Assembly (NCBI GenBank): GCA_016874795.1
Contig: VGTG01000015.1
Span: forward strand, 1-55,777
DNA from: Deltaproteobacteria bacterium
GTDB taxonomy: Bacteria; Desulfobacterota; Binatia; UBA12015
Length of the DNA: 55,777 nucleotides
Direction: 5' to 3'
Notes under the pieces: generated by a model
What the model saw: only the letters and a program-made list of their open reading frames with translations
The model's database searches: none
Told to the model about the DNA's origin: nothing
Translations under genes and position numbers: made by a program
Shown here: positions 1 through 55,777 of the stretch, one piece after another
Layout: every line of letters starts with the position of its first letter
How positions within the stretch are numbered: the first letter of the stretch is position 1

Positions 1-1
1 C

Positions 2-2086
2 GTCATCAATCGCGGCCCGGAGAAGGCGCGGCTCCACGTTCTCCCGACCGCGTGGTTCCGCAACACGTGGTCGTGGGGCGGCGACCCGCGCCGCCCGCAC
101 GCGCGCGCGGTCGATCGCGACGGCGGGGCCTGCATCGAGCTCCGCCACGAGTACTACGGCGAGCGCTACCTCTGGTGCGAGGGCACGCCGGAGCTCCTCT
201 TCACCGAGAACGACACGAACACGGAGCGGCTCTGGAACCTTCCCAACGAGCGCCCCTACGTGAAGGACGCCTTCGAGCAGTACGTCCTGCACGGCGACGT
301 GCACGCGGTGAACCCCGCGCGCACGGGGACGAAAGCGGCTGCCTCCTACGTCGTCGAGCCCGGACCGGGCGAAACGGTGACGTTGCGACTGCGCTTGACG
401 AAGGACGACTCCGCGCAGGCACCGTTCGGCCGCGAGTTCGACGAGACGTTCACCACACGCCAGCGCGAAGCCGACGAGTTCTACGCGCCGTTCGCGGCCG
501 CGGAGATGCCCGCGGAAGTCCGCAGCGTACAGCGACAGGCGTTCGGCGGGCTTCTCTGGACGAAGCAGTTCTACCACTACGAGGTGAGCCGCTGGCTCCG
601 GGGCGATCCGGCGGGGCCGGAGCCGCCGCGCGAGCGCCGCAACGGACGCAACTGCGAGTGGGGACATCTCTACAACGCCGACGTCATCTCGATGCCCGAC
701 AAGTGGGAGTATCCCTGGTACGCAGCCTGGGACCTCGCCTTCCACACGATCCCGCTCGCGCTGATCGATCCCGCGTTCGCGAAGCAGCAGCTCATCCTGA
801 TGCTGCGCGAGTGGTACATGCACCCGAACGGCCAGCTCCCCGCGTACGAGTGGGCGTTCGGCGACGTCAATCCGCCGGTGCACGCGTGGGCCGCGTGGCG
901 CGTCTACAAGATCGAGGGGAGGCGCTACGGCCGCTACGATCGCGCGTTCCTCGAGAAGGTCTTCCACAAGCTCCTGCTCAACTTCACGTGGTGGGTGAAC
1001 CGGAAGGACGTCTCCGGCCGCAACGTCTTCCAGGGCGGCTTCCTCGGGCTCGACAACATCGGCGTCTTCGACCGGAGCGCACCGCTGCCGACCGGCGGCT
1101 ATCTCGAGCAGTCCGACGGCACGAGCTGGATGGGGATGTACTGCCTCAACATGCTCGCGATCGCGCTCGAGCTCGCGCGCGAGGACGCGTCGTACGAGGA
1201 CGTCGCGAGCAAGTTCTTCGAGCACTTCGTCTACATCACGCGCGCGATGAACGACCTCGGCGGTGCGGGCATCGAGCTCTGGGACGAGGCGGACGGCTTC
1301 TACTACGACGTGCTGCACCGCTCGGACGGGACGCACCTGCCGCTGCGCGTCCGCTCGATGGTGGGACTGATCCCGCTCTTCGCCGTCGAGACGCTCGAGT
1401 CGGAGATCGTCGACCGTCTGCCCGGCTTCCGGAAGCGCATGCAGTGGTTCCTCGAGAACCGGCCCGACCTCGCCGGCCACATCGAGACGGAGACGACCGA
1501 AGACGGCAGCGTGCGGCGCTTCCTCTCGCTCGTACCGCGAGCGCGGCTCAAGAGCGTGATGCGCTACATGCTCGACGAGGGGGAGTTCCTTTCGGAGCAC
1601 GGCATCCGCGCGCTCTCGCGCGTCCATCACGAACATCCGTACGTGCTCTCCGTCGGCGGGCAGGATCACCGCGTCGACTACGAGCCGGCCGAATCGACCA
1701 GCGGCCTGTTCGGCGGCAACTCGAACTGGCGCGGGCCCGTCTGGTTCCCGGTGAACTTCCTCCTCATCGAGTCGCTACAAAAGTTCCACTGGTACCTCGG
1801 CGACTCGTTCACGGTCGAGATGCCGACCGGCTCCGGGAACAAGATCAACCTGTGGGACGTGTCGACGGAGCTGTCCCGGCGCCTGACGCGGATCTTCCTG
1901 CGCGACGGCGACGGCCGCCGTCCCGTCTTCGGCGGCTCGGAGAAGTTCCAGAAGGACCCGCACTGGCGCGACCACCTGTTGTTCTACGAGTACTTCAACG
2001 GCGACGACGGCGCGGGCGTGGGCGCGAGCCACCAGACCGGCTGGACCGCGCTCGTCGCGAAGCTGATCTCGCAGTCCGGCGCCTGA
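2..2086 (+). CDS. GH63/MGH1-like glucosidase, 5'-truncated
   Basis: The reading frame is already open at base 2 and runs to TGA at 2084-2086, so the N-terminus lies outside the window; 694 residues are visible. It resembles bacterial proteins annotated as glucosidase with a GH63/MGH1-like (alpha/alpha)6 domain. Landmarks are [14 protein letters not shown] near visible residue 240, [33 protein letters not shown] and, near the end, [19 protein letters not shown]. The family hydrolyses alpha-glucosidic bonds in oligosaccharides; the exact substrate cannot be read here. Only four bases separate it from the GH133 gene, so the two are probably one operon for alpha-glucan or oligosaccharide breakdown. 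Family assignment is fairly sure, substrate is not. Confidence 0.85.
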
Positions 2087-2090
2087 GCGC

Positions 2091-4097
2091 TTGGTGACCG
2101 TGGTGACCGTGGCGACCTCGGCGCACGACGTTCCCGACGAGAGCCACGAGTGGCTCGAGGCGGACGGACTCGGCGGCTTCGCCTCCGGAACCGCGACGGG
2201 CGTGCGCACGCGGCGCTACCACGCGCTGCTGCTCGCCGCGACGACGCCGCCGACGGGCCGCGTCGTCCTCGTGAACGGGCTCGAGGTTTTCTTGAAGACG
2301 CCGTCGGGCGAGGTCGCGCTCTCGACGCAGGCGTACGCGCCGGGCGTCCGCTACCCGGACGGCTGTACGCGCATCGTCGCGTTCGCGCACGCGCCGTGGC
2401 CGACCTGGACCTTCGACGTCGGGAACGGAGCTCGCATCGTCCACGAGGTCGTCGTGCCGCACGGCGAGCCCGCCTGCCTTCTCGGCTGGCGGCTCGAAGG
2501 AATCGAGGGCCCGCTCGACGCCGGCGGCACGTGGGAGCTCTCGGTCCGTCCTCTTCTCTCGGGCCGCGACTATCACGCGCTCCATCACGAGAACGGCGCG
2601 TTCCGCTTCGAAGCGGGCGTCGACGGCACACGCGTCCGCTGGCAGCCGTACCCGGATCAGCCCGCCGTCGTCGCGCAGTCGAACGGTGCCTACGAGCACC
2701 GGCCGGACTGGTACCGCAACTTCGACTACACGCAGGAGCGCCGCCGCGGTCTCGACGCCGTCGAGGACCTCGCGACACCCGGCGTCCTGCGCTTCGATCT
2801 GGCGCGCGGCGAAGCGTCTTGCGTGCTCGCCGCCGAAGCGCTCGTCTCGAGCGCGGGACGGACATCCCTTCGCCTCGACGGGAGCGTCTCCGCGAACGAC
2901 GTCGTCGATGCTGCAGCGCGCGTGCGCGAAGCGGAGCGACGCCGTCGCTCGTTCCCGACGCCGTGGCATCGCGCCGCCGACGCCTACGTCGTGCGACGCG
3001 GCCGCGGGCGCACGATCGTCGCCGGCTATCCGTGGTTCACCGACTGGGGCCGCGACACGTTCATCGCGCTCCGCGGCCTCTGCATCGCCGGGGACCGCCT
3101 CGAGGACGCGCGCGGCATCCTCGTCGAGTGGGCGGGTGCCGTCTCGGAGGGCATGCTGCCGAATCGCTTCCCCGATCGAGGCGAGTCGCCCGAGTTCAAC
3201 TCGGTCGACGCCTCGCTCTGGTACGTCGTCGCGGTCCGCGAGCTCCTCGCGGCGGCGAGCGCGGAGCGGTTCCCTCTCTCGACCGACGACCGCGGCGCGC
3301 TCGAGCGCGCCGTGCAGCAGATCCTCGAGGGCTACTCCGCGGGAACCCGCTTCGGCATCCGCGCCGACTCCGACGGCCTCCTCGCCGCCGGCGTCGCGGG
3401 GGTGCAGCTCACCTGGATGGACGCGAAGGTCGGCGACTGGGTCGTCACGCCGCGCATCGGGAAGCCCGTCGAGATCCAGGCTCTCTGGCTGAACGCTCTC
3501 GCCTTCGGCGCCGACCTCCACTGGAAATGGCGCGACCCGCTCGCGCGCGGTCGTACCGCGTTCTACGAGCGCTTCTGGAACGAGGAGCGCGGGTGCCTCT
3601 TCGACGTCGTCGACGTCGATCACCGATCCGGTGCCGTCGATCCGGCGCTACGCCCGAACCAGATCCTCGCCGTCGGCGGACTGCCGCTGGCACTTCTCGA
3701 CGGCGAGCGCGCACGACGCGTCGTCGACGCGGTCGAGTCGCGGCTCTGGACGCCGCTCGGACCGCGCTCGCTCGCGCCGGGCGAGCCCGGCTACACGGGG
3801 CGCTACGAGGGCGGCGTGCGGGATCGCGACGGCGCGTACCATCAGGGCACGGTGTGGCCGTGGATCCTCGGACCGTTCGTCGAGGCCTGGGTGCGCGTGC
3901 GCGGCGGGACCTCGGCGGCGAAGGCGGAAGCGCGCGAGCGCTTCCTCGCGCCGATCGTCGCGCATCTCGAGCAAGCCGGCCTCGGTCACGTCTCCGAGAT
4001 CGCCGACGGCGACGAGCCGCACACACCGCGCGGCTGTCCCTTCCAGGCGTGGTCGGTCGGCGAAGCGCTCCGGCTCGATCGCGTCGTCCTGCGCTGA
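2091..4097 (+). CDS. Amylo-alpha-1,6-glucosidase (GH133 glycogen debranching enzyme)
   Basis: This 668-residue protein has the layout of bacterial glycogen debranching enzymes. An N-terminal GDE_N-type domain has EWLEADGLGGFASGTATG followed by RTRRYHALLLA. A C-terminal (alpha/alpha)6 domain carries GYPWFTDWGRDTFIAL, containing the acidic residue typical of the active site, and ends with HQGTVWPWILGPF and GCPFQAWSVGEALRL. The expected role is hydrolysis of alpha-1,6 branch glucose in glycogen-like glucan. The start is TTG at 2091; a GTG lies one codon later and another at 2103, so the exact start is uncertain. It follows the GH63-like gene after four bases and is probably cotranscribed with it. 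Confidence 0.9.
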   Translation: MVTVVTVATSAHDVPDESHEWLEADGLGGFASGTATGVRTRRYHALLLAATTPPTGRVVLVNGLEVFLKTPSGEVALSTQAYAPGVRYPDGCTRIVAFAHAPWPTWTFDVGNGARIVHEVVVPHGEPACLLGWRLEGIEGPLDAGGTWELSVRPLLSGRDYHALHHENGAFRFEAGVDGTRVRWQPYPDQPAVVAQSNGAYEHRPDWYRNFDYTQERRRGLDAVEDLATPGVLRFDLARGEASCVLAAEALVSSAGRTSLRLDGSVSANDVVDAAARVREAERRRRSFPTPWHRAADAYVVRRGRGRTIVAGYPWFTDWGRDTFIALRGLCIAGDRLEDARGILVEWAGAVSEGMLPNRFPDRGESPEFNSVDASLWYVVAVRELLAAASAERFPLSTDDRGALERAVQQILEGYSAGTRFGIRADSDGLLAAGVAGVQLTWMDAKVGDWVVTPRIGKPVEIQALWLNALAFGADLHWKWRDPLARGRTAFYERFWNEERGCLFDVVDVDHRSGAVDPALRPNQILAVGGLPLALLDGERARRVVDAVESRLWTPLGPRSLAPGEPGYTGRYEGGVRDRDGAYHQGTVWPWILGPFVEAWVRVRGGTSAAKAEARERFLAPIVAHLEQAGLGHVSEIADGDEPHTPRGCPFQAWSVGEALRLDRVVLR

Positions 4098-4126
4098 ACG
4101 CGCCATCCTCGCTGCAGTTGCCTCGC

Positions 4127-4154
4127 TTGCATCCCGCGGGGATCCCAGTAGCGT
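4127..4154 (+). promoter_or_regulatory. Candidate sigma70-type promoter of the alkaline phosphatase gene
   Basis: TTGCAT (4127-4132), a 16-base spacer and TAGCGT (4149-4154) resemble -35 and -10 boxes. The -10 box ends seven bases before the ATG at 4162 and no Shine-Dalgarno sequence is visible. If this is the promoter, the mRNA would begin at or next to the start codon. Confidence 0.35.
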
Positions 4155-4161
4155 CGACGGG

Positions 4162-5688
4162 ATGTCGAGTGCCCGGCTCCTCGTCGCGCTCGCCCTCGCA
4201 CTTCTCTTCGCGACTCTCGCCGCACGAGCGCCCGCGCGGGCCGACGCAGAGCTCCCCCAGGAGAAGAACCCCTGGTTCGCGTCCGGCCAGAAGTGGCTCG
4301 CCGAAGCGCGGGAGCGCGAGCCGATCGACGGGCCCGCGAAGAACGTGATCCTCGTGATCGGCGACGGCATGGACGTCAGCACGATCACCGCCGCGCGCAT
4401 CCTCGACGGCCAGCTTCGCGGCGAGCCCGGCGAGGAGAACTTCCTCGCGTTCGAGCGCTTCCCGCACACGGCGCTCGTCAAGACCTACAACACGGACCAG
4501 CAGGTCGCGGACTCCGCCGGCACCGCGACGGCGATCCTCTCGGGCGTGAAGACGCAGGCCGGCGTGATCGGCGTCGACGAGAAGGTCGTGCGTGGCGACT
4601 GCGCTTCCGCGAAGGCGCATGCCGTGACGAGTGCGCTCGAGCTCGCGGAGCGCGCCGGAATGTCGACGGGCGTGATCACGACCGCCCGTCTCACCCACGC
4701 GACGCCCGGCTCCGCCTACGCGCACGCTCCGGAGCGCGCCTGGGAGTCCGACGCCGACCTTCCCGCGAAGGCGCGCGAGGAGGGCTGTCGCGACGTCGCG
4801 CGACAGCTCGTCGAATTCGCGGAGGGCGACGGCATCGAGGTCGCGCTCGGCGGCGGCCGCGATCAGTTCCTGCCCGCCGTGCGCGGCGCTCCGCGAGGCG
4901 AGCGCGGCATCCGCGAGGACGGCCGCAACCTCGCGAAGGCGTGGACGGAGCGTCATCCCAAGTCCGCGTACGTGAAGAACCGCGCCGAGCTCCTCGCGAT
5001 CGACCCGAAGGAGACGGACCATCTCCTCGGCCTCTTCACTCCCTCGCACATGGCGTTCGAGGCCGATCGGCAGGGCGGCGACACGGGCGAGCCGTCGCTC
5101 TCCGAGATGACGGCGCGGGCACTCGACATCCTCGAGAAGAACCCGAAGGGCTACCTGCTCGTCGTCGAGGGCGGACGGATCGACCACGCGCACCACGTGA
5201 CCGACGCGCGCCGCGCGCTCCTCGACACGCGCGAGCTCGCGAAGACCGCGGGCATGCTCGCAGAGCGAACCGATCCCGAGGACACGCTCCTCCTCGTCAC
5301 CTCGGACCACGCGCACACGCTGTCGATCTCGGGATACCCCGCGCGCGGCAATCCGATCTTCGGCAAGGTCGTCGAGCCCGATGCCTCGGGGAAACCGTCG
5401 CGTCACCCGGCACGGGCGGACGACGGGATGCCGTTCACGACGCTCGGCTACGCGAACGGCCCGAACGCGCCGGGCCGAGACGGGCGCGAGGACCTGTCGT
5501 CCGTCGACACGGCGTCGCCGAGCTTCCGCCAGCCGGCGGGCGTGCCGATGGAGATGGAGACGCACGGCGGCCAGGACGTGCCGGTCTTCGCGCGCGGCCC
5601 GCTGGCGCACCTCCTCGGCGGAACGATCGAGCAGAACGATCTCTTCCACCTGATCGCGGCCGCCGCGGAGCTCCGCGAGAAGCGCTGA
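4162..5688 (+). CDS. Alkaline phosphatase, secreted
   Basis: This 508-residue metal-dependent phosphomonoesterase of the PhoA superfamily has an N-terminal signal peptide (MSSARLLVALALALLFATLA, cleavage probably near ARA-DAEL), so it should act in the periplasm. The core motifs are intact: VIGDGMD (metal-binding Asp), DSAGTATA with the presumed nucleophile at Ser118, TPSHMAFEAD, VEGGRIDHAHH, TSDHAHT and the late METHGGQD histidine. The ATG was chosen because the signal peptide begins there. It sits 64 bases after the debranching enzyme and has its own candidate promoter. It is convergent with the epimerase gene, with 14 bases between them. Confidence 0.92.
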   Translation: MSSARLLVALALALLFATLAARAPARADAELPQEKNPWFASGQKWLAEAREREPIDGPAKNVILVIGDGMDVSTITAARILDGQLRGEPGEENFLAFERFPHTALVKTYNTDQQVADSAGTATAILSGVKTQAGVIGVDEKVVRGDCASAKAHAVTSALELAERAGMSTGVITTARLTHATPGSAYAHAPERAWESDADLPAKAREEGCRDVARQLVEFAEGDGIEVALGGGRDQFLPAVRGAPRGERGIREDGRNLAKAWTERHPKSAYVKNRAELLAIDPKETDHLLGLFTPSHMAFEADRQGGDTGEPSLSEMTARALDILEKNPKGYLLVVEGGRIDHAHHVTDARRALLDTRELAKTAGMLAERTDPEDTLLLVTSDHAHTLSISGYPARGNPIFGKVVEPDASGKPSRHPARADDGMPFTTLGYANGPNAPGRDGREDLSSVDTASPSFRQPAGVPMEMETHGGQDVPVFARGPLAHLLGGTIEQNDLFHLIAAAAELREKR

Positions 5689-5702
5689 AGCGGGTCGCGT
5701 TC

Positions 5703-6713
5703 CTACCCGAGCATGCCGTGCGCGCGGAACCACGCGAGCGCGTCGGCGATCGCGGGCTCGAGCGGCGAGATCGCGTAGCCGAGCTCCGTCTCCGCCTTTC
5801 GCGACGACACGCGGAAGCCCGGCTCGAACGACCAGCGCACGCTCGACGTGGTGATCAGCGGCTCGTGCCCGCGCAGGCTCGCGACCGTCTGCGCGAACGC
5901 GCCGAAGGCGAGAGCGATCGGCCGCGGCACCGCGAGGCGCGGCGGCTTGACGCCCGCGACGCGTGCGATCGTCGCGAAGACGTCGCGATAGCTCACGTTG
6001 TGTCCGCCGAGGATGTACCGCTCGCCGCGCCGCCCCTTCTCCCACGCCGCGATCATGCCTCGGGCGACGTCGCGGACGTCGACGAAGCTGTTGCTGCCCG
6101 GCGTGTGCCCCGGAACGCGACGGCGTGCGACCTCGACGATCATCTTCCCGCTCGAGGGCTTCGCGTCGAGCGGCCCGAACATGAACCCCGGATTGACGAT
6201 CACCGCGTCGATGTCCGCGGCTGCGTTCTTCTGGACGATCTCCTCGGCGAGCTTCTTCGTCGTGCAGTAGCCGTCCGCGAGCCCGTGCTCCGCGAACTTC
6301 CACGGCGAGGACTCGTCCGCCGGCGCATCGCCGCGAGCGAGGCCGACCGTCACGGTCGAGGAGCAGTGCACGAGCCGCTTCACGCGAGCGGCACGGACCG
6401 CCTCGATCACGCGCGCGGTCCCCTCGACGTTCGCGCGCGCGAGGTCCGGCGTCGGCGCGGGAGCCACGTTCACGACCGCGGCGCAGTGGAAGACGACGTC
6501 CGCGTCCGCGAACGCCTGGCGCAGCGAGATCTCGTCGTCGAGGTCGCCGCGCATGAAGCGAACCGGAGCGTCGCCGAGCGCTTCCTTCAGATGCGCGACG
6601 GTCTTCTCGGAGCGGAACAAGGCGCACACGTCGTGGCCCGCCCGCGCGAGAAGGACCGTGAGATTCCCGCCGAGGAGGCCGCTCGCTCCCGTGACGACCG
6701 CGCGTCCGCTCAT
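5703..6713 (-). CDS. NAD(P)-dependent epimerase/dehydratase (extended SDR)
   Basis: A 336-residue extended short-chain dehydrogenase. The Rossmann glycine motif TGASGLLGGNL is at residues 8-18, the acidic GDLDDE motif is near residue 57, and the active-site YCTTKK (YxxxK) is near residue 149. The overall pattern, including NPGFMFGP and FVDVRDVARG, matches the dihydroflavonol-4-reductase / hopanoid-associated sugar epimerase (HpnA-like) branch. The substrate could be a nucleotide sugar or a small carbonyl compound and cannot be fixed from sequence. It lies 15 bases downstream of the GMC oxidoreductase gene on the same strand, so the three minus-strand genes at 5.7-9.4 kb may form one operon. 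Confidence 0.88.
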   Translation of the reverse strand: MSGRAVVTGASGLLGGNLTVLLARAGHDVCALFRSEKTVAHLKEALGDAPVRFMRGDLDDEISLRQAFADADVVFHCAAVVNVAPAPTPDLARANVEGTARVIEAVRAARVKRLVHCSSTVTVGLARGDAPADESSPWKFAEHGLADGYCTTKKLAEEIVQKNAAADIDAVIVNPGFMFGPLDAKPSSGKMIVEVARRRVPGHTPGSNSFVDVRDVARGMIAAWEKGRRGERYILGGHNVSYRDVFATIARVAGVKPPRLAVPRPIALAFGAFAQTVASLRGHEPLITTSSVRWSFEPGFRVSSRKAETELGYAISPLEPAIADALAWFRAHGMLG

Positions 6714-6728
6714 CGCGCCCCGGTGGGA

Positions 6729-8459
6729 TCAAACCTCGCGCTCGACGACGGCCTCCGGTCGCTGCGGATCGACGATCGCGCCCGCGGTGCGAAGCGCCAG
6801 CGCCTGCAGCGTGATCGTCGGGTTGTAGCCGGAGGAGGTCGCCATCGGCGCGCCGTCGGCGCTGTAGAGGTTCTCGACGTCGTGGAAGCGCCCGAAGCGG
6901 TCGGTCACCGAAGTGCGCGGATCGTCGCCCATGCGGAGCGTGCCGAGGATGTGCCTGCTGGCCGGAGTCTGGGCACCCTCGAAGATCGGCGCGACGAGCG
7001 CGAACTGCGCGCCGGCGGCGCCGTGCAGCTCCACCATCTTCGGTCCGTACACCTCCCGCGCCGCGAGCTCGAAGGCGTGCGGCTGGTACGTGATCCGCGG
7101 CACGGGCAGGCCGTTGATGTCGCGCACCGCGGGGTCGAGGTCGACGCGGTTCGTCGACTGCGGCGCGTCCTCGCCCTGCATGATCAGCGCGCCGAGACGC
7201 GAGCCGAGCGGGCTGTCGTGCAGGAAGGCCTTGAGCTGGGTGCCGGAGAAGCTGAAATCGAGGAGGTAGATGAGCGAGTCGGTGATCTTCTCCGAGTTCG
7301 CCCCGAACTCGACGATGCCGCCGAGCGGCCGCGCGGGGTCGTTCGGTACGCCGCGGAAGTCCGTGAATCCGCCCGTCACGGAGCGGCCGCGCTCGCCGTG
7401 GAAGTCCTGCTGGTAGATCCCGACGCAGATCGTCTGGTGATGGAACATCAGGTTCCGCCCGAGCTGGCCCGACGAGTTGCCGAGCCCCGGTCCTCCCGGA
7501 TCGGACATCAAGCAAAGACGCGCCGACTCGATCGCGCTCGCCGCGAGGATGTAGCGGTCGCCCGAAACCTCCGCGCGGTTCCCCTCCGGGTCGAGGTACT
7601 CGACGGCGACGACACGCCGTCCGCTCGCGTCGGTGCGAAGCCGCGTCGCGATGCTGTTCGTGCGGAGCTGAACGTTTCCCGTGAGAAGCGCGTCGCGCAG
7701 GAGCGCGACCGAGCCCTTCGCGTTGATCGGGCAGCCGTACATCGAGCACAGACCGCAGTCGTTGCACGCCGGCCGTCCGCGGTAGGGACGCGAGTTCCGC
7801 GCCGCGGGCAACGCGAAGGGGTTGAGGCCGACCGCGCCCGCTCCCGCGGCGAGCACCTGGTGCACGTACATCGTCGGGCCCGGCGGCAGCGGGTAGTCGC
7901 CGGAGCGCGGCGAAGCGAACGGATCCGCGCCCGCCATCCCTTGCACGCCTTCGAGGCGCTCCATCGTCGCGTAGAACGGCTCGAGCTCGTCGTACGTCAG
8001 AGGCCAGTCCGCGAAGCTCGCACCGGGGACGTCGCCGAGCTCCGTGCCGAGCCGGAAGTCGACGTCGTTGAAGCGCGGGCACTGCATGTCCGCGTGCACC
8101 GCGGCGCCGCCGACCGTCTTCGGCAGGCTGTTGACGGCGCCGATCAGCTCGCGATCGCCGCGGTCCGCCGAAGCGCGAAACGTGCGCGGCTCGATCAGCG
8201 CCTGCTGCTCGATCAGCCCGCGCGCGCCGAGCTTCAGCTCGTCGTTGGAGAAGAGCGGGATCGGCATTCCCGGCGCCGGATCGTCGAGCCCGAGGAAGTA
8301 GTTCGTCCCCGCCTCGAGGATGCACACCTTGAGACCGTTCGTCGCGAGCACGCGCGCGGCGGTGCCGCCGCCGGCGCCGCTGCCGATGATGACGGCGTCG
8401 AAGCGGTCGAGGCTCGAGTCGCCGAGGACGTTCGCCGTCGTGGAGGGAAGGTTTGCCAT
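6729..8459 (-). CDS. GMC family FAD-dependent oxidoreductase
   Basis: A 576-residue flavoprotein of the glucose-methanol-choline family. The FAD-binding signature IIGSGAGGGTAARVLA is near residue 24, with ILEAGTNYFLG behind it, and the GMC C-terminal motifs HILGTLRMGDDP and GYNPTITLQALAL are present. A cysteine cluster (CNDCGLCSMYGC, middle third) is typical of the gluconate 2-dehydrogenase large-subunit-like branch. It would oxidise an alcohol or sugar, passing electrons to a membrane acceptor. The upstream gene (8497-9384) encodes the matching small subunit, supporting a two-subunit dehydrogenase. The reading frame continues upstream, but ATG at 8459 precedes a normal N-terminus. No dedicated cytochrome subunit is nearby. 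Confidence 0.9.
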   Translation of the reverse strand: MANLPSTTANVLGDSSLDRFDAVIIGSGAGGGTAARVLATNGLKVCILEAGTNYFLGLDDPAPGMPIPLFSNDELKLGARGLIEQQALIEPRTFRASADRGDRELIGAVNSLPKTVGGAAVHADMQCPRFNDVDFRLGTELGDVPGASFADWPLTYDELEPFYATMERLEGVQGMAGADPFASPRSGDYPLPPGPTMYVHQVLAAGAGAVGLNPFALPAARNSRPYRGRPACNDCGLCSMYGCPINAKGSVALLRDALLTGNVQLRTNSIATRLRTDASGRRVVAVEYLDPEGNRAEVSGDRYILAASAIESARLCLMSDPGGPGLGNSSGQLGRNLMFHHQTICVGIYQQDFHGERGRSVTGGFTDFRGVPNDPARPLGGIVEFGANSEKITDSLIYLLDFSFSGTQLKAFLHDSPLGSRLGALIMQGEDAPQSTNRVDLDPAVRDINGLPVPRITYQPHAFELAAREVYGPKMVELHGAAGAQFALVAPIFEGAQTPASRHILGTLRMGDDPRTSVTDRFGRFHDVENLYSADGAPMATSSGYNPTITLQALALRTAGAIVDPQRPEAVVEREV

Positions 8460-8496
8460 GCGAAGCCCGCGAGCGGGACGAAACGTCGCGCCCGGC

Positions 8497-9384
8497 TCAG
8501 AAGAAGCGCTTGCCGCCCTGGGCAAGCGTGATCGTGTTGACGAAGCTTTCGACCCCCGGCGAGAACGGCCGCGCCGGACGGTTCGGATCCTCGACCTGGT
8601 TCGGGCGATCAGGCCGGTCGTACGGCAGCCCGTCCGTGCCGAAGTAGGTGTAGCCGAGCGGCTGGCTGTCGCCGTCCCAGTGGTAGTCGATCCAGCCACG
8701 AAGGTCGCGGTTCCCGCCGTACTCGGGCGCAGAGAACATCCCCTCGGCGAGGTTCTCGCGCAGCGCGCGCTGGAACTCGGACGGCGTGCGTCCGAGCGCC
8801 GCGAGCTGATCGGCGTCGGCGAGAGCGGCGAACTCCTCGGCACTCGCGACGCCGGCCGCCGTGAGGAGGCTCGCGACGCCGTCGCGGTAGATGGCGCGCA
8901 GTCCCGGCGTCGTCGTCGCGCCCGGAACGCCCGCATTGATGTCGCCGTTCGGAACCGAGCTCGAGCCGTAAAGCTGCACACGAAGGGAGAGCTCCTGCAT
9001 GCGCGTCAGCGGGAGGAACTCGAGGAACGCGTTCGGCGGAAACTCGTCCGACGGCATACCCGTCGCGGGATCGGGATACGCTTGACGTCCGCTGAAGGGA
9101 CCGCCGCCGTAGATCAGCGGCCGCTCGTTGTCGAACGCGGCGAGGAAGCGATCGATCAGCTCGACCGCGTCGGCGCCGAAGGCGCCGACCGTCGCGTCTT
9201 CGGGAATGATCGCCGAAGCGACCTCCTCGATCACCTGTCGCTCTTCCGGAGTGAAGAACTTGGCCGGAGGAGCCGCGGTGTCGAGATCCGCATCGGAGCA
9301 GCCGGGGACGAAGGAAACCGGCGCGAGCGTCGCCCCGCTCGCGCCGGCGAGCTCGAGAAAGCGCCGTCGCGTGATCCTGAACAT
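8497..9384 (-). CDS. Gluconate 2-dehydrogenase subunit 3 family protein, Tat-exported
   Basis: A 295-residue small subunit of GMC-type membrane dehydrogenases. It begins with a twin-arginine signal (ITRRRFLELAG, residues 4-14) and then the family hallmark FTPEERQVIEEVASAIIPED. Known family members help export or anchor the FAD subunit, which has no signal of its own; that fits the GMC gene 37 bases downstream. The start at ATG 9384 is preferred over GTG 9402: it gives a short n-region before the RR motif, and a TTGACA / TACCGT promoter ends seven bases before it, with GTG 9402 inside the promoter spacer. No Shine-Dalgarno sequence is visible, consistent with a leaderless mRNA. Confidence 0.88.
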   Translation of the reverse strand: MFRITRRRFLELAGASGATLAPVSFVPGCSDADLDTAAPPAKFFTPEERQVIEEVASAIIPEDATVGAFGADAVELIDRFLAAFDNERPLIYGGGPFSGRQAYPDPATGMPSDEFPPNAFLEFLPLTRMQELSLRVQLYGSSSVPNGDINAGVPGATTTPGLRAIYRDGVASLLTAAGVASAEEFAALADADQLAALGRTPSEFQRALRENLAEGMFSAPEYGGNRDLRGWIDYHWDGDSQPLGYTYFGTDGLPYDRPDRPNQVEDPNRPARPFSPGVESFVNTITLAQGGKRFF

Positions 9385-9391
9385 CGCCGAC

Positions 9392-9421
9392 ACGGTAGGC
9401 ACCGGTCGCGAAAGCTGTCAA
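9392..9421 (-). promoter_or_regulatory. Candidate promoter of the GMC dehydrogenase operon
   Basis: On the minus strand a perfect -35 box TTGACA (9416-9421) is followed after 18 bases by TACCGT (9392-9397). The ATG at 9384 starts seven bases after the -10 box. The 186-bp mobile-element-like repeat begins 56 bases further upstream. Confidence 0.45.
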
Positions 9422-9477
9422 CCCGGTTCGGTTGCAGCAGGCCATGTCCCGAGTGCACCTCCCCTTCGCGGAGGAAG

Positions 9478-9663
9478 CTAGCCTGCATTTCTCACCAGAT
9501 CCCTACTGCGGCGGCCGATAGCACCGAATCTTCGCGAGCTTCTCCCCCCGGGCTCCTCGACGTACTGTTCAAGTACGCCTGCGTCGCCCTCCGGTCCGAG
9601 GCTCGCGAATCTTCGGCACTCTCGACCGCCTCGCGACGTGATCTGGTGAGAAATGCAGGCTAG
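9478..9663. mobile_element. 186-bp inverted-repeat element, family 1, copy 1 (MITE-like)
   Basis: The element begins CTAGCCTGCATTTCTCACC and ends with its exact reverse complement; the terminal inverted repeat is perfect over 24 bases (9478-9501 and 9640-9663). A second, imperfect inverted repeat lies inside (CCGAATCTTCGCGAGC pairs with GCTCGCGAATCTTCGG at 14 of 16 positions), and GTAC-tgttcaa-GTAC forms a central loop, so the unit can fold into one long hairpin. A copy at 29558-29743 differs only at 9547 (C here, T there). There is no transposase gene, so this looks non-autonomous. Both ends carry the palindrome CTAG, which could be either part of the terminal repeat or a duplicated target. 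Frames open across it give spurious short proteins. Confidence 0.8.
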
Positions 9664-9849
9664 AAGGACAGCATGCGTCATGCCACCGCCGGACGAGACA
9701 CCGCGTCCGGAAACGCCCGAGAGATCCTCGATGGGCGGTTTCTGGGGGCCGAGGGGGAACTCCGTCTGCACGAGGTTCAACCCCTCTGGCAGGGACCCGG
9801 GTCACCCCGCGCCGAGACGGCGTGCAGCCGGCGCGCTCCCGTCCGAAGG
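9664..9849. other. Intergenic stretch without a recognisable gene
   Basis: These 186 bases lie between the repeat element and the end of the amidase gene. I see one possible hairpin (CCGGAC, 10-base loop, GTCCGG, about 9689-9714). A TTG-initiated frame on the minus strand runs into the repeat and looks spurious. There is no convincing coding pattern. Confidence 0.5.
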
Positions 9850-11298
9850 CTATCCCGCCCAGACGTGCGGGCGCCGTCCCGCCCACGGCCGCGCTTCCTC
9901 GAGCTGCGCCGCGACGCGGATCAGCAGATCCTCGCGCCCGTAGGCGGCGACGAGCTGCACGCCGACGGGAAGGCCGTCTGGCGTCCAGTGCATCGGCAGC
10001 GACATCGCCGGCTGTCCCGTCAAGTTGTACGCGGGCGTGTATGGGATCACCGCGAGCACCTTCTCGATTCCCGAGAACGGATCGTCCGGCGAGCCACCGA
10101 GCGCGCCGATCTCCGGCGGCGGCACCGCGAGCGTCGGCGTCAAGAGCAGGTCGAAGCCGCTCTCCCACCAGCTCGCCGCCTCGCGCGTGAAGAGGCCGAG
10201 CCACTTCAGGTGGCCGATGAGCTCCGCCGCGCTCTGCGCGCGCCCGAGCTCGGCGAGGCCCCACGTTCCCGGCTCGACCGAAGACGCGTCGATCTTGCCG
10301 CCGAGCTCCTCCTCCCACCCGGCGAGCGCGGCTGCGACCCACGCGGTCACGATACCCATGAAGCCGCGCGTCTGCTCGGCGGTGCGATCGAGCACCGCCG
10401 GGTGCGACTCCTCCACGTCGTGTCCGAGCTCGGCGAGAAGCGCCGCGGTGTCGCGCACCGCGCGCACGCACTCCGGATGCGGATCGCCCGCACCACCCGG
10501 CAACGTCGCGAAGAGACCGACACGGAGTCGTCCCGGCTTCGCGCGAAGCTCCTCGGCGTACGGACGCTTCGCCTCGGGCGCGACGTAGGGATCGCCGGTC
10601 ATCGCGCCGGCGACGACGTCGAGGATGCGGGCCGTGTCGCGGACGCTCCGGCTGACGACATGACTCGCGACGAGACCGCTCCAGTACTCGCCGTAGTGCG
10701 GCCCGAGCGACACGCGCCCGCGCGACGGCTTCAATCCGACGAGACCGCACTCGCTCGCCGGAATCCGGATCGACCCGCCGCCGTCGCCCGCGTGCGCGAC
10801 CGGCGTCATCCCCGCCGCGACCGCGGCCGCCGAGCCGCCGCTCGAGCCGCCCGTCGAGTGCTTCGTGCTCCACGGATTGCGCGAGGGACCGTACGCCGCG
10901 GGCTCGGTCGTCACGGTGAGCCCGAGCTCCGGCGTGTTCGTCTTGCCGACGACGACGAAGCCGGCGGAGAGGATCTTGTCCGCGTAGTACGCGCTCTGCG
11001 GCGGGACGTAGCGCCGGTCCTTCAGGAACTGCATGCCGGCGTGGAACGGTGCTCCGGCGAGCGGCGCGTCGAGGTCCTTCAGCAGGAACGGGACGCCGCG
11101 AAACGGGCCGTCGGGAAGAGCGCCCGACGCCTGCGTGCGCGCCGCTTCGAAAAGCTCGTGGATCACCGCGCCCAGCTCGGGGTTCGTGCGCTCGATGCGC
11201 GCGATCGCGGCATCCACCAGCTCCAGTGGCGACGCCTTCTTCGACCGGACCAGGTCTGCCTGCGCGACGGCATCGAGACTCGCGAGATCGTCCGCCAT
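9850..11298 (-). CDS. Amidase (amidase signature family)
   Basis: A 482-residue amide hydrolase with the Ser-cisSer-Lys triad of the family: Lys74 in FLLKDLD, the Gly/Ser loop [16 protein letters not shown] (cis-Ser near 152) and the probable nucleophile Ser176 in [11 protein letters not shown]. It has no signal peptide and should be cytoplasmic. The substrate is unknown; family members act on varied amides, and a GatA role is unlikely without gatB/gatC neighbours. ATG 11298 was chosen because GGAGG stands six bases before it; an ATG nine codons upstream (11325) has no such site. The gene stands alone, divergent from the vWA operon. Confidence 0.9.
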
Positions 11299-11454
11299 CG
11301 GTTCCTCCGTTTTCGCTCCGCCCATAGCGCAGGTGCCACACGCAAACCATGCCGCGAACCTACCGCTTCGCGGGATCGTCCCCTCGGCCGTGACGATTCG
11401 ACCAGCGTCTCCGACCGTTCGAGCCGCGCGCGCGGGCACAACGGAAACCGATTG

Positions 11455-11483
11455 TTGACGGCCCGGAGGAGCTTTCGTAGCGT
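11455..11483 (+). promoter_or_regulatory. Candidate promoter of the MoxR/vWA operon
   Basis: TTGACG (11455-11460), a 17-base spacer and TAGCGT (11478-11483) form a good sigma70-like promoter. Transcription would start near 11490, about 43 bases before the proposed TTG start of the first gene. Confidence 0.4.
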
Positions 11484-11532
11484 CCGAGGTCTCGCCCGGG
11501 CGAACAAACCCTCGGCGGGCCAACGATTTCGC

Positions 11533-12882
11533 TTGGATCCGCTCTCCAATCTGGACCGCGTCGCAAGCCGGCTCAACCGGTTGGCGCTGCAACGCGCCCT
11601 GTACCGGACGGTGGGCCTGGCGCTGCTCTCCGCGGCGGCGCTCGGGGCGGCTTCCTTCTGGCTCGAGCCGAGGTCGTTCCGGCTCCTGTTCTCCGGCCTC
11701 GTCCTCCTCTGCGTCGGCGTCGGCTTCTTCTCGTTCGTTCGCCTGCGCACGGCGTGGGCGCGGCGGATCGAGGCGGCGCGCTGGGTCGAGCGCGAGGCGG
11801 ACCTCGACGAGCGGCTCCTCACGCTCGTCAGCGCCGCCGAGTCGGGGCGCGAGCTGCGTCTCTGGCCCGAGCTCGAGCAGGACAACCGCACCCAGCTCCC
11901 GCGCTGGGAGAACGAGTCGCTCGGCATCCGCCGCGTCCCGGCGAACGTGTCGCTCCTGGCCGCGGGCCTGATCGCCGCGATCGCCGCGCTGCTGCCGTTC
12001 GGGGAAGCCCCGGCGCCGCTCCCGTTCGGCTCGCCCGCGGTGGAAGGCTTGCTCGGCCAGGTCGAAGGCGAGGGACCACAGCGCTCCGGCGCCATCCCGC
12101 AGCCGGGCTCCGGCGAGGCCGAAGGCGAGCTCTCCGGCGAGGGCGGCAAGGGCGTCGGAGAAGGCACGGGTGCCGACGGTGCGCTGGCGCGCGTCCAGAC
12201 GGAGCTCCGCGAGCAGTTCCAGCGTTCGCTCGTCGCGCGGACCCTCGGCGGCGGAAGCGAAGGAGAGCCGGGAGAGCCGCCGAGCGGCATTCGCGGCGAC
12301 CTCCCAGAATCCGATCGCACCGAGCAGCCGACGCAGGACGGCGGCGTCACTCCGCCCGAGGGCATGGGACTTCTCGTCGAGGGCCAGGACGAGGGCGAGA
12401 AGGAGGAGACCGTCCGCCGGCTGAACCCGGAAGGCGGCGAAGACACGACCGCTTCGCAGAAGGGCGGCATGCGCGAGGGCGAGGCGCCGAAGTCCGGCGA
12501 AGGAAAGGGCGCGCCGTCCGACGGAAAGGGCAAGGAAGGCGAGCAGGACCCGAACGCGGAGCTCCTCGTCTCCGAGGACGCGACGCCGAAGGTCGGCGGC
12601 GCCGGGGGCTCCGGACCGGGCGATGCCAAGGCGACGGCGCCGCTCCTCGCCAAGGCGCCTCTCGACCTGAGCAAGGGCCGTGGCCGCGCGCGCTTCTCGC
12701 TGACCCTCGGCGGCGCGTCGGGCAGCGAGGGAGGCGAAGGCGGCACCGCGATGGCCGAGCCGCAGAGCTACATCGCATCCGGCGAGCGCGGCGCGCAGGC
12801 GGAAGACCGGCGGATCCGACACGAGTCGGTGCCGCCCGAGTACGAAGGCGTGATCAAGCGAGTCTTCGAGAGAAAGTCATGA
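11533..12882 (+). CDS. Membrane protein with acidic, Gly-rich region; first gene of MoxR/vWA operon
   Basis: This protein of about 449 residues has three hydrophobic segments in its first third (LALLSAAALGAASFW, LLFSGLVLLCVGVGFFSFV, VSLLAAGLIAAIAALLPF). A long low-complexity Glu/Gly/Ser/Pro-rich stretch follows. The end, VPPEYEGVIKRVFERKS, resembles the conserved tail of large unknown proteins that accompany MoxR/BatA operons. Function is unknown; the position suggests it is the membrane partner of the MoxR-vWA machinery. The start is uncertain: TTG at 11533 is the only normal start codon that falls after the candidate promoter. Its TGA overlaps the ATG of the MoxR gene (ATGA), implying translational coupling. 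Confidence 0.7.
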   Translation: MDPLSNLDRVASRLNRLALQRALYRTVGLALLSAAALGAASFWLEPRSFRLLFSGLVLLCVGVGFFSFVRLRTAWARRIEAARWVEREADLDERLLTLVSAAESGRELRLWPELEQDNRTQLPRWENESLGIRRVPANVSLLAAGLIAAIAALLPFGEAPAPLPFGSPAVEGLLGQVEGEGPQRSGAIPQPGSGEAEGELSGEGGKGVGEGTGADGALARVQTELREQFQRSLVARTLGGGSEGEPGEPPSGIRGDLPESDRTEQPTQDGGVTPPEGMGLLVEGQDEGEKEETVRRLNPEGGEDTTASQKGGMREGEAPKSGEGKGAPSDGKGKEGEQDPNAELLVSEDATPKVGGAGGSGPGDAKATAPLLAKAPLDLSKGRGRARFSLTLGGASGSEGGEGGTAMAEPQSYIASGERGAQAEDRRIRHESVPPEYEGVIKRVFERKS

Positions 12883-13895
12883 GCGTACAACCAGCCGTCG
12901 CCGCAGAGCTTCCCACTCCCGCCGAGTTCGGGCGCGCCTTCACGGCGCTCGAGAAGGAGATCGGCAAGGTCGTCGTCGGCCATCGCGACGCGCTTCGCCA
13001 AATCCTGATCGCGTTCTTCGCGGGCGGCCACGTGCTGATCGAGGGCGTTCCCGGCATCGGGAAGACGCTGATCGTGCGCTCGCTCGGCGAGGCCCTCGAT
13101 CTCTCCTTCTCCCGCGTGCAGTTCACGATCGACCTGATGCCCGCCGATGTGACCGGGACGCGCATCCTCGAGGAGACCGAGAGCGGCCGGCGCTCGATGG
13201 TGTTCGTCCCCGGGCCGCTCTTCACGCACGTGATGCTCGCGGACGAGATCAACCGCTCGACGCCGAAGACGCAGTCCGCGCTCCTCGAGGCGATGCAGGA
13301 GCTGCAGGTGACCATCGCAGGCACGACGCACCTCCTGCCGTCGCCGTTCTTCGTCCTCGCGACTCTCAATCCGATCGAGATGGAGGGAACCTACCCGCTG
13401 CCCGAAGCGCAGCTCGACCGCTTCCTCTTCAAGGTTCCGCTCGCCTATCCCGCCGTCGACGAGATCCGCGAGATCGTGCGCGAGACGACCGGCGCGCTCA
13501 CGCCGAAGATCCAGCCCGTGTTCGACGTCGAACCGGCCGTCCGCGTGAACCAGCTCCGTCGCCTCGTGCGCGAGGTCATCGTCGCGCCCGAGATCGAAGG
13601 CTACGTCGCTCGTCTCGTGCGCGAGTCGATCCCGGACGTGACCGAGAACGAGCGCGTGAAGAGCTACGTCAGCTTCGGCTCGAGCCCGCGCGGCGCGCAG
13701 GCGCTCGTCCTCGGCGCGAAGGTCGTGGCACTCCTGAACGGCCGCGTGAACGTCGCCTTCTCCGACGTCGAGGCGATCGCGCCCGTGGCGCTCTCGCACC
13801 GCCTCGTGCTGAACTTCGCCGCGGAGACCGAAGGCGTCACGCCGCGCTCGATCGTCGACCACCTGATCGAGGTCGCCCGGAAGTGGCAGCGGTAG
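12879..13895 (+). CDS. MoxR family AAA+ ATPase
   Basis: A 338-residue AAA+ ATPase. It shows Walker A GVPGIGKT (56-63), Walker B HVMLADEINR (117-126), and the MoxR signatures LLEAMQELQVTI, EGTYPLPEAQLDRF and SSPRGAQAL in the lid domain. MoxR proteins act as chaperones that, with vWA partners, insert metals or remodel protein complexes; no client is identifiable here. The ATG overlaps the previous stop codon, and the gene overlaps the next by 13 bases. The order MoxR, DUF58, BatA-like, second vWA protein is typical for this family. Confidence 0.93.
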   Translation: MSVQPAVAAELPTPAEFGRAFTALEKEIGKVVVGHRDALRQILIAFFAGGHVLIEGVPGIGKTLIVRSLGEALDLSFSRVQFTIDLMPADVTGTRILEETESGRRSMVFVPGPLFTHVMLADEINRSTPKTQSALLEAMQELQVTIAGTTHLLPSPFFVLATLNPIEMEGTYPLPEAQLDRFLFKVPLAYPAVDEIREIVRETTGALTPKIQPVFDVEPAVRVNQLRRLVREVIVAPEIEGYVARLVRESIPDVTENERVKSYVSFGSSPRGAQALVLGAKVVALLNGRVNVAFSDVEAIAPVALSHRLVLNFAAETEGVTPRSIVDHLIEVARKWQR

Positions 13896-14848
13896 CTCCA
13901 GGCACGCGCCGGATCGACGCCGCGCAAGCGCGGCTCCTCGATCAGGTCTTCGACACGGGTGCGCTCGGAGCGCTGACCCGCGTGCGCCTCAAGGTCGCGC
14001 ACGCGAGCGGCGAGCGGCCCGGGCACACGCGCGTCCGCAACCGGAGCGACGGGAGCGGAACCGAGATCGAGCGGCATGTCTCCTACACGCCGGGCGACGA
14101 CCTCCGGCGGATCGACTGGAGCGCGTACGCGCGCCTCGGCGAGCTCCTCACGCGCCGCTTCGTCGCGGAGCGCGAGGTGCCGGTCTGGATCCTGATCGAC
14201 ACGAGCGCCTCGATGGGCGAAGCGACGCGCGCGAGCAAGCTCGACCTCGCGGCTTCGGTCGCGGCGATCCTCTCGGTCGTGTCGCTCTCGGGCGGCGACC
14301 GTCTCTACCTCGGGGCGGTGCCGGGACGACGGCGGACACGCGAGCCGCTCGAGACCTGCGGACCGCTCCGCGGACGCCGCTCGCTCGGCGAGCTGCGCCG
14401 CTTCCTCACCGAGCTTTCACCGAGCCCGCAGGAAGGTGACTTCGCGGAAGCGCTCCTGCACGCGCTTCGCCACGTCCGGCGCGGGCTCGTCGTCCTGATC
14501 TCCGACTTCCTCGTTCCGCCCGAGCGGATCGCGCCGGCCCTCGACGTCATCCGGACGCGTGGCTGCGAGGGCAAGGTCGTACAGGTGCTGTCGCGCGAGG
14601 ACCTCGACCCGTCATGGCTCCGCGGCCAGGGCAAGATCGTCGACCGCGAGACGGGCGAGGAGTACGTGATCGAGCCCTCCGTGCAGACGTGGAAGCGCTA
14701 CGAGGAGGCTCTCGGCGCGCACCTCGACGCGCTCCGCCGGGACGCTCTCTCCCGCGGCATGTCGAGCATCGTCACGCTGAGCGACGTCGCGCTCGAGCGC
14801 TTCTTGCGCGAAGAGCTGCCGCGGCTCGGCCTCTCGTTGGTGAGGTGA
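13883..14848 (+). CDS. DUF58 domain-containing protein
   Basis: A 321-residue protein with the DUF58 hallmark RHVSYTPGDDLRRIDWSAYAR near residue 55-75, followed by a vWA-like fold (WILIDTSASMG, near residue 108) with the DxSxS metal-site pattern. DUF58 proteins are the regular partner of MoxR ATPases and probably bind target proteins through the vWA fold. The start is GTG 13883, inside the end of the MoxR gene; this 13-base overlap indicates coupled translation. It has no signal peptide or membrane segment. Confidence 0.9.
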   Translation: MAAVAPGTRRIDAAQARLLDQVFDTGALGALTRVRLKVAHASGERPGHTRVRNRSDGSGTEIERHVSYTPGDDLRRIDWSAYARLGELLTRRFVAEREVPVWILIDTSASMGEATRASKLDLAASVAAILSVVSLSGGDRLYLGAVPGRRRTREPLETCGPLRGRRSLGELRRFLTELSPSPQEGDFAEALLHALRHVRRGLVVLISDFLVPPERIAPALDVIRTRGCEGKVVQVLSREDLDPSWLRGQGKIVDRETGEEYVIEPSVQTWKRYEEALGAHLDALRRDALSRGMSSIVTLSDVALERFLREELPRLGLSLVR

Positions 14849-14854
14849 GCGCGC

Positions 14855-16927
14855 TTGGGCTTCGAGACGCCACTCTGGCTCGCGGCCGCGGCGCTGATCG
14901 CGCCGCTCGTGTGGCTCTACCTCCGGATCCGCGCGCGGCCGCCCGCGACCGTCTCGAGCCTGCGGATCTGGAAGCTCGTCCCGTCGCCCGCGACGCCGCC
15001 GCGAAGGCGGCCGAAGCTGCCGCTCCTCTTCTTCATCCAGGCGTTGTTGATCGCCGCGAGCGCGCTCGCGCTCGCGGGGCCGTTCCGCCGCGAGGAGCGC
15101 CCGCCGGGACCGCCGCGCGACGCCGTCGTGGTGATCGACGTCTCCGCGAGCATGCAGGCGAAGCGCGAGGACGGCTCGACGCGCTTCGAGGCGGCCCGCG
15201 ACGAGGCCATCGAGCAGGCGAGCGCGCTCGCCGCTCCGGAGGCGGGAAAGCGGGTGACGGTGATCCGCGCCGGACCGCAGCCCGAGGTGATCGCGAGCGG
15301 TCTCGACGCGGGCGGCGCCGCCGACAACATCGGCGAGCTCGAGGTGCTCGACACCGCGGCGAACCTGACCGCCGCGGTCGAGCTCGCGGCGAACCTCGCG
15401 GGACGCCAAGGCTCGATCGACGTCTTCACCGACGTCCCCGCGGACGAGATCGTGATGAGCCGCGACGCGCGCGCCGCCGCGCGCGTGCACGACTTCGGCT
15501 CGCCGGCCGAGAACGCGGCGGTCACGAGCGTGCAGGTGCAGTCGAACCTGTTCGATGGCGAGGAGACGAGCCGCGTCCTCGTGTCGGTCGAGAACTTCGC
15601 GCCGGTCGCGCGCGACCTCGAGCTGCGGCTCGTTCCGCTCGAAGTGGCTGCGGACGCAAATGCTGCAGCCGCCCCGGCGCCGAACGCATCCGTCGCGGCC
15701 GCCGGTGTTTCGGCGACGGCCACGCGGAGTGCCGCACCGGCTGCGGCAGCCGTCGCCACAGCCGCCGTCGCGGACGAGCCGATCGATCCCGCCGCCCCGC
15801 GAACGCTGCATCTCGAGCCGGGCGAGAGCTCCGTCGTCGCCTTCGAGAACGTCCCGTGGAGCGGCGCCTTCGAAGCGCGCATCGCCGCGGGCGACGACCT
15901 TCCGCTCGACGACGTCCTCTACGGAAACGTTCCCGAAAGGGCACCCGTCGACGTGCTCCTCGTCACCGAGAGCCCGCGGCTCGGCGAGAGGCTCGCGTGG
16001 CTCGCGGCGCGCGCCGGGCCGTTCGAGGTGCGCACCGTCGCGCCGAAGGGCTATCGCCCGCAAGAGGCGCGCGGGATCGCGATCTTCGATCGCTTCGTCC
16101 CCGAGCTGCCGCCGGCGCGCGCGAACGTCGCCTATCTCGCACCCTCGAAGGGGAACGCGGACCTGACCGTGATCGAGAAGCCGGGGCAGGTGCAGGTCGC
16201 GGAGCGTCGCGAGCATCCGCTGCTGCGCGGCGTCTCGGAGCCGAAGGCGCTCGTCGGCGTCACGCCGATCGGTCTCGCCCCAGGCGCGCTCCGCTCGCTC
16301 CTGATGGGACGGAGCGAAGGCCGCGAGGTCGCCCTCCTGCAGGCCGGCGAGGTCGGCGGACGGCGAATCGTCGCGACGGGCTTTCGATTCGACCCGAGCG
16401 CGCTCGAGCGCGCCGACGACCTTCCGAGCCTCGTGTTCCTGCTGAACCTCCTCACGTACCTGAAGCCCGAGGCGGCCGACGCGCCCCTGCTCCGCACGAC
16501 CGGCGAGCGTCTCCGCGCAGGGTCTCGCCTCGCGGCTCCGATCGAGGAGCTCCGCGGGCCGTCCGGCGTCACGACGCTCGGCGATCCCGGCGCCGATCTG
16601 ACGCTCGAGCGCGCCGGGGTCTACGAGGCGGCGAGCGCGTCCGGAACGCGGAAGGTCCTCGTGAGCTTCGTCGATCCGGCGGAGTCGAACGTCGGCCGGA
16701 GCGGACCCGTCTCCGCGGAGCCGACCAGGACGGTCGCGGCACCCGCGGTGGACGCGGAAGCCGAGGCGGCGTCGGCCGGCGTCGAAGCGGCGCACGTCTC
16801 TCTTCTCCCCGCGGTGCTGTTCGTCGTGCTCGCCGCGATGCTGCTCGAATGGATCGTCGTCGCGAGCGATCGTCAGGGCGGACGGCGTGCGGCAGCAGGC
16901 GCGAGCGCCGGGGGCACGGAGCGCTGA
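14855..16927 (+). CDS. BatA-like membrane protein with vWA domain
   Basis: A 690-residue protein starting at TTG 14855 (GAGGTGAG lies about nine bases upstream). The first 75 residues hold the BatA-type double membrane segment (FETPLWLAAAALIAPLVWL, then LPLLFFIQALLIAASALALAG). A vWA domain follows with VVIDVSASM at residues 92-100, so the metal-site DxSxS is present. An Ala-rich linker lies near residues 265-310, and a final membrane helix (LLPAVLFVVLAAMLLEWIVV) near residue 650. It should span the inner membrane with the vWA domain exposed. It partners the MoxR and DUF58 proteins encoded just upstream. The client is unknown. Confidence 0.87.
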   Translation: MGFETPLWLAAAALIAPLVWLYLRIRARPPATVSSLRIWKLVPSPATPPRRRPKLPLLFFIQALLIAASALALAGPFRREERPPGPPRDAVVVIDVSASMQAKREDGSTRFEAARDEAIEQASALAAPEAGKRVTVIRAGPQPEVIASGLDAGGAADNIGELEVLDTAANLTAAVELAANLAGRQGSIDVFTDVPADEIVMSRDARAAARVHDFGSPAENAAVTSVQVQSNLFDGEETSRVLVSVENFAPVARDLELRLVPLEVAADANAAAAPAPNASVAAAGVSATATRSAAPAAAAVATAAVADEPIDPAAPRTLHLEPGESSVVAFENVPWSGAFEARIAAGDDLPLDDVLYGNVPERAPVDVLLVTESPRLGERLAWLAARAGPFEVRTVAPKGYRPQEARGIAIFDRFVPELPPARANVAYLAPSKGNADLTVIEKPGQVQVAERREHPLLRGVSEPKALVGVTPIGLAPGALRSLLMGRSEGREVALLQAGEVGGRRIVATGFRFDPSALERADDLPSLVFLLNLLTYLKPEAADAPLLRTTGERLRAGSRLAAPIEELRGPSGVTTLGDPGADLTLERAGVYEAASASGTRKVLVSFVDPAESNVGRSGPVSAEPTRTVAAPAVDAEAEAASAGVEAAHVSLLPAVLFVVLAAMLLEWIVVASDRQGGRRAAAGASAGGTER

Positions 16928-19593
16928 TGCTGACGCCGTGGCTCCAGTTCGGCGACACCGGGCTCGCGTTCACGCGGCCTTCGCTCGTGCCGCTGGCTCT
17001 CGTCTCCGTCGTGATCCTCGGCTTGACGCTCGCGACCTGGCTACGACGTCGGGCCGCGTACCGCGAGGGGGCCCTCGCGAGCACGGACGCGCTCCGCCTC
17101 TGGTCCGCCGGCTTGCTGCGCGCGGTCGCGACGCTCGCGATCGTCGCAGGGCTCGCCGGCGCGACGCTCGTCGAGACGGAGCGCGAAGACCGGCTCGAGG
17201 TCGTGGCCCTCGTCGACGGCTCCGCGAGCATCAAGCCCGAGGAGCAGGAGTGGATGCACTCCTGGCTCGGCGACCTCGTCGGCGGCATGCGACGCGACGA
17301 CGAGCTGACGGTCGTCCGCTTCGGACGCTCGGCCGTCGTCGAATCCGGCCCGGGCCGTCCCGTCCTCGACGAGACCGCTTCCGCTTCCGTCGAAGGTGAA
17401 GCGACGAACCTGATGGCCGCGATCGAGTCCGGCGCGAGCCTCGCGGCCAACGCGGGCAAGGCCGGCGTCGTCGTGCTCCTGACGGACGGCAACGAGACGA
17501 CGGGCGACGCTTCCGCCGCGGCGGAGAGCGCGCGGCGCCACGGCGTGCAGGTGCACGCGATCGTTCCGCCGCGCTCGCGGGCACCGCTCTCGATCGAGCA
17601 CGTCACCGCTCCGGAGGTCGTCCGCACCGGACAGGAGATCGAGCTCTCCGTCGCGATCGCGAATCGCTCCGGCGAAGCGCACGAAACGGACCTCGTCGTG
17701 CGGCACTTCGACAAGGAGCTCGGTCGCGTGCCGCTGCGGGTCGCACCGGGACGCTCCGCCGTGGACGCGGTCGTGCGTGCCGGCCCGCCCGGTCACTACG
17801 GCGTCACGGTCTCGCTCGAGAGCTCTCCGGACGTCGCCTCGACCCGCGGCGTGCGCCATGCCTCGCTGACGGTCCTCGGACCTCCTCGCCTCCTTCTCGT
17901 GTCGCCGACCGCTTCGCTCGTCGGCTTGCTCGAGGAGGCCGGATTCCAGGTCGAGCGGCGCCGCAACCTCCGCGACCTCGATCCCGCGGATCTCGACGGC
18001 TTCCACGCCGTCGTGCTCGGAGAGGTGTCGAGCCACGACATCCCGCACGCGGCGCAGCAGGCGCTCGAGCGCTACGTCCGCGACTCCGGCGGCGGGCTCC
18101 TCGTCGCCGCGGGACGCGGCCTCGTCGCCGATCCGACTCTCGACGGAAGCCCCTTCGAGCGGCTCCTCCCGGTCGAGATCAAGCGCCAGGCGCCGAAGAA
18201 GAAGATCCGCCAGCCGCTCGCGCTTTTCCTCGTGATCGACCGCTCCTCGAGCATGACCTACGGCCTCCAGCTCAACGAGATGCAGCCGACGCGCATGGCG
18301 TACGCGCGCGACGCCGCGCGCGAGCTGATCGATCAGCTCGACGATCGCGATCTGGTCGGAGCGGCTGCGTTCGACACCGAGACCTCGCTCCTCTCGTCGC
18401 TCAAGTCGCTGCAGACGAACCGCGAGGATTTGACGGGGATGATCTCGCGCCTCGTGCCGAGCGGCGGCACCGACTTCAAGGAGGCGCTCGAGATCGCGGC
18501 GCGCCAGCTCATGACGACCGAGACGCCGACGCGTCACATCATCCTCCTCACGGACGGCGCGAGCATCCGGCCCGCGGCGGAGCACGACGCCGTCACGGAA
18601 GCGCTCGCGCGCGCGAAGGTCAGCGTCACCTCGATCCGCATCGGCGACGACAAGGACAACGTCGAGCTGATCAAGAAGATCTCGGAGCGGACCGGCGGGA
18701 CCTTCTATCACGTCAAGGACTCGACCTCGCTTCCCGATCTGATGATCCACGACACGCGGCGACGAGCGGGACGGCAGGAAGACGAGGAGCAGCCGACGCC
18801 AGCCGAGGTCGCGGTTCGCCCGAACGTGAAGCGCGAGGCGCAGGCACTCGGCGGACTGCAGACCGCGGAGCTCCCGGTCCTACGCAACTTCGCGGCCGTT
18901 CCGCTCAAGCGCGGCGCCGAGGAGTGGATCGGGGCAGAGGTCGCCGGCAAGCCGGCACCGATCCTCGCCGCCTGGCAGAACGGCCTCGGCCGCGTCGCGA
19001 TCTTCACCGCGAACCCGAGCCACGAGTGGCAGAGCTGGGGACAGGTGCGGCGCTTCTGGTCGCAGCTCATCCGCTGGGTCGCGCGCCCGGAGAGCACGGA
19101 CGAGATCCGCCTCGCGGTGCGCTCCGACGGTGGACGGCCGCTCCTGCAGCTCGACACCTTCGATCGCGTGGAAGGTGGAACGCTCGTCGTGCGCGTGACG
19201 GATCGGGACGGAACGGCGCACGAGCTTCGGCCGTCGCCGCTCTCGCCGCGACACTACGAGGTCGCTCTGCCGCCGCTCGACACGATCGAGCCGCGCATCC
19301 AGGTCGAGGTGCTGCGCGACGGCGAGGTCGCGTTCACGCGCGACGAGTGGCTCCCGCAACCGGCGACGGCGACGCGCGCGAGCAGCGAGGATCCCGAGAG
19401 CGAGCCGAACTGGGCGCTCCTCGAGCAGATCGCGGAGATCACGGGCGGATCCGTGAACGCCGCCTATGCGAAGATCCTCACGCGCGCGCCGGCCGAGCGG
19501 CAGACGACGTTCCCGCTCGCGCACTGGCTCACGCTCGGTGCGTTCGCGCTGCTGCTCGTCGACATCGCCCTGCGGCACACGCGCTGGGAATAG
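16927..19593 (+). CDS. Membrane protein with two vWA domains and a GATase1-like core
   Basis: An 888-residue protein whose ATG overlaps the preceding TGA by one base. Two N-terminal membrane helices (about 20-40 and 62-80) precede a first vWA domain with ALVDGSASI (DxSxS near 97-101). The middle (about residues 310-420) looks like the glutamine-amidotransferase-like fold of this protein class ([19 protein letters not shown] ... [13 protein letters not shown]). A second vWA domain begins with [10 protein letters not shown] (Asp438) and LLTDGASI. A last helix lies near residue 870 ([17 protein letters not shown]). Both metal sites look intact. It closes the operon and probably forms the periplasmic or membrane part of the MoxR-vWA machine. 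Confidence 0.85.
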
Positions 19594-19602
19594 CGATTCC
19601 GC

Positions 19603-19622
19603 GCGCCCTTTCGGGCGCTTTC
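19603..19622 (+). terminator. Possible terminator after the vWA operon
   Basis: GCGCCC (19603-19608), loop TTTC and GGGCGC (19613-19618) form a short GC-rich hairpin followed by TTT. The T-run is short, so this is a weak intrinsic terminator candidate. Confidence 0.35.
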
Positions 19623-19648
19623 GCCCGCGAAGCGCGCCGGCAGCGCCT

Positions 19649-19676
19649 TTGCTTTGCAAGGACCGGCCGCTATATG
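19649..19676 (+). promoter_or_regulatory. Candidate promoter of the ferredoxin gene
   Basis: TTGCTT (19649-19654), a 16-base spacer and TATATG (19671-19676) precede the ferredoxin ATG by about 50 bases. A strong Shine-Dalgarno sequence, AGGAGG, is at 19718-19723. Confidence 0.4.
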
Positions 19677-19727
19677 TCCGGGGCCGCGTCGGCCGCTGCT
19701 GCGGCGGCGCGATGTTCAGGAGGACTC

Positions 19728-20078
19728 ATGCCCTACATCATCACCCGGCTCTGCCGCGACTGTGTCGACACCGGCTGCGTGGCGGTTTGCCCGGTCGATT
19801 GCATCTACGGGTACCGGGGCTCCGACTCCGAGACCTTCCCGAAACAGCTCTACATCCATCCCGACGAGTGCATCGACTGCGGAGCGTGCGAGCCGGAGTG
19901 TCCGTGGCAGGCGATCTTCGAAGAGGTCGCGGTTCCCGAGGTGTTCAAGGACGACACCGCGCTCAACTACAAGATGATGGAGTCCAGCAGCGACTTCGAA
20001 GTGCAGAAGCACGAGAAGACGGAGCACCCGACCGCGGACCAGATCGAGGCGAACAAGCGGAAGTGGGGCCTGCTGTAG
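19728..20078 (+). CDS. 7Fe ferredoxin (FdxA-like)
   Basis: A 116-residue cytoplasmic electron carrier. The first cysteine set, [17 protein letters not shown], has the spacing of FdxA-type proteins, and the second, [12 protein letters not shown], is a normal [4Fe-4S] motif, so one [3Fe-4S] and one [4Fe-4S] cluster are expected. The C-terminal extension with the charged end [10 protein letters not shown] is usual for this family. ATG 19728 has a strong AGGAGG site. The gene lies between the two MoxR/vWA loci and is convergent with the NorD-like gene (13 bases apart). Its redox partner is not evident. Confidence 0.93.
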
Positions 20079-20091
20079 ACGCCCCTCGTCT

Positions 20092-23000
20092 TCAGCCCCG
20101 GCGAGTCGTCTCGGAGTAGATCTTCGGCAGCTCGAGCGGCAGCTCGTCGATCTCGTCGATCACGAGATAACGCTTCTCCGGACACATCTCGCGCAGGTAG
20201 TCGTTGCCGGCGCGATCGACGGTGATGCAGTAGGTCGAGATGCCGCCGCGCTCCGCCTCGCGGAGCGCCATCGCGGTGTCCTTCAGGCCGTAGACGTTCG
20301 AGCGGCGATCGTCGCCGTAGTCGAAGTCCTGCGGGAATCCGTCGGACAGGAGAATCAGGTGCTTCGAGCGTGAAGCGACGTTGCGGAAGCACGCGACCGC
20401 CTGCCGGAGCGCCGCTCCCATGCGGGTCGAGCGCTGCGGCTCGATGCCCCCGATCCGGCCGCGCACCGCGACGTTCAGCGGCTCGTCGAACGACTTGACG
20501 GTGAACAGCTCGACCTGGTTCCGGCCGTGCCCGGAGAAGCCGTAGATCGCGTAGACGTCGCCGAGCTCCTCGAGCGCCTGCGACATGATGACGAGCGCTT
20601 CCTTCTGGATGTCGATGATCCGCCGCCGCTTCTCCTTTGGAGCGCGCGCTACGAGGCTCGCGACCTCGGGCGGAGCGTCGTCGTCGGCCGCGGGCGACGG
20701 CTTCGCCTCGATCTCCTCGTCCGTGGAGGCCGACATGTCGAGGAGGAAGAGTGTCGCGACGTCACGCTCCTCGCGGCGTCGCTCCGTGTAGAGCTTCGTG
20801 TCGGGGTTGTGATGCGCGCGCAGATCGGCGCGCGCGTCGACGACCGCGTTCAGGTCGAAGTCCTCGCCGTCGAGGAGCCCGCGCAGCACGCGGTATCCCT
20901 CCGGCTTGACGCGCTGGAACTGCCGCCGCACCTCGGGAAGGAGCTCGCGGCGACGCGCGAGCGCGGACGTGAAGAACTCGCCGCTGTCGCCCTCGAGGAG
21001 GACGTCGTGCACCTGGCACCAGCCGACGCGGTAGTCGCCGATGCGATGGTCCCACTCGTCGTGGAGATGCACGCCGCGCGACTGGCGTCCCATCCGCGCG
21101 AGTGCGAACACCGCATCGGGCGACGCTCCGGAGCGCTCGGGCGTCTCGCCGTCGAGGCCGCCGCCGGTCAGCCCTGCGACGAAGAGCCCGTTCGGATCGA
21201 TCGGCCCTTCCGAGCGGCGCACGGTGAGATCGGGGTTCTGCTCGAGGTAGGCGCGCAGGACGTCTTCGTCGGCCGCGATCCCGGGAGCGGTCTCGTCGGA
21301 GCGCTCGCCGTGTCCCTCATAGGACTCGTCGGGCCGCTTCGGCGCGTCCTTCGGCTCTCCCGGTGCGGCGGCGCTCTCCGCGTCCTCGAGGTCGAGGAGG
21401 TACTGCATCATCGGGTCCTCGGCCATGAAGGCATCGAGATCGAGCACCGCCGAGAGCGAGCCCTCCGCGAGGAGGTCGCTGAAGACCGTCGTGCAGCGCG
21501 CGCTGTCGTAGACCGTCGCGATGCCGCCGCGCGCCATGTGCGCGAGCGCGCGGACGTCCTCCGCGCCCACGCCGGCGAAGGTCACGTTCTCGAGCGCCCC
21601 ACCCAGTGCCAGAAAAAGGATCGCAGCGAGCGGCCCCGCTTCGGCCGACACCCGGTCCGAAGGGAAGATGCGCTCGCGGATCTCGCGCAGATCGGAGGCG
21701 AGCCCGGGATAGCTCTCCGCGAGCTTCGGCATCACGCGCAGCGCTTCGAAGTGGACGAACAATCCCGAAGCGGCCTCCGGGGAGGCGAAGCGGCGGAAGA
21801 AATCCTCGATGCCGCCGTCCTTCTCGTCGGGCTCGCGTCCGAGCCAGCGCGCGAGGGAGAAGTCGAACGCGCCTTCCCGGCGCCAGAGCGCAGCGAGCGT
21901 CGCCTGCAGCTTCACGAGCGTGAAGTTCTCCTCCCAGATCGGGAAGACGCTCATGCGCTTGCCGACGGAGATCGATTCGCGGTCGCTCGCGAGCGGCGTG
22001 AAGAGGCCCCGCGCCTCGACGCCCAGCACCGGAAGCCGCGCACCCTCGATCAGGTGCACGTAGCCGCGGAGCGTCGACTCGACGTCCTCGAGGACGACCG
22101 CGGCGTCGTGCCGCTCGAGGAACGCACGCGCGCCACGCGTCTCGAGGGCGAAGTACGCTTCCGCGGCGACGGGGTGGATCTCGGCGAGCGCCAGTCCCTC
22201 GCGGACGAACGCTTCGAGATCGCGTCCGAATCCGACCGCTTCGCCGACGCGCAGCACGCTGCGGAGGAACCGCGGCACCGCGGAGCGGGCGCGACCCGCG
22301 ATCTCGGTCGCGAGATCGACGACCATCCAGCGCGCCGGGCGATCGAGCCGCCGCAGCACCGGACCGGCGAACTCGAGCACGTCGAGAAGCGCCTCCGCGT
22401 CTTGCGTCAAGAGCCGCGCGAGCGCGGTCACGGAATCGCGGCTCGCGGGGGGTACGCCGGCGAGCGCACCCGGAGCCGCGGCGAAGACGCGTCTTCCCTT
22501 GCTGCGATCGACGCGTGCGGCGCTCGCAGCGAGATCGACGGCCGCGGCGAGCACCTCGTCCGACAGCTCGGTGATCTCCGGCAGTGGCTCGAGCGGGCTG
22601 CCGCTCCGGCGCGCGCCGAAGAGCGCCGCTTCGCAGTACTCCGCCCACGCGCCGACGACCGCTCCGCTGCGCGTCTCGATCGCCTGCCCCGCGGCGCTCG
22701 CGAAACGCTGCACGAGAGGATCGGTCGGATGACGCTCGGCCAGAAGTGCGACGGCGGAGGCGGTCTCCGCGAGATGCACGATCGCCGCGGGAGCACGCGT
22801 CAAGGACGCGAGCGACCCTACGGCGAACGCCTGCGCACCGCGCGTCGAATGTGCGCCGATGCGCAGGACGGCGTCGCACCACGCCGCGAATCCTTCCGGT
22901 CCTAGGGCCGCGATCGCCGCGGGCGGAAGAGCGACGAGTGCCAGCCCGGCGTCGCGACCCGCGCCCTCGAAGCGCACCATGCGGGAGAGTGCTTCCACGA

Positions 23001-23148
23001 AGGCGGCGAGGGCAGCGGACGGGAGAGCATCCTCCAGGGCGCTTGCGAGAGATCGGATCCGGCCGGCGAAGCCCGGGCTCGTCGCCTCGATGTCGCCGGC
23101 CAGGCGGTGAAGCTCACCGACGGCCGCGGTCTTCTGCCCTTCGCTCAC
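20092..23148 (-). CDS. NorD-like vWA domain protein
   Basis: A protein of about 1018 residues. The first roughly 550 residues form a helical region without a clear family, and the last 220 or so carry a vWA domain like that of NorD/CbbO. It shows LFLLDMSASTDEEIE (DxSxS metal site), MSQALEELGDVYAIYGFSG, RMGAALRQAV and LILLSDGFPQDFDYG. NorD and CbbO work with a MoxR-type ATPase (NorQ/CbbQ) to activate metal enzymes such as nitric oxide reductase or Rubisco. A NorQ-like gene lies upstream on the same strand, but a gene on the opposite strand sits between them, and no norB, norC or Rubisco gene is visible. The start is uncertain: GTG 23148 has GGAG upstream; ATG 23184 is an in-frame alternative. 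Confidence 0.85.
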   Translation of the reverse strand: MSEGQKTAAVGELHRLAGDIEATSPGFAGRIRSLASALEDALPSAALAAFVEALSRMVRFEGAGRDAGLALVALPPAAIAALGPEGFAAWCDAVLRIGAHSTRGAQAFAVGSLASLTRAPAAIVHLAETASAVALLAERHPTDPLVQRFASAAGQAIETRSGAVVGAWAEYCEAALFGARRSGSPLEPLPEITELSDEVLAAAVDLAASAARVDRSKGRRVFAAAPGALAGVPPASRDSVTALARLLTQDAEALLDVLEFAGPVLRRLDRPARWMVVDLATEIAGRARSAVPRFLRSVLRVGEAVGFGRDLEAFVREGLALAEIHPVAAEAYFALETRGARAFLERHDAAVVLEDVESTLRGYVHLIEGARLPVLGVEARGLFTPLASDRESISVGKRMSVFPIWEENFTLVKLQATLAALWRREGAFDFSLARWLGREPDEKDGGIEDFFRRFASPEAASGLFVHFEALRVMPKLAESYPGLASDLREIRERIFPSDRVSAEAGPLAAILFLALGGALENVTFAGVGAEDVRALAHMARGGIATVYDSARCTTVFSDLLAEGSLSAVLDLDAFMAEDPMMQYLLDLEDAESAAAPGEPKDAPKRPDESYEGHGERSDETAPGIAADEDVLRAYLEQNPDLTVRRSEGPIDPNGLFVAGLTGGGLDGETPERSGASPDAVFALARMGRQSRGVHLHDEWDHRIGDYRVGWCQVHDVLLEGDSGEFFTSALARRRELLPEVRRQFQRVKPEGYRVLRGLLDGEDFDLNAVVDARADLRAHHNPDTKLYTERRREERDVATLFLLDMSASTDEEIEAKPSPAADDDAPPEVASLVARAPKEKRRRIIDIQKEALVIMSQALEELGDVYAIYGFSGHGRNQVELFTVKSFDEPLNVAVRGRIGGIEPQRSTRMGAALRQAVACFRNVASRSKHLILLSDGFPQDFDYGDDRRSNVYGLKDTAMALREAERGGISTYCITVDRAGNDYLREMCPEKRYLVIDEIDELPLELPKIYSETTRRG

Positions 23149-23293
23149 GTGCGGAACGCTCTCCGGTCCGCGGAAAATTCGCATTCGCCGCCGGAAAGGG
23201 CCAGGCAAGCGTTCGCGCGCGATCCGCCTCAAGTCGGCCGGAGCCTTTGCCGATGTGGTGGGAGGCGCCGGCAAACCGGCGAGGGAGGGAAAC

Positions 23294-23848
23294 ATGCGAT
23301 TTCGGTCTACCGCTGTGCTCGTGGTGTCGTCCGCCGTCTTTCTGCTCGGCTCGCTCGGAACGGTGCGGGCACAAGAGATCCCGCAACCGCTCCTCGGCTT
23401 CTGCTGCAGCTGCGCCGCGCAGATCAAGTTCGTGCCCGATCCGGCCGCGCCGGATCTTCTGTCGGTCGGTGCGCGCTTCGTTCCGAACGTGGGTGCGATC
23501 ATCGATCCGTTCACCAACGGGATGACGTTCACTCTCGAGAACGCGAACGGCGTGATCTTCACCGAGACGATTCCGCCGTTCCAGTTCGTCGAAGCGACCT
23601 CGGGAAAGAAGTTCACGTACAAGAACCCCGCGGCAAAGACGGCCGGCGGCATCGCGAGCGTCGTGATCCAGGAGCGGAGCGACGCGATCGGCGGCTTCTC
23701 GATCGAGATGCGCGCCTACGGCGACCTTTCCGCCGCGACGCTCAGCAACATGGTCACATCGGTCGTGATCGGCGCCTCGCCGTTCTTCGACGTCGGCGAC
23801 TGGGAGCAGCGCGACAACGGCTGGCGCCGCAAGTTCCCGACACCGTAA
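23294..23848 (+). CDS. Secreted protein of unknown function
   Basis: A 184-residue protein with a signal peptide (AVLVVSSAVFLLGSLGTVRA, cleavage probably before QEIPQ). The mature N-terminus has three close cysteines (GFCCSCAAQ), and the rest looks rich in beta strands (TNGMTFTLENANGVIFTET). I do not recognise a family. The start ATG 23294 has a strong GGAGGG site six bases upstream, so it is a real gene. It lies between the NorQ-like and NorD-like genes on the opposite strand. It could be an unrelated insertion or a client of that machinery; the sequence does not decide. Confidence 0.75.
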   Translation: MRFRSTAVLVVSSAVFLLGSLGTVRAQEIPQPLLGFCCSCAAQIKFVPDPAAPDLLSVGARFVPNVGAIIDPFTNGMTFTLENANGVIFTETIPPFQFVEATSGKKFTYKNPAAKTAGGIASVVIQERSDAIGGFSIEMRAYGDLSAATLSNMVTSVVIGASPFFDVGDWEQRDNGWRRKFPTP

Positions 23849-23885
23849 CCGCGGCACGAGTGCCCATGACCGCACGCGATGCCAT

Positions 23886-23980
23886 CCGCGCGCAAGGCGC
23901 GCGGCCGAAGCGAAGCGAGCGGGGCGAGGCGGCCCCGTCGGGCTTTGCCCGATGGGGGGAAAGGGGCGGCGCCCCTCTCA
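23886..23980. repeat. Multi-hairpin repeat between convergent genes, copy A
   Basis: Three consecutive hairpins: CCGCGCGC-aag-GCGCGCGG (23886-23904), TCGGGC-ttt-GCCCGA, and AGGGGC-GGC-GCCCCT reaching the TGA of the NorQ-like gene. The same order recurs at 37329-37423 and 38548-38643, each time between two genes that end towards each other. A transcription terminator working on both strands, or a REP-like element, is likely. Confidence 0.65.
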
Positions 23981-24802
23981 AGCGAATAGCGCGGACACCA
24001 GCTCGCCGACGGAGCGGAGCATCTCCGGGTCGTCGGTGAGCGAGTTCGTCACCGCGACCGAGCAAGCGCGGCGCGGTGCGAGCCCGCGCGCGATGAGCTG
24101 TCCCGCGTAGACGAGAAGGCGCGTACTCACGCCCTCGCCGAGGCCGGCGCCGCGGAGATGGCGCACCTTCTCGCCGAGCGTCGCGAGCGTGAGAGCCGTG
24201 TCCGCGTCGACACCGCTCTCGTGCCGCACGATCTCCGCTTCGCGGTCGCGGGGCGGATAGTCGAAGTCGATGCTGACGAAGCGCTGCCGCGTCGAGTGCT
24301 TCAGGTCCTTCAGAACGCTCTGGTAGCCCGGGTTGTACGAGATCACGAGGAGGAAGTCCGGGTGCGCCTCCACGATCTCGCCCCGCTTGTCGATCGGTAG
24401 GATGCGACGGTGGTCGGTCAGCGGGTGGATCAGGACGATCGTGTCCTTGCGCGCTTCGACGACCTCGTCGAGGTAGCAGATCGATCCGCTGCGAACGGCC
24501 TGCGTGAGCGGGCCGTCGATCCACACGGTGTCGTCGCCCTGGATCAAATAGCGACCGACGAGGTCGGAGCCCGTCAGGTCCTCGTGGCAGGCGACCGTGA
24601 TGAGAGGCGGTACGCGCTCGCGTCGTGGCACCGAGCCGAGCAGGCGGTGCGCCATGAACTCGACGAAGCGCGTCTTCCCGCATCCCGTCGGACCCTTCAG
24701 CAGGACCGGGAGACGGCTCTCGTACGCCGCGGTGAAGATCTCGATCTCGTCGTGGATCGGGAGGTAGTAGGGCGCGTTCTCCGCCCCTGCGGCGACCGTC
24801 AT
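23978..24802 (-). CDS. NorQ/CbbQ-like MoxR AAA+ ATPase
   Basis: A 274-residue AAA+ ATPase. It has Walker A GPTGCGKT (37-44), Walker B ICYLDEV (108-114) and the NorQ/CbbQ features [16 protein letters not shown] and [16 protein letters not shown], plus a C-terminal CbbQ_C-like part ([17 protein letters not shown]). These ATPases act with NorD/CbbO vWA proteins to activate metalloenzymes. The likely partner is the NorD-like gene at 20092-23148, although an opposite-strand gene lies between. YqgE is 27 bases upstream on the same strand. The client enzyme is not in this window. Confidence 0.92.
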
Positions 24803-24829
24803 CGCGAGAGCGTGCCGAGCGTCGCCCGC

Positions 24830-25396
24830 TCAGTGGACGCCCGGCGCGGGCGCGATCGCGCTCGGCTCGACGCCGAGGCTCCGGATCGCGGCCTCCCAGA
24901 CCTTGTCGTGCGGCGTGTGGAAGATGAGCTCCTCGTCGACCGGCACCATCAGCCAAGCGGACGCGGTCAGCTCCGCGTTGAGCTGTCCCGGGCCCCAGCC
25001 CGCGTAGCCGAGAAGGAGGCGCGCGCGGTCCGGAGCGCACGAGCGCGGATCGCCGCCGAGGACGCTCTTCAGGTGCGTCTGCGAGCTCGACATGAAGATG
25101 CCGTCGCACACGGTCAGCGTATCGCCCTCGGCCGGCTGATCGCGGCAGAGGAGCCAGCCGCGCTCCTGCGAGACGGGCCCCCCCTCCCAAACGGTGAGCG
25201 GAACTTGCAGGTCCTCCTTGCCTTCGAGGACGAGCAGCTCCTTCACCGGAACGTCGAGCGGACGATTGACGATGAACCCGAGGGCTCCCTCGTCGCCATG
25301 GCGGCACAGAAGGACGACCGAACGATGAAAATTCGGATCGTCGAGCTGCGGCATCGCCAGCAGCAAGGTCGGTGCGATCCCTTCCTCGTTCGGCAT
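24830..25396 (-). CDS. YqgE/AlgH family protein
   Basis: A 188-residue DUF179 protein: LLLAMPQLDDPNFHRSVVLL near the start, GALGFIVNRPL, and LLLGYAGWGPGQLNAEL near residue 130. The family is widespread, is linked to alginate regulation in Pseudomonas, and has no settled biochemical activity. ATG 25396 is supported by AGGAGGTGA just upstream; the longer frame has no such site. It is probably cotranscribed with the NorQ-like gene. Confidence 0.92.
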   Translation of the reverse strand: MPNEEGIAPTLLLAMPQLDDPNFHRSVVLLCRHGDEGALGFIVNRPLDVPVKELLVLEGKEDLQVPLTVWEGGPVSQERGWLLCRDQPAEGDTLTVCDGIFMSSSQTHLKSVLGGDPRSCAPDRARLLLGYAGWGPGQLNAELTASAWLMVPVDEELIFHTPHDKVWEAAIRSLGVEPSAIAPAPGVH

Positions 25397-25471
25397 CGGT
25401 TCACCTCCTGCCCGCGTCAGGGTATCTCGCGCCCGGCTCGGGGACAATGGTGAAGATGTCCCTGCTAAAGA

Positions 25472-26674
25472 ATGCGGGTGTCGCAAACGCCACCGCACGA
25501 GCGCGTCAATCTCTGGGTCATCTGCGCGGCACAGTTCCTCACGCTCGCGGGCATGACCGCGGTGCTACCCCTCCTGCCGCTCTATCTCCAGCACATCGGC
25601 GTCGACGATCGCGACACGCTGCGGTACTGGACGGGCGCTCTCGGCTCCGCTCCGTTCGTGGTCGCGGTGTTCGCGACGCCGATCTGGGGATCGCTCGCGG
25701 ACCGCGTCGGTTACAAGCCGATGGTCGTGCGCTCGGTCGCGGGAATCGCGGTCGCGACCGTCGGCATGGGCTTCTCGTCTTCGCCCGCGGCGTTGCTCGG
25801 CTGGCGCGGCGTGCAAGGCGGGGTGAGCGGCGTCTTTCCTGCGGCCGTGGCGCTCCTCGCGGCCCTGACGCCGGAGCCGCGGGTCGGCCGTGCTCTCGCG
25901 ATCCTGCAGGCGGCTCGCTCGGGCGGCGCGCTGAGCGGTCCGCTCCTCGGCGGGCTTCTCGCGGACGTCATCGGGATCCGCGCGCTCTTCCTCGGCGTCG
26001 GCGGCAGCGCGGCTTTGATGAGCCTGATCTGCAGCCTCGTGATCGTCGAGCCCGCGCGTCAAGCGGATGCGACGCAGCAGCCGGAGATCCGCTGGCGCGA
26101 GCTTTTCCGGCATCGCGACCTCCTCGCGATGCTCGCCCTCGTGTTTCTCTTCCAGATCGTCGCGATGGCCTCGTGGCCGACGCTCGCGCTCTTCGTCGAG
26201 CAGCTCCATGTCGAGCGCGCGTCCGTCGCGACGATGACCGGGCTCGTCGTCTTCGCAGCAGGTCTTCCCTCGATGCTCGCGGCGACGCTCTGGGCCCGTG
26301 CGGTCGGCCGCTTCGGGATCGCGCGGCTCCTCGCGGTGTCGCTGATGGCGACGGGCATCACGAGCGCCGCGGTCGGTCTCGCGGACCGGATGGACGCGGT
26401 GCTCGCCCTGCGCGTGCTCTCCGGCCTCGCGATGGCGGGTTTCATCCCGCTCTCGTTCCAGTGGTTGAACGGGTTCGCGCCCGCGAACGCGCGCGGGCGC
26501 ATGGCGGGGATCGGCTCGACGGCGATGATGCTCGGCAACGTCGTCGGTCCGATCCTCGGAAGCTGGCTCTCCGTCCATGTGGGGCTCGGAGCGACGTTCT
26601 GGGTGCCGGGTGCTTCGCTCCTCGTCGTCGGCGTCGTCTTCTGGCTCTCGACGCTCGCGTCCGCGCGCGCGTGA
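25472..26674 (+). CDS. MFS transporter
   Basis: A 400-residue membrane protein with about twelve hydrophobic segments and the MFS signature between helices 2 and 3 (GSLADRVGYKPMVVRS). It resembles drug- or sugar-efflux members, but the substrate is unknown. ATG 25472 is used; GTG 25478 is an alternative. Its stop codon overlaps the GTG of the next gene (GTGA), so the two are translationally coupled. Confidence 0.9.
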   Translation: MRVSQTPPHERVNLWVICAAQFLTLAGMTAVLPLLPLYLQHIGVDDRDTLRYWTGALGSAPFVVAVFATPIWGSLADRVGYKPMVVRSVAGIAVATVGMGFSSSPAALLGWRGVQGGVSGVFPAAVALLAALTPEPRVGRALAILQAARSGGALSGPLLGGLLADVIGIRALFLGVGGSAALMSLICSLVIVEPARQADATQQPEIRWRELFRHRDLLAMLALVFLFQIVAMASWPTLALFVEQLHVERASVATMTGLVVFAAGLPSMLAATLWARAVGRFGIARLLAVSLMATGITSAAVGLADRMDAVLALRVLSGLAMAGFIPLSFQWLNGFAPANARGRMAGIGSTAMMLGNVVGPILGSWLSVHVGLGATFWVPGASLLVVGVVFWLSTLASARA

Positions 26675-27735
26675 AGAGATCGTCCCGGCTCGCGTTCTGG
26701 CGCCGTGTCGCGGCCCTCGTCGGCCTCGGCGTGATCGTCGCGTTCGTCGGGCTCGAGGCGAACCTGCGCCTTTTCGGCGGACCGATCGAGATCTTCAATC
26801 CGCTGAACGGCTTCCACGACGGCGACGCCCTTCTCGGCTGGCGTGGTCTCCCGAGCATCCAGCGCCGGTTTCATCGCGACGAGTTCGACGTGCTCGTCGT
26901 GCACGACGAGGACGGCTTCCGGCTTCCCGATCCGCCGCGACCCGCCGAAGCGCAGCGCAACCTCCTCGTCCTCGGCGACTCGATCGTCTGGGGCTGGGGC
27001 GTCGAGCAGGGCGAGGTCGTCACGGACCGCCTGCAGCGCGAGCTCGCCCCGGACGTCGCCGTGTTCAACCGCGGCGTCAACGCGTTCTCGACCGGGCAGG
27101 AGCTCCTGCTGCTGCAGGAGGAGGTCCAGCGGCGACGCTACGAAACCATCGTGGTCGTCGTCAGCCGGACCGACCTCGGCGACAACGCCGATCGGAAGGA
27201 GCATCGGCCCGGCTTCGACCTCGAAGGCGAGGCGCTCGTCCCGCGAAACCAGCCGGCGCCGTCCACGATGAAGAATCCCGTCGAGCGCTTCATCGACGAC
27301 CACAGCCGCGCCGTCCACTTCCTGAGCTGGCAGCTCGCGGCGTGGAAGAGCTTCTGGCGCGGGCCGAACTGGGTGCGCGAGGCCTTCCCCGAGGAGGATC
27401 CCGAAGCGCGCACGCTCCCCGGCTACGCCGTGACCGGTCGCCTGCTGCGCGAGATCGTCTCGGTCGGCGCAGCGCACGGTGCGCACGTCGTCCTCGCGTT
27501 CGCGACGACGGCGCTCGACACCGAGGAGAGCTGCCTCGACGCGGGGCTGCGCGAGCTCGTGCAGCAGGTCGCGCGCCTCACGAGTGCGGGCTTCGTCGAT
27601 CTCGCTGCGCCTCTGCGCGAAGCGGCGCGCGCCGGGACCGAGGTGCGCTTCCCGGTCGACGAGCACTGGAATCCGACCGGCCACCGTCTCGCCGCGGAAG
27701 CGCTCCTCCCCGCTCTCGCGAGCGAGACGAAATGA
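26671..27735 (+). CDS. SGNH/GDSL-type hydrolase, membrane-anchored
   Basis: A 354-residue protein with one N-terminal membrane helix (ALVGLGVIVAFVGLEANL) and an SGNH-hydrolase-like domain. Block I is LVLGDSIVWGWGV, block II/III lies around FNRGVNAFSTGQ, and block V DEHWNPTGH holds the usual Asp and His. It probably acts as an esterase or O-acyl hydrolase outside the inner membrane. The GTG start overlaps the stop of the MFS gene, suggesting linked roles in export and modification. The stop codon lies at the outer edge of an inverted repeat (27734-27898). Confidence 0.85.
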   Translation: MKRSSRLAFWRRVAALVGLGVIVAFVGLEANLRLFGGPIEIFNPLNGFHDGDALLGWRGLPSIQRRFHRDEFDVLVVHDEDGFRLPDPPRPAEAQRNLLVLGDSIVWGWGVEQGEVVTDRLQRELAPDVAVFNRGVNAFSTGQELLLLQEEVQRRRYETIVVVVSRTDLGDNADRKEHRPGFDLEGEALVPRNQPAPSTMKNPVERFIDDHSRAVHFLSWQLAAWKSFWRGPNWVREAFPEEDPEARTLPGYAVTGRLLREIVSVGAAHGAHVVLAFATTALDTEESCLDAGLRELVQQVARLTSAGFVDLAAPLREAARAGTEVRFPVDEHWNPTGHRLAAEALLPALASETK

Positions 27736-27898
27736 AGCTCGGATGTGAGATTCGCTGCTCCGGGCCCTACTTTATTGAGGTGGGCGCCGCGTGATCGCGT
27801 CGGGCTTCCCGCGCTAGCGCGGGCCTGTCCTCTAACGACCAGAGGTAGCTCCCCTTCCCATCGATGTAGGCGGAACGTTGAACTCACACCCGAGCTTC
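27734..27898. repeat. Region bounded by a 16-base inverted repeat
   Basis: GAAGCTCGGATGTGAG (27734-27749) pairs with CTCACACCCGAGCTTC (27883-27898) at 15 of 16 bases, 133 bases apart. Inside is a perfect palindrome, CCCGCGCTAGCGCGGG (27808-27823), and a smaller hairpin (CCTCT...AGAGG). The left arm overlaps the last base pairs of the SGNH gene. It could be a small non-autonomous element or a large terminator structure; only one copy is present here. No gene is visible between 27736 and 27948. Confidence 0.45.
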
Positions 27899-27948
27899 GG
27901 CGGGAGCCTATCACCGACGCTCGCGAGATCCTACGGGGGAAGACGCGT

Positions 27949-28371
27949 TCAACGCGCGGCGGGACGGAACTGCGGGAGCGTGATCTCCGGGCTCCGCTCC
28001 TCGAAGGTCACCTCGACCGGCATGCCGATCCGCAGCTCGTCGTGCGAGCAGCCGAGCACGTTGGTCGCCATGCGCGGCCCCTCCTCGAGCTGCACCACGA
28101 CGACCGCATAGGGAAGCTCATCGGCGAACGCCGGGTGATACTTCTGGTGCATCCAGTAGAAGCTGAATACCTCGCCACGGCCGGAGACGGGCGTCCACTC
28201 GCGCTCCGTCGACCAGCACTTGGGGCAGACCTCGCGCGCGGGGAAGCGGAGCTGGCCGCAGGAGCGACAGCGCTGCACGACGAGCTCGTGGTTGCGCGCC
28301 GCCGCGAAGAACGGCTCGAGCTCGGGCGTGATCCGCGGGAGGGGCTTCGCGACGGCGACTCGCTCGCTCAT
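27949..28371 (-). CDS. DUF35 Zn-ribbon / OB-fold acyl-CoA-binding protein
   Basis: A 140-residue protein with a rubredoxin-like zinc ribbon, CRSCG...CPKC (residues 35-52), and an OB-fold domain (GRGEVFSFYWMHQKYHPAF, YAVVVVQLEEGPRMATNVLG). DUF35 proteins bind acyl-CoA and form complexes with thiolase-like partners, as with ChsH2-type domains and Ltp2 aldolases in steroid side-chain degradation. The thiolase-like gene starts upstream and ends four bases before this ATG, matching such a complex. The precise substrate is unknown. Confidence 0.9.
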   Translation of the reverse strand: MSERVAVAKPLPRITPELEPFFAAARNHELVVQRCRSCGQLRFPAREVCPKCWSTEREWTPVSGRGEVFSFYWMHQKYHPAFADELPYAVVVVQLEEGPRMATNVLGCSHDELRIGMPVEVTFEERSPEITLPQFRPAAR

Positions 28372-28375
28372 CGGG

Positions 28376-29548
28376 CTAGGGCTCCTGGTCCAGGATCAAG
28401 CACGAGTGCGTCGAGAGGATGCCGCCGTTGCCGCTGACGAGGCACGGCCCGAGCCGCTCGAGCTGGCGCGCGCCGCCCTCGCCGCGGAGCTGGAGGATCG
28501 CCTCGCTGACCGGCGTCATGCCCCACATGTAGTAGGAAGAGAGCTGCCCGCCGCCGGTGTTGACGGGAAGCGAGCCGCCGGGACCGGTGCGCCCGTCCGC
28601 GACGAACGGTCCACCCTCGCCCTTCTCGCAGAAGCCGTAGTCCTCGAGCGTGACGAGCACCGTGAAGGTGTAGCAATCGTAGAGCTCGCAGAACGCGATG
28701 TCCTCGAGCGTCAAGCCCGCCATCGCGAAGGCGGTGCGCGAGGCGAGCCCCGCGCCGGAAGAGAGCGTCTCGAGCGGATCGCCGCCGGGATGTCCCTGCC
28801 CCATCCCGAGGAGGCGGACCGGCGGACGTCGCAGATCACGCGCACGCTCGGCGCTCGTCACGATGACGGCGACACCGCCGTTCGAGACGAGGCAGCAATC
28901 GAGGAGATGGAACGGCTCCACGACCCAGCGCGAAGCGTGGTAGTCCTCGAGCGAGAGCGGCGTGTCGCGAAGCTGAGCGAGCGGGTTCCCGCGCGCGAAA
29001 GCGCGCTGCGCGACCGCGATCGCACCGAGGTGATCCTGCGTCGTGCCGAAGCGGTGCATGTGCCGCTGCGTGACGAGCGCGTAGAGCGCGTTGACGCCGT
29101 ACTGGCCGTACGCAGCCGGGAGATCGCCTGCTTGCGAGTACGCGCTCGAAGAAGCCGAGCCGCCGCTGCCGTCGCGCTTCGGCGGCGCGAGCGGCGCGTC
29201 GGAGAACACGCAAGCGACGGTCGTCGCGAGGCCGGCCTCGATCGCGAGCGCCGCCTGCATGATCATCGCGCCGGCCGTGGCGCCGCCGAGGTTCATCGCC
29301 GCCGTCAAGCGCAGATCGCGAACCCCCATCGCCTGCTGCACGGCGAACGAGGCCATCGCCGAAGCGGGGCCCCACGTGAGACCCGGGTTCACGAGCAGGC
29401 CGTCGAGGTCCTTCCCTTCGAGACCGGCATCCTCGAGAGCACGCGCGACGGCTTCGACCGCGAAACCGACCGCGTTCTTGCCAAAGACTTTGCCCTGCTC
29501 GGTGACGCCGAGACCGGCGATCGACACGTCCGGAGTGCGGAGGGGCAC
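28376..29548 (-). CDS. Thiolase-like protein (Ltp/SCPx-type aldolase or transferase)
   Basis: A 390-residue thiolase-fold protein. The usual nucleophile site reads MNLGGATAGAMI with no cysteine, and the position of the thiolase GHP histidine reads SSYYMWG. FCELYDCYTF, typical of lipid-transfer-protein-type (Ltp) enzymes, is present. With a DUF35 gene immediately downstream, an Ltp2-like retro-aldol cleavage of a CoA thioester is more likely than ordinary thiolysis; this is inference. The start is GTG 29548; the 186-bp element ends nine bases upstream of it, so the native upstream region may be displaced. Confidence 0.85.
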   Translation of the reverse strand: MPLRTPDVSIAGLGVTEQGKVFGKNAVGFAVEAVARALEDAGLEGKDLDGLLVNPGLTWGPASAMASFAVQQAMGVRDLRLTAAMNLGGATAGAMIMQAALAIEAGLATTVACVFSDAPLAPPKRDGSGGSASSSAYSQAGDLPAAYGQYGVNALYALVTQRHMHRFGTTQDHLGAIAVAQRAFARGNPLAQLRDTPLSLEDYHASRWVVEPFHLLDCCLVSNGGVAVIVTSAERARDLRRPPVRLLGMGQGHPGGDPLETLSSGAGLASRTAFAMAGLTLEDIAFCELYDCYTFTVLVTLEDYGFCEKGEGGPFVADGRTGPGGSLPVNTGGGQLSSYYMWGMTPVSEAILQLRGEGGARQLERLGPCLVSGNGGILSTHSCLILDQEP

Positions 29549-29557
29549 GTGGGGCTT

Positions 29558-29743
29558 CTAGCCTGCATTTCTCACCAGATCCCTACTGCGGCGGCCGATA
29601 GCACCGAATCTTCGCGAGCTTCTCCCTCCGGGCTCCTCGACGTACTGTTCAAGTACGCCTGCGTCGCCCTCCGGTCCGAGGCTCGCGAATCTTCGGCACT
29701 CTCGACCGCCTCGCGACGTGATCTGGTGAGAAATGCAGGCTAG
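29558..29743. mobile_element. 186-bp inverted-repeat element, family 1, copy 2 (MITE-like)
   Basis: Identical to 9478-9663 except T at 29627. It has the same perfect 24-base terminal inverted repeats and CTAG ends. Bases outside the two CTAGs (CTT on the left, CAG on the right) do not match each other, so no longer target duplication is seen. It occupies most of the gap between the thiolase-like gene and the divergent PQQ lipoprotein gene. Confidence 0.8.
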
Positions 29744-29818
29744 CAGGCGTCGCGGCTGATCCCACGGTCAGGAGGAAGCCGCTGGACAGCTCCGGGCGAA
29801 TCGAGCACCTCTGGGAAA

Positions 29819-31771
29819 ATGCAGCGACCGCCCCTCGGTTCCATCGTCGCGCTCCTGCTTCTCGTCGTTTCCCTCGCCGCGTGCTCGGATGGAGCGAGCG
29901 ACGGCGACCCCGTCGACCCGGGCCCGTCGGCGACGGAGTGGACGACGTACGGCGGGAGCCTGTCGCGCACGTTCTACAACTCGGCCGCGACGGAGGTGAC
30001 GCGCGAGAATGCGGCGAAGCTCGTGCCGCTCTGGCGCTTCACGACCGGTGCCGTCGTGACGGCCTCGCCGATCGTCGCCGATGTCGACCTTCCCGGCGAG
30101 GGCAGGACCCAGGTCGTCTACACGCCGTCGTGGGACGGTCACTTCTACGCGCTCCGGGGCGCGGACGGGACGCTCGTCTGGTCGCACCGCTTCAAGCCGC
30201 ATCCGGGGGCCTCGTACCCGCAGGCTGCCTCCGCTTCGGTCGAGGTGATCGACGGCAGGCGCGTCGTGTTCGTCGGAAGCGGGATGACGATGCATTCGTT
30301 CGACGCCGCGACGGGTGAGCTCCTCTGGGAGTTCGACGCCGGCACCGGCTGCACGAACTGCGACTTCCTCGCCGAGCGGAACGAGATCCTCTCCTCGGCA
30401 GCGGTGTTCGAGGACGTCGTCTACTTCGGCATGGACGTCAACGACTTCGGCGACGGCAAGGGCGGGGTCTACGCCGTCGACGCGAAGGACGGCACGCTCG
30501 AGTGGTACTTCGACCTCGTCACGGGAGCGACGTGCCATCCCGATCCGTCCGACGCCGTGCGCCGCTTCGACGGCTACCACACGACCGACGAGCTCGGGCT
30601 TCCGTCGGACTTCTTCTCGACGCGCGAGGGATGCGATTTCGATCGCACCGGAATCGCTTGCGGCAACGTCTGGTCGTCGGTCGCGATCGATCCGGAGCGC
30701 CGGCTCCTCTACACCGCTTCGAGCAACTGCGACACCGATGACGACCCGGCGACGCGCGAGCCGCCGCTGATGCCGCCCTACGAGGAGGCGCTCTTCGCGC
30801 TGCACCTCGACACGGGCGCGCCCGCGTGGCGCTGGCGCCCGCGTGAGGTCGACAACGACGATCTCGCGATCGGCGCGGTGCCGAACCTCTTCGAGACCGA
30901 GATCGCGGGCGAGGCGCGCGAGGTCGTCGGCATCGGCGTCAAGGACGGTACCTACTACCTCCTCGATCGCGACGGCGTGAACGAGCTTACGGGCGCGATC
31001 GAGCCGTACTGGCAGACGAACACCGTCCCGGGCGGCGACTTCGGCGGCATCATCGCGAGTGCTTCGGTCGGCGAGGACAAGGTCTTCTTCAGCACCGCGA
31101 TCGGGACCGACATCACGAACCCGCAGAAGCCGTCCGCGTGGGCGCTCGACGCGCGCACGGGCGGGGTCGTCTGGACGAACGCCGAAGCTCTCCCGAGCTA
31201 CGCGCCGACGAGCGCGATCCCCGGCGTCGTCTTCATGGGCTCGATCGGCGGAGCGGTCTTCGTCTACGACAGCGACACGGGCAAGCTCTTGAACCGCCTT
31301 TCGGGCGTCGGACCGATGTCGTCCCCTGCGGTCGTGGTCGGAAACCGCGTCTTCTTCGGCTCCGGGACCGGTGCGCGCGGCGGCTCGCCGGCCGCGATCG
31401 CGTTCCAGACCTCCCTGATCCCCAGTCCGATCTCGGCGTTCTGCGTTTCTGGCAGCGAGGGCTGCCCGGAGCAGGGCACGTGCAACGACGGCAACCAGTG
31501 CACGACGGACGTACGCGACATGGGAGGCGCCTGCGTCAACGAGGCGCTCGAGGACGGCACCGAGTGCGCCGTCGGCGTGCTTCCCGGCGAGTGCCGCCAA
31601 GGCATCTGTCTCCTCGACGAGGTGATCTGCGACGACCAGAACCAGTGCACGGACGACATCGCGACGCAGAGCGGCTGCCGCTTCCAGATCATCGCGGACG
31701 GGACGCCGTGCGTGGTCCGCGACGACGCCGGCCAGTGCGTCGGCGGTGCGTGCGTTCCGCTCGCCGGCTAG
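29819..31771 (+). CDS. PQQ-binding-like beta-propeller lipoprotein with Cys-rich tail
   Basis: A 650-residue lipoprotein: signal sequence with lipobox LAAC (modified Cys near residue 22). Residues 40-540 hold repeated propeller blades of the PQQ-dehydrogenase type (TPSWDGHFYALRGADGTLVWS, VYAVDAKDGTLEW, ALDARTGGVVW). The tail has two Cys-rich repeats around CNDGNQCTTD and CDDQNQCTDD, common in secreted deltaproteobacterial proteins. Whether it binds PQQ is open; it could instead be an assembly or binding propeller. ATG 29819 starts the signal sequence; no strong ribosome site is seen. It is divergent from the thiolase-like gene. Confidence 0.83.
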   Translation: MQRPPLGSIVALLLLVVSLAACSDGASDGDPVDPGPSATEWTTYGGSLSRTFYNSAATEVTRENAAKLVPLWRFTTGAVVTASPIVADVDLPGEGRTQVVYTPSWDGHFYALRGADGTLVWSHRFKPHPGASYPQAASASVEVIDGRRVVFVGSGMTMHSFDAATGELLWEFDAGTGCTNCDFLAERNEILSSAAVFEDVVYFGMDVNDFGDGKGGVYAVDAKDGTLEWYFDLVTGATCHPDPSDAVRRFDGYHTTDELGLPSDFFSTREGCDFDRTGIACGNVWSSVAIDPERRLLYTASSNCDTDDDPATREPPLMPPYEEALFALHLDTGAPAWRWRPREVDNDDLAIGAVPNLFETEIAGEAREVVGIGVKDGTYYLLDRDGVNELTGAIEPYWQTNTVPGGDFGGIIASASVGEDKVFFSTAIGTDITNPQKPSAWALDARTGGVVWTNAEALPSYAPTSAIPGVVFMGSIGGAVFVYDSDTGKLLNRLSGVGPMSSPAVVVGNRVFFGSGTGARGGSPAAIAFQTSLIPSPISAFCVSGSEGCPEQGTCNDGNQCTTDVRDMGGACVNEALEDGTECAVGVLPGECRQGICLLDEVICDDQNQCTDDIATQSGCRFQIIADGTPCVVRDDAGQCVGGACVPLAG

Positions 31772-31789
31772 GCTCTCGCCTCGGAGCCG

Positions 31790-32686
31790 GTGACCGAACC
31801 GTTCGTACCCGTCCTCGCTTCCGTACCCGCGAACCGCGCGAACGAGCTCCTCGCGCTTCTCGGCTCGATGGGGATCGAGGCGGAGTATCGCCCCGAGCAG
31901 GGCGGGGCGATCGTCGTGCGACCGCTCGACGAAGCGGGAGCGCGCCGCGTCCTCGCCGAAGCGGCTCCCGAGCGGGAGGAGAGGGAGCGCGACGTGCGGC
32001 CGCGCGAGCCCGCGCTCGTGTGGTCGCGGCGCGGTCTCGGAGCGCTCGTCGCGATCGCGGCCGCGTGCGTCGCCGTGTTCTGGAGCACGCATCTCCGCGG
32101 CCTCCCGAGCCGCGAGCGTCTCGTCGAGCATGGAGCGATCTCGTGGAGCCGCGTCGAAAGCGGTGAAACGTGGCGCCTTCTCGCCGCGATCTTCGTCCAC
32201 TTCGACGGCGCGCACCTCCTCGCGAACCTGCTGACGCTCGCGCTCGTCGGGCCGCCGCTCGCGCACCTTCTCGGATCGGTTCGGTTCCTGGTCGTGTTCT
32301 TGACGTCGGGCTTCGTCGGGAACCTCGTGAGCCACGTCCTGAACCCGAGCGTCGGCCTGAAGGCCGGCGCTTCCGGAGCAGTCGCGGGCGTGCTCGGAGC
32401 GCTGGGCGGCCTGGCGCTCCGCCGCGACCGGCCCACGCGGTTCCGCCGCTGGCAGGTCCTCGGTGCGCTCGGCGCCGTCTACGCCATCCTCGTCGGAGCC
32501 GGGCCGGGCCGGGACAACCTCGCCCACGCCGCGGGGCTCCTGGGCGGTCTGGTCGCAGGGCTTCTCCTCGGCCGGTTCCTGCTCGTTCCGCAGGAGACCG
32601 CGACCGAGGGGACGGACGAACGCGGTGCTCCGCGGAGCAATTCCTCGCGCCCGGGCAGTGCAGATCCGGCCGGAATCGACCGATGA
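31790..32686 (+). CDS. Rhomboid family intramembrane serine protease
   Basis: A 298-residue protein. An N-terminal DUF2007-like domain (VLASVPANRANELLALLGSM) is followed by a six-helix rhomboid core. WRLLAAIFVHFDGAHLLANL carries the family's WR and HxxxN features, the catalytic Ser lies in GASGAVAGVLG and the catalytic His in DNLAHAAGLLGG. It should cleave membrane helices of unknown substrates. The start is GTG 31790 with GGAG upstream. It lies 18 bases after the PQQ lipoprotein and 6 before the YfhO-like gene, so the three are probably one operon. Confidence 0.9.
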   Translation: MTEPFVPVLASVPANRANELLALLGSMGIEAEYRPEQGGAIVVRPLDEAGARRVLAEAAPEREERERDVRPREPALVWSRRGLGALVAIAAACVAVFWSTHLRGLPSRERLVEHGAISWSRVESGETWRLLAAIFVHFDGAHLLANLLTLALVGPPLAHLLGSVRFLVVFLTSGFVGNLVSHVLNPSVGLKAGASGAVAGVLGALGGLALRRDRPTRFRRWQVLGALGAVYAILVGAGPGRDNLAHAAGLLGGLVAGLLLGRFLLVPQETATEGTDERGAPRSNSSRPGSADPAGIDR

Positions 32687-32692
32687 ACCACC

Positions 32693-34813
32693 ATGCCCAG
32701 GCCTTCGACCGCGCGGGCGACCGGACGACTCCGGACCGCTCTTGCACTCGCGGTCCTGGCCCTCATCGTCGGCTGGGTCGAGCTCCCGTTCCTGCTCGAC
32801 CGAGCGATCGTCGTCGAGCGCGACGCGCTCTCCTCGATCCTCCCGATGCGCGCCTTCCTCGCACGCGCGCTCGCCGCGGGCGAGTGGCCGATGTGGAATC
32901 CCGCACCGGTTCTCGGAAAGCCGTTTCTCGCCGAATGGCAGACCGGGCTCTTCTATCCGCCGACCGCGCTTCTACTCGTTCCGCCGTTCTCGCGCGGCTT
33001 CAATCTTCTCTTCACGTTCCACTACGCGTGGAGCGCGCTCGGCGCGTTCCTCTGGCTCCGTGTCGTCGGCGTCACACGGCTCGGGGCGCTCCTCGGCGCG
33101 GTCGTGTGGAGCTGCGGCGGCGCGCTCGTCTCGCTCGGTCATCTCCTGAACCACCTGATGGCCGTCGCGTGGCTTCCCTGGGTGCTCTGGGCGTGGGCGC
33201 GACCGCACCGCGTCCGGCATCGCATCGTCGTAGCGGCGGCGATGCTGTCTTTCGCTCTCTTCACGGGAAGTCCCGAGATGACGCTCCTGATCGCGGGGCT
33301 GCTCGTCGTCACGAGCCGCGATCCTCGCTCGCTCCTGGTGCCGCCGCTCGCCGCCGGTCTCGCCGCGGCGCAGCTCGTTCCGGTGTGGGTCTACCTCGGC
33401 CAGACGGAGCGCGGTCTGCACGGCATGTCCGCGGCGAGCGTGATGGCGTACTCGACGTCGCTCGGACGTATCGCCGGCTTCGTCGATCCGAGCGCGGCGG
33501 ACTCCACCGCGTTCCTGCCGACGCTCTACGTCGGCGTGGTGCCGGTCGCGCTCGCGCTCGCGGGACTGTGGCTCGCGCCGACGTCGCGGCGTCTCGCGGC
33601 GCTGCTCGTCGCGATCGTCTTGGTCGGCCTCGCGCTCGGAGCGAACGGCGGGCTGCTGCCGCTCCTGTACGAGTGGCTCCCCGGCGTCGAGCTCTTGCGC
33701 TACCCGGAGAAGCTTCTCGTCGGCGTGCACGCGCTGATTGCGTTCGGCGCCGCCTACGGGCTCGCTGAGGTCGGGCGGCGCCTGCCGGGGACGGCCGGCG
33801 TCGTCGCGGCGGCGCTGCTCGTCGCGATCGCGTGCGCGGATCTCATCCATGCGAACCGCGGCGTCCTGTTCACGCTGCCGCCGGCGAGCGTCTTCCAAGC
33901 GCCTCCGATCGCACGAGCGATGGAGGAGGACGCGCACGCCGCGGGCTCTTCGGCCGTCGAGCCGCCGCCGCGGTACTACGCGAACGCCGTGCACGGTCCG
34001 CGCGCTTCGTCTCCGGCGGAGGTCGCCGGTCTCGACCGCGCGATCCTCTTCGCTTCCACCGGCGAGCTCTACGGCCTCGGGAACGTCAACACGCCGGCTT
34101 CGCTCAATCTGGCGTCGCACGAGCGGCTGCAGATGGCGCTCGAGCGCGCTCCGCGGGACCGAGCGCTCGCCGTTCTCGCGGCGCTCGGCACGCGTTGGGT
34201 CACCTCCTTCTCTCCGATCGCCGAAGGCGACGGGATCCGCGAGGTCCCGTTGCCGAGGACGCGCTTCGGTGCCCGTCTCTACGAGCTGACCCGCGCTTCC
34301 GCGCACGCTTTCGTCGCGGAGCAGGTCACGGGCGCGGCGAGCGACCGCGCCGCGCTCGAGCGATTCGTCGCCTCCGCGGACGCGACCGGGTCACGCCTCG
34401 CGGTTCTCGAGGGAGTCGAAGGCGCGGCGGAGTACCGCGCACCGCGGCAGCGAGACGTCCGCTTCGTCGAGAGCGGACCGGACCATCTCGCCCTCGAGGT
34501 CGTGATCGACGCAGCCGGGCTCGTCATCGTGAACGACACCTACCTCCCCGGCTGGCGAGCGACGATCGACGGGAATCCGGCCGCGATCGAGCGGGTGAAC
34601 GGGCTCGTGCGCGGCGTCTGGGTTCCCGCCGGCCGCCATCGCGTCGAGATGCGCTATCTCGCGCCCGGGCTCGCCGTCGGAAGCGCGATCTCCCTGTCGG
34701 TGCTGGCGGCGATCGGTCTCGTCCTGGCGATCGTGCCGCGCCGCGCGCGCGCGCGGCTCGCCCGGATCGGTCGTCCCGAACCCGCTCTCGCCGGAAGCTA
34801 CCGCGAGCCGTAG
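32693..34813 (+). CDS. YfhO-like multi-pass membrane protein
   Basis: A 706-residue protein with about ten membrane helices and a large periplasmic region, as in the YfhO / GT-C glycosyltransferase-like group. The early loop VERDALSSILPMRAF with the later WNPAPVLGKPFLAEWQTGLF is typical. The C-terminal part (NDTYLPGWRATIDG and VWVPAGRHRVEMRY) matches the conserved domain before the last helix. YfhO proteins are implicated in sugar modification of cell-envelope polymers. Its last 16 bases overlap the end of the convergent dacA-like gene. Confidence 0.85.
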   Translation: MPRPSTARATGRLRTALALAVLALIVGWVELPFLLDRAIVVERDALSSILPMRAFLARALAAGEWPMWNPAPVLGKPFLAEWQTGLFYPPTALLLVPPFSRGFNLLFTFHYAWSALGAFLWLRVVGVTRLGALLGAVVWSCGGALVSLGHLLNHLMAVAWLPWVLWAWARPHRVRHRIVVAAAMLSFALFTGSPEMTLLIAGLLVVTSRDPRSLLVPPLAAGLAAAQLVPVWVYLGQTERGLHGMSAASVMAYSTSLGRIAGFVDPSAADSTAFLPTLYVGVVPVALALAGLWLAPTSRRLAALLVAIVLVGLALGANGGLLPLLYEWLPGVELLRYPEKLLVGVHALIAFGAAYGLAEVGRRLPGTAGVVAAALLVAIACADLIHANRGVLFTLPPASVFQAPPIARAMEEDAHAAGSSAVEPPPRYYANAVHGPRASSPAEVAGLDRAILFASTGELYGLGNVNTPASLNLASHERLQMALERAPRDRALAVLAALGTRWVTSFSPIAEGDGIREVPLPRTRFGARLYELTRASAHAFVAEQVTGAASDRAALERFVASADATGSRLAVLEGVEGAAEYRAPRQRDVRFVESGPDHLALEVVIDAAGLVIVNDTYLPGWRATIDGNPAAIERVNGLVRGVWVPAGRHRVEMRYLAPGLAVGSAISLSVLAAIGLVLAIVPRRARARLARIGRPEPALAGSYREP

Positions 34814-36057
34814 CGCGACGAGCCGCTGCCGCAGCCGGCGCCCGAGCACCCGCGACGGACGCCGCTCGAATCCCAGGCCTGCGCCGCAACGGACAGCGGT
34901 GGAGCCGCGGGCGGGTCGGTCGAGATCGCGCGCGGAGCGGTCGACGACGCGGGGAGCGAGTGCACCGCCGGTCTCGCCGGAGCCGCGGAGCGCGACCGAG
35001 CCGTGGCACTCGCCGCAAGCGAACGCGCGGGCGCGCGCGCCGTGACGGTTCGCGCCGGAGCGCTCGCTGGAACGGGACGCGCTGGCGCAGTCGCGGCGAC
35101 GGTGCGGGCATAGCTCGCCTTCGAAACGGCCCTCGGCGGGGTCAGATCCTCGGCGACGCGCACGGTCTCGACCGCGGCCGGAGCCTTCGGTGCAGCCGGA
35201 GGAGGCGTGCGCACGCGGGCCATCTGCACGTTCGGCCAGGTGTCGCCTCCTTCGCCGCGAAGCGCCCACTCGAGAAGCTTCCGCGTGTCGCCCCACATGT
35301 CGTTCGCCCCGAGGACGACGACGATCACCTCGCGATCACCGAGCGAAGCCGCACCGGCGAAGCAACGTCCTGCGGCGCGGGTGAAGCCGGTCTTGCCGAT
35401 CACGGGGACGAAGTAGCCGCTGAGCAGCCGGTTCTTCGTGTGAAGAGAAACGGGCTTCGGCTTGCTGCCCTGGATCACGATCGAGCGCGACTTGGTCTCG
35501 ACGACGCGGCGGAAGCCGGGCACGTCGAGCGCGTCGCGCAGGATCATGCCGAGGTCGCGTGCCGTCGAAAGGTGCTGCGAGTTCGGAAGGCCGGAAGGAT
35601 TCCGGAACGTCGAGTTGCGAGCGCCCGCGCGCGCGGCGCGCGCGTTCATGCGAGCGGCAAACTGATCGACGGTCCCACCGAGACCCTCGGCGACGACGAC
35701 GGCGCCGTCGTTCGCCGACTTGAGCATCAGAGCATAGAGGAGATCGCGCAGCGCGACGCGCTGGCCGGCGCGCAGGTAGAGCTTCGACGGCGCCTGCGAC
35801 GCGGCATACGGGCTGACCTGCATCTCGTCGTCGAGACGTCCGCTCTCGAGAGCGATCATCGTCGTCAGGATCTTGGTCGTGCTCGCGGGCGCACGGCGCA
35901 CGTCGGGATTCTTCGACCAGATCAGCTCGCCCGTCGCGGCGTCCATCAGGACGGCCGCCTGCGCCGTGACGTTCGGCGCAGCGGCTGCCGCCGCGTCGAC
36001 CATCGCCAGGACACCGATCAGCGCCCAGCCCATCCGCCGTCCGCTACTCACCGCCAC
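34798..36057 (-). CDS. D-alanyl-D-alanine carboxypeptidase (PBP5/DacA-like)
   Basis: A serine peptidase of about 419 residues that trims the last D-Ala from peptidoglycan stem peptides. The three catalytic motifs are present: SxxK in ASTTKILT, SxN in KSANDGA and KTG in IGKTGFT. A signal segment (MGWALIGVLAMVDAAAAAA) precedes it. The last 130 residues are Ala/Pro/Arg-rich and end GCSGAGCGSGSSRYGSR, without the usual amphipathic membrane anchor. The start is uncertain among GTG 36057, GTG 36051 and ATG 36033; GA-rich sequence favours 36057. The divergent gene encodes an L,D-transpeptidase, which uses the tetrapeptides this enzyme makes. Confidence 0.88.
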   Translation of the reverse strand: MAVSSGRRMGWALIGVLAMVDAAAAAAPNVTAQAAVLMDAATGELIWSKNPDVRRAPASTTKILTTMIALESGRLDDEMQVSPYAASQAPSKLYLRAGQRVALRDLLYALMLKSANDGAVVVAEGLGGTVDQFAARMNARAARAGARNSTFRNPSGLPNSQHLSTARDLGMILRDALDVPGFRRVVETKSRSIVIQGSKPKPVSLHTKNRLLSGYFVPVIGKTGFTRAAGRCFAGAASLGDREVIVVVLGANDMWGDTRKLLEWALRGEGGDTWPNVQMARVRTPPPAAPKAPAAVETVRVAEDLTPPRAVSKASYARTVAATAPARPVPASAPARTVTARAPARSLAASATARSRSAAPARPAVHSLPASSTAPRAISTDPPAAPPLSVAAQAWDSSGVRRGCSGAGCGSGSSRYGSR

Positions 36058-36072
36058 CCTTCCCCTCTCCAC

Positions 36073-36102
36073 CTCCCGGCGCTCCGGCTCCCGGCGCTCC
36101 GG
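36073..36102. repeat. Tandem 15-bp duplication upstream of dacA-like gene
   Basis: CTCCCGGCGCTCCGG occurs twice in direct tandem. It lies in the presumed untranslated leader of the dacA-like gene, 16 bases from its start. It may be a slippage product; no function is evident. Confidence 0.7.
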
Positions 36103-36157
36103 GACCCCAACTCTTATCCGACCTGACTTCCCTTGAAAAGTCGCAGGGCTGCCATCC

Positions 36158-36186
36158 TTGTCTGTTTGCCGGGGCGCCGATACAAA
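36158..36186 (+). promoter_or_regulatory. Candidate promoter of the L,D-transpeptidase gene
   Basis: TTGTCT (36158-36163), a 17-base spacer and TACAAA (36181-36186). In-frame GTG codons follow at 36193 and 36196, so translation may begin at the 5' end of the mRNA. Confidence 0.4.
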
Positions 36187-36192
36187 GTCCGG

Positions 36193-37314
36193 GTGGTGTG
36201 GGGTGTGCCGAGCAGGTGGTGGGGACGGATCGGCGCCGGCGGCGCCGCCCTGGTGGTCGGCCTTCTGATCGCCGGAGTCGAGGTCGGCCGCGGCCGGGAG
36301 TGGACCGACGCGGACTGGGGCCGCTATGGAGGCGAGACGTACACCTTCGTCGCCCCGGGCGACGCGCCCCCCGACCAGGTGCGGACCGTCATCGGGCAGA
36401 TGGAGACGTACACGCCCACGACGGGCGACACGTTCTACGACATCGGCCGCTACTTCGACCTCGGGTACAACGAGATCGTCGCGGCGAATCCCGACAGCGA
36501 CGTCTGGATCCCGGCGCAGGACGGCAAGGACATCCAGATCCCGCGTGAATGGGTCCTGCCCTGCTGCAACTTCGACGGGTTGATCGTCAACATCCCCGAG
36601 ATGCGGGTGTACTACTACCCGAAGCGAGCGAAGGGCGCGCCGCGCACCGTGATCACCTATCCCGTCGGTCTCGGGCGAACCGACTGGAAGACGCCGACGG
36701 GCAAGTTCAAGATCACCGAGAAGACGAAGGACCCGACCTGGGTCATCCCCGAGTCGATCCGCCAGGAGCGCATCGCCGACAAGGGCTTCAGCGAGAAGTC
36801 GATTCCCGGTGGCAGCCCGGACAACCCGATGGGGCGCTACCGCATGCGCGTGTCGCTCGACATCTACTCGTTCCACGGAACCAACATCCCGTGGGGCGTC
36901 GGCATGTTCGTGAGCCACGGCTGCATCCGGTTCTACCCCGAAGACATCGAGCGGCTCTTCCCGACGGTGCCGACGGGAACGCCGGGCGAGTTCATCTACC
37001 AGACCGTCAAGGTCGGAACGAGGAACGACCGCATCTTCGTCGAGGTGCACGAGGACATCTACAGCATGCAGCCGGGCCGCTGGCGCACGACGATCAACGA
37101 GCTGCAAAAGCGCGGATTGCTCGACCGCGTCGACGAGGAGAAGCTGCACCAGGCCGTGTACGAATCGCGAGGCATCCCCGTCGACGTGACCCGGGAGACG
37201 CTTCCCCCGAGCACGAACGAGGCGGGAGGCCCCGGCATCCACCCGCTGCCCGCGACGCAGCTCGACGCCGACGACTCGTACCCCTCGCGCAACCGCCCCG
37301 CGACCGGCGGCTGA
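36193..37314 (+). CDS. L,D-transpeptidase (YkuD family), membrane-anchored
   Basis: A protein of about 373 residues that would cross-link or modify peptidoglycan. A membrane or signal helix (IGAGGAALVVGLLIAGVEV) is followed by a LysM-like peptidoglycan-binding segment (TTGDTFYDIGRYF ... IVAANPDSDVWIPAQ). Then comes the YkuD catalytic domain with SFHGTNIPWG and the active-site SHGCIR. The start is uncertain: TTG 36133 is in frame but lies upstream of the likely promoter, so GTG 36193 is preferred. It is divergent from the dacA-like gene, and a second, shorter L,D-transpeptidase lies at 40071-40643. Confidence 0.9.
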   Translation: MVWGVPSRWWGRIGAGGAALVVGLLIAGVEVGRGREWTDADWGRYGGETYTFVAPGDAPPDQVRTVIGQMETYTPTTGDTFYDIGRYFDLGYNEIVAANPDSDVWIPAQDGKDIQIPREWVLPCCNFDGLIVNIPEMRVYYYPKRAKGAPRTVITYPVGLGRTDWKTPTGKFKITEKTKDPTWVIPESIRQERIADKGFSEKSIPGGSPDNPMGRYRMRVSLDIYSFHGTNIPWGVGMFVSHGCIRFYPEDIERLFPTVPTGTPGEFIYQTVKVGTRNDRIFVEVHEDIYSMQPGRWRTTINELQKRGLLDRVDEEKLHQAVYESRGIPVDVTRETLPPSTNEAGGPGIHPLPATQLDADDSYPSRNRPATGG

Positions 37315-37328
37315 ACGCACAGAGACCT

Positions 37329-37423
37329 CCGCGCGCTGCGCGCTCGGCCGAGCGGCAGCGAGCCGGGTGAGGAGGCGCAGCTTAGGCTTTGCCGCGTGGA
37401 GGAGAGGGGCGGCGCCCCTCTCC
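37329..37423. repeat. Multi-hairpin repeat between convergent genes, copy B
   Basis: Begins with a GC-rich palindromic part (CCGCGCGC, then GCTCGGCCGAGC). It continues through a GGC-TTT-GCC core and ends in a perfect 10-bp stem: GGAGAGGGGC (37401-37410), loop GGC, then the complementary GCCCCTCTCC (37414-37423). It lies between the ends of the L,D-transpeptidase and HTH-like genes. Confidence 0.65.
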
Positions 37424-37428
37424 TGCGA

Positions 37429-37821
37429 TCAGTGCGCGGCTGCTGCCTCTTCGAGCGGGCTCGGCGGCAGCGGGACGACGTTCGCCCGCTGTGCCCGCCA
37501 GCGGTGCAAGCCCTGGCGGATGTAGTCCGGGTTCATGTCGACGATCTGGCAGATGTTCTCGAACGAGAACAGCCAGCGCTTGTCGGTCGACATGATCCAC
37601 TCGTACGACTCCGCGAAGAGCTGCTTCCCGCGCATGTCGTTCGTGTGGGCGTACTTCTGGAAGCAGTCGATCGCGTCCTCGAGAACCGCAAGCATCAGCC
37701 GGCGCTCGCGATCGAACCCGGCTTCCTTCCGGAAGAAGGAGAAGAACTGGCCGGGTAAGAGGACGTCCGGCTCGAAGAGTCCCCCCGTCCTATCCTGCAT
37801 TGCGGCCCCCCGAGTTCGCAT
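37429..37821 (-). CDS. Small protein of unknown function, possible HTH
   Basis: A 130-residue soluble protein. The last third (FSFENICQIVDMNPDYIRQG then LHRWR) has the helix-turn-helix-like rhythm of a DNA-binding or adaptor motif. The N-terminal part contains RERRLMLAVLEDAIDCFQKY. I recall similar small proteins of unknown function in deltaproteobacteria, but cannot name a family. ATG 37821 is preferred because AGGAGG stands four bases upstream; ATG 37824 and ATG 37800 are alternatives. It is divergent from the small membrane protein at 38090. Confidence 0.7.
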   Translation of the reverse strand: MRTRGAAMQDRTGGLFEPDVLLPGQFFSFFRKEAGFDRERRLMLAVLEDAIDCFQKYAHTNDMRGKQLFAESYEWIMSTDKRWLFSFENICQIVDMNPDYIRQGLHRWRAQRANVVPLPPSPLEEAAAAH

Positions 37822-38089
37822 CATCCCTCCTGTCGTCCAACGCGTACCTCCACCCCTTCCACGGCCGCGTACCCCTCGTCCGCGGCATCCCCCGAGGCGG
37901 CGGACGCTAACGCGGCCCGCACGGCCCCGTGAAATGAATTCCCCTGTTTCCTACCATGAGAATGACTTATCTTCCATCGCAGGCACGCTTGCCTGCTTCG
38001 CGAAGCCGGTCCGACTGAGCTATACGCGACGCGAATTCGTCCCGAACTCGTCCGTCCGCAGCAACGAAGAAGAACAAGAAGAGGCAGCC
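37822..38089. other. Divergent intergenic region
   Basis: These 268 bases lie between two divergent small genes and include an unusually AT-rich patch (about 37930-37985) and the perfect palindrome GCTTCGCGAAGC (37995-38006), followed by GCTATACG. Promoters for both genes are expected here. I could not fix -35/-10 pairs with confidence. Confidence 0.4.
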
Positions 38090-38521
38090 ATGGCCGAACA
38101 GTCCGCGTCAAGCAATCACTCCGCCGGAGGCGGAAGCCACATCGGAGCCATCGTCGGCTGGGGATCGATGGCGATCGCCACCATCGTGTTCATCTGGTTC
38201 ATCATGACGCAGCTCGCGGTCGGATGGGAAGAACGCGGTGACGAAGCCCTGAGGCTGGTCAAGAAGTGGAAGGGTCCGGGGATGAGCTACAACCTCTCCG
38301 ACCAGGCGATCGCGGTCGGCAACGACGCGCGCGCGAAGGGCCGCTTCATCGGCCAGTTCTCCTGGGCCGCGACGCAGGAGGAAGGTCCGCTCTACAAGGT
38401 CGAGCTGATCTGGAAGGAAGACAGCGTCACGAAGAAGGCAACCTGGGAGGTCAATCTCAAGGACGGCTCCGTGACGGCAAAGGGAGCCGACGCCGAAGCG
38501 TTCATGAAGCCCGTCGGCTAG
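38090..38521 (+). CDS. Small single-pass membrane protein of unknown function
   Basis: A 143-residue protein. A Ser/Gly-rich cytoplasmic head precedes one membrane helix (IVGWGSMAIATIVFIWFIM, about residues 22-40). A soluble domain of about 95 residues then ends in beta-strand-like sequence (LYKVELIWKEDSVTKKATW). No family is recognised. ATG 38090 follows a GAAGAGGC ribosome-site-like stretch. The gene is flanked downstream by multi-hairpin repeat copy C. Confidence 0.72.
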   Translation: MAEQSASSNHSAGGGSHIGAIVGWGSMAIATIVFIWFIMTQLAVGWEERGDEALRLVKKWKGPGMSYNLSDQAIAVGNDARAKGRFIGQFSWAATQEEGPLYKVELIWKEDSVTKKATWEVNLKDGSVTAKGADAEAFMKPVG

Positions 38522-38547
38522 TCCGCCCGACCGAAGGCGCGGACCCT

Positions 38548-38643
38548 CCGCGCGCGTAGCGCGCGGCCGAGCGGAGAGCGAGCGCACGAGTGGAGAAGGC
38601 GTGGCTTTGCGACGCCTTCGGCGAGGGGGCGGCGCCCCCTCGC
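38548..38643. repeat. Multi-hairpin repeat between convergent genes, copy C
   Basis: CCGCGCGC-gta-GCGCGCGG (38548-38566), then AAGGCGT-ggctttgcg-ACGCCTT, then a perfect 10-bp stem: GCGAGGGGGC (38621-38630), loop GGC, and GCCCCCTCGC (38634-38643). The last stem touches the TGA of the glutamate-cysteine ligase gene. Confidence 0.65.
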
Positions 38644-40011
38644 TCAGTACGCGGTGTTCTCGACCAACCAGCGGACCTCGCGGTCCGCGCGCTCCCAGCC
38701 GTCGAGCAGCTCTTCCGCGCGTGTGACGCCGCTCTGGACGCGCGCACGCACCGGCTCGAGGACGATCGACTCGTTCTCTCCGCGGCCGTTGCGGCGATCC
38801 TGACGGCGGAGGCCCTCGATCGCGATCTCGACGAGGTCGCGCGCGAGGTCTCCGATGGTGTGACGCCGGAAGCGCGTCGCGAGGCCCTCTCGATGCACGC
38901 GATGGAGCGTCTCGACGCGCTCTTCGAACGACCAGCCCCTGATCAGATCGGACGCGCCCTCGAGGCAATCGTCGTCGTAGAGAAAGCCCTTGGCGATCGC
39001 GGAGAGGCCGAGCATCGTCTCCGGCGGTTGGCTGTCGACCGAGCGGAGCTCGATGTAGGTCTTGAGCCGCACCTCGGGAAACAGCGTCGAGAGGTGCAGC
39101 GCGAAGTCGCCGACGGTCGCACGTAGACCGCCCACGCCTTCCTTCCAGAACCGGCGGAAAGGCACGCCGGTCAGGTCCTGATAGTCGGAGCCGCGCTTCA
39201 CGAAGTACATCGGCGCGTCGAGGGCCCAATCCATGTAGTCCTCGAAGCCGGCGTCGCGGGAGAAGAGGAACGGCAGCATGCCGCACCGCGCGGGATCGGT
39301 GTCGGTCCAGATGTGACCTCGGTACGAGAGGTAGCCCGTCGGACGCCCGTCACAGATCGGCGAGTTCGCGAAGATCGCGTTCAGGATCGGAGCGAGTCCG
39401 GTCGACACGCGCATCTTCTTCATCGCGTCGGCTTCGCTCGAGTAGTCGAGGTTCACCTGCACGGTCGCGGTCTGCTTCATCATGCGCTGACCGTAGCGGC
39501 CGACCTTCGTCATGTACGGCGCCATGATCCCGTAGCGCTTCTTCGGGACCCACTCGATCTCGTCGAGCGTCGACAGTGGCTGGATCCCGAGGCCGAGGAT
39601 CTCGACGTCGAGCGAAGCCGTGATCTCCGTCATCTCGAAGACGTGCTCGTCGAGCTCCTCCTGCGCCTCGTGCAGCGTTTCGCACGCACGTCCGGAAAGC
39701 TCGATCTGCCCGCCGGGCTCGAGCGTGATCTCTCCGCTCGGTCGCGAGAGGGCGATGACCCGGCCGTTCTCTTCGATGGGCTCCCAGCCGAAGCGGTCGG
39801 CCATGCCGCGCAGGATCCGCTCGACGCCGCGCGGTCCGCTGAACGGGATCGCCGCACCCGTCGCGCGATCGACGGCGACCTTCTCGTACTCGGTGCCGAT
39901 CCGCCATTCCTCGCGCGGCTTCGCGCCGCGGGCGAAGTGGTCGATGAGCTGGTCGACGCGCTCGATCGGCGCGGCATCGGGACCGGTCGGATCGGCGATG
40001 TAGTCGCTCAT
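38644..40011 (-). CDS. Glutamate-cysteine ligase (GCS2, plant/proteobacterial type)
   Basis: A 455-residue enzyme for the first step of glutathione synthesis, joining L-glutamate and L-cysteine with ATP. Family features include RIGTEYEKVAVD near residue 38, GEITLEPGGQIELSG near residue 92, MMKQTATVQVNLDY, and LKTYIELRSVDSQPP near the C-terminal half. ATG 40011 begins a normal N-terminus; no ribosome site is evident. No glutathione synthetase gene is visible in the window. A GFA-family gene, whose relatives act on glutathione adducts, is at 46514. Confidence 0.92.
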   Translation of the reverse strand: MSDYIADPTGPDAAPIERVDQLIDHFARGAKPREEWRIGTEYEKVAVDRATGAAIPFSGPRGVERILRGMADRFGWEPIEENGRVIALSRPSGEITLEPGGQIELSGRACETLHEAQEELDEHVFEMTEITASLDVEILGLGIQPLSTLDEIEWVPKKRYGIMAPYMTKVGRYGQRMMKQTATVQVNLDYSSEADAMKKMRVSTGLAPILNAIFANSPICDGRPTGYLSYRGHIWTDTDPARCGMLPFLFSRDAGFEDYMDWALDAPMYFVKRGSDYQDLTGVPFRRFWKEGVGGLRATVGDFALHLSTLFPEVRLKTYIELRSVDSQPPETMLGLSAIAKGFLYDDDCLEGASDLIRGWSFEERVETLHRVHREGLATRFRRHTIGDLARDLVEIAIEGLRRQDRRNGRGENESIVLEPVRARVQSGVTRAEELLDGWERADREVRWLVENTAY

Positions 40012-40070
40012 CGGAAGGGCTAGCCTTAAAGGGCCACCCAGGCCGAGACAAGAGCCATGGACCGCCGGAA

Positions 40071-40643
40071 TCAGTTCTCGATGAGGACCAGGGTGCCGCT
40101 CGGAACCATGGCGTAGAACTCGCGGACGTCGGCGTTCCGGAGCGAGATGCAGCCGAACGTCCAGTCGACGCGGCTCTCGTTCAGGACCGGCTCGTCGGTT
40201 CCGTGGATGCCGATCTCGCCGCCGGGACCGTTCGAGACGCGGCCCTCCTGCAGGGCGAGCGCGTGCATCTCGCGGTCGCGGACGTTCGGGTAGCTCAGCA
40301 GGAGGAAGCGCTCCCAGCGCGGATGAACGCGCTTTCCGACGATCTGGTAGAGGCCGAGAGGCGTCTTCCGATCGCCCTCCTCCTCCTTGTCTCCATTGAC
40401 CCGCCCGAAGGAGATGCCGTGGTACGTCCTCTTCCACTCACCCTTGCGGTAGACGGAGACCGTTCGGCAGCTCTGCTTCACGAGGACGAACCAGTCTTCC
40501 GAGCTCGCCCAGGAAAGCGGTGCGCTCTCGCGCGCGACCACCGGCGGCGCTTCCACCACGGGCTTCGTCGTCGCGACGCTGCAACCGACGAGCGCAAGCG
40601 CCGAAGCCAGAGCCAAGAGCCGTCCCGGATCCACCCGCCCCAC
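40071..40643 (-). CDS. L,D-transpeptidase (YkuD family) lipoprotein
   Basis: A 190-residue protein. A short lipoprotein signal ends at LVGC (Cys near residue 21). The YkuD domain follows with GDRKTPLGLYQIVGK, IGIHGTDEPV and the catalytic cysteine in DWTFGCISLRN. The Ser of the common SHGC motif is replaced by Phe-Gly-Cys, as in some members. GTG 40643 is supported by a promoter ending eight bases upstream. It is the second L,D-transpeptidase within 3 kb. Confidence 0.88.
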   Translation of the reverse strand: MGRVDPGRLLALASALALVGCSVATTKPVVEAPPVVARESAPLSWASSEDWFVLVKQSCRTVSVYRKGEWKRTYHGISFGRVNGDKEEEGDRKTPLGLYQIVGKRVHPRWERFLLLSYPNVRDREMHALALQEGRVSNGPGGEIGIHGTDEPVLNESRVDWTFGCISLRNADVREFYAMVPSGTLVLIEN

Positions 40644-40651
40644 GACCGCCG

Positions 40652-40680
40652 ATTGTCGGACGTGAAGGCCCGAGTTGCAA
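40652..40680 (-). promoter_or_regulatory. Candidate promoter of the lipoprotein L,D-transpeptidase gene
   Basis: On the minus strand, TTGCAA (40675-40680), a 17-base spacer and GACAAT (40652-40657). The GTG at 40643 starts eight bases after the -10 box, and no Shine-Dalgarno sequence is present. Confidence 0.4.
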
Positions 40681-40773
40681 CGCCCGCGCGCTTCCCGTCC
40701 CCTGGAAAACTCTCGACCCGCAGCTAAAGGTGTTGCCGCGCCGCTCGAACGCGGCGTTGCGGAGGGAGCGCCG

Positions 40774-41253
40774 ATGCCAGTCGATCAACAGGAGTTCCGA
40801 AGCCTCATGGGACACTTCGCGACCGGCGTCACGATCCTCACGACGCACGACGGAGAGGGTACCCTCCACGGGCTGACCGCGAACGCGATCTGCTCGGTCT
40901 CGCTCGTTCCGCCTCTCCTCCTCTGCTGCATCGACAAGGGTGCGGAGAGCTATCCGAGCTTCGCCGCTTCCGGCGTCTTCACCGTCAACATCCTGAGCAG
41001 CGAGCAGGAGACTCTCTCGCGGCGCTTCGCCAAGTCGGGAGGCGCGAAGTTCGACGGCGTCGGCTATCGACTCGGCCGGAACGGCGCGCCGATCCTGAAC
41101 GACGTGCTCGCGCACGCCGAATGCGAGGTGCGCCACGCGTTCGACGCGGGAGACCACACGATCTACCTCGGCGAGCCGCTCGAGATCGCGATGCGCGACC
41201 AGACCGACCCCTTGCTTTTCTTCCGCGGAGGCTACCGGAACATCCGCGCATGA
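40774..41253 (+). CDS. Flavin reductase family protein (FMN-binding)
   Basis: A 159-residue split-barrel flavoprotein. FRSLMGHFATGVTILTT near the start, GLTANAICSVSLVPPLLLCC, and the histidine region DHTIYLGEPLEI with FFRGGYRNI are standard for flavin:NAD(P)H reductases that feed two-component monooxygenases. No monooxygenase gene is nearby. ATG 40774 has GGAGGGAG upstream. Its stop overlaps the next ATG (ATGA). Confidence 0.9.
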   Translation: MPVDQQEFRSLMGHFATGVTILTTHDGEGTLHGLTANAICSVSLVPPLLLCCIDKGAESYPSFAASGVFTVNILSSEQETLSRRFAKSGGAKFDGVGYRLGRNGAPILNDVLAHAECEVRHAFDAGDHTIYLGEPLEIAMRDQTDPLLFFRGGYRNIRA

Positions 41254-42227
41254 GGACGTGGCTCCGCGCGTCCGCGGCGCTCGCCCTTCTCCTCGGCGTC
41301 GCCGCTTGCACCTCGAGCACGGACTCGGGGAACGGTGCGTTCCGGGTCGGCTTGCTCACGCCCGGACCGATCAGCGACGGCGGCTGGAACGCGAGCGCAT
41401 ACGAGGGCCTGCAGAAGATCGCGAGCGAGCTCGGCGCGGAGATCAGCAACGTCCAGGTCTCGACGCCTGCCGAGTTCGAGCAGGGCTTCCGCGACTACGC
41501 GCAGCAGGGCTACGCGCTCGTCTTCGGGCACGGGTTCGAGTTCCAGGATCCGGCGCTGCGCGTCGGTTCCGAATTCCCCGAGACGGCTTTCGTCGTCAGC
41601 TCGGGAAGCGTGTCCGCGAAGAACGTGGCCTCGCTCCGCTTCCACCTCGATCAGGCGACGTACCTCGCCGGCATCCTCGCCGCGTCCCTCTCGAAGACCG
41701 GACGCGCCGGCTGCGTCGGCGGCATCGAGCTCCCCGTGATCCAGGCGACCTTCGACGGGTTCGTCGCGGGTGCTGCGAGCGTCAAGCCGGACTTCGTCGT
41801 CGCGACCGCCTACACCGGCAGCTTCGAGGACGTCGCGGCGGCGCGCGCGGCGACCGACGCGATGATCGCGCAGGGCGCCGACCTCGTGCTGCACAACGCG
41901 GACGCGGCCGGCCTCGGCGTGTTCCAGGCGGCGACCGCGCACGGGATTCTCGCCTTCGGCTCGAACCGCGACCAGAGCGAGGCCGCTCCGGACACCGTCC
42001 TCGCGAGCGCCGTGATCTCGATCCCCGAGGCGTTCCTGCAGGTCGCGCGCGAGGTGAAGGAGAAGCGCTTCCAGGGCCGCGTGATCGAGGAAGGGCTCGC
42101 GAACGGAACGATCTCGCTCGTCATGAATCCCCGCCTGGCCTCGCGCGTCCCGCCCGAGGTAAAGGCGAAAGTGACCGAAGCCGAAGAGAAGATCCGCCGC
42201 GGTGAGCTGCAGGTGAAGACGAAATGA
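41250..42227 (+). CDS. BMP family substrate-binding lipoprotein
   Basis: A 325-residue lipoprotein (lipobox GVAAC, Cys near residue 20) of the PnrA/BMP family, whose members bind nucleosides or similar ligands for ABC import. Typical features are VGLLTPGPISDGGWNASAYE, FVVSSGSVSAKNVAS, YLAGILAASLSKTGRAGCVG and LHNADAAGLGVFQAA. No permease or ATPase genes are adjacent; it is coupled by ATGA overlaps to the flavin reductase upstream and glmU downstream. Confidence 0.9.
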   Translation: MRTWLRASAALALLLGVAACTSSTDSGNGAFRVGLLTPGPISDGGWNASAYEGLQKIASELGAEISNVQVSTPAEFEQGFRDYAQQGYALVFGHGFEFQDPALRVGSEFPETAFVVSSGSVSAKNVASLRFHLDQATYLAGILAASLSKTGRAGCVGGIELPVIQATFDGFVAGAASVKPDFVVATAYTGSFEDVAAARAATDAMIAQGADLVLHNADAAGLGVFQAATAHGILAFGSNRDQSEAAPDTVLASAVISIPEAFLQVAREVKEKRFQGRVIEEGLANGTISLVMNPRLASRVPPEVKAKVTEAEEKIRRGELQVKTK

Positions 42228-43627
42228 GCGCGAACACCGCCCTCGCGATCGTGATCCTGGCCGCCGGCCAGGGGACGCGCATGAAGTCCCGTCACGCCAA
42301 GGTCCTGCACCGGCTCGGCGGACGGCCGCTCGTCTGCCACGTCCTCGAGAGCTGCCGCGGGCTCGCGGCGAAGCGGACCGTCGTCGTCGTCGGACACCAG
42401 GCCGACGCGGTGGAAGCCGCGTGCAAGGGCTACGGGGCCGAGTTCGCGCTGCAGCGCGAGCAGCGCGGCACGGGCCACGCCGCGATGGCGGCGCGCGACG
42501 CGGCGCTCGCCGGATTCCGCGGCGACGTCGTCATCCTGTACGGCGACGTCCCGCTCCTCACGGAGCCGACGCTGCGGCGGCTCCTCGGGCGCCATCGCGA
42601 CACCGGCTCGACCGTGAGCCTGCTCACGACGGTCGTCGACGAGCCGTTCGGTTACGGCCGCATCGTCCGCGACGGCGCCGGCCGGCTCGAGCGCATCGTC
42701 GAGCAAAGGGACGCCTCCGAGGCGGAGCGCGCGATCACCGAGGTGAATCCGGGCATCTACTGCGTGAAGTCGGAGTTCCTCTTTCCGACGCTCGACCGGC
42801 TACGTCCGACGAACGACCAGGGCGAGCTCTACCTCACCGACGTCGTCGGGCTCGCGGTCTGCGAGGGGCTCCCCGTCGCGACGGAGCCGGTCGATCCGCA
42901 CGAGGTCGCCGGCATCAACTCGCGTGCGGATCTCGCCGCGCTCGAGGAGACGCTCCGGAGAGTGCTCGTCCGCCGCCACATGGACGCGGGCGTCACCTTC
43001 CTCGACCCGGGCACGGCGTGGATCGAGGCGGACGTCACGATCGGCGCGGACACGACCGTCGGCCCGATGGTCCAGATCCGCGGCAAGACCCGCATCGGCA
43101 GCGACTGCCAGATCGACGGCAACGCGTTCCTCGTCGACGCGGAGGTCGCCGACCGCGTCCACCTGCGCTCGAACGTCGTCTTGAGCGAATGCTCGGTCGC
43201 GGAAGGCTCGATCATCGGACCGTTCTCGCATCTCCGTCCCGGCGCCGATCTCGGGCCGGACGTGCACGTCGGGAACTTCGTCGAGGTGAAGAAGTCGACG
43301 ATCGGCGCCAACACCAAGGCGAACCACCTGGCGTACATCGGCGACGCGACGATCGGCCGCGACACGAACATCGGCGCCGGCACGATCACCTGCAACTACG
43401 ACGGCTTCGCGAAGCACCGCACGACGATCGGCGACCGCGTGCAGATCGGCAGCGACAGCCAGCTCGTCGCCCCGGTCGAGATCGGAGACGACGCCTACGT
43501 CGCCACCGGCACGACCGTCCGCCACGACGTCGAGCCGGGCGCCCTGGCGTTCAACCCGAAGCCGGACCAGCGCCGGCCCGGCTGGGTCGAGGGCTTTCGC
43601 CAGCGCAGAGCGAAGAAGAAGGCCTGA
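42224..43627 (+). CDS. glmU: Bifunctional GlmU (GlcN-1-P acetyltransferase / GlcNAc-1-P uridyltransferase)
   Basis: A 467-residue enzyme making UDP-GlcNAc for peptidoglycan and lipopolysaccharide. The N-terminal uridyltransferase has IVILAAGQGTRMKS (10-23), QREQRGTGHAA, ILYGDVPLL and VNPGIYC. The C-terminal left-handed beta-helix has repeated hexapeptides (VTIGADTTVGPMVQI, AYIGDATIGRDTNIGAGTI) and the acetyltransferase region around FVEVKKSTIG. The length is normal. ATG 42224 overlaps the previous TGA. glmS follows after 104 bases. Confidence 0.96.
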   Translation: MSANTALAIVILAAGQGTRMKSRHAKVLHRLGGRPLVCHVLESCRGLAAKRTVVVVGHQADAVEAACKGYGAEFALQREQRGTGHAAMAARDAALAGFRGDVVILYGDVPLLTEPTLRRLLGRHRDTGSTVSLLTTVVDEPFGYGRIVRDGAGRLERIVEQRDASEAERAITEVNPGIYCVKSEFLFPTLDRLRPTNDQGELYLTDVVGLAVCEGLPVATEPVDPHEVAGINSRADLAALEETLRRVLVRRHMDAGVTFLDPGTAWIEADVTIGADTTVGPMVQIRGKTRIGSDCQIDGNAFLVDAEVADRVHLRSNVVLSECSVAEGSIIGPFSHLRPGADLGPDVHVGNFVEVKKSTIGANTKANHLAYIGDATIGRDTNIGAGTITCNYDGFAKHRTTIGDRVQIGSDSQLVAPVEIGDDAYVATGTTVRHDVEPGALAFNPKPDQRRPGWVEGFRQRRAKKKA

Positions 43628-43661
43628 AGCCGGGCGCACGCCGCCCGCCTTAAGATCCTCC

Positions 43662-43691
43662 TTGCTCGGGTCGATTTTCCGAGAGTAGGCT
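43662..43691 (+). promoter_or_regulatory. Candidate promoter of glmS
   Basis: TTGCTC (43662-43667), an 18-base spacer and TAGGCT (43686-43691), about 40 bases before the glmS ATG. Just upstream is a hairpin (GGGCG ... CGCCC, 43632-43646) that may end glmU transcription. A CTCGG/CCGAG stem overlaps the promoter. No glmS ribozyme is visible. Confidence 0.3.
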
Positions 43692-43731
43692 TGCGAGCCG
43701 CGCCCGGGGGTAGGGCGCCGGGAGCAAAATC

Positions 43732-45561
43732 ATGTGCGGAATCATGGGCTACATCGGCGACCGCGAGGCGAGCCGCATCCTGGTCGACGGCCTGCGTCGC
43801 CTCGAGTACCGGGGCTACGATTCGGCCGGGGTCGCGACCCTCGTCAACGGGCACATCGAGGTCCGGCGGACGGTCGGTAAGCTCGACAACCTCGAGAAGC
43901 TCCTCGCGACGAGCCCGCTCGACGGCACGATCGGCATCGGCCACACGCGCTGGGCGACGCACGGTCCGCCCTCCGAGCAGAACGCCCATCCGCACCGCGC
44001 CGGGCAGGTCGTCGTCATCCACAACGGCATCATCGAGAACTACCTCGAGCTGAAGGAGGCGCTGGTCGCGAAGGGCCGCACCTTCCATTCCGAGACGGAC
44101 ACCGAGGTCATCTCGCAGCTCATCGACGAGCACATGAGCCAGGGCCTCGACTTCCTGGCCGCGGCGCGCGCCGCGGTGAAGCAGCTCGAGGGCTCGTTCG
44201 CGATCGTCGTCTTCTGCGACGGCGACAAGTCACGGCTCCTGACGGCGAAGACGGCGACGCCGATCGTCATCGGGCTCGGCGAGGGCGAGAACTTCGTCGC
44301 CTCGGACATCCCGGCGATCCTCGACCACACGCGCCAGGTCCTCTTCCTCGAGGACGGCGAGATGGCCGAGGTCACGCGCCAGGGCGTGAACGTGTCGACG
44401 TTCGACGGCGAACCGGTGGAGCGCGAGCCGCGCCGGATCACGTGGGATCCGATCACGGCGCAGAAGGGCGGCTTCAAGCACTTCCTCCTGAAGGAGATCC
44501 ACGAGCAGCCGCAGGCGCTGATCGACACGATGCTCGGCCGCATCCGTCAGGAAGAGGGCGACGTGTGGCTGCCGGAGCTCGATCAGCTCGGCACGGAGTG
44601 GTCGAACATCCGCCGCATCTATCTCACCGCATGCGGCACGGCGTGGCACGCGTGCCTCGTCGGGAAGTTCATCCTCGAGGAGATGGCGCGCATTCCCGTC
44701 GACGTCGACTATGCGAGCGAGCTCCGCTACCGGAAGCCGATCTTCGGCCCGGACACGATGCTGGTCGCCGTGTCGCAGTCGGGCGAGACCGCCGACACCC
44801 TCGCTGCCGTCGAAGAAGCTGCCGCGGCCGGCTCGAAGGTCCTCTCGATCTGCAACGTGCTCGACGCTTCGATTCCGCGCCGTTCGCGCGCGGTCTTGTA
44901 CACGCACGCCGGACCCGAGATCTCGGTCGCGAGCACGAAGGCGTTCACGACGCAGCTCACGGCGCTCTACCTGCTGTCGCTGCACGTCGGCCGCCAGCTC
45001 GGCCGCCTCGACGAGGCCCGCGGACGCGCTCTCGTGCACGACCTCGTCAACATCCCGAGCCTGATCCAGGAGACGCTGACGCGCGGGAAGCAGCTCGAGA
45101 AGATCGCGAAGAAGTACGGACACGCCTCGGACTTCCTCTACCTCGGACGCGGCATCAACTACCCGATCGCGCTCGAGGGCGCGCTCAAGCTGAAGGAGAT
45201 CTCGTACATCCACGCCGAAGGCTACCCGGCGGGCGAGATGAAGCACGGCCCGATCGCGCTGATCGACGAGGAGCTGCCGGTCGTCGTGCTCCTGCCGCGC
45301 GACCCGATGTACGCGAAGACGCTCTCGAACCTGAAGGAGGTCGAGGCGCGCGGCGGACGGATCATCGCGATCACGGACGCGCCGACGCCGGATCTCGAGG
45401 AGATCGCCTGGGAGGTGGTCACGATCCCCCGGGCGAACCACATGCTCGCGCCGATCCTGCTCTCGATCCCGCTGCAGATGCTCGCGTACTACGTCGCGTG
45501 CTACCGCGGCACGGACGTCGACCAGCCGCGAAACCTCGCGAAGAGCGTCACGGTCGAGTAG
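43732..45561 (+). CDS. glmS: Glutamine-fructose-6-phosphate aminotransferase GlmS
   Basis: A 609-residue enzyme converting fructose-6-phosphate and glutamine to glucosamine-6-phosphate. MCGIMGYIGDREA puts the catalytic Cys directly after Met, as required for the Ntn amidotransferase domain. GHTRWATHGPPSEQNAHPH and HNGIIENY follow. Two SIS domains carry SQSGETADTLAA, STKAFTTQL and LKLKEISYIHAEGYPAGEMK, ending DVDQPRNLAKSVTVE. The length is normal. It is placed directly after glmU, together forming the UDP-GlcNAc supply. Confidence 0.97.
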   Translation: MCGIMGYIGDREASRILVDGLRRLEYRGYDSAGVATLVNGHIEVRRTVGKLDNLEKLLATSPLDGTIGIGHTRWATHGPPSEQNAHPHRAGQVVVIHNGIIENYLELKEALVAKGRTFHSETDTEVISQLIDEHMSQGLDFLAAARAAVKQLEGSFAIVVFCDGDKSRLLTAKTATPIVIGLGEGENFVASDIPAILDHTRQVLFLEDGEMAEVTRQGVNVSTFDGEPVEREPRRITWDPITAQKGGFKHFLLKEIHEQPQALIDTMLGRIRQEEGDVWLPELDQLGTEWSNIRRIYLTACGTAWHACLVGKFILEEMARIPVDVDYASELRYRKPIFGPDTMLVAVSQSGETADTLAAVEEAAAAGSKVLSICNVLDASIPRRSRAVLYTHAGPEISVASTKAFTTQLTALYLLSLHVGRQLGRLDEARGRALVHDLVNIPSLIQETLTRGKQLEKIAKKYGHASDFLYLGRGINYPIALEGALKLKEISYIHAEGYPAGEMKHGPIALIDEELPVVVLLPRDPMYAKTLSNLKEVEARGGRIIAITDAPTPDLEEIAWEVVTIPRANHMLAPILLSIPLQMLAYYVACYRGTDVDQPRNLAKSVTVE

Positions 45562-45627
45562 GCACCGTCGGTCCGGAGCCTCGCCGCGGCGGTTTGCCCG
45601 AGGCTCGCCGGCGTGCGAGGCGTCCGC

Positions 45628-46497
45628 ATGCTCGCGGCGAAGCCGATCCTGCTCGCTGCGCTCGTCGTCGCCGCCGTCGGCTTCGCCGTCCTTCTCGCGA
45701 GCGACTCCCGCCGCTCGCGCTCGAGGAACGAGCCCGGAACGCCGTCCGGCGAGGGGCTCCTCCTCGGATTCGTCACGAACTTCTTCGACACGCTCGGGAT
45801 CGGGTCGTTCGCGCCGACGACCTCGTATCTGAAGCTCCGCGGCGGCGTCGCCGACGAGCGGATCCCGGGAACGCTGAACGTCGGCCACACGCTGCCGTCG
45901 ATCGCGCAGGCGCTGATCTTCATCGTCGTGGTCGAAGTCGAGCCGGTGACGCTCGTCGCGATGATCGCCGCGGCGGTCCTCGGCGCGTGGCTCGGCGCCG
46001 CGACGGTGTCCCGCTGGCCGCGTCGCCGGATCCAGGCGGGAATGGGCTGCGCGCTCGCCGTCGCGGTCGCGGTGATGCTCGCGACGAACCTCGATCTGCT
46101 TCCGCTCGGCGGCGACGGTCTCGGCCTCGGCGGCGGGTGGCTCCTCGTAGCGGTCGCGGCGAACTTCGTGCTCGGTGCCTTGATGACGCTCGGGATCGGG
46201 CTCTACGCGCCGTGCATGATCCTCGTGAGCCTGCTCGGCATGAGCCCGCGCGCGGCGTTCCCGATCATGATGGGCTCGTGCGCGTTCCTGATGCCGGTCG
46301 CGGGCGCGCGGTTCGTCCGCGCCGGTGCGTACGACGTGCGCACGGCGGTCGGACTCGCGCTCGGCGGCATCCCGGGAGTGCTCCTCGCCGGGCTCGTCGT
46401 CGAGTCGCTGCCGCTCGCCGCGGTGCGGTGGCTCGTGGTCGTCGTCGCCGCCTACGCGGCGATCGTGATGCTCCGCTCCGCGCGCGCGGGCGAGTGA
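45628..46497 (+). CDS. Sulfite exporter TauE/SafE family membrane protein
   Basis: A 289-residue protein with about eight membrane helices. The first, LLAALVVAAVGFAVLLA, is followed by GLLLGFVTNFFDTLGIGSFAPTT, the first of two repeated half motifs of TauE/SafE permeases; the second is seen at NFVLGALMTLGIGLYAPCM. The transported anion is unknown. ATG 45628 is used; GTG 45613 is an in-frame alternative. It follows glmS after 66 bases. Confidence 0.87.
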   Translation: MLAAKPILLAALVVAAVGFAVLLASDSRRSRSRNEPGTPSGEGLLLGFVTNFFDTLGIGSFAPTTSYLKLRGGVADERIPGTLNVGHTLPSIAQALIFIVVVEVEPVTLVAMIAAAVLGAWLGAATVSRWPRRRIQAGMGCALAVAVAVMLATNLDLLPLGGDGLGLGGGWLLVAVAANFVLGALMTLGIGLYAPCMILVSLLGMSPRAAFPIMMGSCAFLMPVAGARFVRAGAYDVRTAVGLALGGIPGVLLAGLVVESLPLAAVRWLVVVVAAYAAIVMLRSARAGE

Positions 46498-46513
46498 GCC
46501 CGACGACCCGCGC

Positions 46514-46912
46514 CTACGACGGATACTCGTCGTGACGGGGGAGGGTGTCGGTGATCTCGAACCACTCCGCCCTCGAGCCGACGAAGATGTGACCGTCGGG
46601 ACGCCGACCCGGTTCGTCGTCGAACGTACCGACCGCGACCCACACCGCGTCCGGTACCGCCGCGAAGAAGAACTGCAGGCTCGAGCCGCACTCGCCGCAG
46701 AACGTCCGCGTCACCGGCTCCGACGAGCGGAAGCTCCGCACCTTGTCCTCGCCGCGCGTGAAGCGAAACGCCACGCGCGGCACCTGCCCGTAGGTCGAGA
46801 AGGCGGCGCCGTGCTGCTTCCGGCACATCGAGCAGTGGCAGTGGTGCATCTCCTCGAGCGGCGACGCGATCTCGTACGCGACGCCGCCGCAGAGGCAGCT
46901 CCCGCGGATCAT
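46514..46912 (-). CDS. GFA (glutathione-dependent formaldehyde-activating) family protein
   Basis: A 132-residue zinc protein of the GFA/CENP-V fold: GSCLCGGVAYEI near the start, HCHCSMCRKQHGAAF near residue 24 and TRTFCGECGSSLQFFF near residue 70, giving the normal set of seven cysteines for two zinc sites. Relatives act on glutathione adducts, but many have no known substrate. Its ATG overlaps the stop of the BIG2-type protein gene (ATGA), an unexpected pairing. Confidence 0.9.
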   Translation of the reverse strand: MIRGSCLCGGVAYEIASPLEEMHHCHCSMCRKQHGAAFSTYGQVPRVAFRFTRGEDKVRSFRSSEPVTRTFCGECGSSLQFFFAAVPDAVWVAVGTFDDEPGRRPDGHIFVGSRAEWFEITDTLPRHDEYPS

Positions 46913-49281
46913 GGGAGCGACGGCTGGACCGTCACCGCGCACGTCCCGAAGTGGCCGGATTGGGCCGTTGCGACGATGAACGCCTCGCCCGCCGAGACCA
47001 GCGTCAAGCGACCTGGATTGAAGTCCGCATCGACGTCCGCGATCTCCGGATTCGTCGAGTACCAGTGCGCTTCCTCGGTCACCTCGGTCTCGACGCCGCC
47101 TTCGTGGATCGCGAACGCTCGGAGCTGCTTGCCGTTGCCCGCGGGGAGGCCCTTCGGAACCCGCTCGTCGACCTCGGAAGGCACGACCTTGAGGCCGATG
47201 ACTGCCCCGATCACCGACACCGAAGCGAACCCCGTGAGGCCGTCGCAATCGGCGCGGACCACCGTCGAGCCGCCGTTCTGGTGCCCGGTGACGCCGCCCT
47301 TCTTGGGCAGCTCGTTGTCGACGGAGGCGACGGCCGGATCGTCCGTCGACCACTCGCAATTGTCGCTGATGTTGCGCTGATTGCCGTTCGCAAGCGTGGC
47401 GCGCGCCTTGTAGGCGACGGTCCCGCCGACCTCGACAACGCCGTCGTTCCCCTGCTCGACGACGACGAAGATGGGTTCCGAGCCCGGATCGGGATCGGGG
47501 TCCGGATCGGGATCCGGGTCGGGATCCGGATCGTCGTCGACGACCTGGACGAGGAGATCCGTGTCGGGCGTCGCGATCTTCGTGATCGGCTCGACGGCCC
47601 GGAACGTCGTCGACCCGAGCTTCACCCCGAGCACCTCGCCGCGCTCGAGACGCGTCTCACCTTCGGGTGGAGGCTGGCCGTTTCCGATGCGGGCGATCGT
47701 CGTGTCCTTCACGGACCAGTCGACGACCTCCGCGAGGTTGCTCGTCTCGAGGCCGCTCGAGAGCTTGCCGATCGCGCTCGCGGAGCGGTCGTCCCCGACG
47801 TCGACGCGGAAGGGCTTAGGCGTGATGCGGAGCGAGACCATCGTTCCCGCGACGGTCACGCGCGTGCTCGCCTCGAAGTCGGTCTTCGGCTCGATCGCGG
47901 TGACGGTCGCCGTTCCGTTGACGAGCCCGGTCAGGCGGCCCGACTCGTCGACCTCGACGATGCCCTCGGGCTCGACGGTCCACTCGACGTTGTTCGAGAC
48001 GTTGCTGCGCGTGTCGTCGTCGCGGTGCACGTAGGCGCGGAGAGGAAGCTCCATGTCGAGCCCGAGGACCGCGTTCTCCGGCTCGACGGTCAGGTCGACG
48101 ACGCGCCCGCGAACCACGAGGTTGTCGGTCGCCGTGGAGCGAACGCCGGTCACCGGATCGCGCGCGCGCAGGGTCGTCGTGCCGGGCTCGAGGCCTTCGA
48201 CGAGCCCGATGTCGTCCTCGTCGTTGCCGACGCGCGCCACGTCCGAGTCGCCGACCGACCACACGACCTTCTTGCGGAGATCGCCGGTCTTCTTGCCGCT
48301 CGATAGAACGCCGAGCACCGTCGCGTTGCGCGAATCGCCCGCGTTGACGTTCGGCGGATCGGGCGTGACCTCGAGGCCCTTCAGGGTGCCCGCGACCGTG
48401 ATGCGGAGACCTCGGCCCTTCGTGTCGAGCTCGCGCTCCTCGTGGCGGGCGTGCACCGTGACGACGCCGTCGCGCAGCGCCTTCACGTGGCCGGCTTCGT
48501 CGCCGTCGGCCTCGAGCTCGATGATGCCCGAAGGTGTCGCGGTGAACGTCAAGCCGTCGCGAATCCGCGACGTCTCGCCGTTCACGCCGCCGTGGAAGCC
48601 GAGCACGCGGAGATCGATCTCCATGTTGCGGCCGAGGACCTCGCCCTTCGACTCGAAGCCGATGCGCGTGATCGGCTTCAGCACGAACGTCAACCCGTCG
48701 GTGTTGGAGAGGCCGGTCGCTTGGTGGTGCGCCGTGATCAGCGTCGTGCCGAGAGCGCGCGGGACGACCATCCAGGTCCCGTCGGTGCGACGCTGCAGCC
48801 GGGCGACGTCGCGATTGCTCGACGACCAGACGACCTCGGAGGTGACGTTCTTCTGGTAGCCGCTCTCGTGCACGAGGCGCGCTTCGACGAGAGTCGGCCG
48901 GTCGATCTCGAGCTTCTTCGCGGTCGGCCGCGTGACGAGACGCACGACGGCGCCGGGATCGATGAAGAGCGGCGTGCTCGCGACGCGTCCGGAGATCCGC
49001 GCCTGCACCTCGACGCGGCCGGGCGCTCGCGTGCGGACCTGGGCGATCTGGCCGCGGACGAGCTGGGCGAGGGCGGTGTCGCTGACCGACCAGAGCGCCT
49101 GGTTCGTGACGTTCCGGGTCGTGCCGTCGCTGAGCTGGACGATCGCCTTGAACTGGATCGTCTGGTTCGGGGGGACCGTCTTCCGAGCAGGGCGGACCGA
49201 GACCGAGCGGATAGAGACGGACTCCGCCTGCGGCGGCGTCGCGACCAGGACGGCCACGCCCAAGACGAGCCCCGCGGCCAA
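46909..49281 (-). CDS. Secreted protein with bacterial Ig-like (BIG2) domains
   Basis: A protein of about 790 residues with an N-terminal hydrophobic export segment (GLVLGVAVLVATPPQA). Seven or so Ig-like repeats follow, of the pattern ATL-DGT-RNVT--W-S-D--VA-V---G-V; examples are LSDGTTRNVTNQALWSVSD and LANGNQRNISDNCEWSTDD. A linker of eight Asp-Pro pairs (near residue 590) separates the last domains. A surface or matrix role is likely; no enzymatic domain is seen. The only normal start in frame is TTG 49281, which gives a signal without basic residues; the frame stays open 13 codons upstream to a TAG and includes RRAIRPAR, so initiation may be at an unusual codon. Confidence 0.82.
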   Translation of the reverse strand: MAAGLVLGVAVLVATPPQAESVSIRSVSVRPARKTVPPNQTIQFKAIVQLSDGTTRNVTNQALWSVSDTALAQLVRGQIAQVRTRAPGRVEVQARISGRVASTPLFIDPGAVVRLVTRPTAKKLEIDRPTLVEARLVHESGYQKNVTSEVVWSSSNRDVARLQRRTDGTWMVVPRALGTTLITAHHQATGLSNTDGLTFVLKPITRIGFESKGEVLGRNMEIDLRVLGFHGGVNGETSRIRDGLTFTATPSGIIELEADGDEAGHVKALRDGVVTVHARHEERELDTKGRGLRITVAGTLKGLEVTPDPPNVNAGDSRNATVLGVLSSGKKTGDLRKKVVWSVGDSDVARVGNDEDDIGLVEGLEPGTTTLRARDPVTGVRSTATDNLVVRGRVVDLTVEPENAVLGLDMELPLRAYVHRDDDTRSNVSNNVEWTVEPEGIVEVDESGRLTGLVNGTATVTAIEPKTDFEASTRVTVAGTMVSLRITPKPFRVDVGDDRSASAIGKLSSGLETSNLAEVVDWSVKDTTIARIGNGQPPPEGETRLERGEVLGVKLGSTTFRAVEPITKIATPDTDLLVQVVDDDPDPDPDPDPDPDPDPGSEPIFVVVEQGNDGVVEVGGTVAYKARATLANGNQRNISDNCEWSTDDPAVASVDNELPKKGGVTGHQNGGSTVVRADCDGLTGFASVSVIGAVIGLKVVPSEVDERVPKGLPAGNGKQLRAFAIHEGGVETEVTEEAHWYSTNPEIADVDADFNPGRLTLVSAGEAFIVATAQSGHFGTCAVTVQPSLP
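47486..47533. repeat. Short tandem repeat of 6-bp units encoding Asp-Pro
   Basis: Eight imperfect units of GGATCG/GGGTCC type encode (Asp-Pro)8 on the minus strand, a flexible or extended linker in the BIG2 protein. Such a repeat can change length by slippage in steps that keep the frame. Confidence 0.85.
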
Positions 49282-49519
49282 GAGACCGAGAGCTGCCCGC
49301 GCCGGACGGATGGCCCGCCGCAGCGCCTACCGCGTCCCGTACGTCGTGATCGCTCTCCCCTCGCGCGGAATCGCGCCGGGGGAAATCGAGCAATGCCGAT
49401 GCCACCAGCGCCCCAGGTCGGCTCGGGAACTCGTCGCAGGTACAGTGCAGGGACGCAACGTCCGGCAAGTCCGCAAGCGGACCAGGCGACTGCTTGCGCG
49501 ACCGCCGGCCGAGCAGGGG
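49282..49519. other. Intergenic region upstream of the BIG2 protein gene
   Basis: These 238 bases contain a perfect small inverted repeat, GTCCGC-aa-GCGGAC (49469-49482), which could form a terminator for the CoA-transferase gene. I see no gene and no convincing promoter. Confidence 0.4.
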
Positions 49520-50725
49520 TCAGGGAATGACGCCCGACTCCTTCAGCGAGCCGATCTTCTCCCAGTCGTAGCCGAGCTCGAGGAGGACCTCCTCGGTGTG
49601 CTGACCGAGCTCCGGGGCACTCCGGCCCGGCTCGCCCGGCGTCCCGAGGAAGTCGACCGGCGTCGCGAGCTGCTCGGGGCGCCCGCCCACCGCGTCGAAG
49701 GGAACGACGCCGCCCGAGGCGCGTGCTTGTACGTCGTCGGCGACCTCGTTCGCGTCCTGGACCGGGGCCCACCAGACGTTCTCGCGCGCGAAGATCGCGG
49801 CCCACTCGTCGCGCGAGCGGCGTGCGAGCGCCTCGTCGAGGACGCCCACGAGCCACGGTCCGTTCTCGCGACGCGCAACGATGTTCGCGCTGCGTGGATC
49901 GTCGAGCAAGTCGGGCCGCTCGATCGCACGACAGACGTCGGGCCAGTGGCGATCGGCCTGGAGGCCGATCAGCCAGATCCACTTTCCGCAGCCGCAGCGA
50001 TACGCGTTCGCGATCGGGTTCGGCGCGCCTTCGCGCGTGCCCGGCGGAGCGACGTATCCGAAGCGGAGCTTCGTCGCGACGTCCCAGCCGACGACGTACA
50101 TGCCCGTGCGGAGGAGCGACGTGACGACGTGCTGCCCGCGGCCCGTGCGCCCGCGCGCGACGAGCGCCGCGCAGATTGCCGAGGCCGCGGCGATCGCGGT
50201 CGTGTGATCGCCCATGCCGCCGCGCTGCACCGGCGGGACGCCTCCCTCCGGCGTGATCATCGCCGCGACGCCGGCGCGCGCCCAGAACGCGCCGATGTCA
50301 TACGCGGGCCGATCGCGATCGGGACCCGTCACGCCGTAGCCGGTGACGGAGCCGTAGACGAGTCGCGGGTTCCGCGCCGAGAGCGTCTCCCAGTCGAGGC
50401 CCATCCGCTCGAGCGCACCGGGCCGCAGGTTCGAGACGAAGACGTCTGCGCGATCGATGAGAGCGCGCGCGATCTCGCGCGCCTCCTCGCGCTTCAGGTC
50501 GAGCACGACCGAGCGCTTGCCGCGGTTGTCGAGCTCGAACGGCGGGTTGTAGGGCACGTCGATCCCGACGGCGGAGAGGAAGATCCCGCGCATCGGATCG
50601 CCGCCGTCCGGCGGCTCGAGCTTGACGACGTCCGCGCCCCAGTCCGCGAGGATCCCGCTCGCAGCCGGCCCGGCGACGAAGAAGCCGATCTCGACGACCT
50701 TGATCCCCTCGAGTGGCCCCGCCAT
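49520..50725 (-). CDS. CaiB/BaiF family III CoA-transferase
   Basis: A 401-residue enzyme that moves CoA between organic acids. [22 protein letters not shown] and [15 protein letters not shown] open it. The active-site Asp is in [13 protein letters not shown] near residue 154, and [19 protein letters not shown] with [11 protein letters not shown] follows, all typical of family III. The substrate is unknown. ATG 50725 is preferred over a longer frame; GAGG stands about nine bases upstream. It is divergent from ribBA with 80 bases between. Confidence 0.92.
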
Positions 50726-50767
50726 GGGCGCGATCCTCGGCGAATCCCTGCGGGAAGGCAACGCTGC

Positions 50768-50797
50768 TTGCGTCGCCGGACGAGCCGGGGCTACGCT
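50768..50797 (+). promoter_or_regulatory. Candidate promoter of ribBA
   Basis: TTGCGT (50768-50773), an 18-base spacer and TACGCT (50792-50797). The ATG at 50806 begins eight bases after the -10 box, and no ribosome site is visible, as at other candidate leaderless genes here. Confidence 0.4.
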
Positions 50798-50805
50798 TTT
50801 CGTCC

Positions 50806-52047
50806 ATGCCAGGGCCGCTCCCCGAGGACGCCGCCGGAGCCGAAGAGCAGGAGGGCTCGGTCGCCACGATCGAGGAGGCGATCGCCGAGTACCGCGCCGG
50901 CCGGATGGTCATCGTCATGGACGACGAGGATCGCGAGAACGAGGGCGATCTCTGCATGGCCGCGGAGAAGGTCTCTCCCGAAGCGATCAACTTCATGGCC
51001 CGGGAAGGCCGCGGGCTGATCTGCCTTCCGGTGACGGGCCAGAAGCTCGCCGAGCTCGGCCTGCCGATGATGGTCGCCGAGAACACGGCCCCGCTCGGTA
51101 CCGCGTTCACGGTCTCGATCGACGCGCGCGCGGGCATCGGCTCGGGCGTCTCGGCGGCGGACCGGGCGCGAACGATCCTGACCGCGATCCGCGACGACGC
51201 GCAGCCGAGCGACATCCGCACGCCCGGCCACATCTTCCCGCTCCGTGCACGCGACGGCGGCGTGCTCGTCCGCACCGGGCAGACCGAGGCATCGGTCGAT
51301 CTCGCGCGGCTCGCGGGGCTCAAGCCGGCCGGCGTGATCTGCGAGATCATGAAGACGGACGGGTCGATGGCGCGCCTCGCCGACCTCAAGAAGTTCGCGG
51401 CGAGGCACGCCCTGAAGCTCGTGACGATCGCGGATCTGATCCAGTACCGCCTCCGGCACGACTCGCTCGTGCACCGCGTCGCCGAAGCGCGCCTCTCGAG
51501 CCGCTACGGCGGCGAATTCCGCGCGTGCGTGTACCGGAACGACATCGACGGCGGCGAGCACCTGGCGCTCGTGAAGGGCGACATCCGCGCCGACGAGCCG
51601 ACGCTCGTGCGCGCGCACGCCGAGTATCTCCCGGGCGACGTCTTCTCGGCTGTCAAGCGAAACACGGGCGAGCTCCTTCACCGCGCGATGCAGAGGATTG
51701 CGAGCGAGGGCAAGGGCGTCGTGCTCTACCTGAAGCGAGAGCCCGGCTCCGAGATGTTCGCGGCGCGCGGCGACGCCTCGACGCGCGACGAGGAGAGCGA
51801 CGAGGCCCGCCCGAGTACGATGTCGTCGGCTCGCTTGAAGGAGTTCCGAGAGTACGGAATCGGTGCGCAGATCCTGCGCGATCTCGGCGTCGGCAAGATC
51901 CGTCTCCTCAGCAACTACCGGCGGCGGCTGGTCAGCCTGCCGGGGTACGGCCTCGAGATCGTCGAGACGGTTCCGCTGAACGTCGCGGCGCCCGAGGAGG
52001 CAAGCGCCGACCGAAGCGAAGCGCCCGCGGCGAAGGCGCGCGGCTGA
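50806..52047 (+). CDS. RibBA-type protein: DHBP synthase fused to degenerate GTP cyclohydrolase II
   Basis: A 413-residue protein. The first 220 residues are an intact 3,4-dihydroxy-2-butanone-4-phosphate synthase ([56 protein letters not shown]) of riboflavin synthesis. The rest has the GTP cyclohydrolase II fold, but the three zinc cysteines are gone: the HSEC region reads HAEYLPGD and the CDCG region reads KRNTGEL. Part of the usual EGRNIGL loop is also replaced. [21 protein letters not shown] is kept. The second domain is therefore probably inactive as a cyclohydrolase, as in known RibBX proteins; a separate RibA would be needed. Confidence 0.9.
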
Positions 52048-52052
52048 GAGCT

Positions 52053-52203
52053 TGTGAATCAATCCCCGGACCGAGCCGGAAGGTCGAGGCGCCCCGCCTG
52101 CAAGGCGCGACGACGAGTCATAGCCGTAGGCTCTGCCGAGGAGGAGCAACGCAGCAGGCGGGGATACATCGGCCTTCCGGCGACGGGAGGGGATTGATTC
52201 ACA
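52053..52203. mobile_element. 151-bp inverted-repeat element, family 2 (MITE-like)
   Basis: It is bounded by a perfect 15-base inverted repeat, TGTGAATCAATCCCC (52053-52067) and its complement (52189-52203). Further inside, GCCGGAAGG and CCCCGCCTGC near the left pair with GCAGGCGGGG and CCTTCCGGC near the right, so the whole can fold into one long hairpin. It has no coding capacity and no similarity to the 186-bp family. It starts six bases after the ribBA stop codon. Only one copy lies in this window. Confidence 0.7.
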
Positions 52204-52213
52204 GACTCTGAGC

Positions 52214-52807
52214 TCAGCTCCCGCGCTTCGGGAAGAACTCGAGGCCGATCAGGAAGAAGTTCGTGTTGAGACCCCGGTTCGGCTCCTTCAAGCCGGCGTT
52301 GGAGATGTGCCGGATGTCCCACTGGAACGTGAGCGCGACCGTGTCCGTGATGAACGTGTGCAGCCCGACGCCGACGAACGAAGCGAATTCGAAGGGACCG
52401 CCGAGATCCTGACCCTGGAGCCCCGTGTACATCGCGCCGACGCCGCCGATCCCGTACGGCACGAAGCGCTGTCCTGCGTCGTAGTCGAGCTTGAGGACGA
52501 TCGGGCTGACGCCGACCTCGATCGCGTCCTGTCCGTCGGTCACCGCCGCGATCCAGCCCTCGACGACCCAGCGAAGCTCGATGTCGTGCTCGTGCAGGGG
52601 CTCGTCGATGATCTCGGGAAAAAGCCAGGCGGCGCGGCCATAGAGCGGAACGAGTTGAATGTTGTCGCGCGAAGACGGTCCCCATCCAGCGAGGAAGCCG
52701 ATCTCCTGGACACCGGTCCGGTCTCCGGCATGCGCGGGCACGCCGATGAGGCACAGGGCGAGGGCGAGGCTCGAGATCGAAGCAATGAGACCGGAAAAAC
52801 GCGGCAT
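52214..52807 (-). CDS. PagL-like lipid A 3-O-deacylase / acyloxyacyl hydrolase
   Basis: A 197-residue outer-membrane barrel protein with a signal peptide (LALALCLIGVPAHA). The C-terminal motif RHISNAGLKEPNRGLNT carries the PagL active-site His and Ser (HxSN), and the last residues FFLIGLEFFPKRGS end near an aromatic, as barrel proteins do. PagL removes the 3-linked acyl chain of lipid A, which implies an LPS-bearing outer membrane. ATG 52807 lies only 18 bases from the divergent dsbD ATG. Confidence 0.85.
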   Translation of the reverse strand: MPRFSGLIASISSLALALCLIGVPAHAGDRTGVQEIGFLAGWGPSSRDNIQLVPLYGRAAWLFPEIIDEPLHEHDIELRWVVEGWIAAVTDGQDAIEVGVSPIVLKLDYDAGQRFVPYGIGGVGAMYTGLQGQDLGGPFEFASFVGVGLHTFITDTVALTFQWDIRHISNAGLKEPNRGLNTNFFLIGLEFFPKRGS

Positions 52808-52825
52808 GCTATCCTCGGGGGAAAA

Positions 52826-54700
52826 ATGAGCGCTCCGGACCTACCCCGAGACCTCCCACCCCGCAACCGCCATGGCGCTCGTCGACTCCGCTGCGCGATC
52901 GCCTGCGCGGCCCTGAGCGCCGCGATCGCGCTCTTCGCGAAGGCGGCCCCCGGGGCCGACCCGGTCGTGAAGCTCGGTGGCTCGGTCGAGGACACCCCCG
53001 CGGGCGGGATCGTGGTGCGAGCGATCCTGAAGATCGCCGCCGGCTACCACATCAATGCGCACGAGCCCGACGACCCGTATCTGATCCCGACCGTCCTCAC
53101 GCTCACCGCGGACGGCGCCGATCTGTCGGAGCCGGAGTATCCGCCGCCGGAATCGCAGGAGTTCGGATTCGCGCCCGGGAAGAAGCTTCTCGTCTACGAC
53201 GGTGAGATCGCAATCGTCGCCCGCGCGGACGGGCGCCCTGAGAGCGCAGTGCACGCGAAGGTACGCTACCAGGCCTGCACCGAGGAGAAGTGCCTGCCTC
53301 CGGCGACGGTCGAGGCGTTCCTGACCGGGCCCCGTCCCGCCGAGGCCGCCGTACTCCCGCCGGCCGGCGGCGGCGAGACGTCGTGGCTCAGCCGGTGGCT
53401 CACGGGAGCGAGCCTCCCCGCGGCGATCGGGATGACCCTGCTCCTCGGGCTGACGCTGAACCTCACGCCGTGCGTGTATCCGCTGATCTCGGTCACGATC
53501 GGGTTCTTCGGTCGGCAGACGGACACCCAGGCACGCCGCCCGTGGCCGCTCGCGATCGCGTACGTGATCGGGATCACGCTGAGCTTCGCGATCCTCGGCG
53601 TCACCGCCTCGCTCGCCGGCGGTCTCTTCGGCGCACCGCTGCAGCATCCGGTCGTGCTCGTCCTCATGGCAATTTTGATGCTGACGCTCGCGGCGTCGAG
53701 CTTCGGATCGTTCGAGATCCGCGCTCCTTCGGCGCTGCTCGCGCGCTTCGGCGGCTCCGCCACGGGAGTCGGCGGAGCACTCCTCATGGGGCTCACGATG
53801 GGCGTCGTCGCGGCGCCGTGCATCGGCCCGGTCGTGCTCGGGCTCTTGGTCTACGTCGCCTCGGAGCGCGACGTGTGGAAGGGCCTCGCGCTCTTCCTCG
53901 CGATGGGCTTCGGCATGGGGTTTCCCTACGTCTTCCTCGCGACCGCGGCGGGCTCGCTCGTGCGATTGCCGCGCGCCGGCGAGTGGCTCCGCTGGATGAA
54001 TCGTCTCTTCGGCGTCCTGCTCCTCGGGATGGCGATCTACTTCGTTTCGCCGCTTCTCTCCGAGTCCGTGACCCGCATCCTCGTGCCGCTCTTCATCGGA
54101 GCGGCCGGTCTCTACCTGGGCTTTCTCGAGCCCTCCGGGCAACGTCTCCGTGCCTTCACGTTCGGGCGCCGCGCCGCGGGCGCGTGCGCGATCGCCTTCG
54201 CCGCCTGGATCGGCCTCCTGCCGGCGCAGGCGGGATCCGGGATCCGCTGGGAGCCGCTCTCGGCGAGCTCACTCGACCGCGCGATCGCGGCGCAGCGTCC
54301 GGCGGTCGTCGAGTTCTCGGCCGAGTGGTGTCTCCCCTGCGTCGAGATGGAGCACTCGACGTTCACCGATCCGGGCGTGCTGCAGGAAGCGGAGCGCTTC
54401 TCGATGCTGCAGGCGGACGTCACCGAGTCGAGCCCCGCGAACGACATGCTGCTCGAGCAGTTCGGCGTTCTCGGAGTGCCGACGATCATCTTCTACGACG
54501 AGACGGGCCGTGAGGTGGACCGCGCCGTCGGCTTCGTCTCGGCGATGGATTTCCGTGCGATGCTCGCACGGATCGGCTCGCGCGTTCCGGGCCGCGCTCC
54601 TCGAGACGACGGAGACGGCGGCGAAGACGATCTGCCCGGCGATGGGAGCGGCAGTCCGCAGATGGCTCACCCCGACTCGGGAAACAGGGTCGGAACGTAG
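52826..54700 (+). CDS. dsbD: Thiol:disulfide interchange protein DsbD
   Basis: A 624-residue protein carrying electrons from cytoplasmic thioredoxin to the periplasm. After a signal segment, an alpha domain has the Cys pair in YQACTEEKCLPP. The eight-helix core has NLTPCVYPLIS and VVAAPCIGPVVLG, the two membrane cysteines. A C-terminal thioredoxin domain has AEWCLPCVEME (Cys502/505) and GVPTIIFYD. The length and order are normal. ATG 52826 follows GGGGAAAA. The last 34 bases overlap the end of the convergent GNAT gene. Confidence 0.94.
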   Translation: MSAPDLPRDLPPRNRHGARRLRCAIACAALSAAIALFAKAAPGADPVVKLGGSVEDTPAGGIVVRAILKIAAGYHINAHEPDDPYLIPTVLTLTADGADLSEPEYPPPESQEFGFAPGKKLLVYDGEIAIVARADGRPESAVHAKVRYQACTEEKCLPPATVEAFLTGPRPAEAAVLPPAGGGETSWLSRWLTGASLPAAIGMTLLLGLTLNLTPCVYPLISVTIGFFGRQTDTQARRPWPLAIAYVIGITLSFAILGVTASLAGGLFGAPLQHPVVLVLMAILMLTLAASSFGSFEIRAPSALLARFGGSATGVGGALLMGLTMGVVAAPCIGPVVLGLLVYVASERDVWKGLALFLAMGFGMGFPYVFLATAAGSLVRLPRAGEWLRWMNRLFGVLLLGMAIYFVSPLLSESVTRILVPLFIGAAGLYLGFLEPSGQRLRAFTFGRRAAGACAIAFAAWIGLLPAQAGSGIRWEPLSASSLDRAIAAQRPAVVEFSAEWCLPCVEMEHSTFTDPGVLQEAERFSMLQADVTESSPANDMLLEQFGVLGVPTIIFYDETGREVDRAVGFVSAMDFRAMLARIGSRVPGRAPRDDGDGGEDDLPGDGSGSPQMAHPDSGNRVGT

Positions 54701-55575
54701 TAGCCGGCGAACGGCGTGTAGTCGCCGCGCACCATGTAGGTGCAGAGCGAATGTACCTCGAAGCCGGTCTCGTACAGCGCCGCGAGGAGATCGCCCTGAC
54801 GTGCGGGCACGAGCAATCGGATGTCCGTGCGCGCAGGCAGGTCGCGCGTCGCGCGGTCGATCAGGTCGAGCATCGCCTCGAGGTCGCGGCTCACCGCGGG
54901 TCCGAGAACGGCGACGCCGCCGCGTACGAGACGCCCGAGGCTGCCGTGCAGCGTCCCGTCGCCCGAAAGCAGCACGTCGCCCATTCGCAGCAGGAGCTCG
55001 TGGTCCTTTCGCCGCTCGATGCCGAGAAGCTCGCGCTCGAGCCCGACGACCTGGTCGAGATCGGAGGGCCGCGCGCGCCGCGCAGGAGCAGCCGTCCCCA
55101 GCTGCGGCCGCGAGCGGAAGCTGCCACGCACCAGCGTCTCGCGCCCGACGAACCCGACCCGTCCGTAGAGGCAGAACGAAGCCTCGTTGAAGGCGTCCTG
55201 GATGAGCCGCAGCGAGCGGACGCCGGCGCGATCGGAGCGTGCGCAGATCTCCTCCATCAGGGCCCGGCCGAAGCCCGCGCCCTGGTAGCCCGGATCGATC
55301 GTGATCGGCCCGACGCCCGCGGTCGCGCCCCGGACGTGCAGGAAGCCGCTGCCGACCACGCGTCCCGCCGCGGTGACCACGAGGCAGTGCTCGGGATCGA
55401 GTGCTCGATAGGCCTCCGCGATCACCGCGCCGACCGCGGTATCCGCGACGACCGGCCCGAAGCCGCGCCGGCGATACATCTCGTTGAACGCGCTGCGGAA
55501 GATCGTCGCGACACGAGCGACGTCGCCCGGCTCGAGGGCGCGGACTTCTGCTTCGGCGTGGCGGCGCACCCTCAC
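54667..55575 (-). CDS. GNAT family N-acetyltransferase
   Basis: A 302-residue protein. The acetyl-CoA-binding motif is GPITIDPGYQGAGFGRALM near residue 90-108, preceded by a normal GNAT N-terminal strand-helix pattern (VRALEPGDVARVATIFRSA). The C-terminal 130 residues (from ARRARPSDLDQVVGLE) look like a second, degenerate GNAT-like domain. The substrate is unknown. GTG 55575 is used because GAGGTGA stands about nine bases upstream; GTG 55569 is possible. Confidence 0.87.
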   Translation of the reverse strand: MRVRRHAEAEVRALEPGDVARVATIFRSAFNEMYRRRGFGPVVADTAVGAVIAEAYRALDPEHCLVVTAAGRVVGSGFLHVRGATAGVGPITIDPGYQGAGFGRALMEEICARSDRAGVRSLRLIQDAFNEASFCLYGRVGFVGRETLVRGSFRSRPQLGTAAPARRARPSDLDQVVGLERELLGIERRKDHELLLRMGDVLLSGDGTLHGSLGRLVRGGVAVLGPAVSRDLEAMLDLIDRATRDLPARTDIRLLVPARQGDLLAALYETGFEVHSLCTYMVRGDYTPFAGYYVPTLFPESG

Positions 55576-55603
55576 CTCGGCGGTTCACCTCGCACGCTCT
55601 TCC

Positions 55604-55630
55604 TATAACATCCCCCGTCGGGAGCCCGAC
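55604..55630 (+). promoter_or_regulatory. Possible -10 box and leader hairpin of the last gene
   Basis: TATAAC (55604-55609) is a good -10 candidate without a clear -35. GTCGGG (55617-55622) and CCCGAC (55625-55630) form a perfect hairpin that covers the GGAG ribosome-site-like bases just before the ATG at 55632. Confidence 0.35.
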
Positions 55631-55631
55631 C

Positions 55632-55777
55632 ATGCTGGGCGAGTTCTACTTCGTCGATCCACGGCTCGATCTCGTGCCGAGCGAGCACCTCGCGAGCGAC
55701 GGGATCGACGAAGCTTTCGCGGCGGCGCTCGCGGAACGTCCGGGGTGGAGCCGGGGCCGGGTTGCTCTCCTCGAAGA
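55632..55777 (+). CDS. Unknown protein, 3'-truncated by window end
   Basis: Only the first 48 residues are visible (MLGEFYFVDPRLDLVPSEHL then ASDGIDEAFAAALAERPGW). No family is recognised. The frame is open to the end of the window and the codon use matches its neighbours. It is divergent from the GNAT gene. Confidence 0.6.
   Translation, partial: MLGEFYFVDPRLDLVPSEHLASDGIDEAFAAALAERPGWSRGRVALLE

What the first reader, a model, noticed from the sequence alone, without database searches (positions are those of the whole stretch)
23886..38643. Three-copy multi-hairpin repeat found only between convergent genes
Copies at 23886-23980, 37329-37423 and 38548-38643 share the same ordered hairpins and all lie between two genes that end towards each other, directly against the minus-strand stop codon. 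The last stem has different bases in the copies (GGAGAGGGGC versus GCGAGGGGGC, loop GGC conserved), yet pairs perfectly in two copies and with one mismatch in the third. That compensating change argues for a selected RNA or DNA structure, such as a two-way terminator lacking T-runs.
Basis: partly seen in the sequence, partly recalled or inferred. Interest (0 to 1): 0.62.

Follow-up and report, generated by a model that had tools for sequence, protein, structure and literature searches.

The report
Mobile hairpin repeat at gene ends
A roughly 100-base DNA repeat that can fold into three hairpins has been copied more than a hundred times into one bacterial genome, nearly always against the ends of genes; it resembles the known REP repeats and looks like a mobile element rather than a standard stop signal for transcription.

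Summary
The three copies are real and belong to a dispersed family: 116 matches in the genome; 18 in 800 kb sampled outside the window. Compensatory change is strong: 25 of 29 pairs change on both sides in 92 copies, covariation 0.366 against 0.122 shuffled. 'Only between convergent genes' fails genome-wide: of 73 scorable loci 35 are convergent, 37 co-directional, 1 divergent. The rule is 'at gene 3' ends', often abutting a stop codon that the element sometimes supplies. The models match 7 of 148 genomes of the class (probably Binatia), in two families, and none of the three congeners; none was seen at 10 of 10 orthologous loci in one congener. So it behaves as a non-autonomous, REP-like mobile element rather than a conserved terminator. 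It lacks the 20-40 bp length and GTAG/CGTC tags of described REPs, and no transposase gene examined is flanked by it. A RAYT-like transposase family is expanded in four of the seven genomes, but undetected in two. Termination or mRNA stabilisation is plausible and untested. Verdict: new variant of a known kind.

The parts
23880..23980 (+). copy 1 of the three-hairpin element
   Evidence: R1 64.3 bits, E 6e-7 in an 856-kb search
23886..23904 (.). copy 1 hairpin H1, stem 8, loop AAG
23933..23957 (.). copy 1 hairpin H2, CCCCGTCGGGC-TTT-GCCCGATGGGG
23958..23980 (.). copy 1 hairpin H3 region, loop GGC, one A.C mismatch; overlaps the minus-strand stop TGA (23978-23980)
   Evidence: not in the minimum-energy fold of the + strand
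37323..37424 (+). copy 2 of the element
   Evidence: R1 60.5 bits, E 2.2e-6
37329..37347 (.). copy 2 hairpin H1, one mismatch
   Evidence: not in the minimum-energy fold
37402..37422 (.). copy 2 hairpin H3, GAGAGGGGC-GGC-GCCCCTCTC perfect
38542..38644 (+). copy 3 of the element
   Evidence: R1 109.6 bits, E 1.1e-13
38548..38566 (.). copy 3 hairpin H1, loop GTA
38595..38619 (.). copy 3 hairpin H2, loop TTT, one mismatch
38621..38643 (.). copy 3 hairpin H3, GCGAGGGGGC-GGC-GCCCCCTCGC perfect; next to the stop TGA of 38644-40011
23978..24802 (-). AAA_5/CbbQ_C protein; ends one residue earlier than in G001 and G002, at the element
38644..40011 (-). GCS2 glutamate-cysteine ligase family protein; ends five residues earlier than in G001, G002 and G003, at the element
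23315..23848 (+). gene converging on copy 1, no Pfam match
36193..37314 (+). L,D-transpeptidase (YkuD) gene converging on copy 2
37429..37800 (-). gene converging on copy 2; its stop lies at the same place in the orthologues, so it is not cut by the element
38168..38521 (+). gene converging on copy 3, no Pfam match

Best explanation
It is a non-autonomous, dispersed, REP-like palindromic element of about 100-121 bp: H1, a linker (CCGAGC..GCGAGCGG), H2, H3. Shown: many copies in the genome; no match in the congeners, also not at the orthologous sites looked at; position at gene 3' ends; three hairpins whose stems vary with compensation; at two window sites the neighbouring protein is shorter than in congeners and its stop abuts or overlaps the element. 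Inferred: the single-stranded hairpins are what the copying machinery recognises; insertions survive mainly where they hit the very end of a gene (median convergent and co-directional gaps are about 25 nt); once there the element is transcribed as a hairpin at the mRNA 3' end, where it may block 3' exonucleases or help end transcription from both sides. The copying enzyme is not established; a RAYT-like Y1 transposase acting in trans is the leading candidate in two lineages.
For: Copy number: 116 matches at E <= 0.01, with 150 of 23101 candidates scored; 52 by plain DNA similarity. Structure: 25 copies, 42 both-side cells against 10.8 shuffled; 92 copies, 371 against 118; distinct stems, counted outward from the loop. 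Placement: 35 convergent, 37 co-directional, 1 divergent of 73 loci against 115/518/119 of 752 gaps; H3 end within -3..5 nt of the facing stop in 35 of 49. In G032, G006, G010 and G025: 32 convergent, 17 co-directional, 0 divergent of 49 copies with both neighbours called; 2 more at edges, 1 inside a gene call; copies picked by score, tandems not collapsed. Mobility: 7 of 148 class genomes, two families, 0 of 3 congeners; no element seen at 10 of 10 loci with syntenic flanking genes in 735 kb of G001. Stop supply: GCS2 shorter than in 3 of 3 congeners, CbbQ than in 2 of 2; in G032 genes facing H3 end in TAG/TAA in 23 of 24, against 7 of 17 gene ends of the same loci that face no element (by subtraction; TGA 1/24 against 10/17, p 1.5e-4). 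Extra H2-H3 units with the same junction at 7 loci.
Against: No target-site duplication or clean empty site could be read: the gaps of the congeners are too diverged, and the one closer pair (G032/G052, flanks 95% and 88%) has unrelated sequence in place of the element. Only 2 of 5 genes whose stop lies within 10 nt of H3 and that have an orthologue are shortened. No mobilising gene was found linked in cis. Loss from three congeners instead of gain in G000 is not excluded. The class-wide searches scored only 27 candidates a genome with stricter filters, so weak or divergent copies may be missed.
Confidence: 0.78

Rival explanations
1. A bidirectional transcription terminator without U-tract, kept by selection at convergent and co-directional gene ends.
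For: 3'-end location, near absence from divergent gaps, structure conserved, strong H3. In window 22000-41999 T-tract terminator-like sites are no more frequent than in shuffles, 9 against 8.0, so this genome may use other signals.
Against: Roughly 140 copies against some 5,700 genes by extrapolation; orthologous pairs in G001 lack it; patchy taxonomy; a fixed order of three hairpins is not needed for termination; no T-run in 93 of 93 copies.
Confidence: 0.25
2. A REP/RAYT-type system: the RAYT-like Y1 transposases of these genomes move the element in trans.
For: Subfamily matches (fragments included, 19 candidates scored at most) in G000 19, G025 19, G032 12, G052 12, all with elements; a hit of 130 bits or more in 4 of 7 element genomes against 6 of 141 others, Fisher p 3.5e-4; the two His of HxH and a Tyr invariant in 11 of 11 aligned (catalytic role recalled); two short pieces in G005.
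Against: G006 and G010 have dozens of elements and no match; G018 and G043 have the transposase without a match to the element; none of 13 transposase loci examined is flanked by a whole element (one H1-like fragment at L039). Three of the four positive genomes are one genus, so the p value overstates independence; the 130-bit line was drawn after seeing the table.
Confidence: 0.35
3. The compensated stems are made by mutation alone: quasipalindrome correction and local conversion keep arms matched without selection for structure.
For: H2 differs between loci but looks the same in the tandem units of one locus, e.g. C22:11968-12201.
Against: Recurrent loops (H1 GNA in 83 of 117, H2 TTT or TTC in 77 of 97) and one hairpin order in two families suggest that the hairpins themselves matter; common descent explains part of this.
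Confidence: 0.3
4. A retained small RNA or protein-binding DNA site (supercoiling, gyrase, nucleoid protein) rather than a selfish repeat.
For: Linker positions CCGAGC and GCGAGCGG are over 85% conserved; REPs and BIMEs are described as protein binding sites (start of abstract of PMC2817692 in a listing).
Against: No match in congeners; the linker as a whole (0.82) is no more conserved than H3 (0.79-0.83) and less than H1 (0.96); no direct evidence.
Confidence: 0.1

Closest known systems
REP sequences, GTAG and CGTC superfamilies (Di Nocera et al. 2013, PMC3733652: abstract and the sections on CGTC families, genome distribution and transposases read)
   Same: Dispersed extragenic palindromes, high copy, patchy between species; mostly between convergent and unidirectional ORFs, close to 3' ends; GTAG ends often supply the stop codon of the neighbour; the CGTC class has no linked transposase.
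   Different: Here about 100-121 bp with three different hairpins in fixed order, not 20-40 bp; no GTAG or CGTC tag next to the stems; another taxon.
REPINs / RAYT system (PMC3116915, search listing only; REPtrons as described in PMC3733652)
   Same: Non-autonomous palindromic units; RAYT-like Y1 transposases expanded in four host genomes.
   Different: Three unequal hairpins; the 13 transposase loci examined are not flanked by whole elements; two hosts with many copies have no detected transposase of this family.
E. coli REPs within 15 nt of a stop codon that lower translation (as told in PMC12306157, passages read; original work not read)
   Same: Strong hairpin directly downstream of a stop codon.
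   Different: Effect on translation not tested here; the close spacing applies to 35 of 49 H3 ends that face a stop.
U-less terminators (recalled, no call)
   Same: Strong hairpin at gene ends.
   Different: Dispersal and absence from congeners are unlike a housekeeping terminator.

Membership tests
REP (tagged superfamilies) | Dispersed, extragenic, palindromic, high copy number | tested here: met
   116 matches; 10 of 118 hits with sequence overlap a gene call
REP (tagged superfamilies) | Located at 3' ends, convergent and unidirectional gaps | tested here: met
   35 convergent, 37 co-directional, 1 divergent of 73 loci
REP (tagged superfamilies) | 20-40 bp unit | tested here: not met
   Aligned unit about 103 bp in G000; repeated stretch about 121 bp in G032
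REP (tagged superfamilies) | Unpaired GTAG or CGTC tag at one end | tested here: not met
   Within 10 nt of H1 or H3: GTAG in 7 and CGTC in at most 4 of 88 G000 copies; neither in 18 G032 copies, where CTAG stands at H3 in 9. The far left end of the G032 element, beyond those 10 nt, was only looked at by eye
REPIN/RAYT | RAYT gene in the genome | tested here: inconclusive
   Expanded in 4 of 7 element genomes, pieces in 1, none in 2
REPIN/RAYT | RAYT gene flanked by the repeats | tested here: not met
   13 transposase loci with up to about 1.5 kb flanks (10 of 13 in G000, one each of G025, G032, G052): one partial H1-like match
REPIN/RAYT | Transposase binds and cleaves the repeat as single strand | not testable with these tools
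   needs protein
Intrinsic terminator | GC hairpin followed by T-run | tested here: not met
   Longest T-run next to H3 is 1 in 38, 2 in 50, 3 in 5 of 93 copies
Terminator of any kind | Ends transcription | not testable with these tools
   no RNA data
MITE | Terminal inverted repeats and target-site duplication | tested here: inconclusive
   CTAG at both ends in a few G032 copies by eye; no clean empty site
Rfam families | Match above gathering score | tested here: not met
   0 matches in the window

The most novel reading that the evidence does not exclude
A new class of single-strand-mobilised bacterial element: three unequal hairpins around a linker, moved in trans by a RAYT-like enzyme that recognises hairpin shape more than stem sequence, so that the middle stem can change freely as long as it pairs, and which inserts at CTAG/TGA-type sites so that its ends hand stop codons to the neighbouring genes.
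Probability: 0.2. Interest if true: 0.65.

Novelty: new variant of a known kind. Interest (0 to 1): 0.45.

Why it matters
It extends REP-like elements to another lineage with an architecture (three hairpins in fixed order, a middle stem that varies but stays paired) that separates structure from sequence, and it gives a natural set of paralogous stems for asking whether compensatory change needs selection. It also warns that compensated hairpins at convergent gene ends need not be terminators.

Tried and rejected
Rejected: exclusivity to convergent gaps; a known RNA family; a relative of copy 3 on recorded plasmids or phages (no match); a recurrent neighbouring gene as mobiliser (the largest group has 7 entries, some of them the same locus twice, mostly 35-43% identical and not identified further; most other groups are one locus counted twice or more).

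Led nowhere: target-site duplication by comparison with congeners (gaps too diverged; two of the printouts were cut at 700 bases) and with G052 (other sequence at the site); a second cross-genome query gave only partial flank matches.

In one search, of 140 copies 43 were dropped for H2, 9 for H3 and 23 for H1 because the anchoring rule failed or arms differed in length; some H1 stems there are out of register by a base, so H1 covariation is better judged, where each H1 pair has at most 3 both-side cells. In one search loci under 50 bits, at edges, overlapping a gene call or within 400 bp of the previous one were dropped before the count of 73; the background gaps include those that hold elements. 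Genes come from my own codon-usage caller, trained on G000 and used for the other genomes too, not from an annotation; starts may be wrong. The 800-kb sample is the first 40 kb of each of the 20 largest contigs other than the window's. The phylum search drew 395 genomes evenly, scored 10 candidates each, and matched G000 alone.
Full report
What is there. The three window copies align over about 103 bases with three hairpins in the same order. Folded alone they are only a little more stable than shuffles (z -1.5 to -3.1), and the best folds of copies 1 and 2 on the + strand do not contain all three hairpins. In this roughly 70% GC window folding energy is weak evidence; the comparative evidence is what counts.

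Family. A DNA search with copy 3 gave 52 matches in the genome of the window (6.27 Mb, 360 contigs). A covariance model from 25 copies, the window's three included (R1), gave 116 matches at E <= 0.01, with 150 of 23101 first-look candidates scored. In 800 kb taken without regard to the repeat 18 matches reached E < 0.01, tandem pieces counted; the window has three more. Several subfamilies coexist, differing in H2 and H3.

Covariation. On 25 copies 11 of 29 pairs had changes on both sides, 42 cells against 10.8 in shuffles. On 92 copies from the window's and six other genomes (80 loci chosen by me) 25 of 29 pairs had them, 371 cells against 118, score 0.366 against 0.122 shuffled and at most 0.107 for slid partners. 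That alignment is fitted to the structure and leans towards it, and related copies inflate such scores. A count without it, outward from the loop on distinct stems, agrees: H2 position 5, 54 of 55 paired against 26.8 shuffled; H2 position 10, 52 of 55 against 23.1; H3 position 8, 31 of 33 against 16.8. H2 is the least conserved in sequence (mean majority base 0.63-0.68), the linker 0.82, H3 0.79-0.83, H1 0.96. Loops recur: H1 GNA in 83 of 117, H2 TTT or TTC in 77 of 97, H3 GGC in 74 of 131. GNA loops are very stable in DNA hairpins (recalled; one search gave listings only). Tandem H2-H3 units within a locus look alike in H2 while loci differ, so local homogenisation also acts and selection is not the only possible cause of matched arms.

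Placement. With genes called by codon usage, hits were classified. Of 73 loci with two usable neighbours 35 are convergent, 37 co-directional, 1 divergent; background gaps are 115, 518 and 119 of 752 (convergent odds ratio 5.1, p 7.5e-10; divergent 0.07, p 1.7e-4). Against gaps of at least 100 bp the odds ratios are 5.5 and 0.02. Before collapsing tandems, both ends face stops in 35 of 76 copies, H1 alone in 25, H3 alone in 14, neither in 2; where H3 faces a stop it lies -3 to 5 nt away in 35 of 49, and where it faces a start it is also often within 10 nt. In four other genomes the copies examined give 32 convergent, 17 co-directional, 0 divergent.

Distribution. R1 and the broader R2 match the same 7 of 148 genomes of the class, in two families, and none of the three other genomes of the window's genus (27 candidates scored a genome). 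Three of the seven correspond to named assemblies through equal coordinates, scores, contig numbers or lengths: VBKG01 (G025), VGTK01 (G010) and JAIEPK01 (G006), the last titled Candidatus Binatia bacterium, the others Deltaproteobacteria bacterium. I take the class to be Binatia; this rests on that one label. In 395 genomes drawn from the phylum only the window's matched.

Mobility. For 10 loci (11 copies) both flanking proteins lie close together in a 735-kb stretch of the congener G001; no element is seen there, and the models match nothing in G001. Copy 3 ends the GCS2 protein after ...ENTAY, where three congeners continue for five residues; copy 1 ends the CbbQ protein one residue early against two congeners; copy 2 and two further genes with a stop within 10 nt of H3 show no shortening. 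In G032 the repeated stretch is about 121 bp and its right end mostly reads GATCTAG, GATCTAA or a variant: 23 of 24 genes facing H3 end in TAG or TAA, against 7 of 17 gene ends of the same loci that face no element. At C8:76158-76389 two copies in tandem lie where the matched protein ends of G001 are 13 nt apart. Seven loci share an extra H2-H3 unit with one junction sequence. No clean empty site was found, so gain is favoured but loss in congeners is not excluded.

Mobiliser. The window's genome has 13 Y1_Tnp matches. A profile of the RAYT-like subfamily gives 19 matches in G000 (12 of them full-length or nearly so), 19 in G025, 12 in G032, 12 in G052, two pieces in G005, none in G006 and G010; at most 19 candidates a genome were scored. 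Outside the seven, 6 of 141 genomes have a hit of at least 130 bits, G018 and G043 with several. A plain Fisher test gives 3.5e-4, but few lineages are independent and the threshold was set afterwards. The 13 transposase loci examined are not flanked by whole elements. I give a RAYT-in-trans mechanism 0.35.

Literature. REPs of the GTAG and CGTC superfamilies have the same placement, GTAG ends can supply stop codons, and the CGTC class lacks a linked transposase (PMC3733652, abstract and three sections). REPs fewer than 16 nt from a stop can lower translation in E. coli (PMC12306157, passages). Searches aimed at Binatota repeats showed no description of this element in the listings (10 of 106, 8 of 30 and 12 of 563 papers shown); I read none of those papers, and subscription journals are not held.

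Verdict. A tag-less, three-hairpin REP-like family: it works like a REP in placement and dispersal, but fails two features that define the described REP superfamilies, so I do not file it as a member of them.

Noticed in passing
G000 C207, C118, C123, C49, C136, C65, C9, C21, C176, C50, C162, C22 (several in L032-L040): About 12 full-length RAYT-like Y1 transposase paralogues in one genome (those aligned 62-74% identical to the first), some with shared upstream sequence (CGCCCGATTCAA, then a TTGAC-like box).
   Followed up: partly
G000 C8:33540, C20:39508, C22:11968-12201, C22:48350, C32:43693, C73:1-160, C73:11750: Extra H2-H3 units of about 66 bp in tandem with the same junction TGCGATCAACCGTGGA at these 7 loci; C167:12419 and C290:3684 have units at the same spacing, junction not looked at.
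   Followed up: partly
L039:1991-2051: H1-like partial element (29.6 bits, E 0.0016) just upstream of a RAYT-like gene.
   Followed up: partly
G000 C3:21479-21788: Three weak copies in tandem, period about 102 bp, in a gap called divergent.
   Followed up: no
L167, L172, L177, L178 (G006, G010): A subfamily with a quite different H1 (CCACCCGC...GAGTGG) but a similar linker, H2 and H3.
   Followed up: partly
G000 C54, C73, C161, C164, C260, C286, C307: Several contigs begin within 50 bases of a copy, so the draft assembly is probably broken by the repeat and the copy number understated.
   Followed up: no
G052:C189, joined loci L371/L366, about 2933-3261: Where G032 has the element, G052 has about 330 nt of other GC-rich sequence that seems to hold its own inverted repeat.
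   Followed up: no
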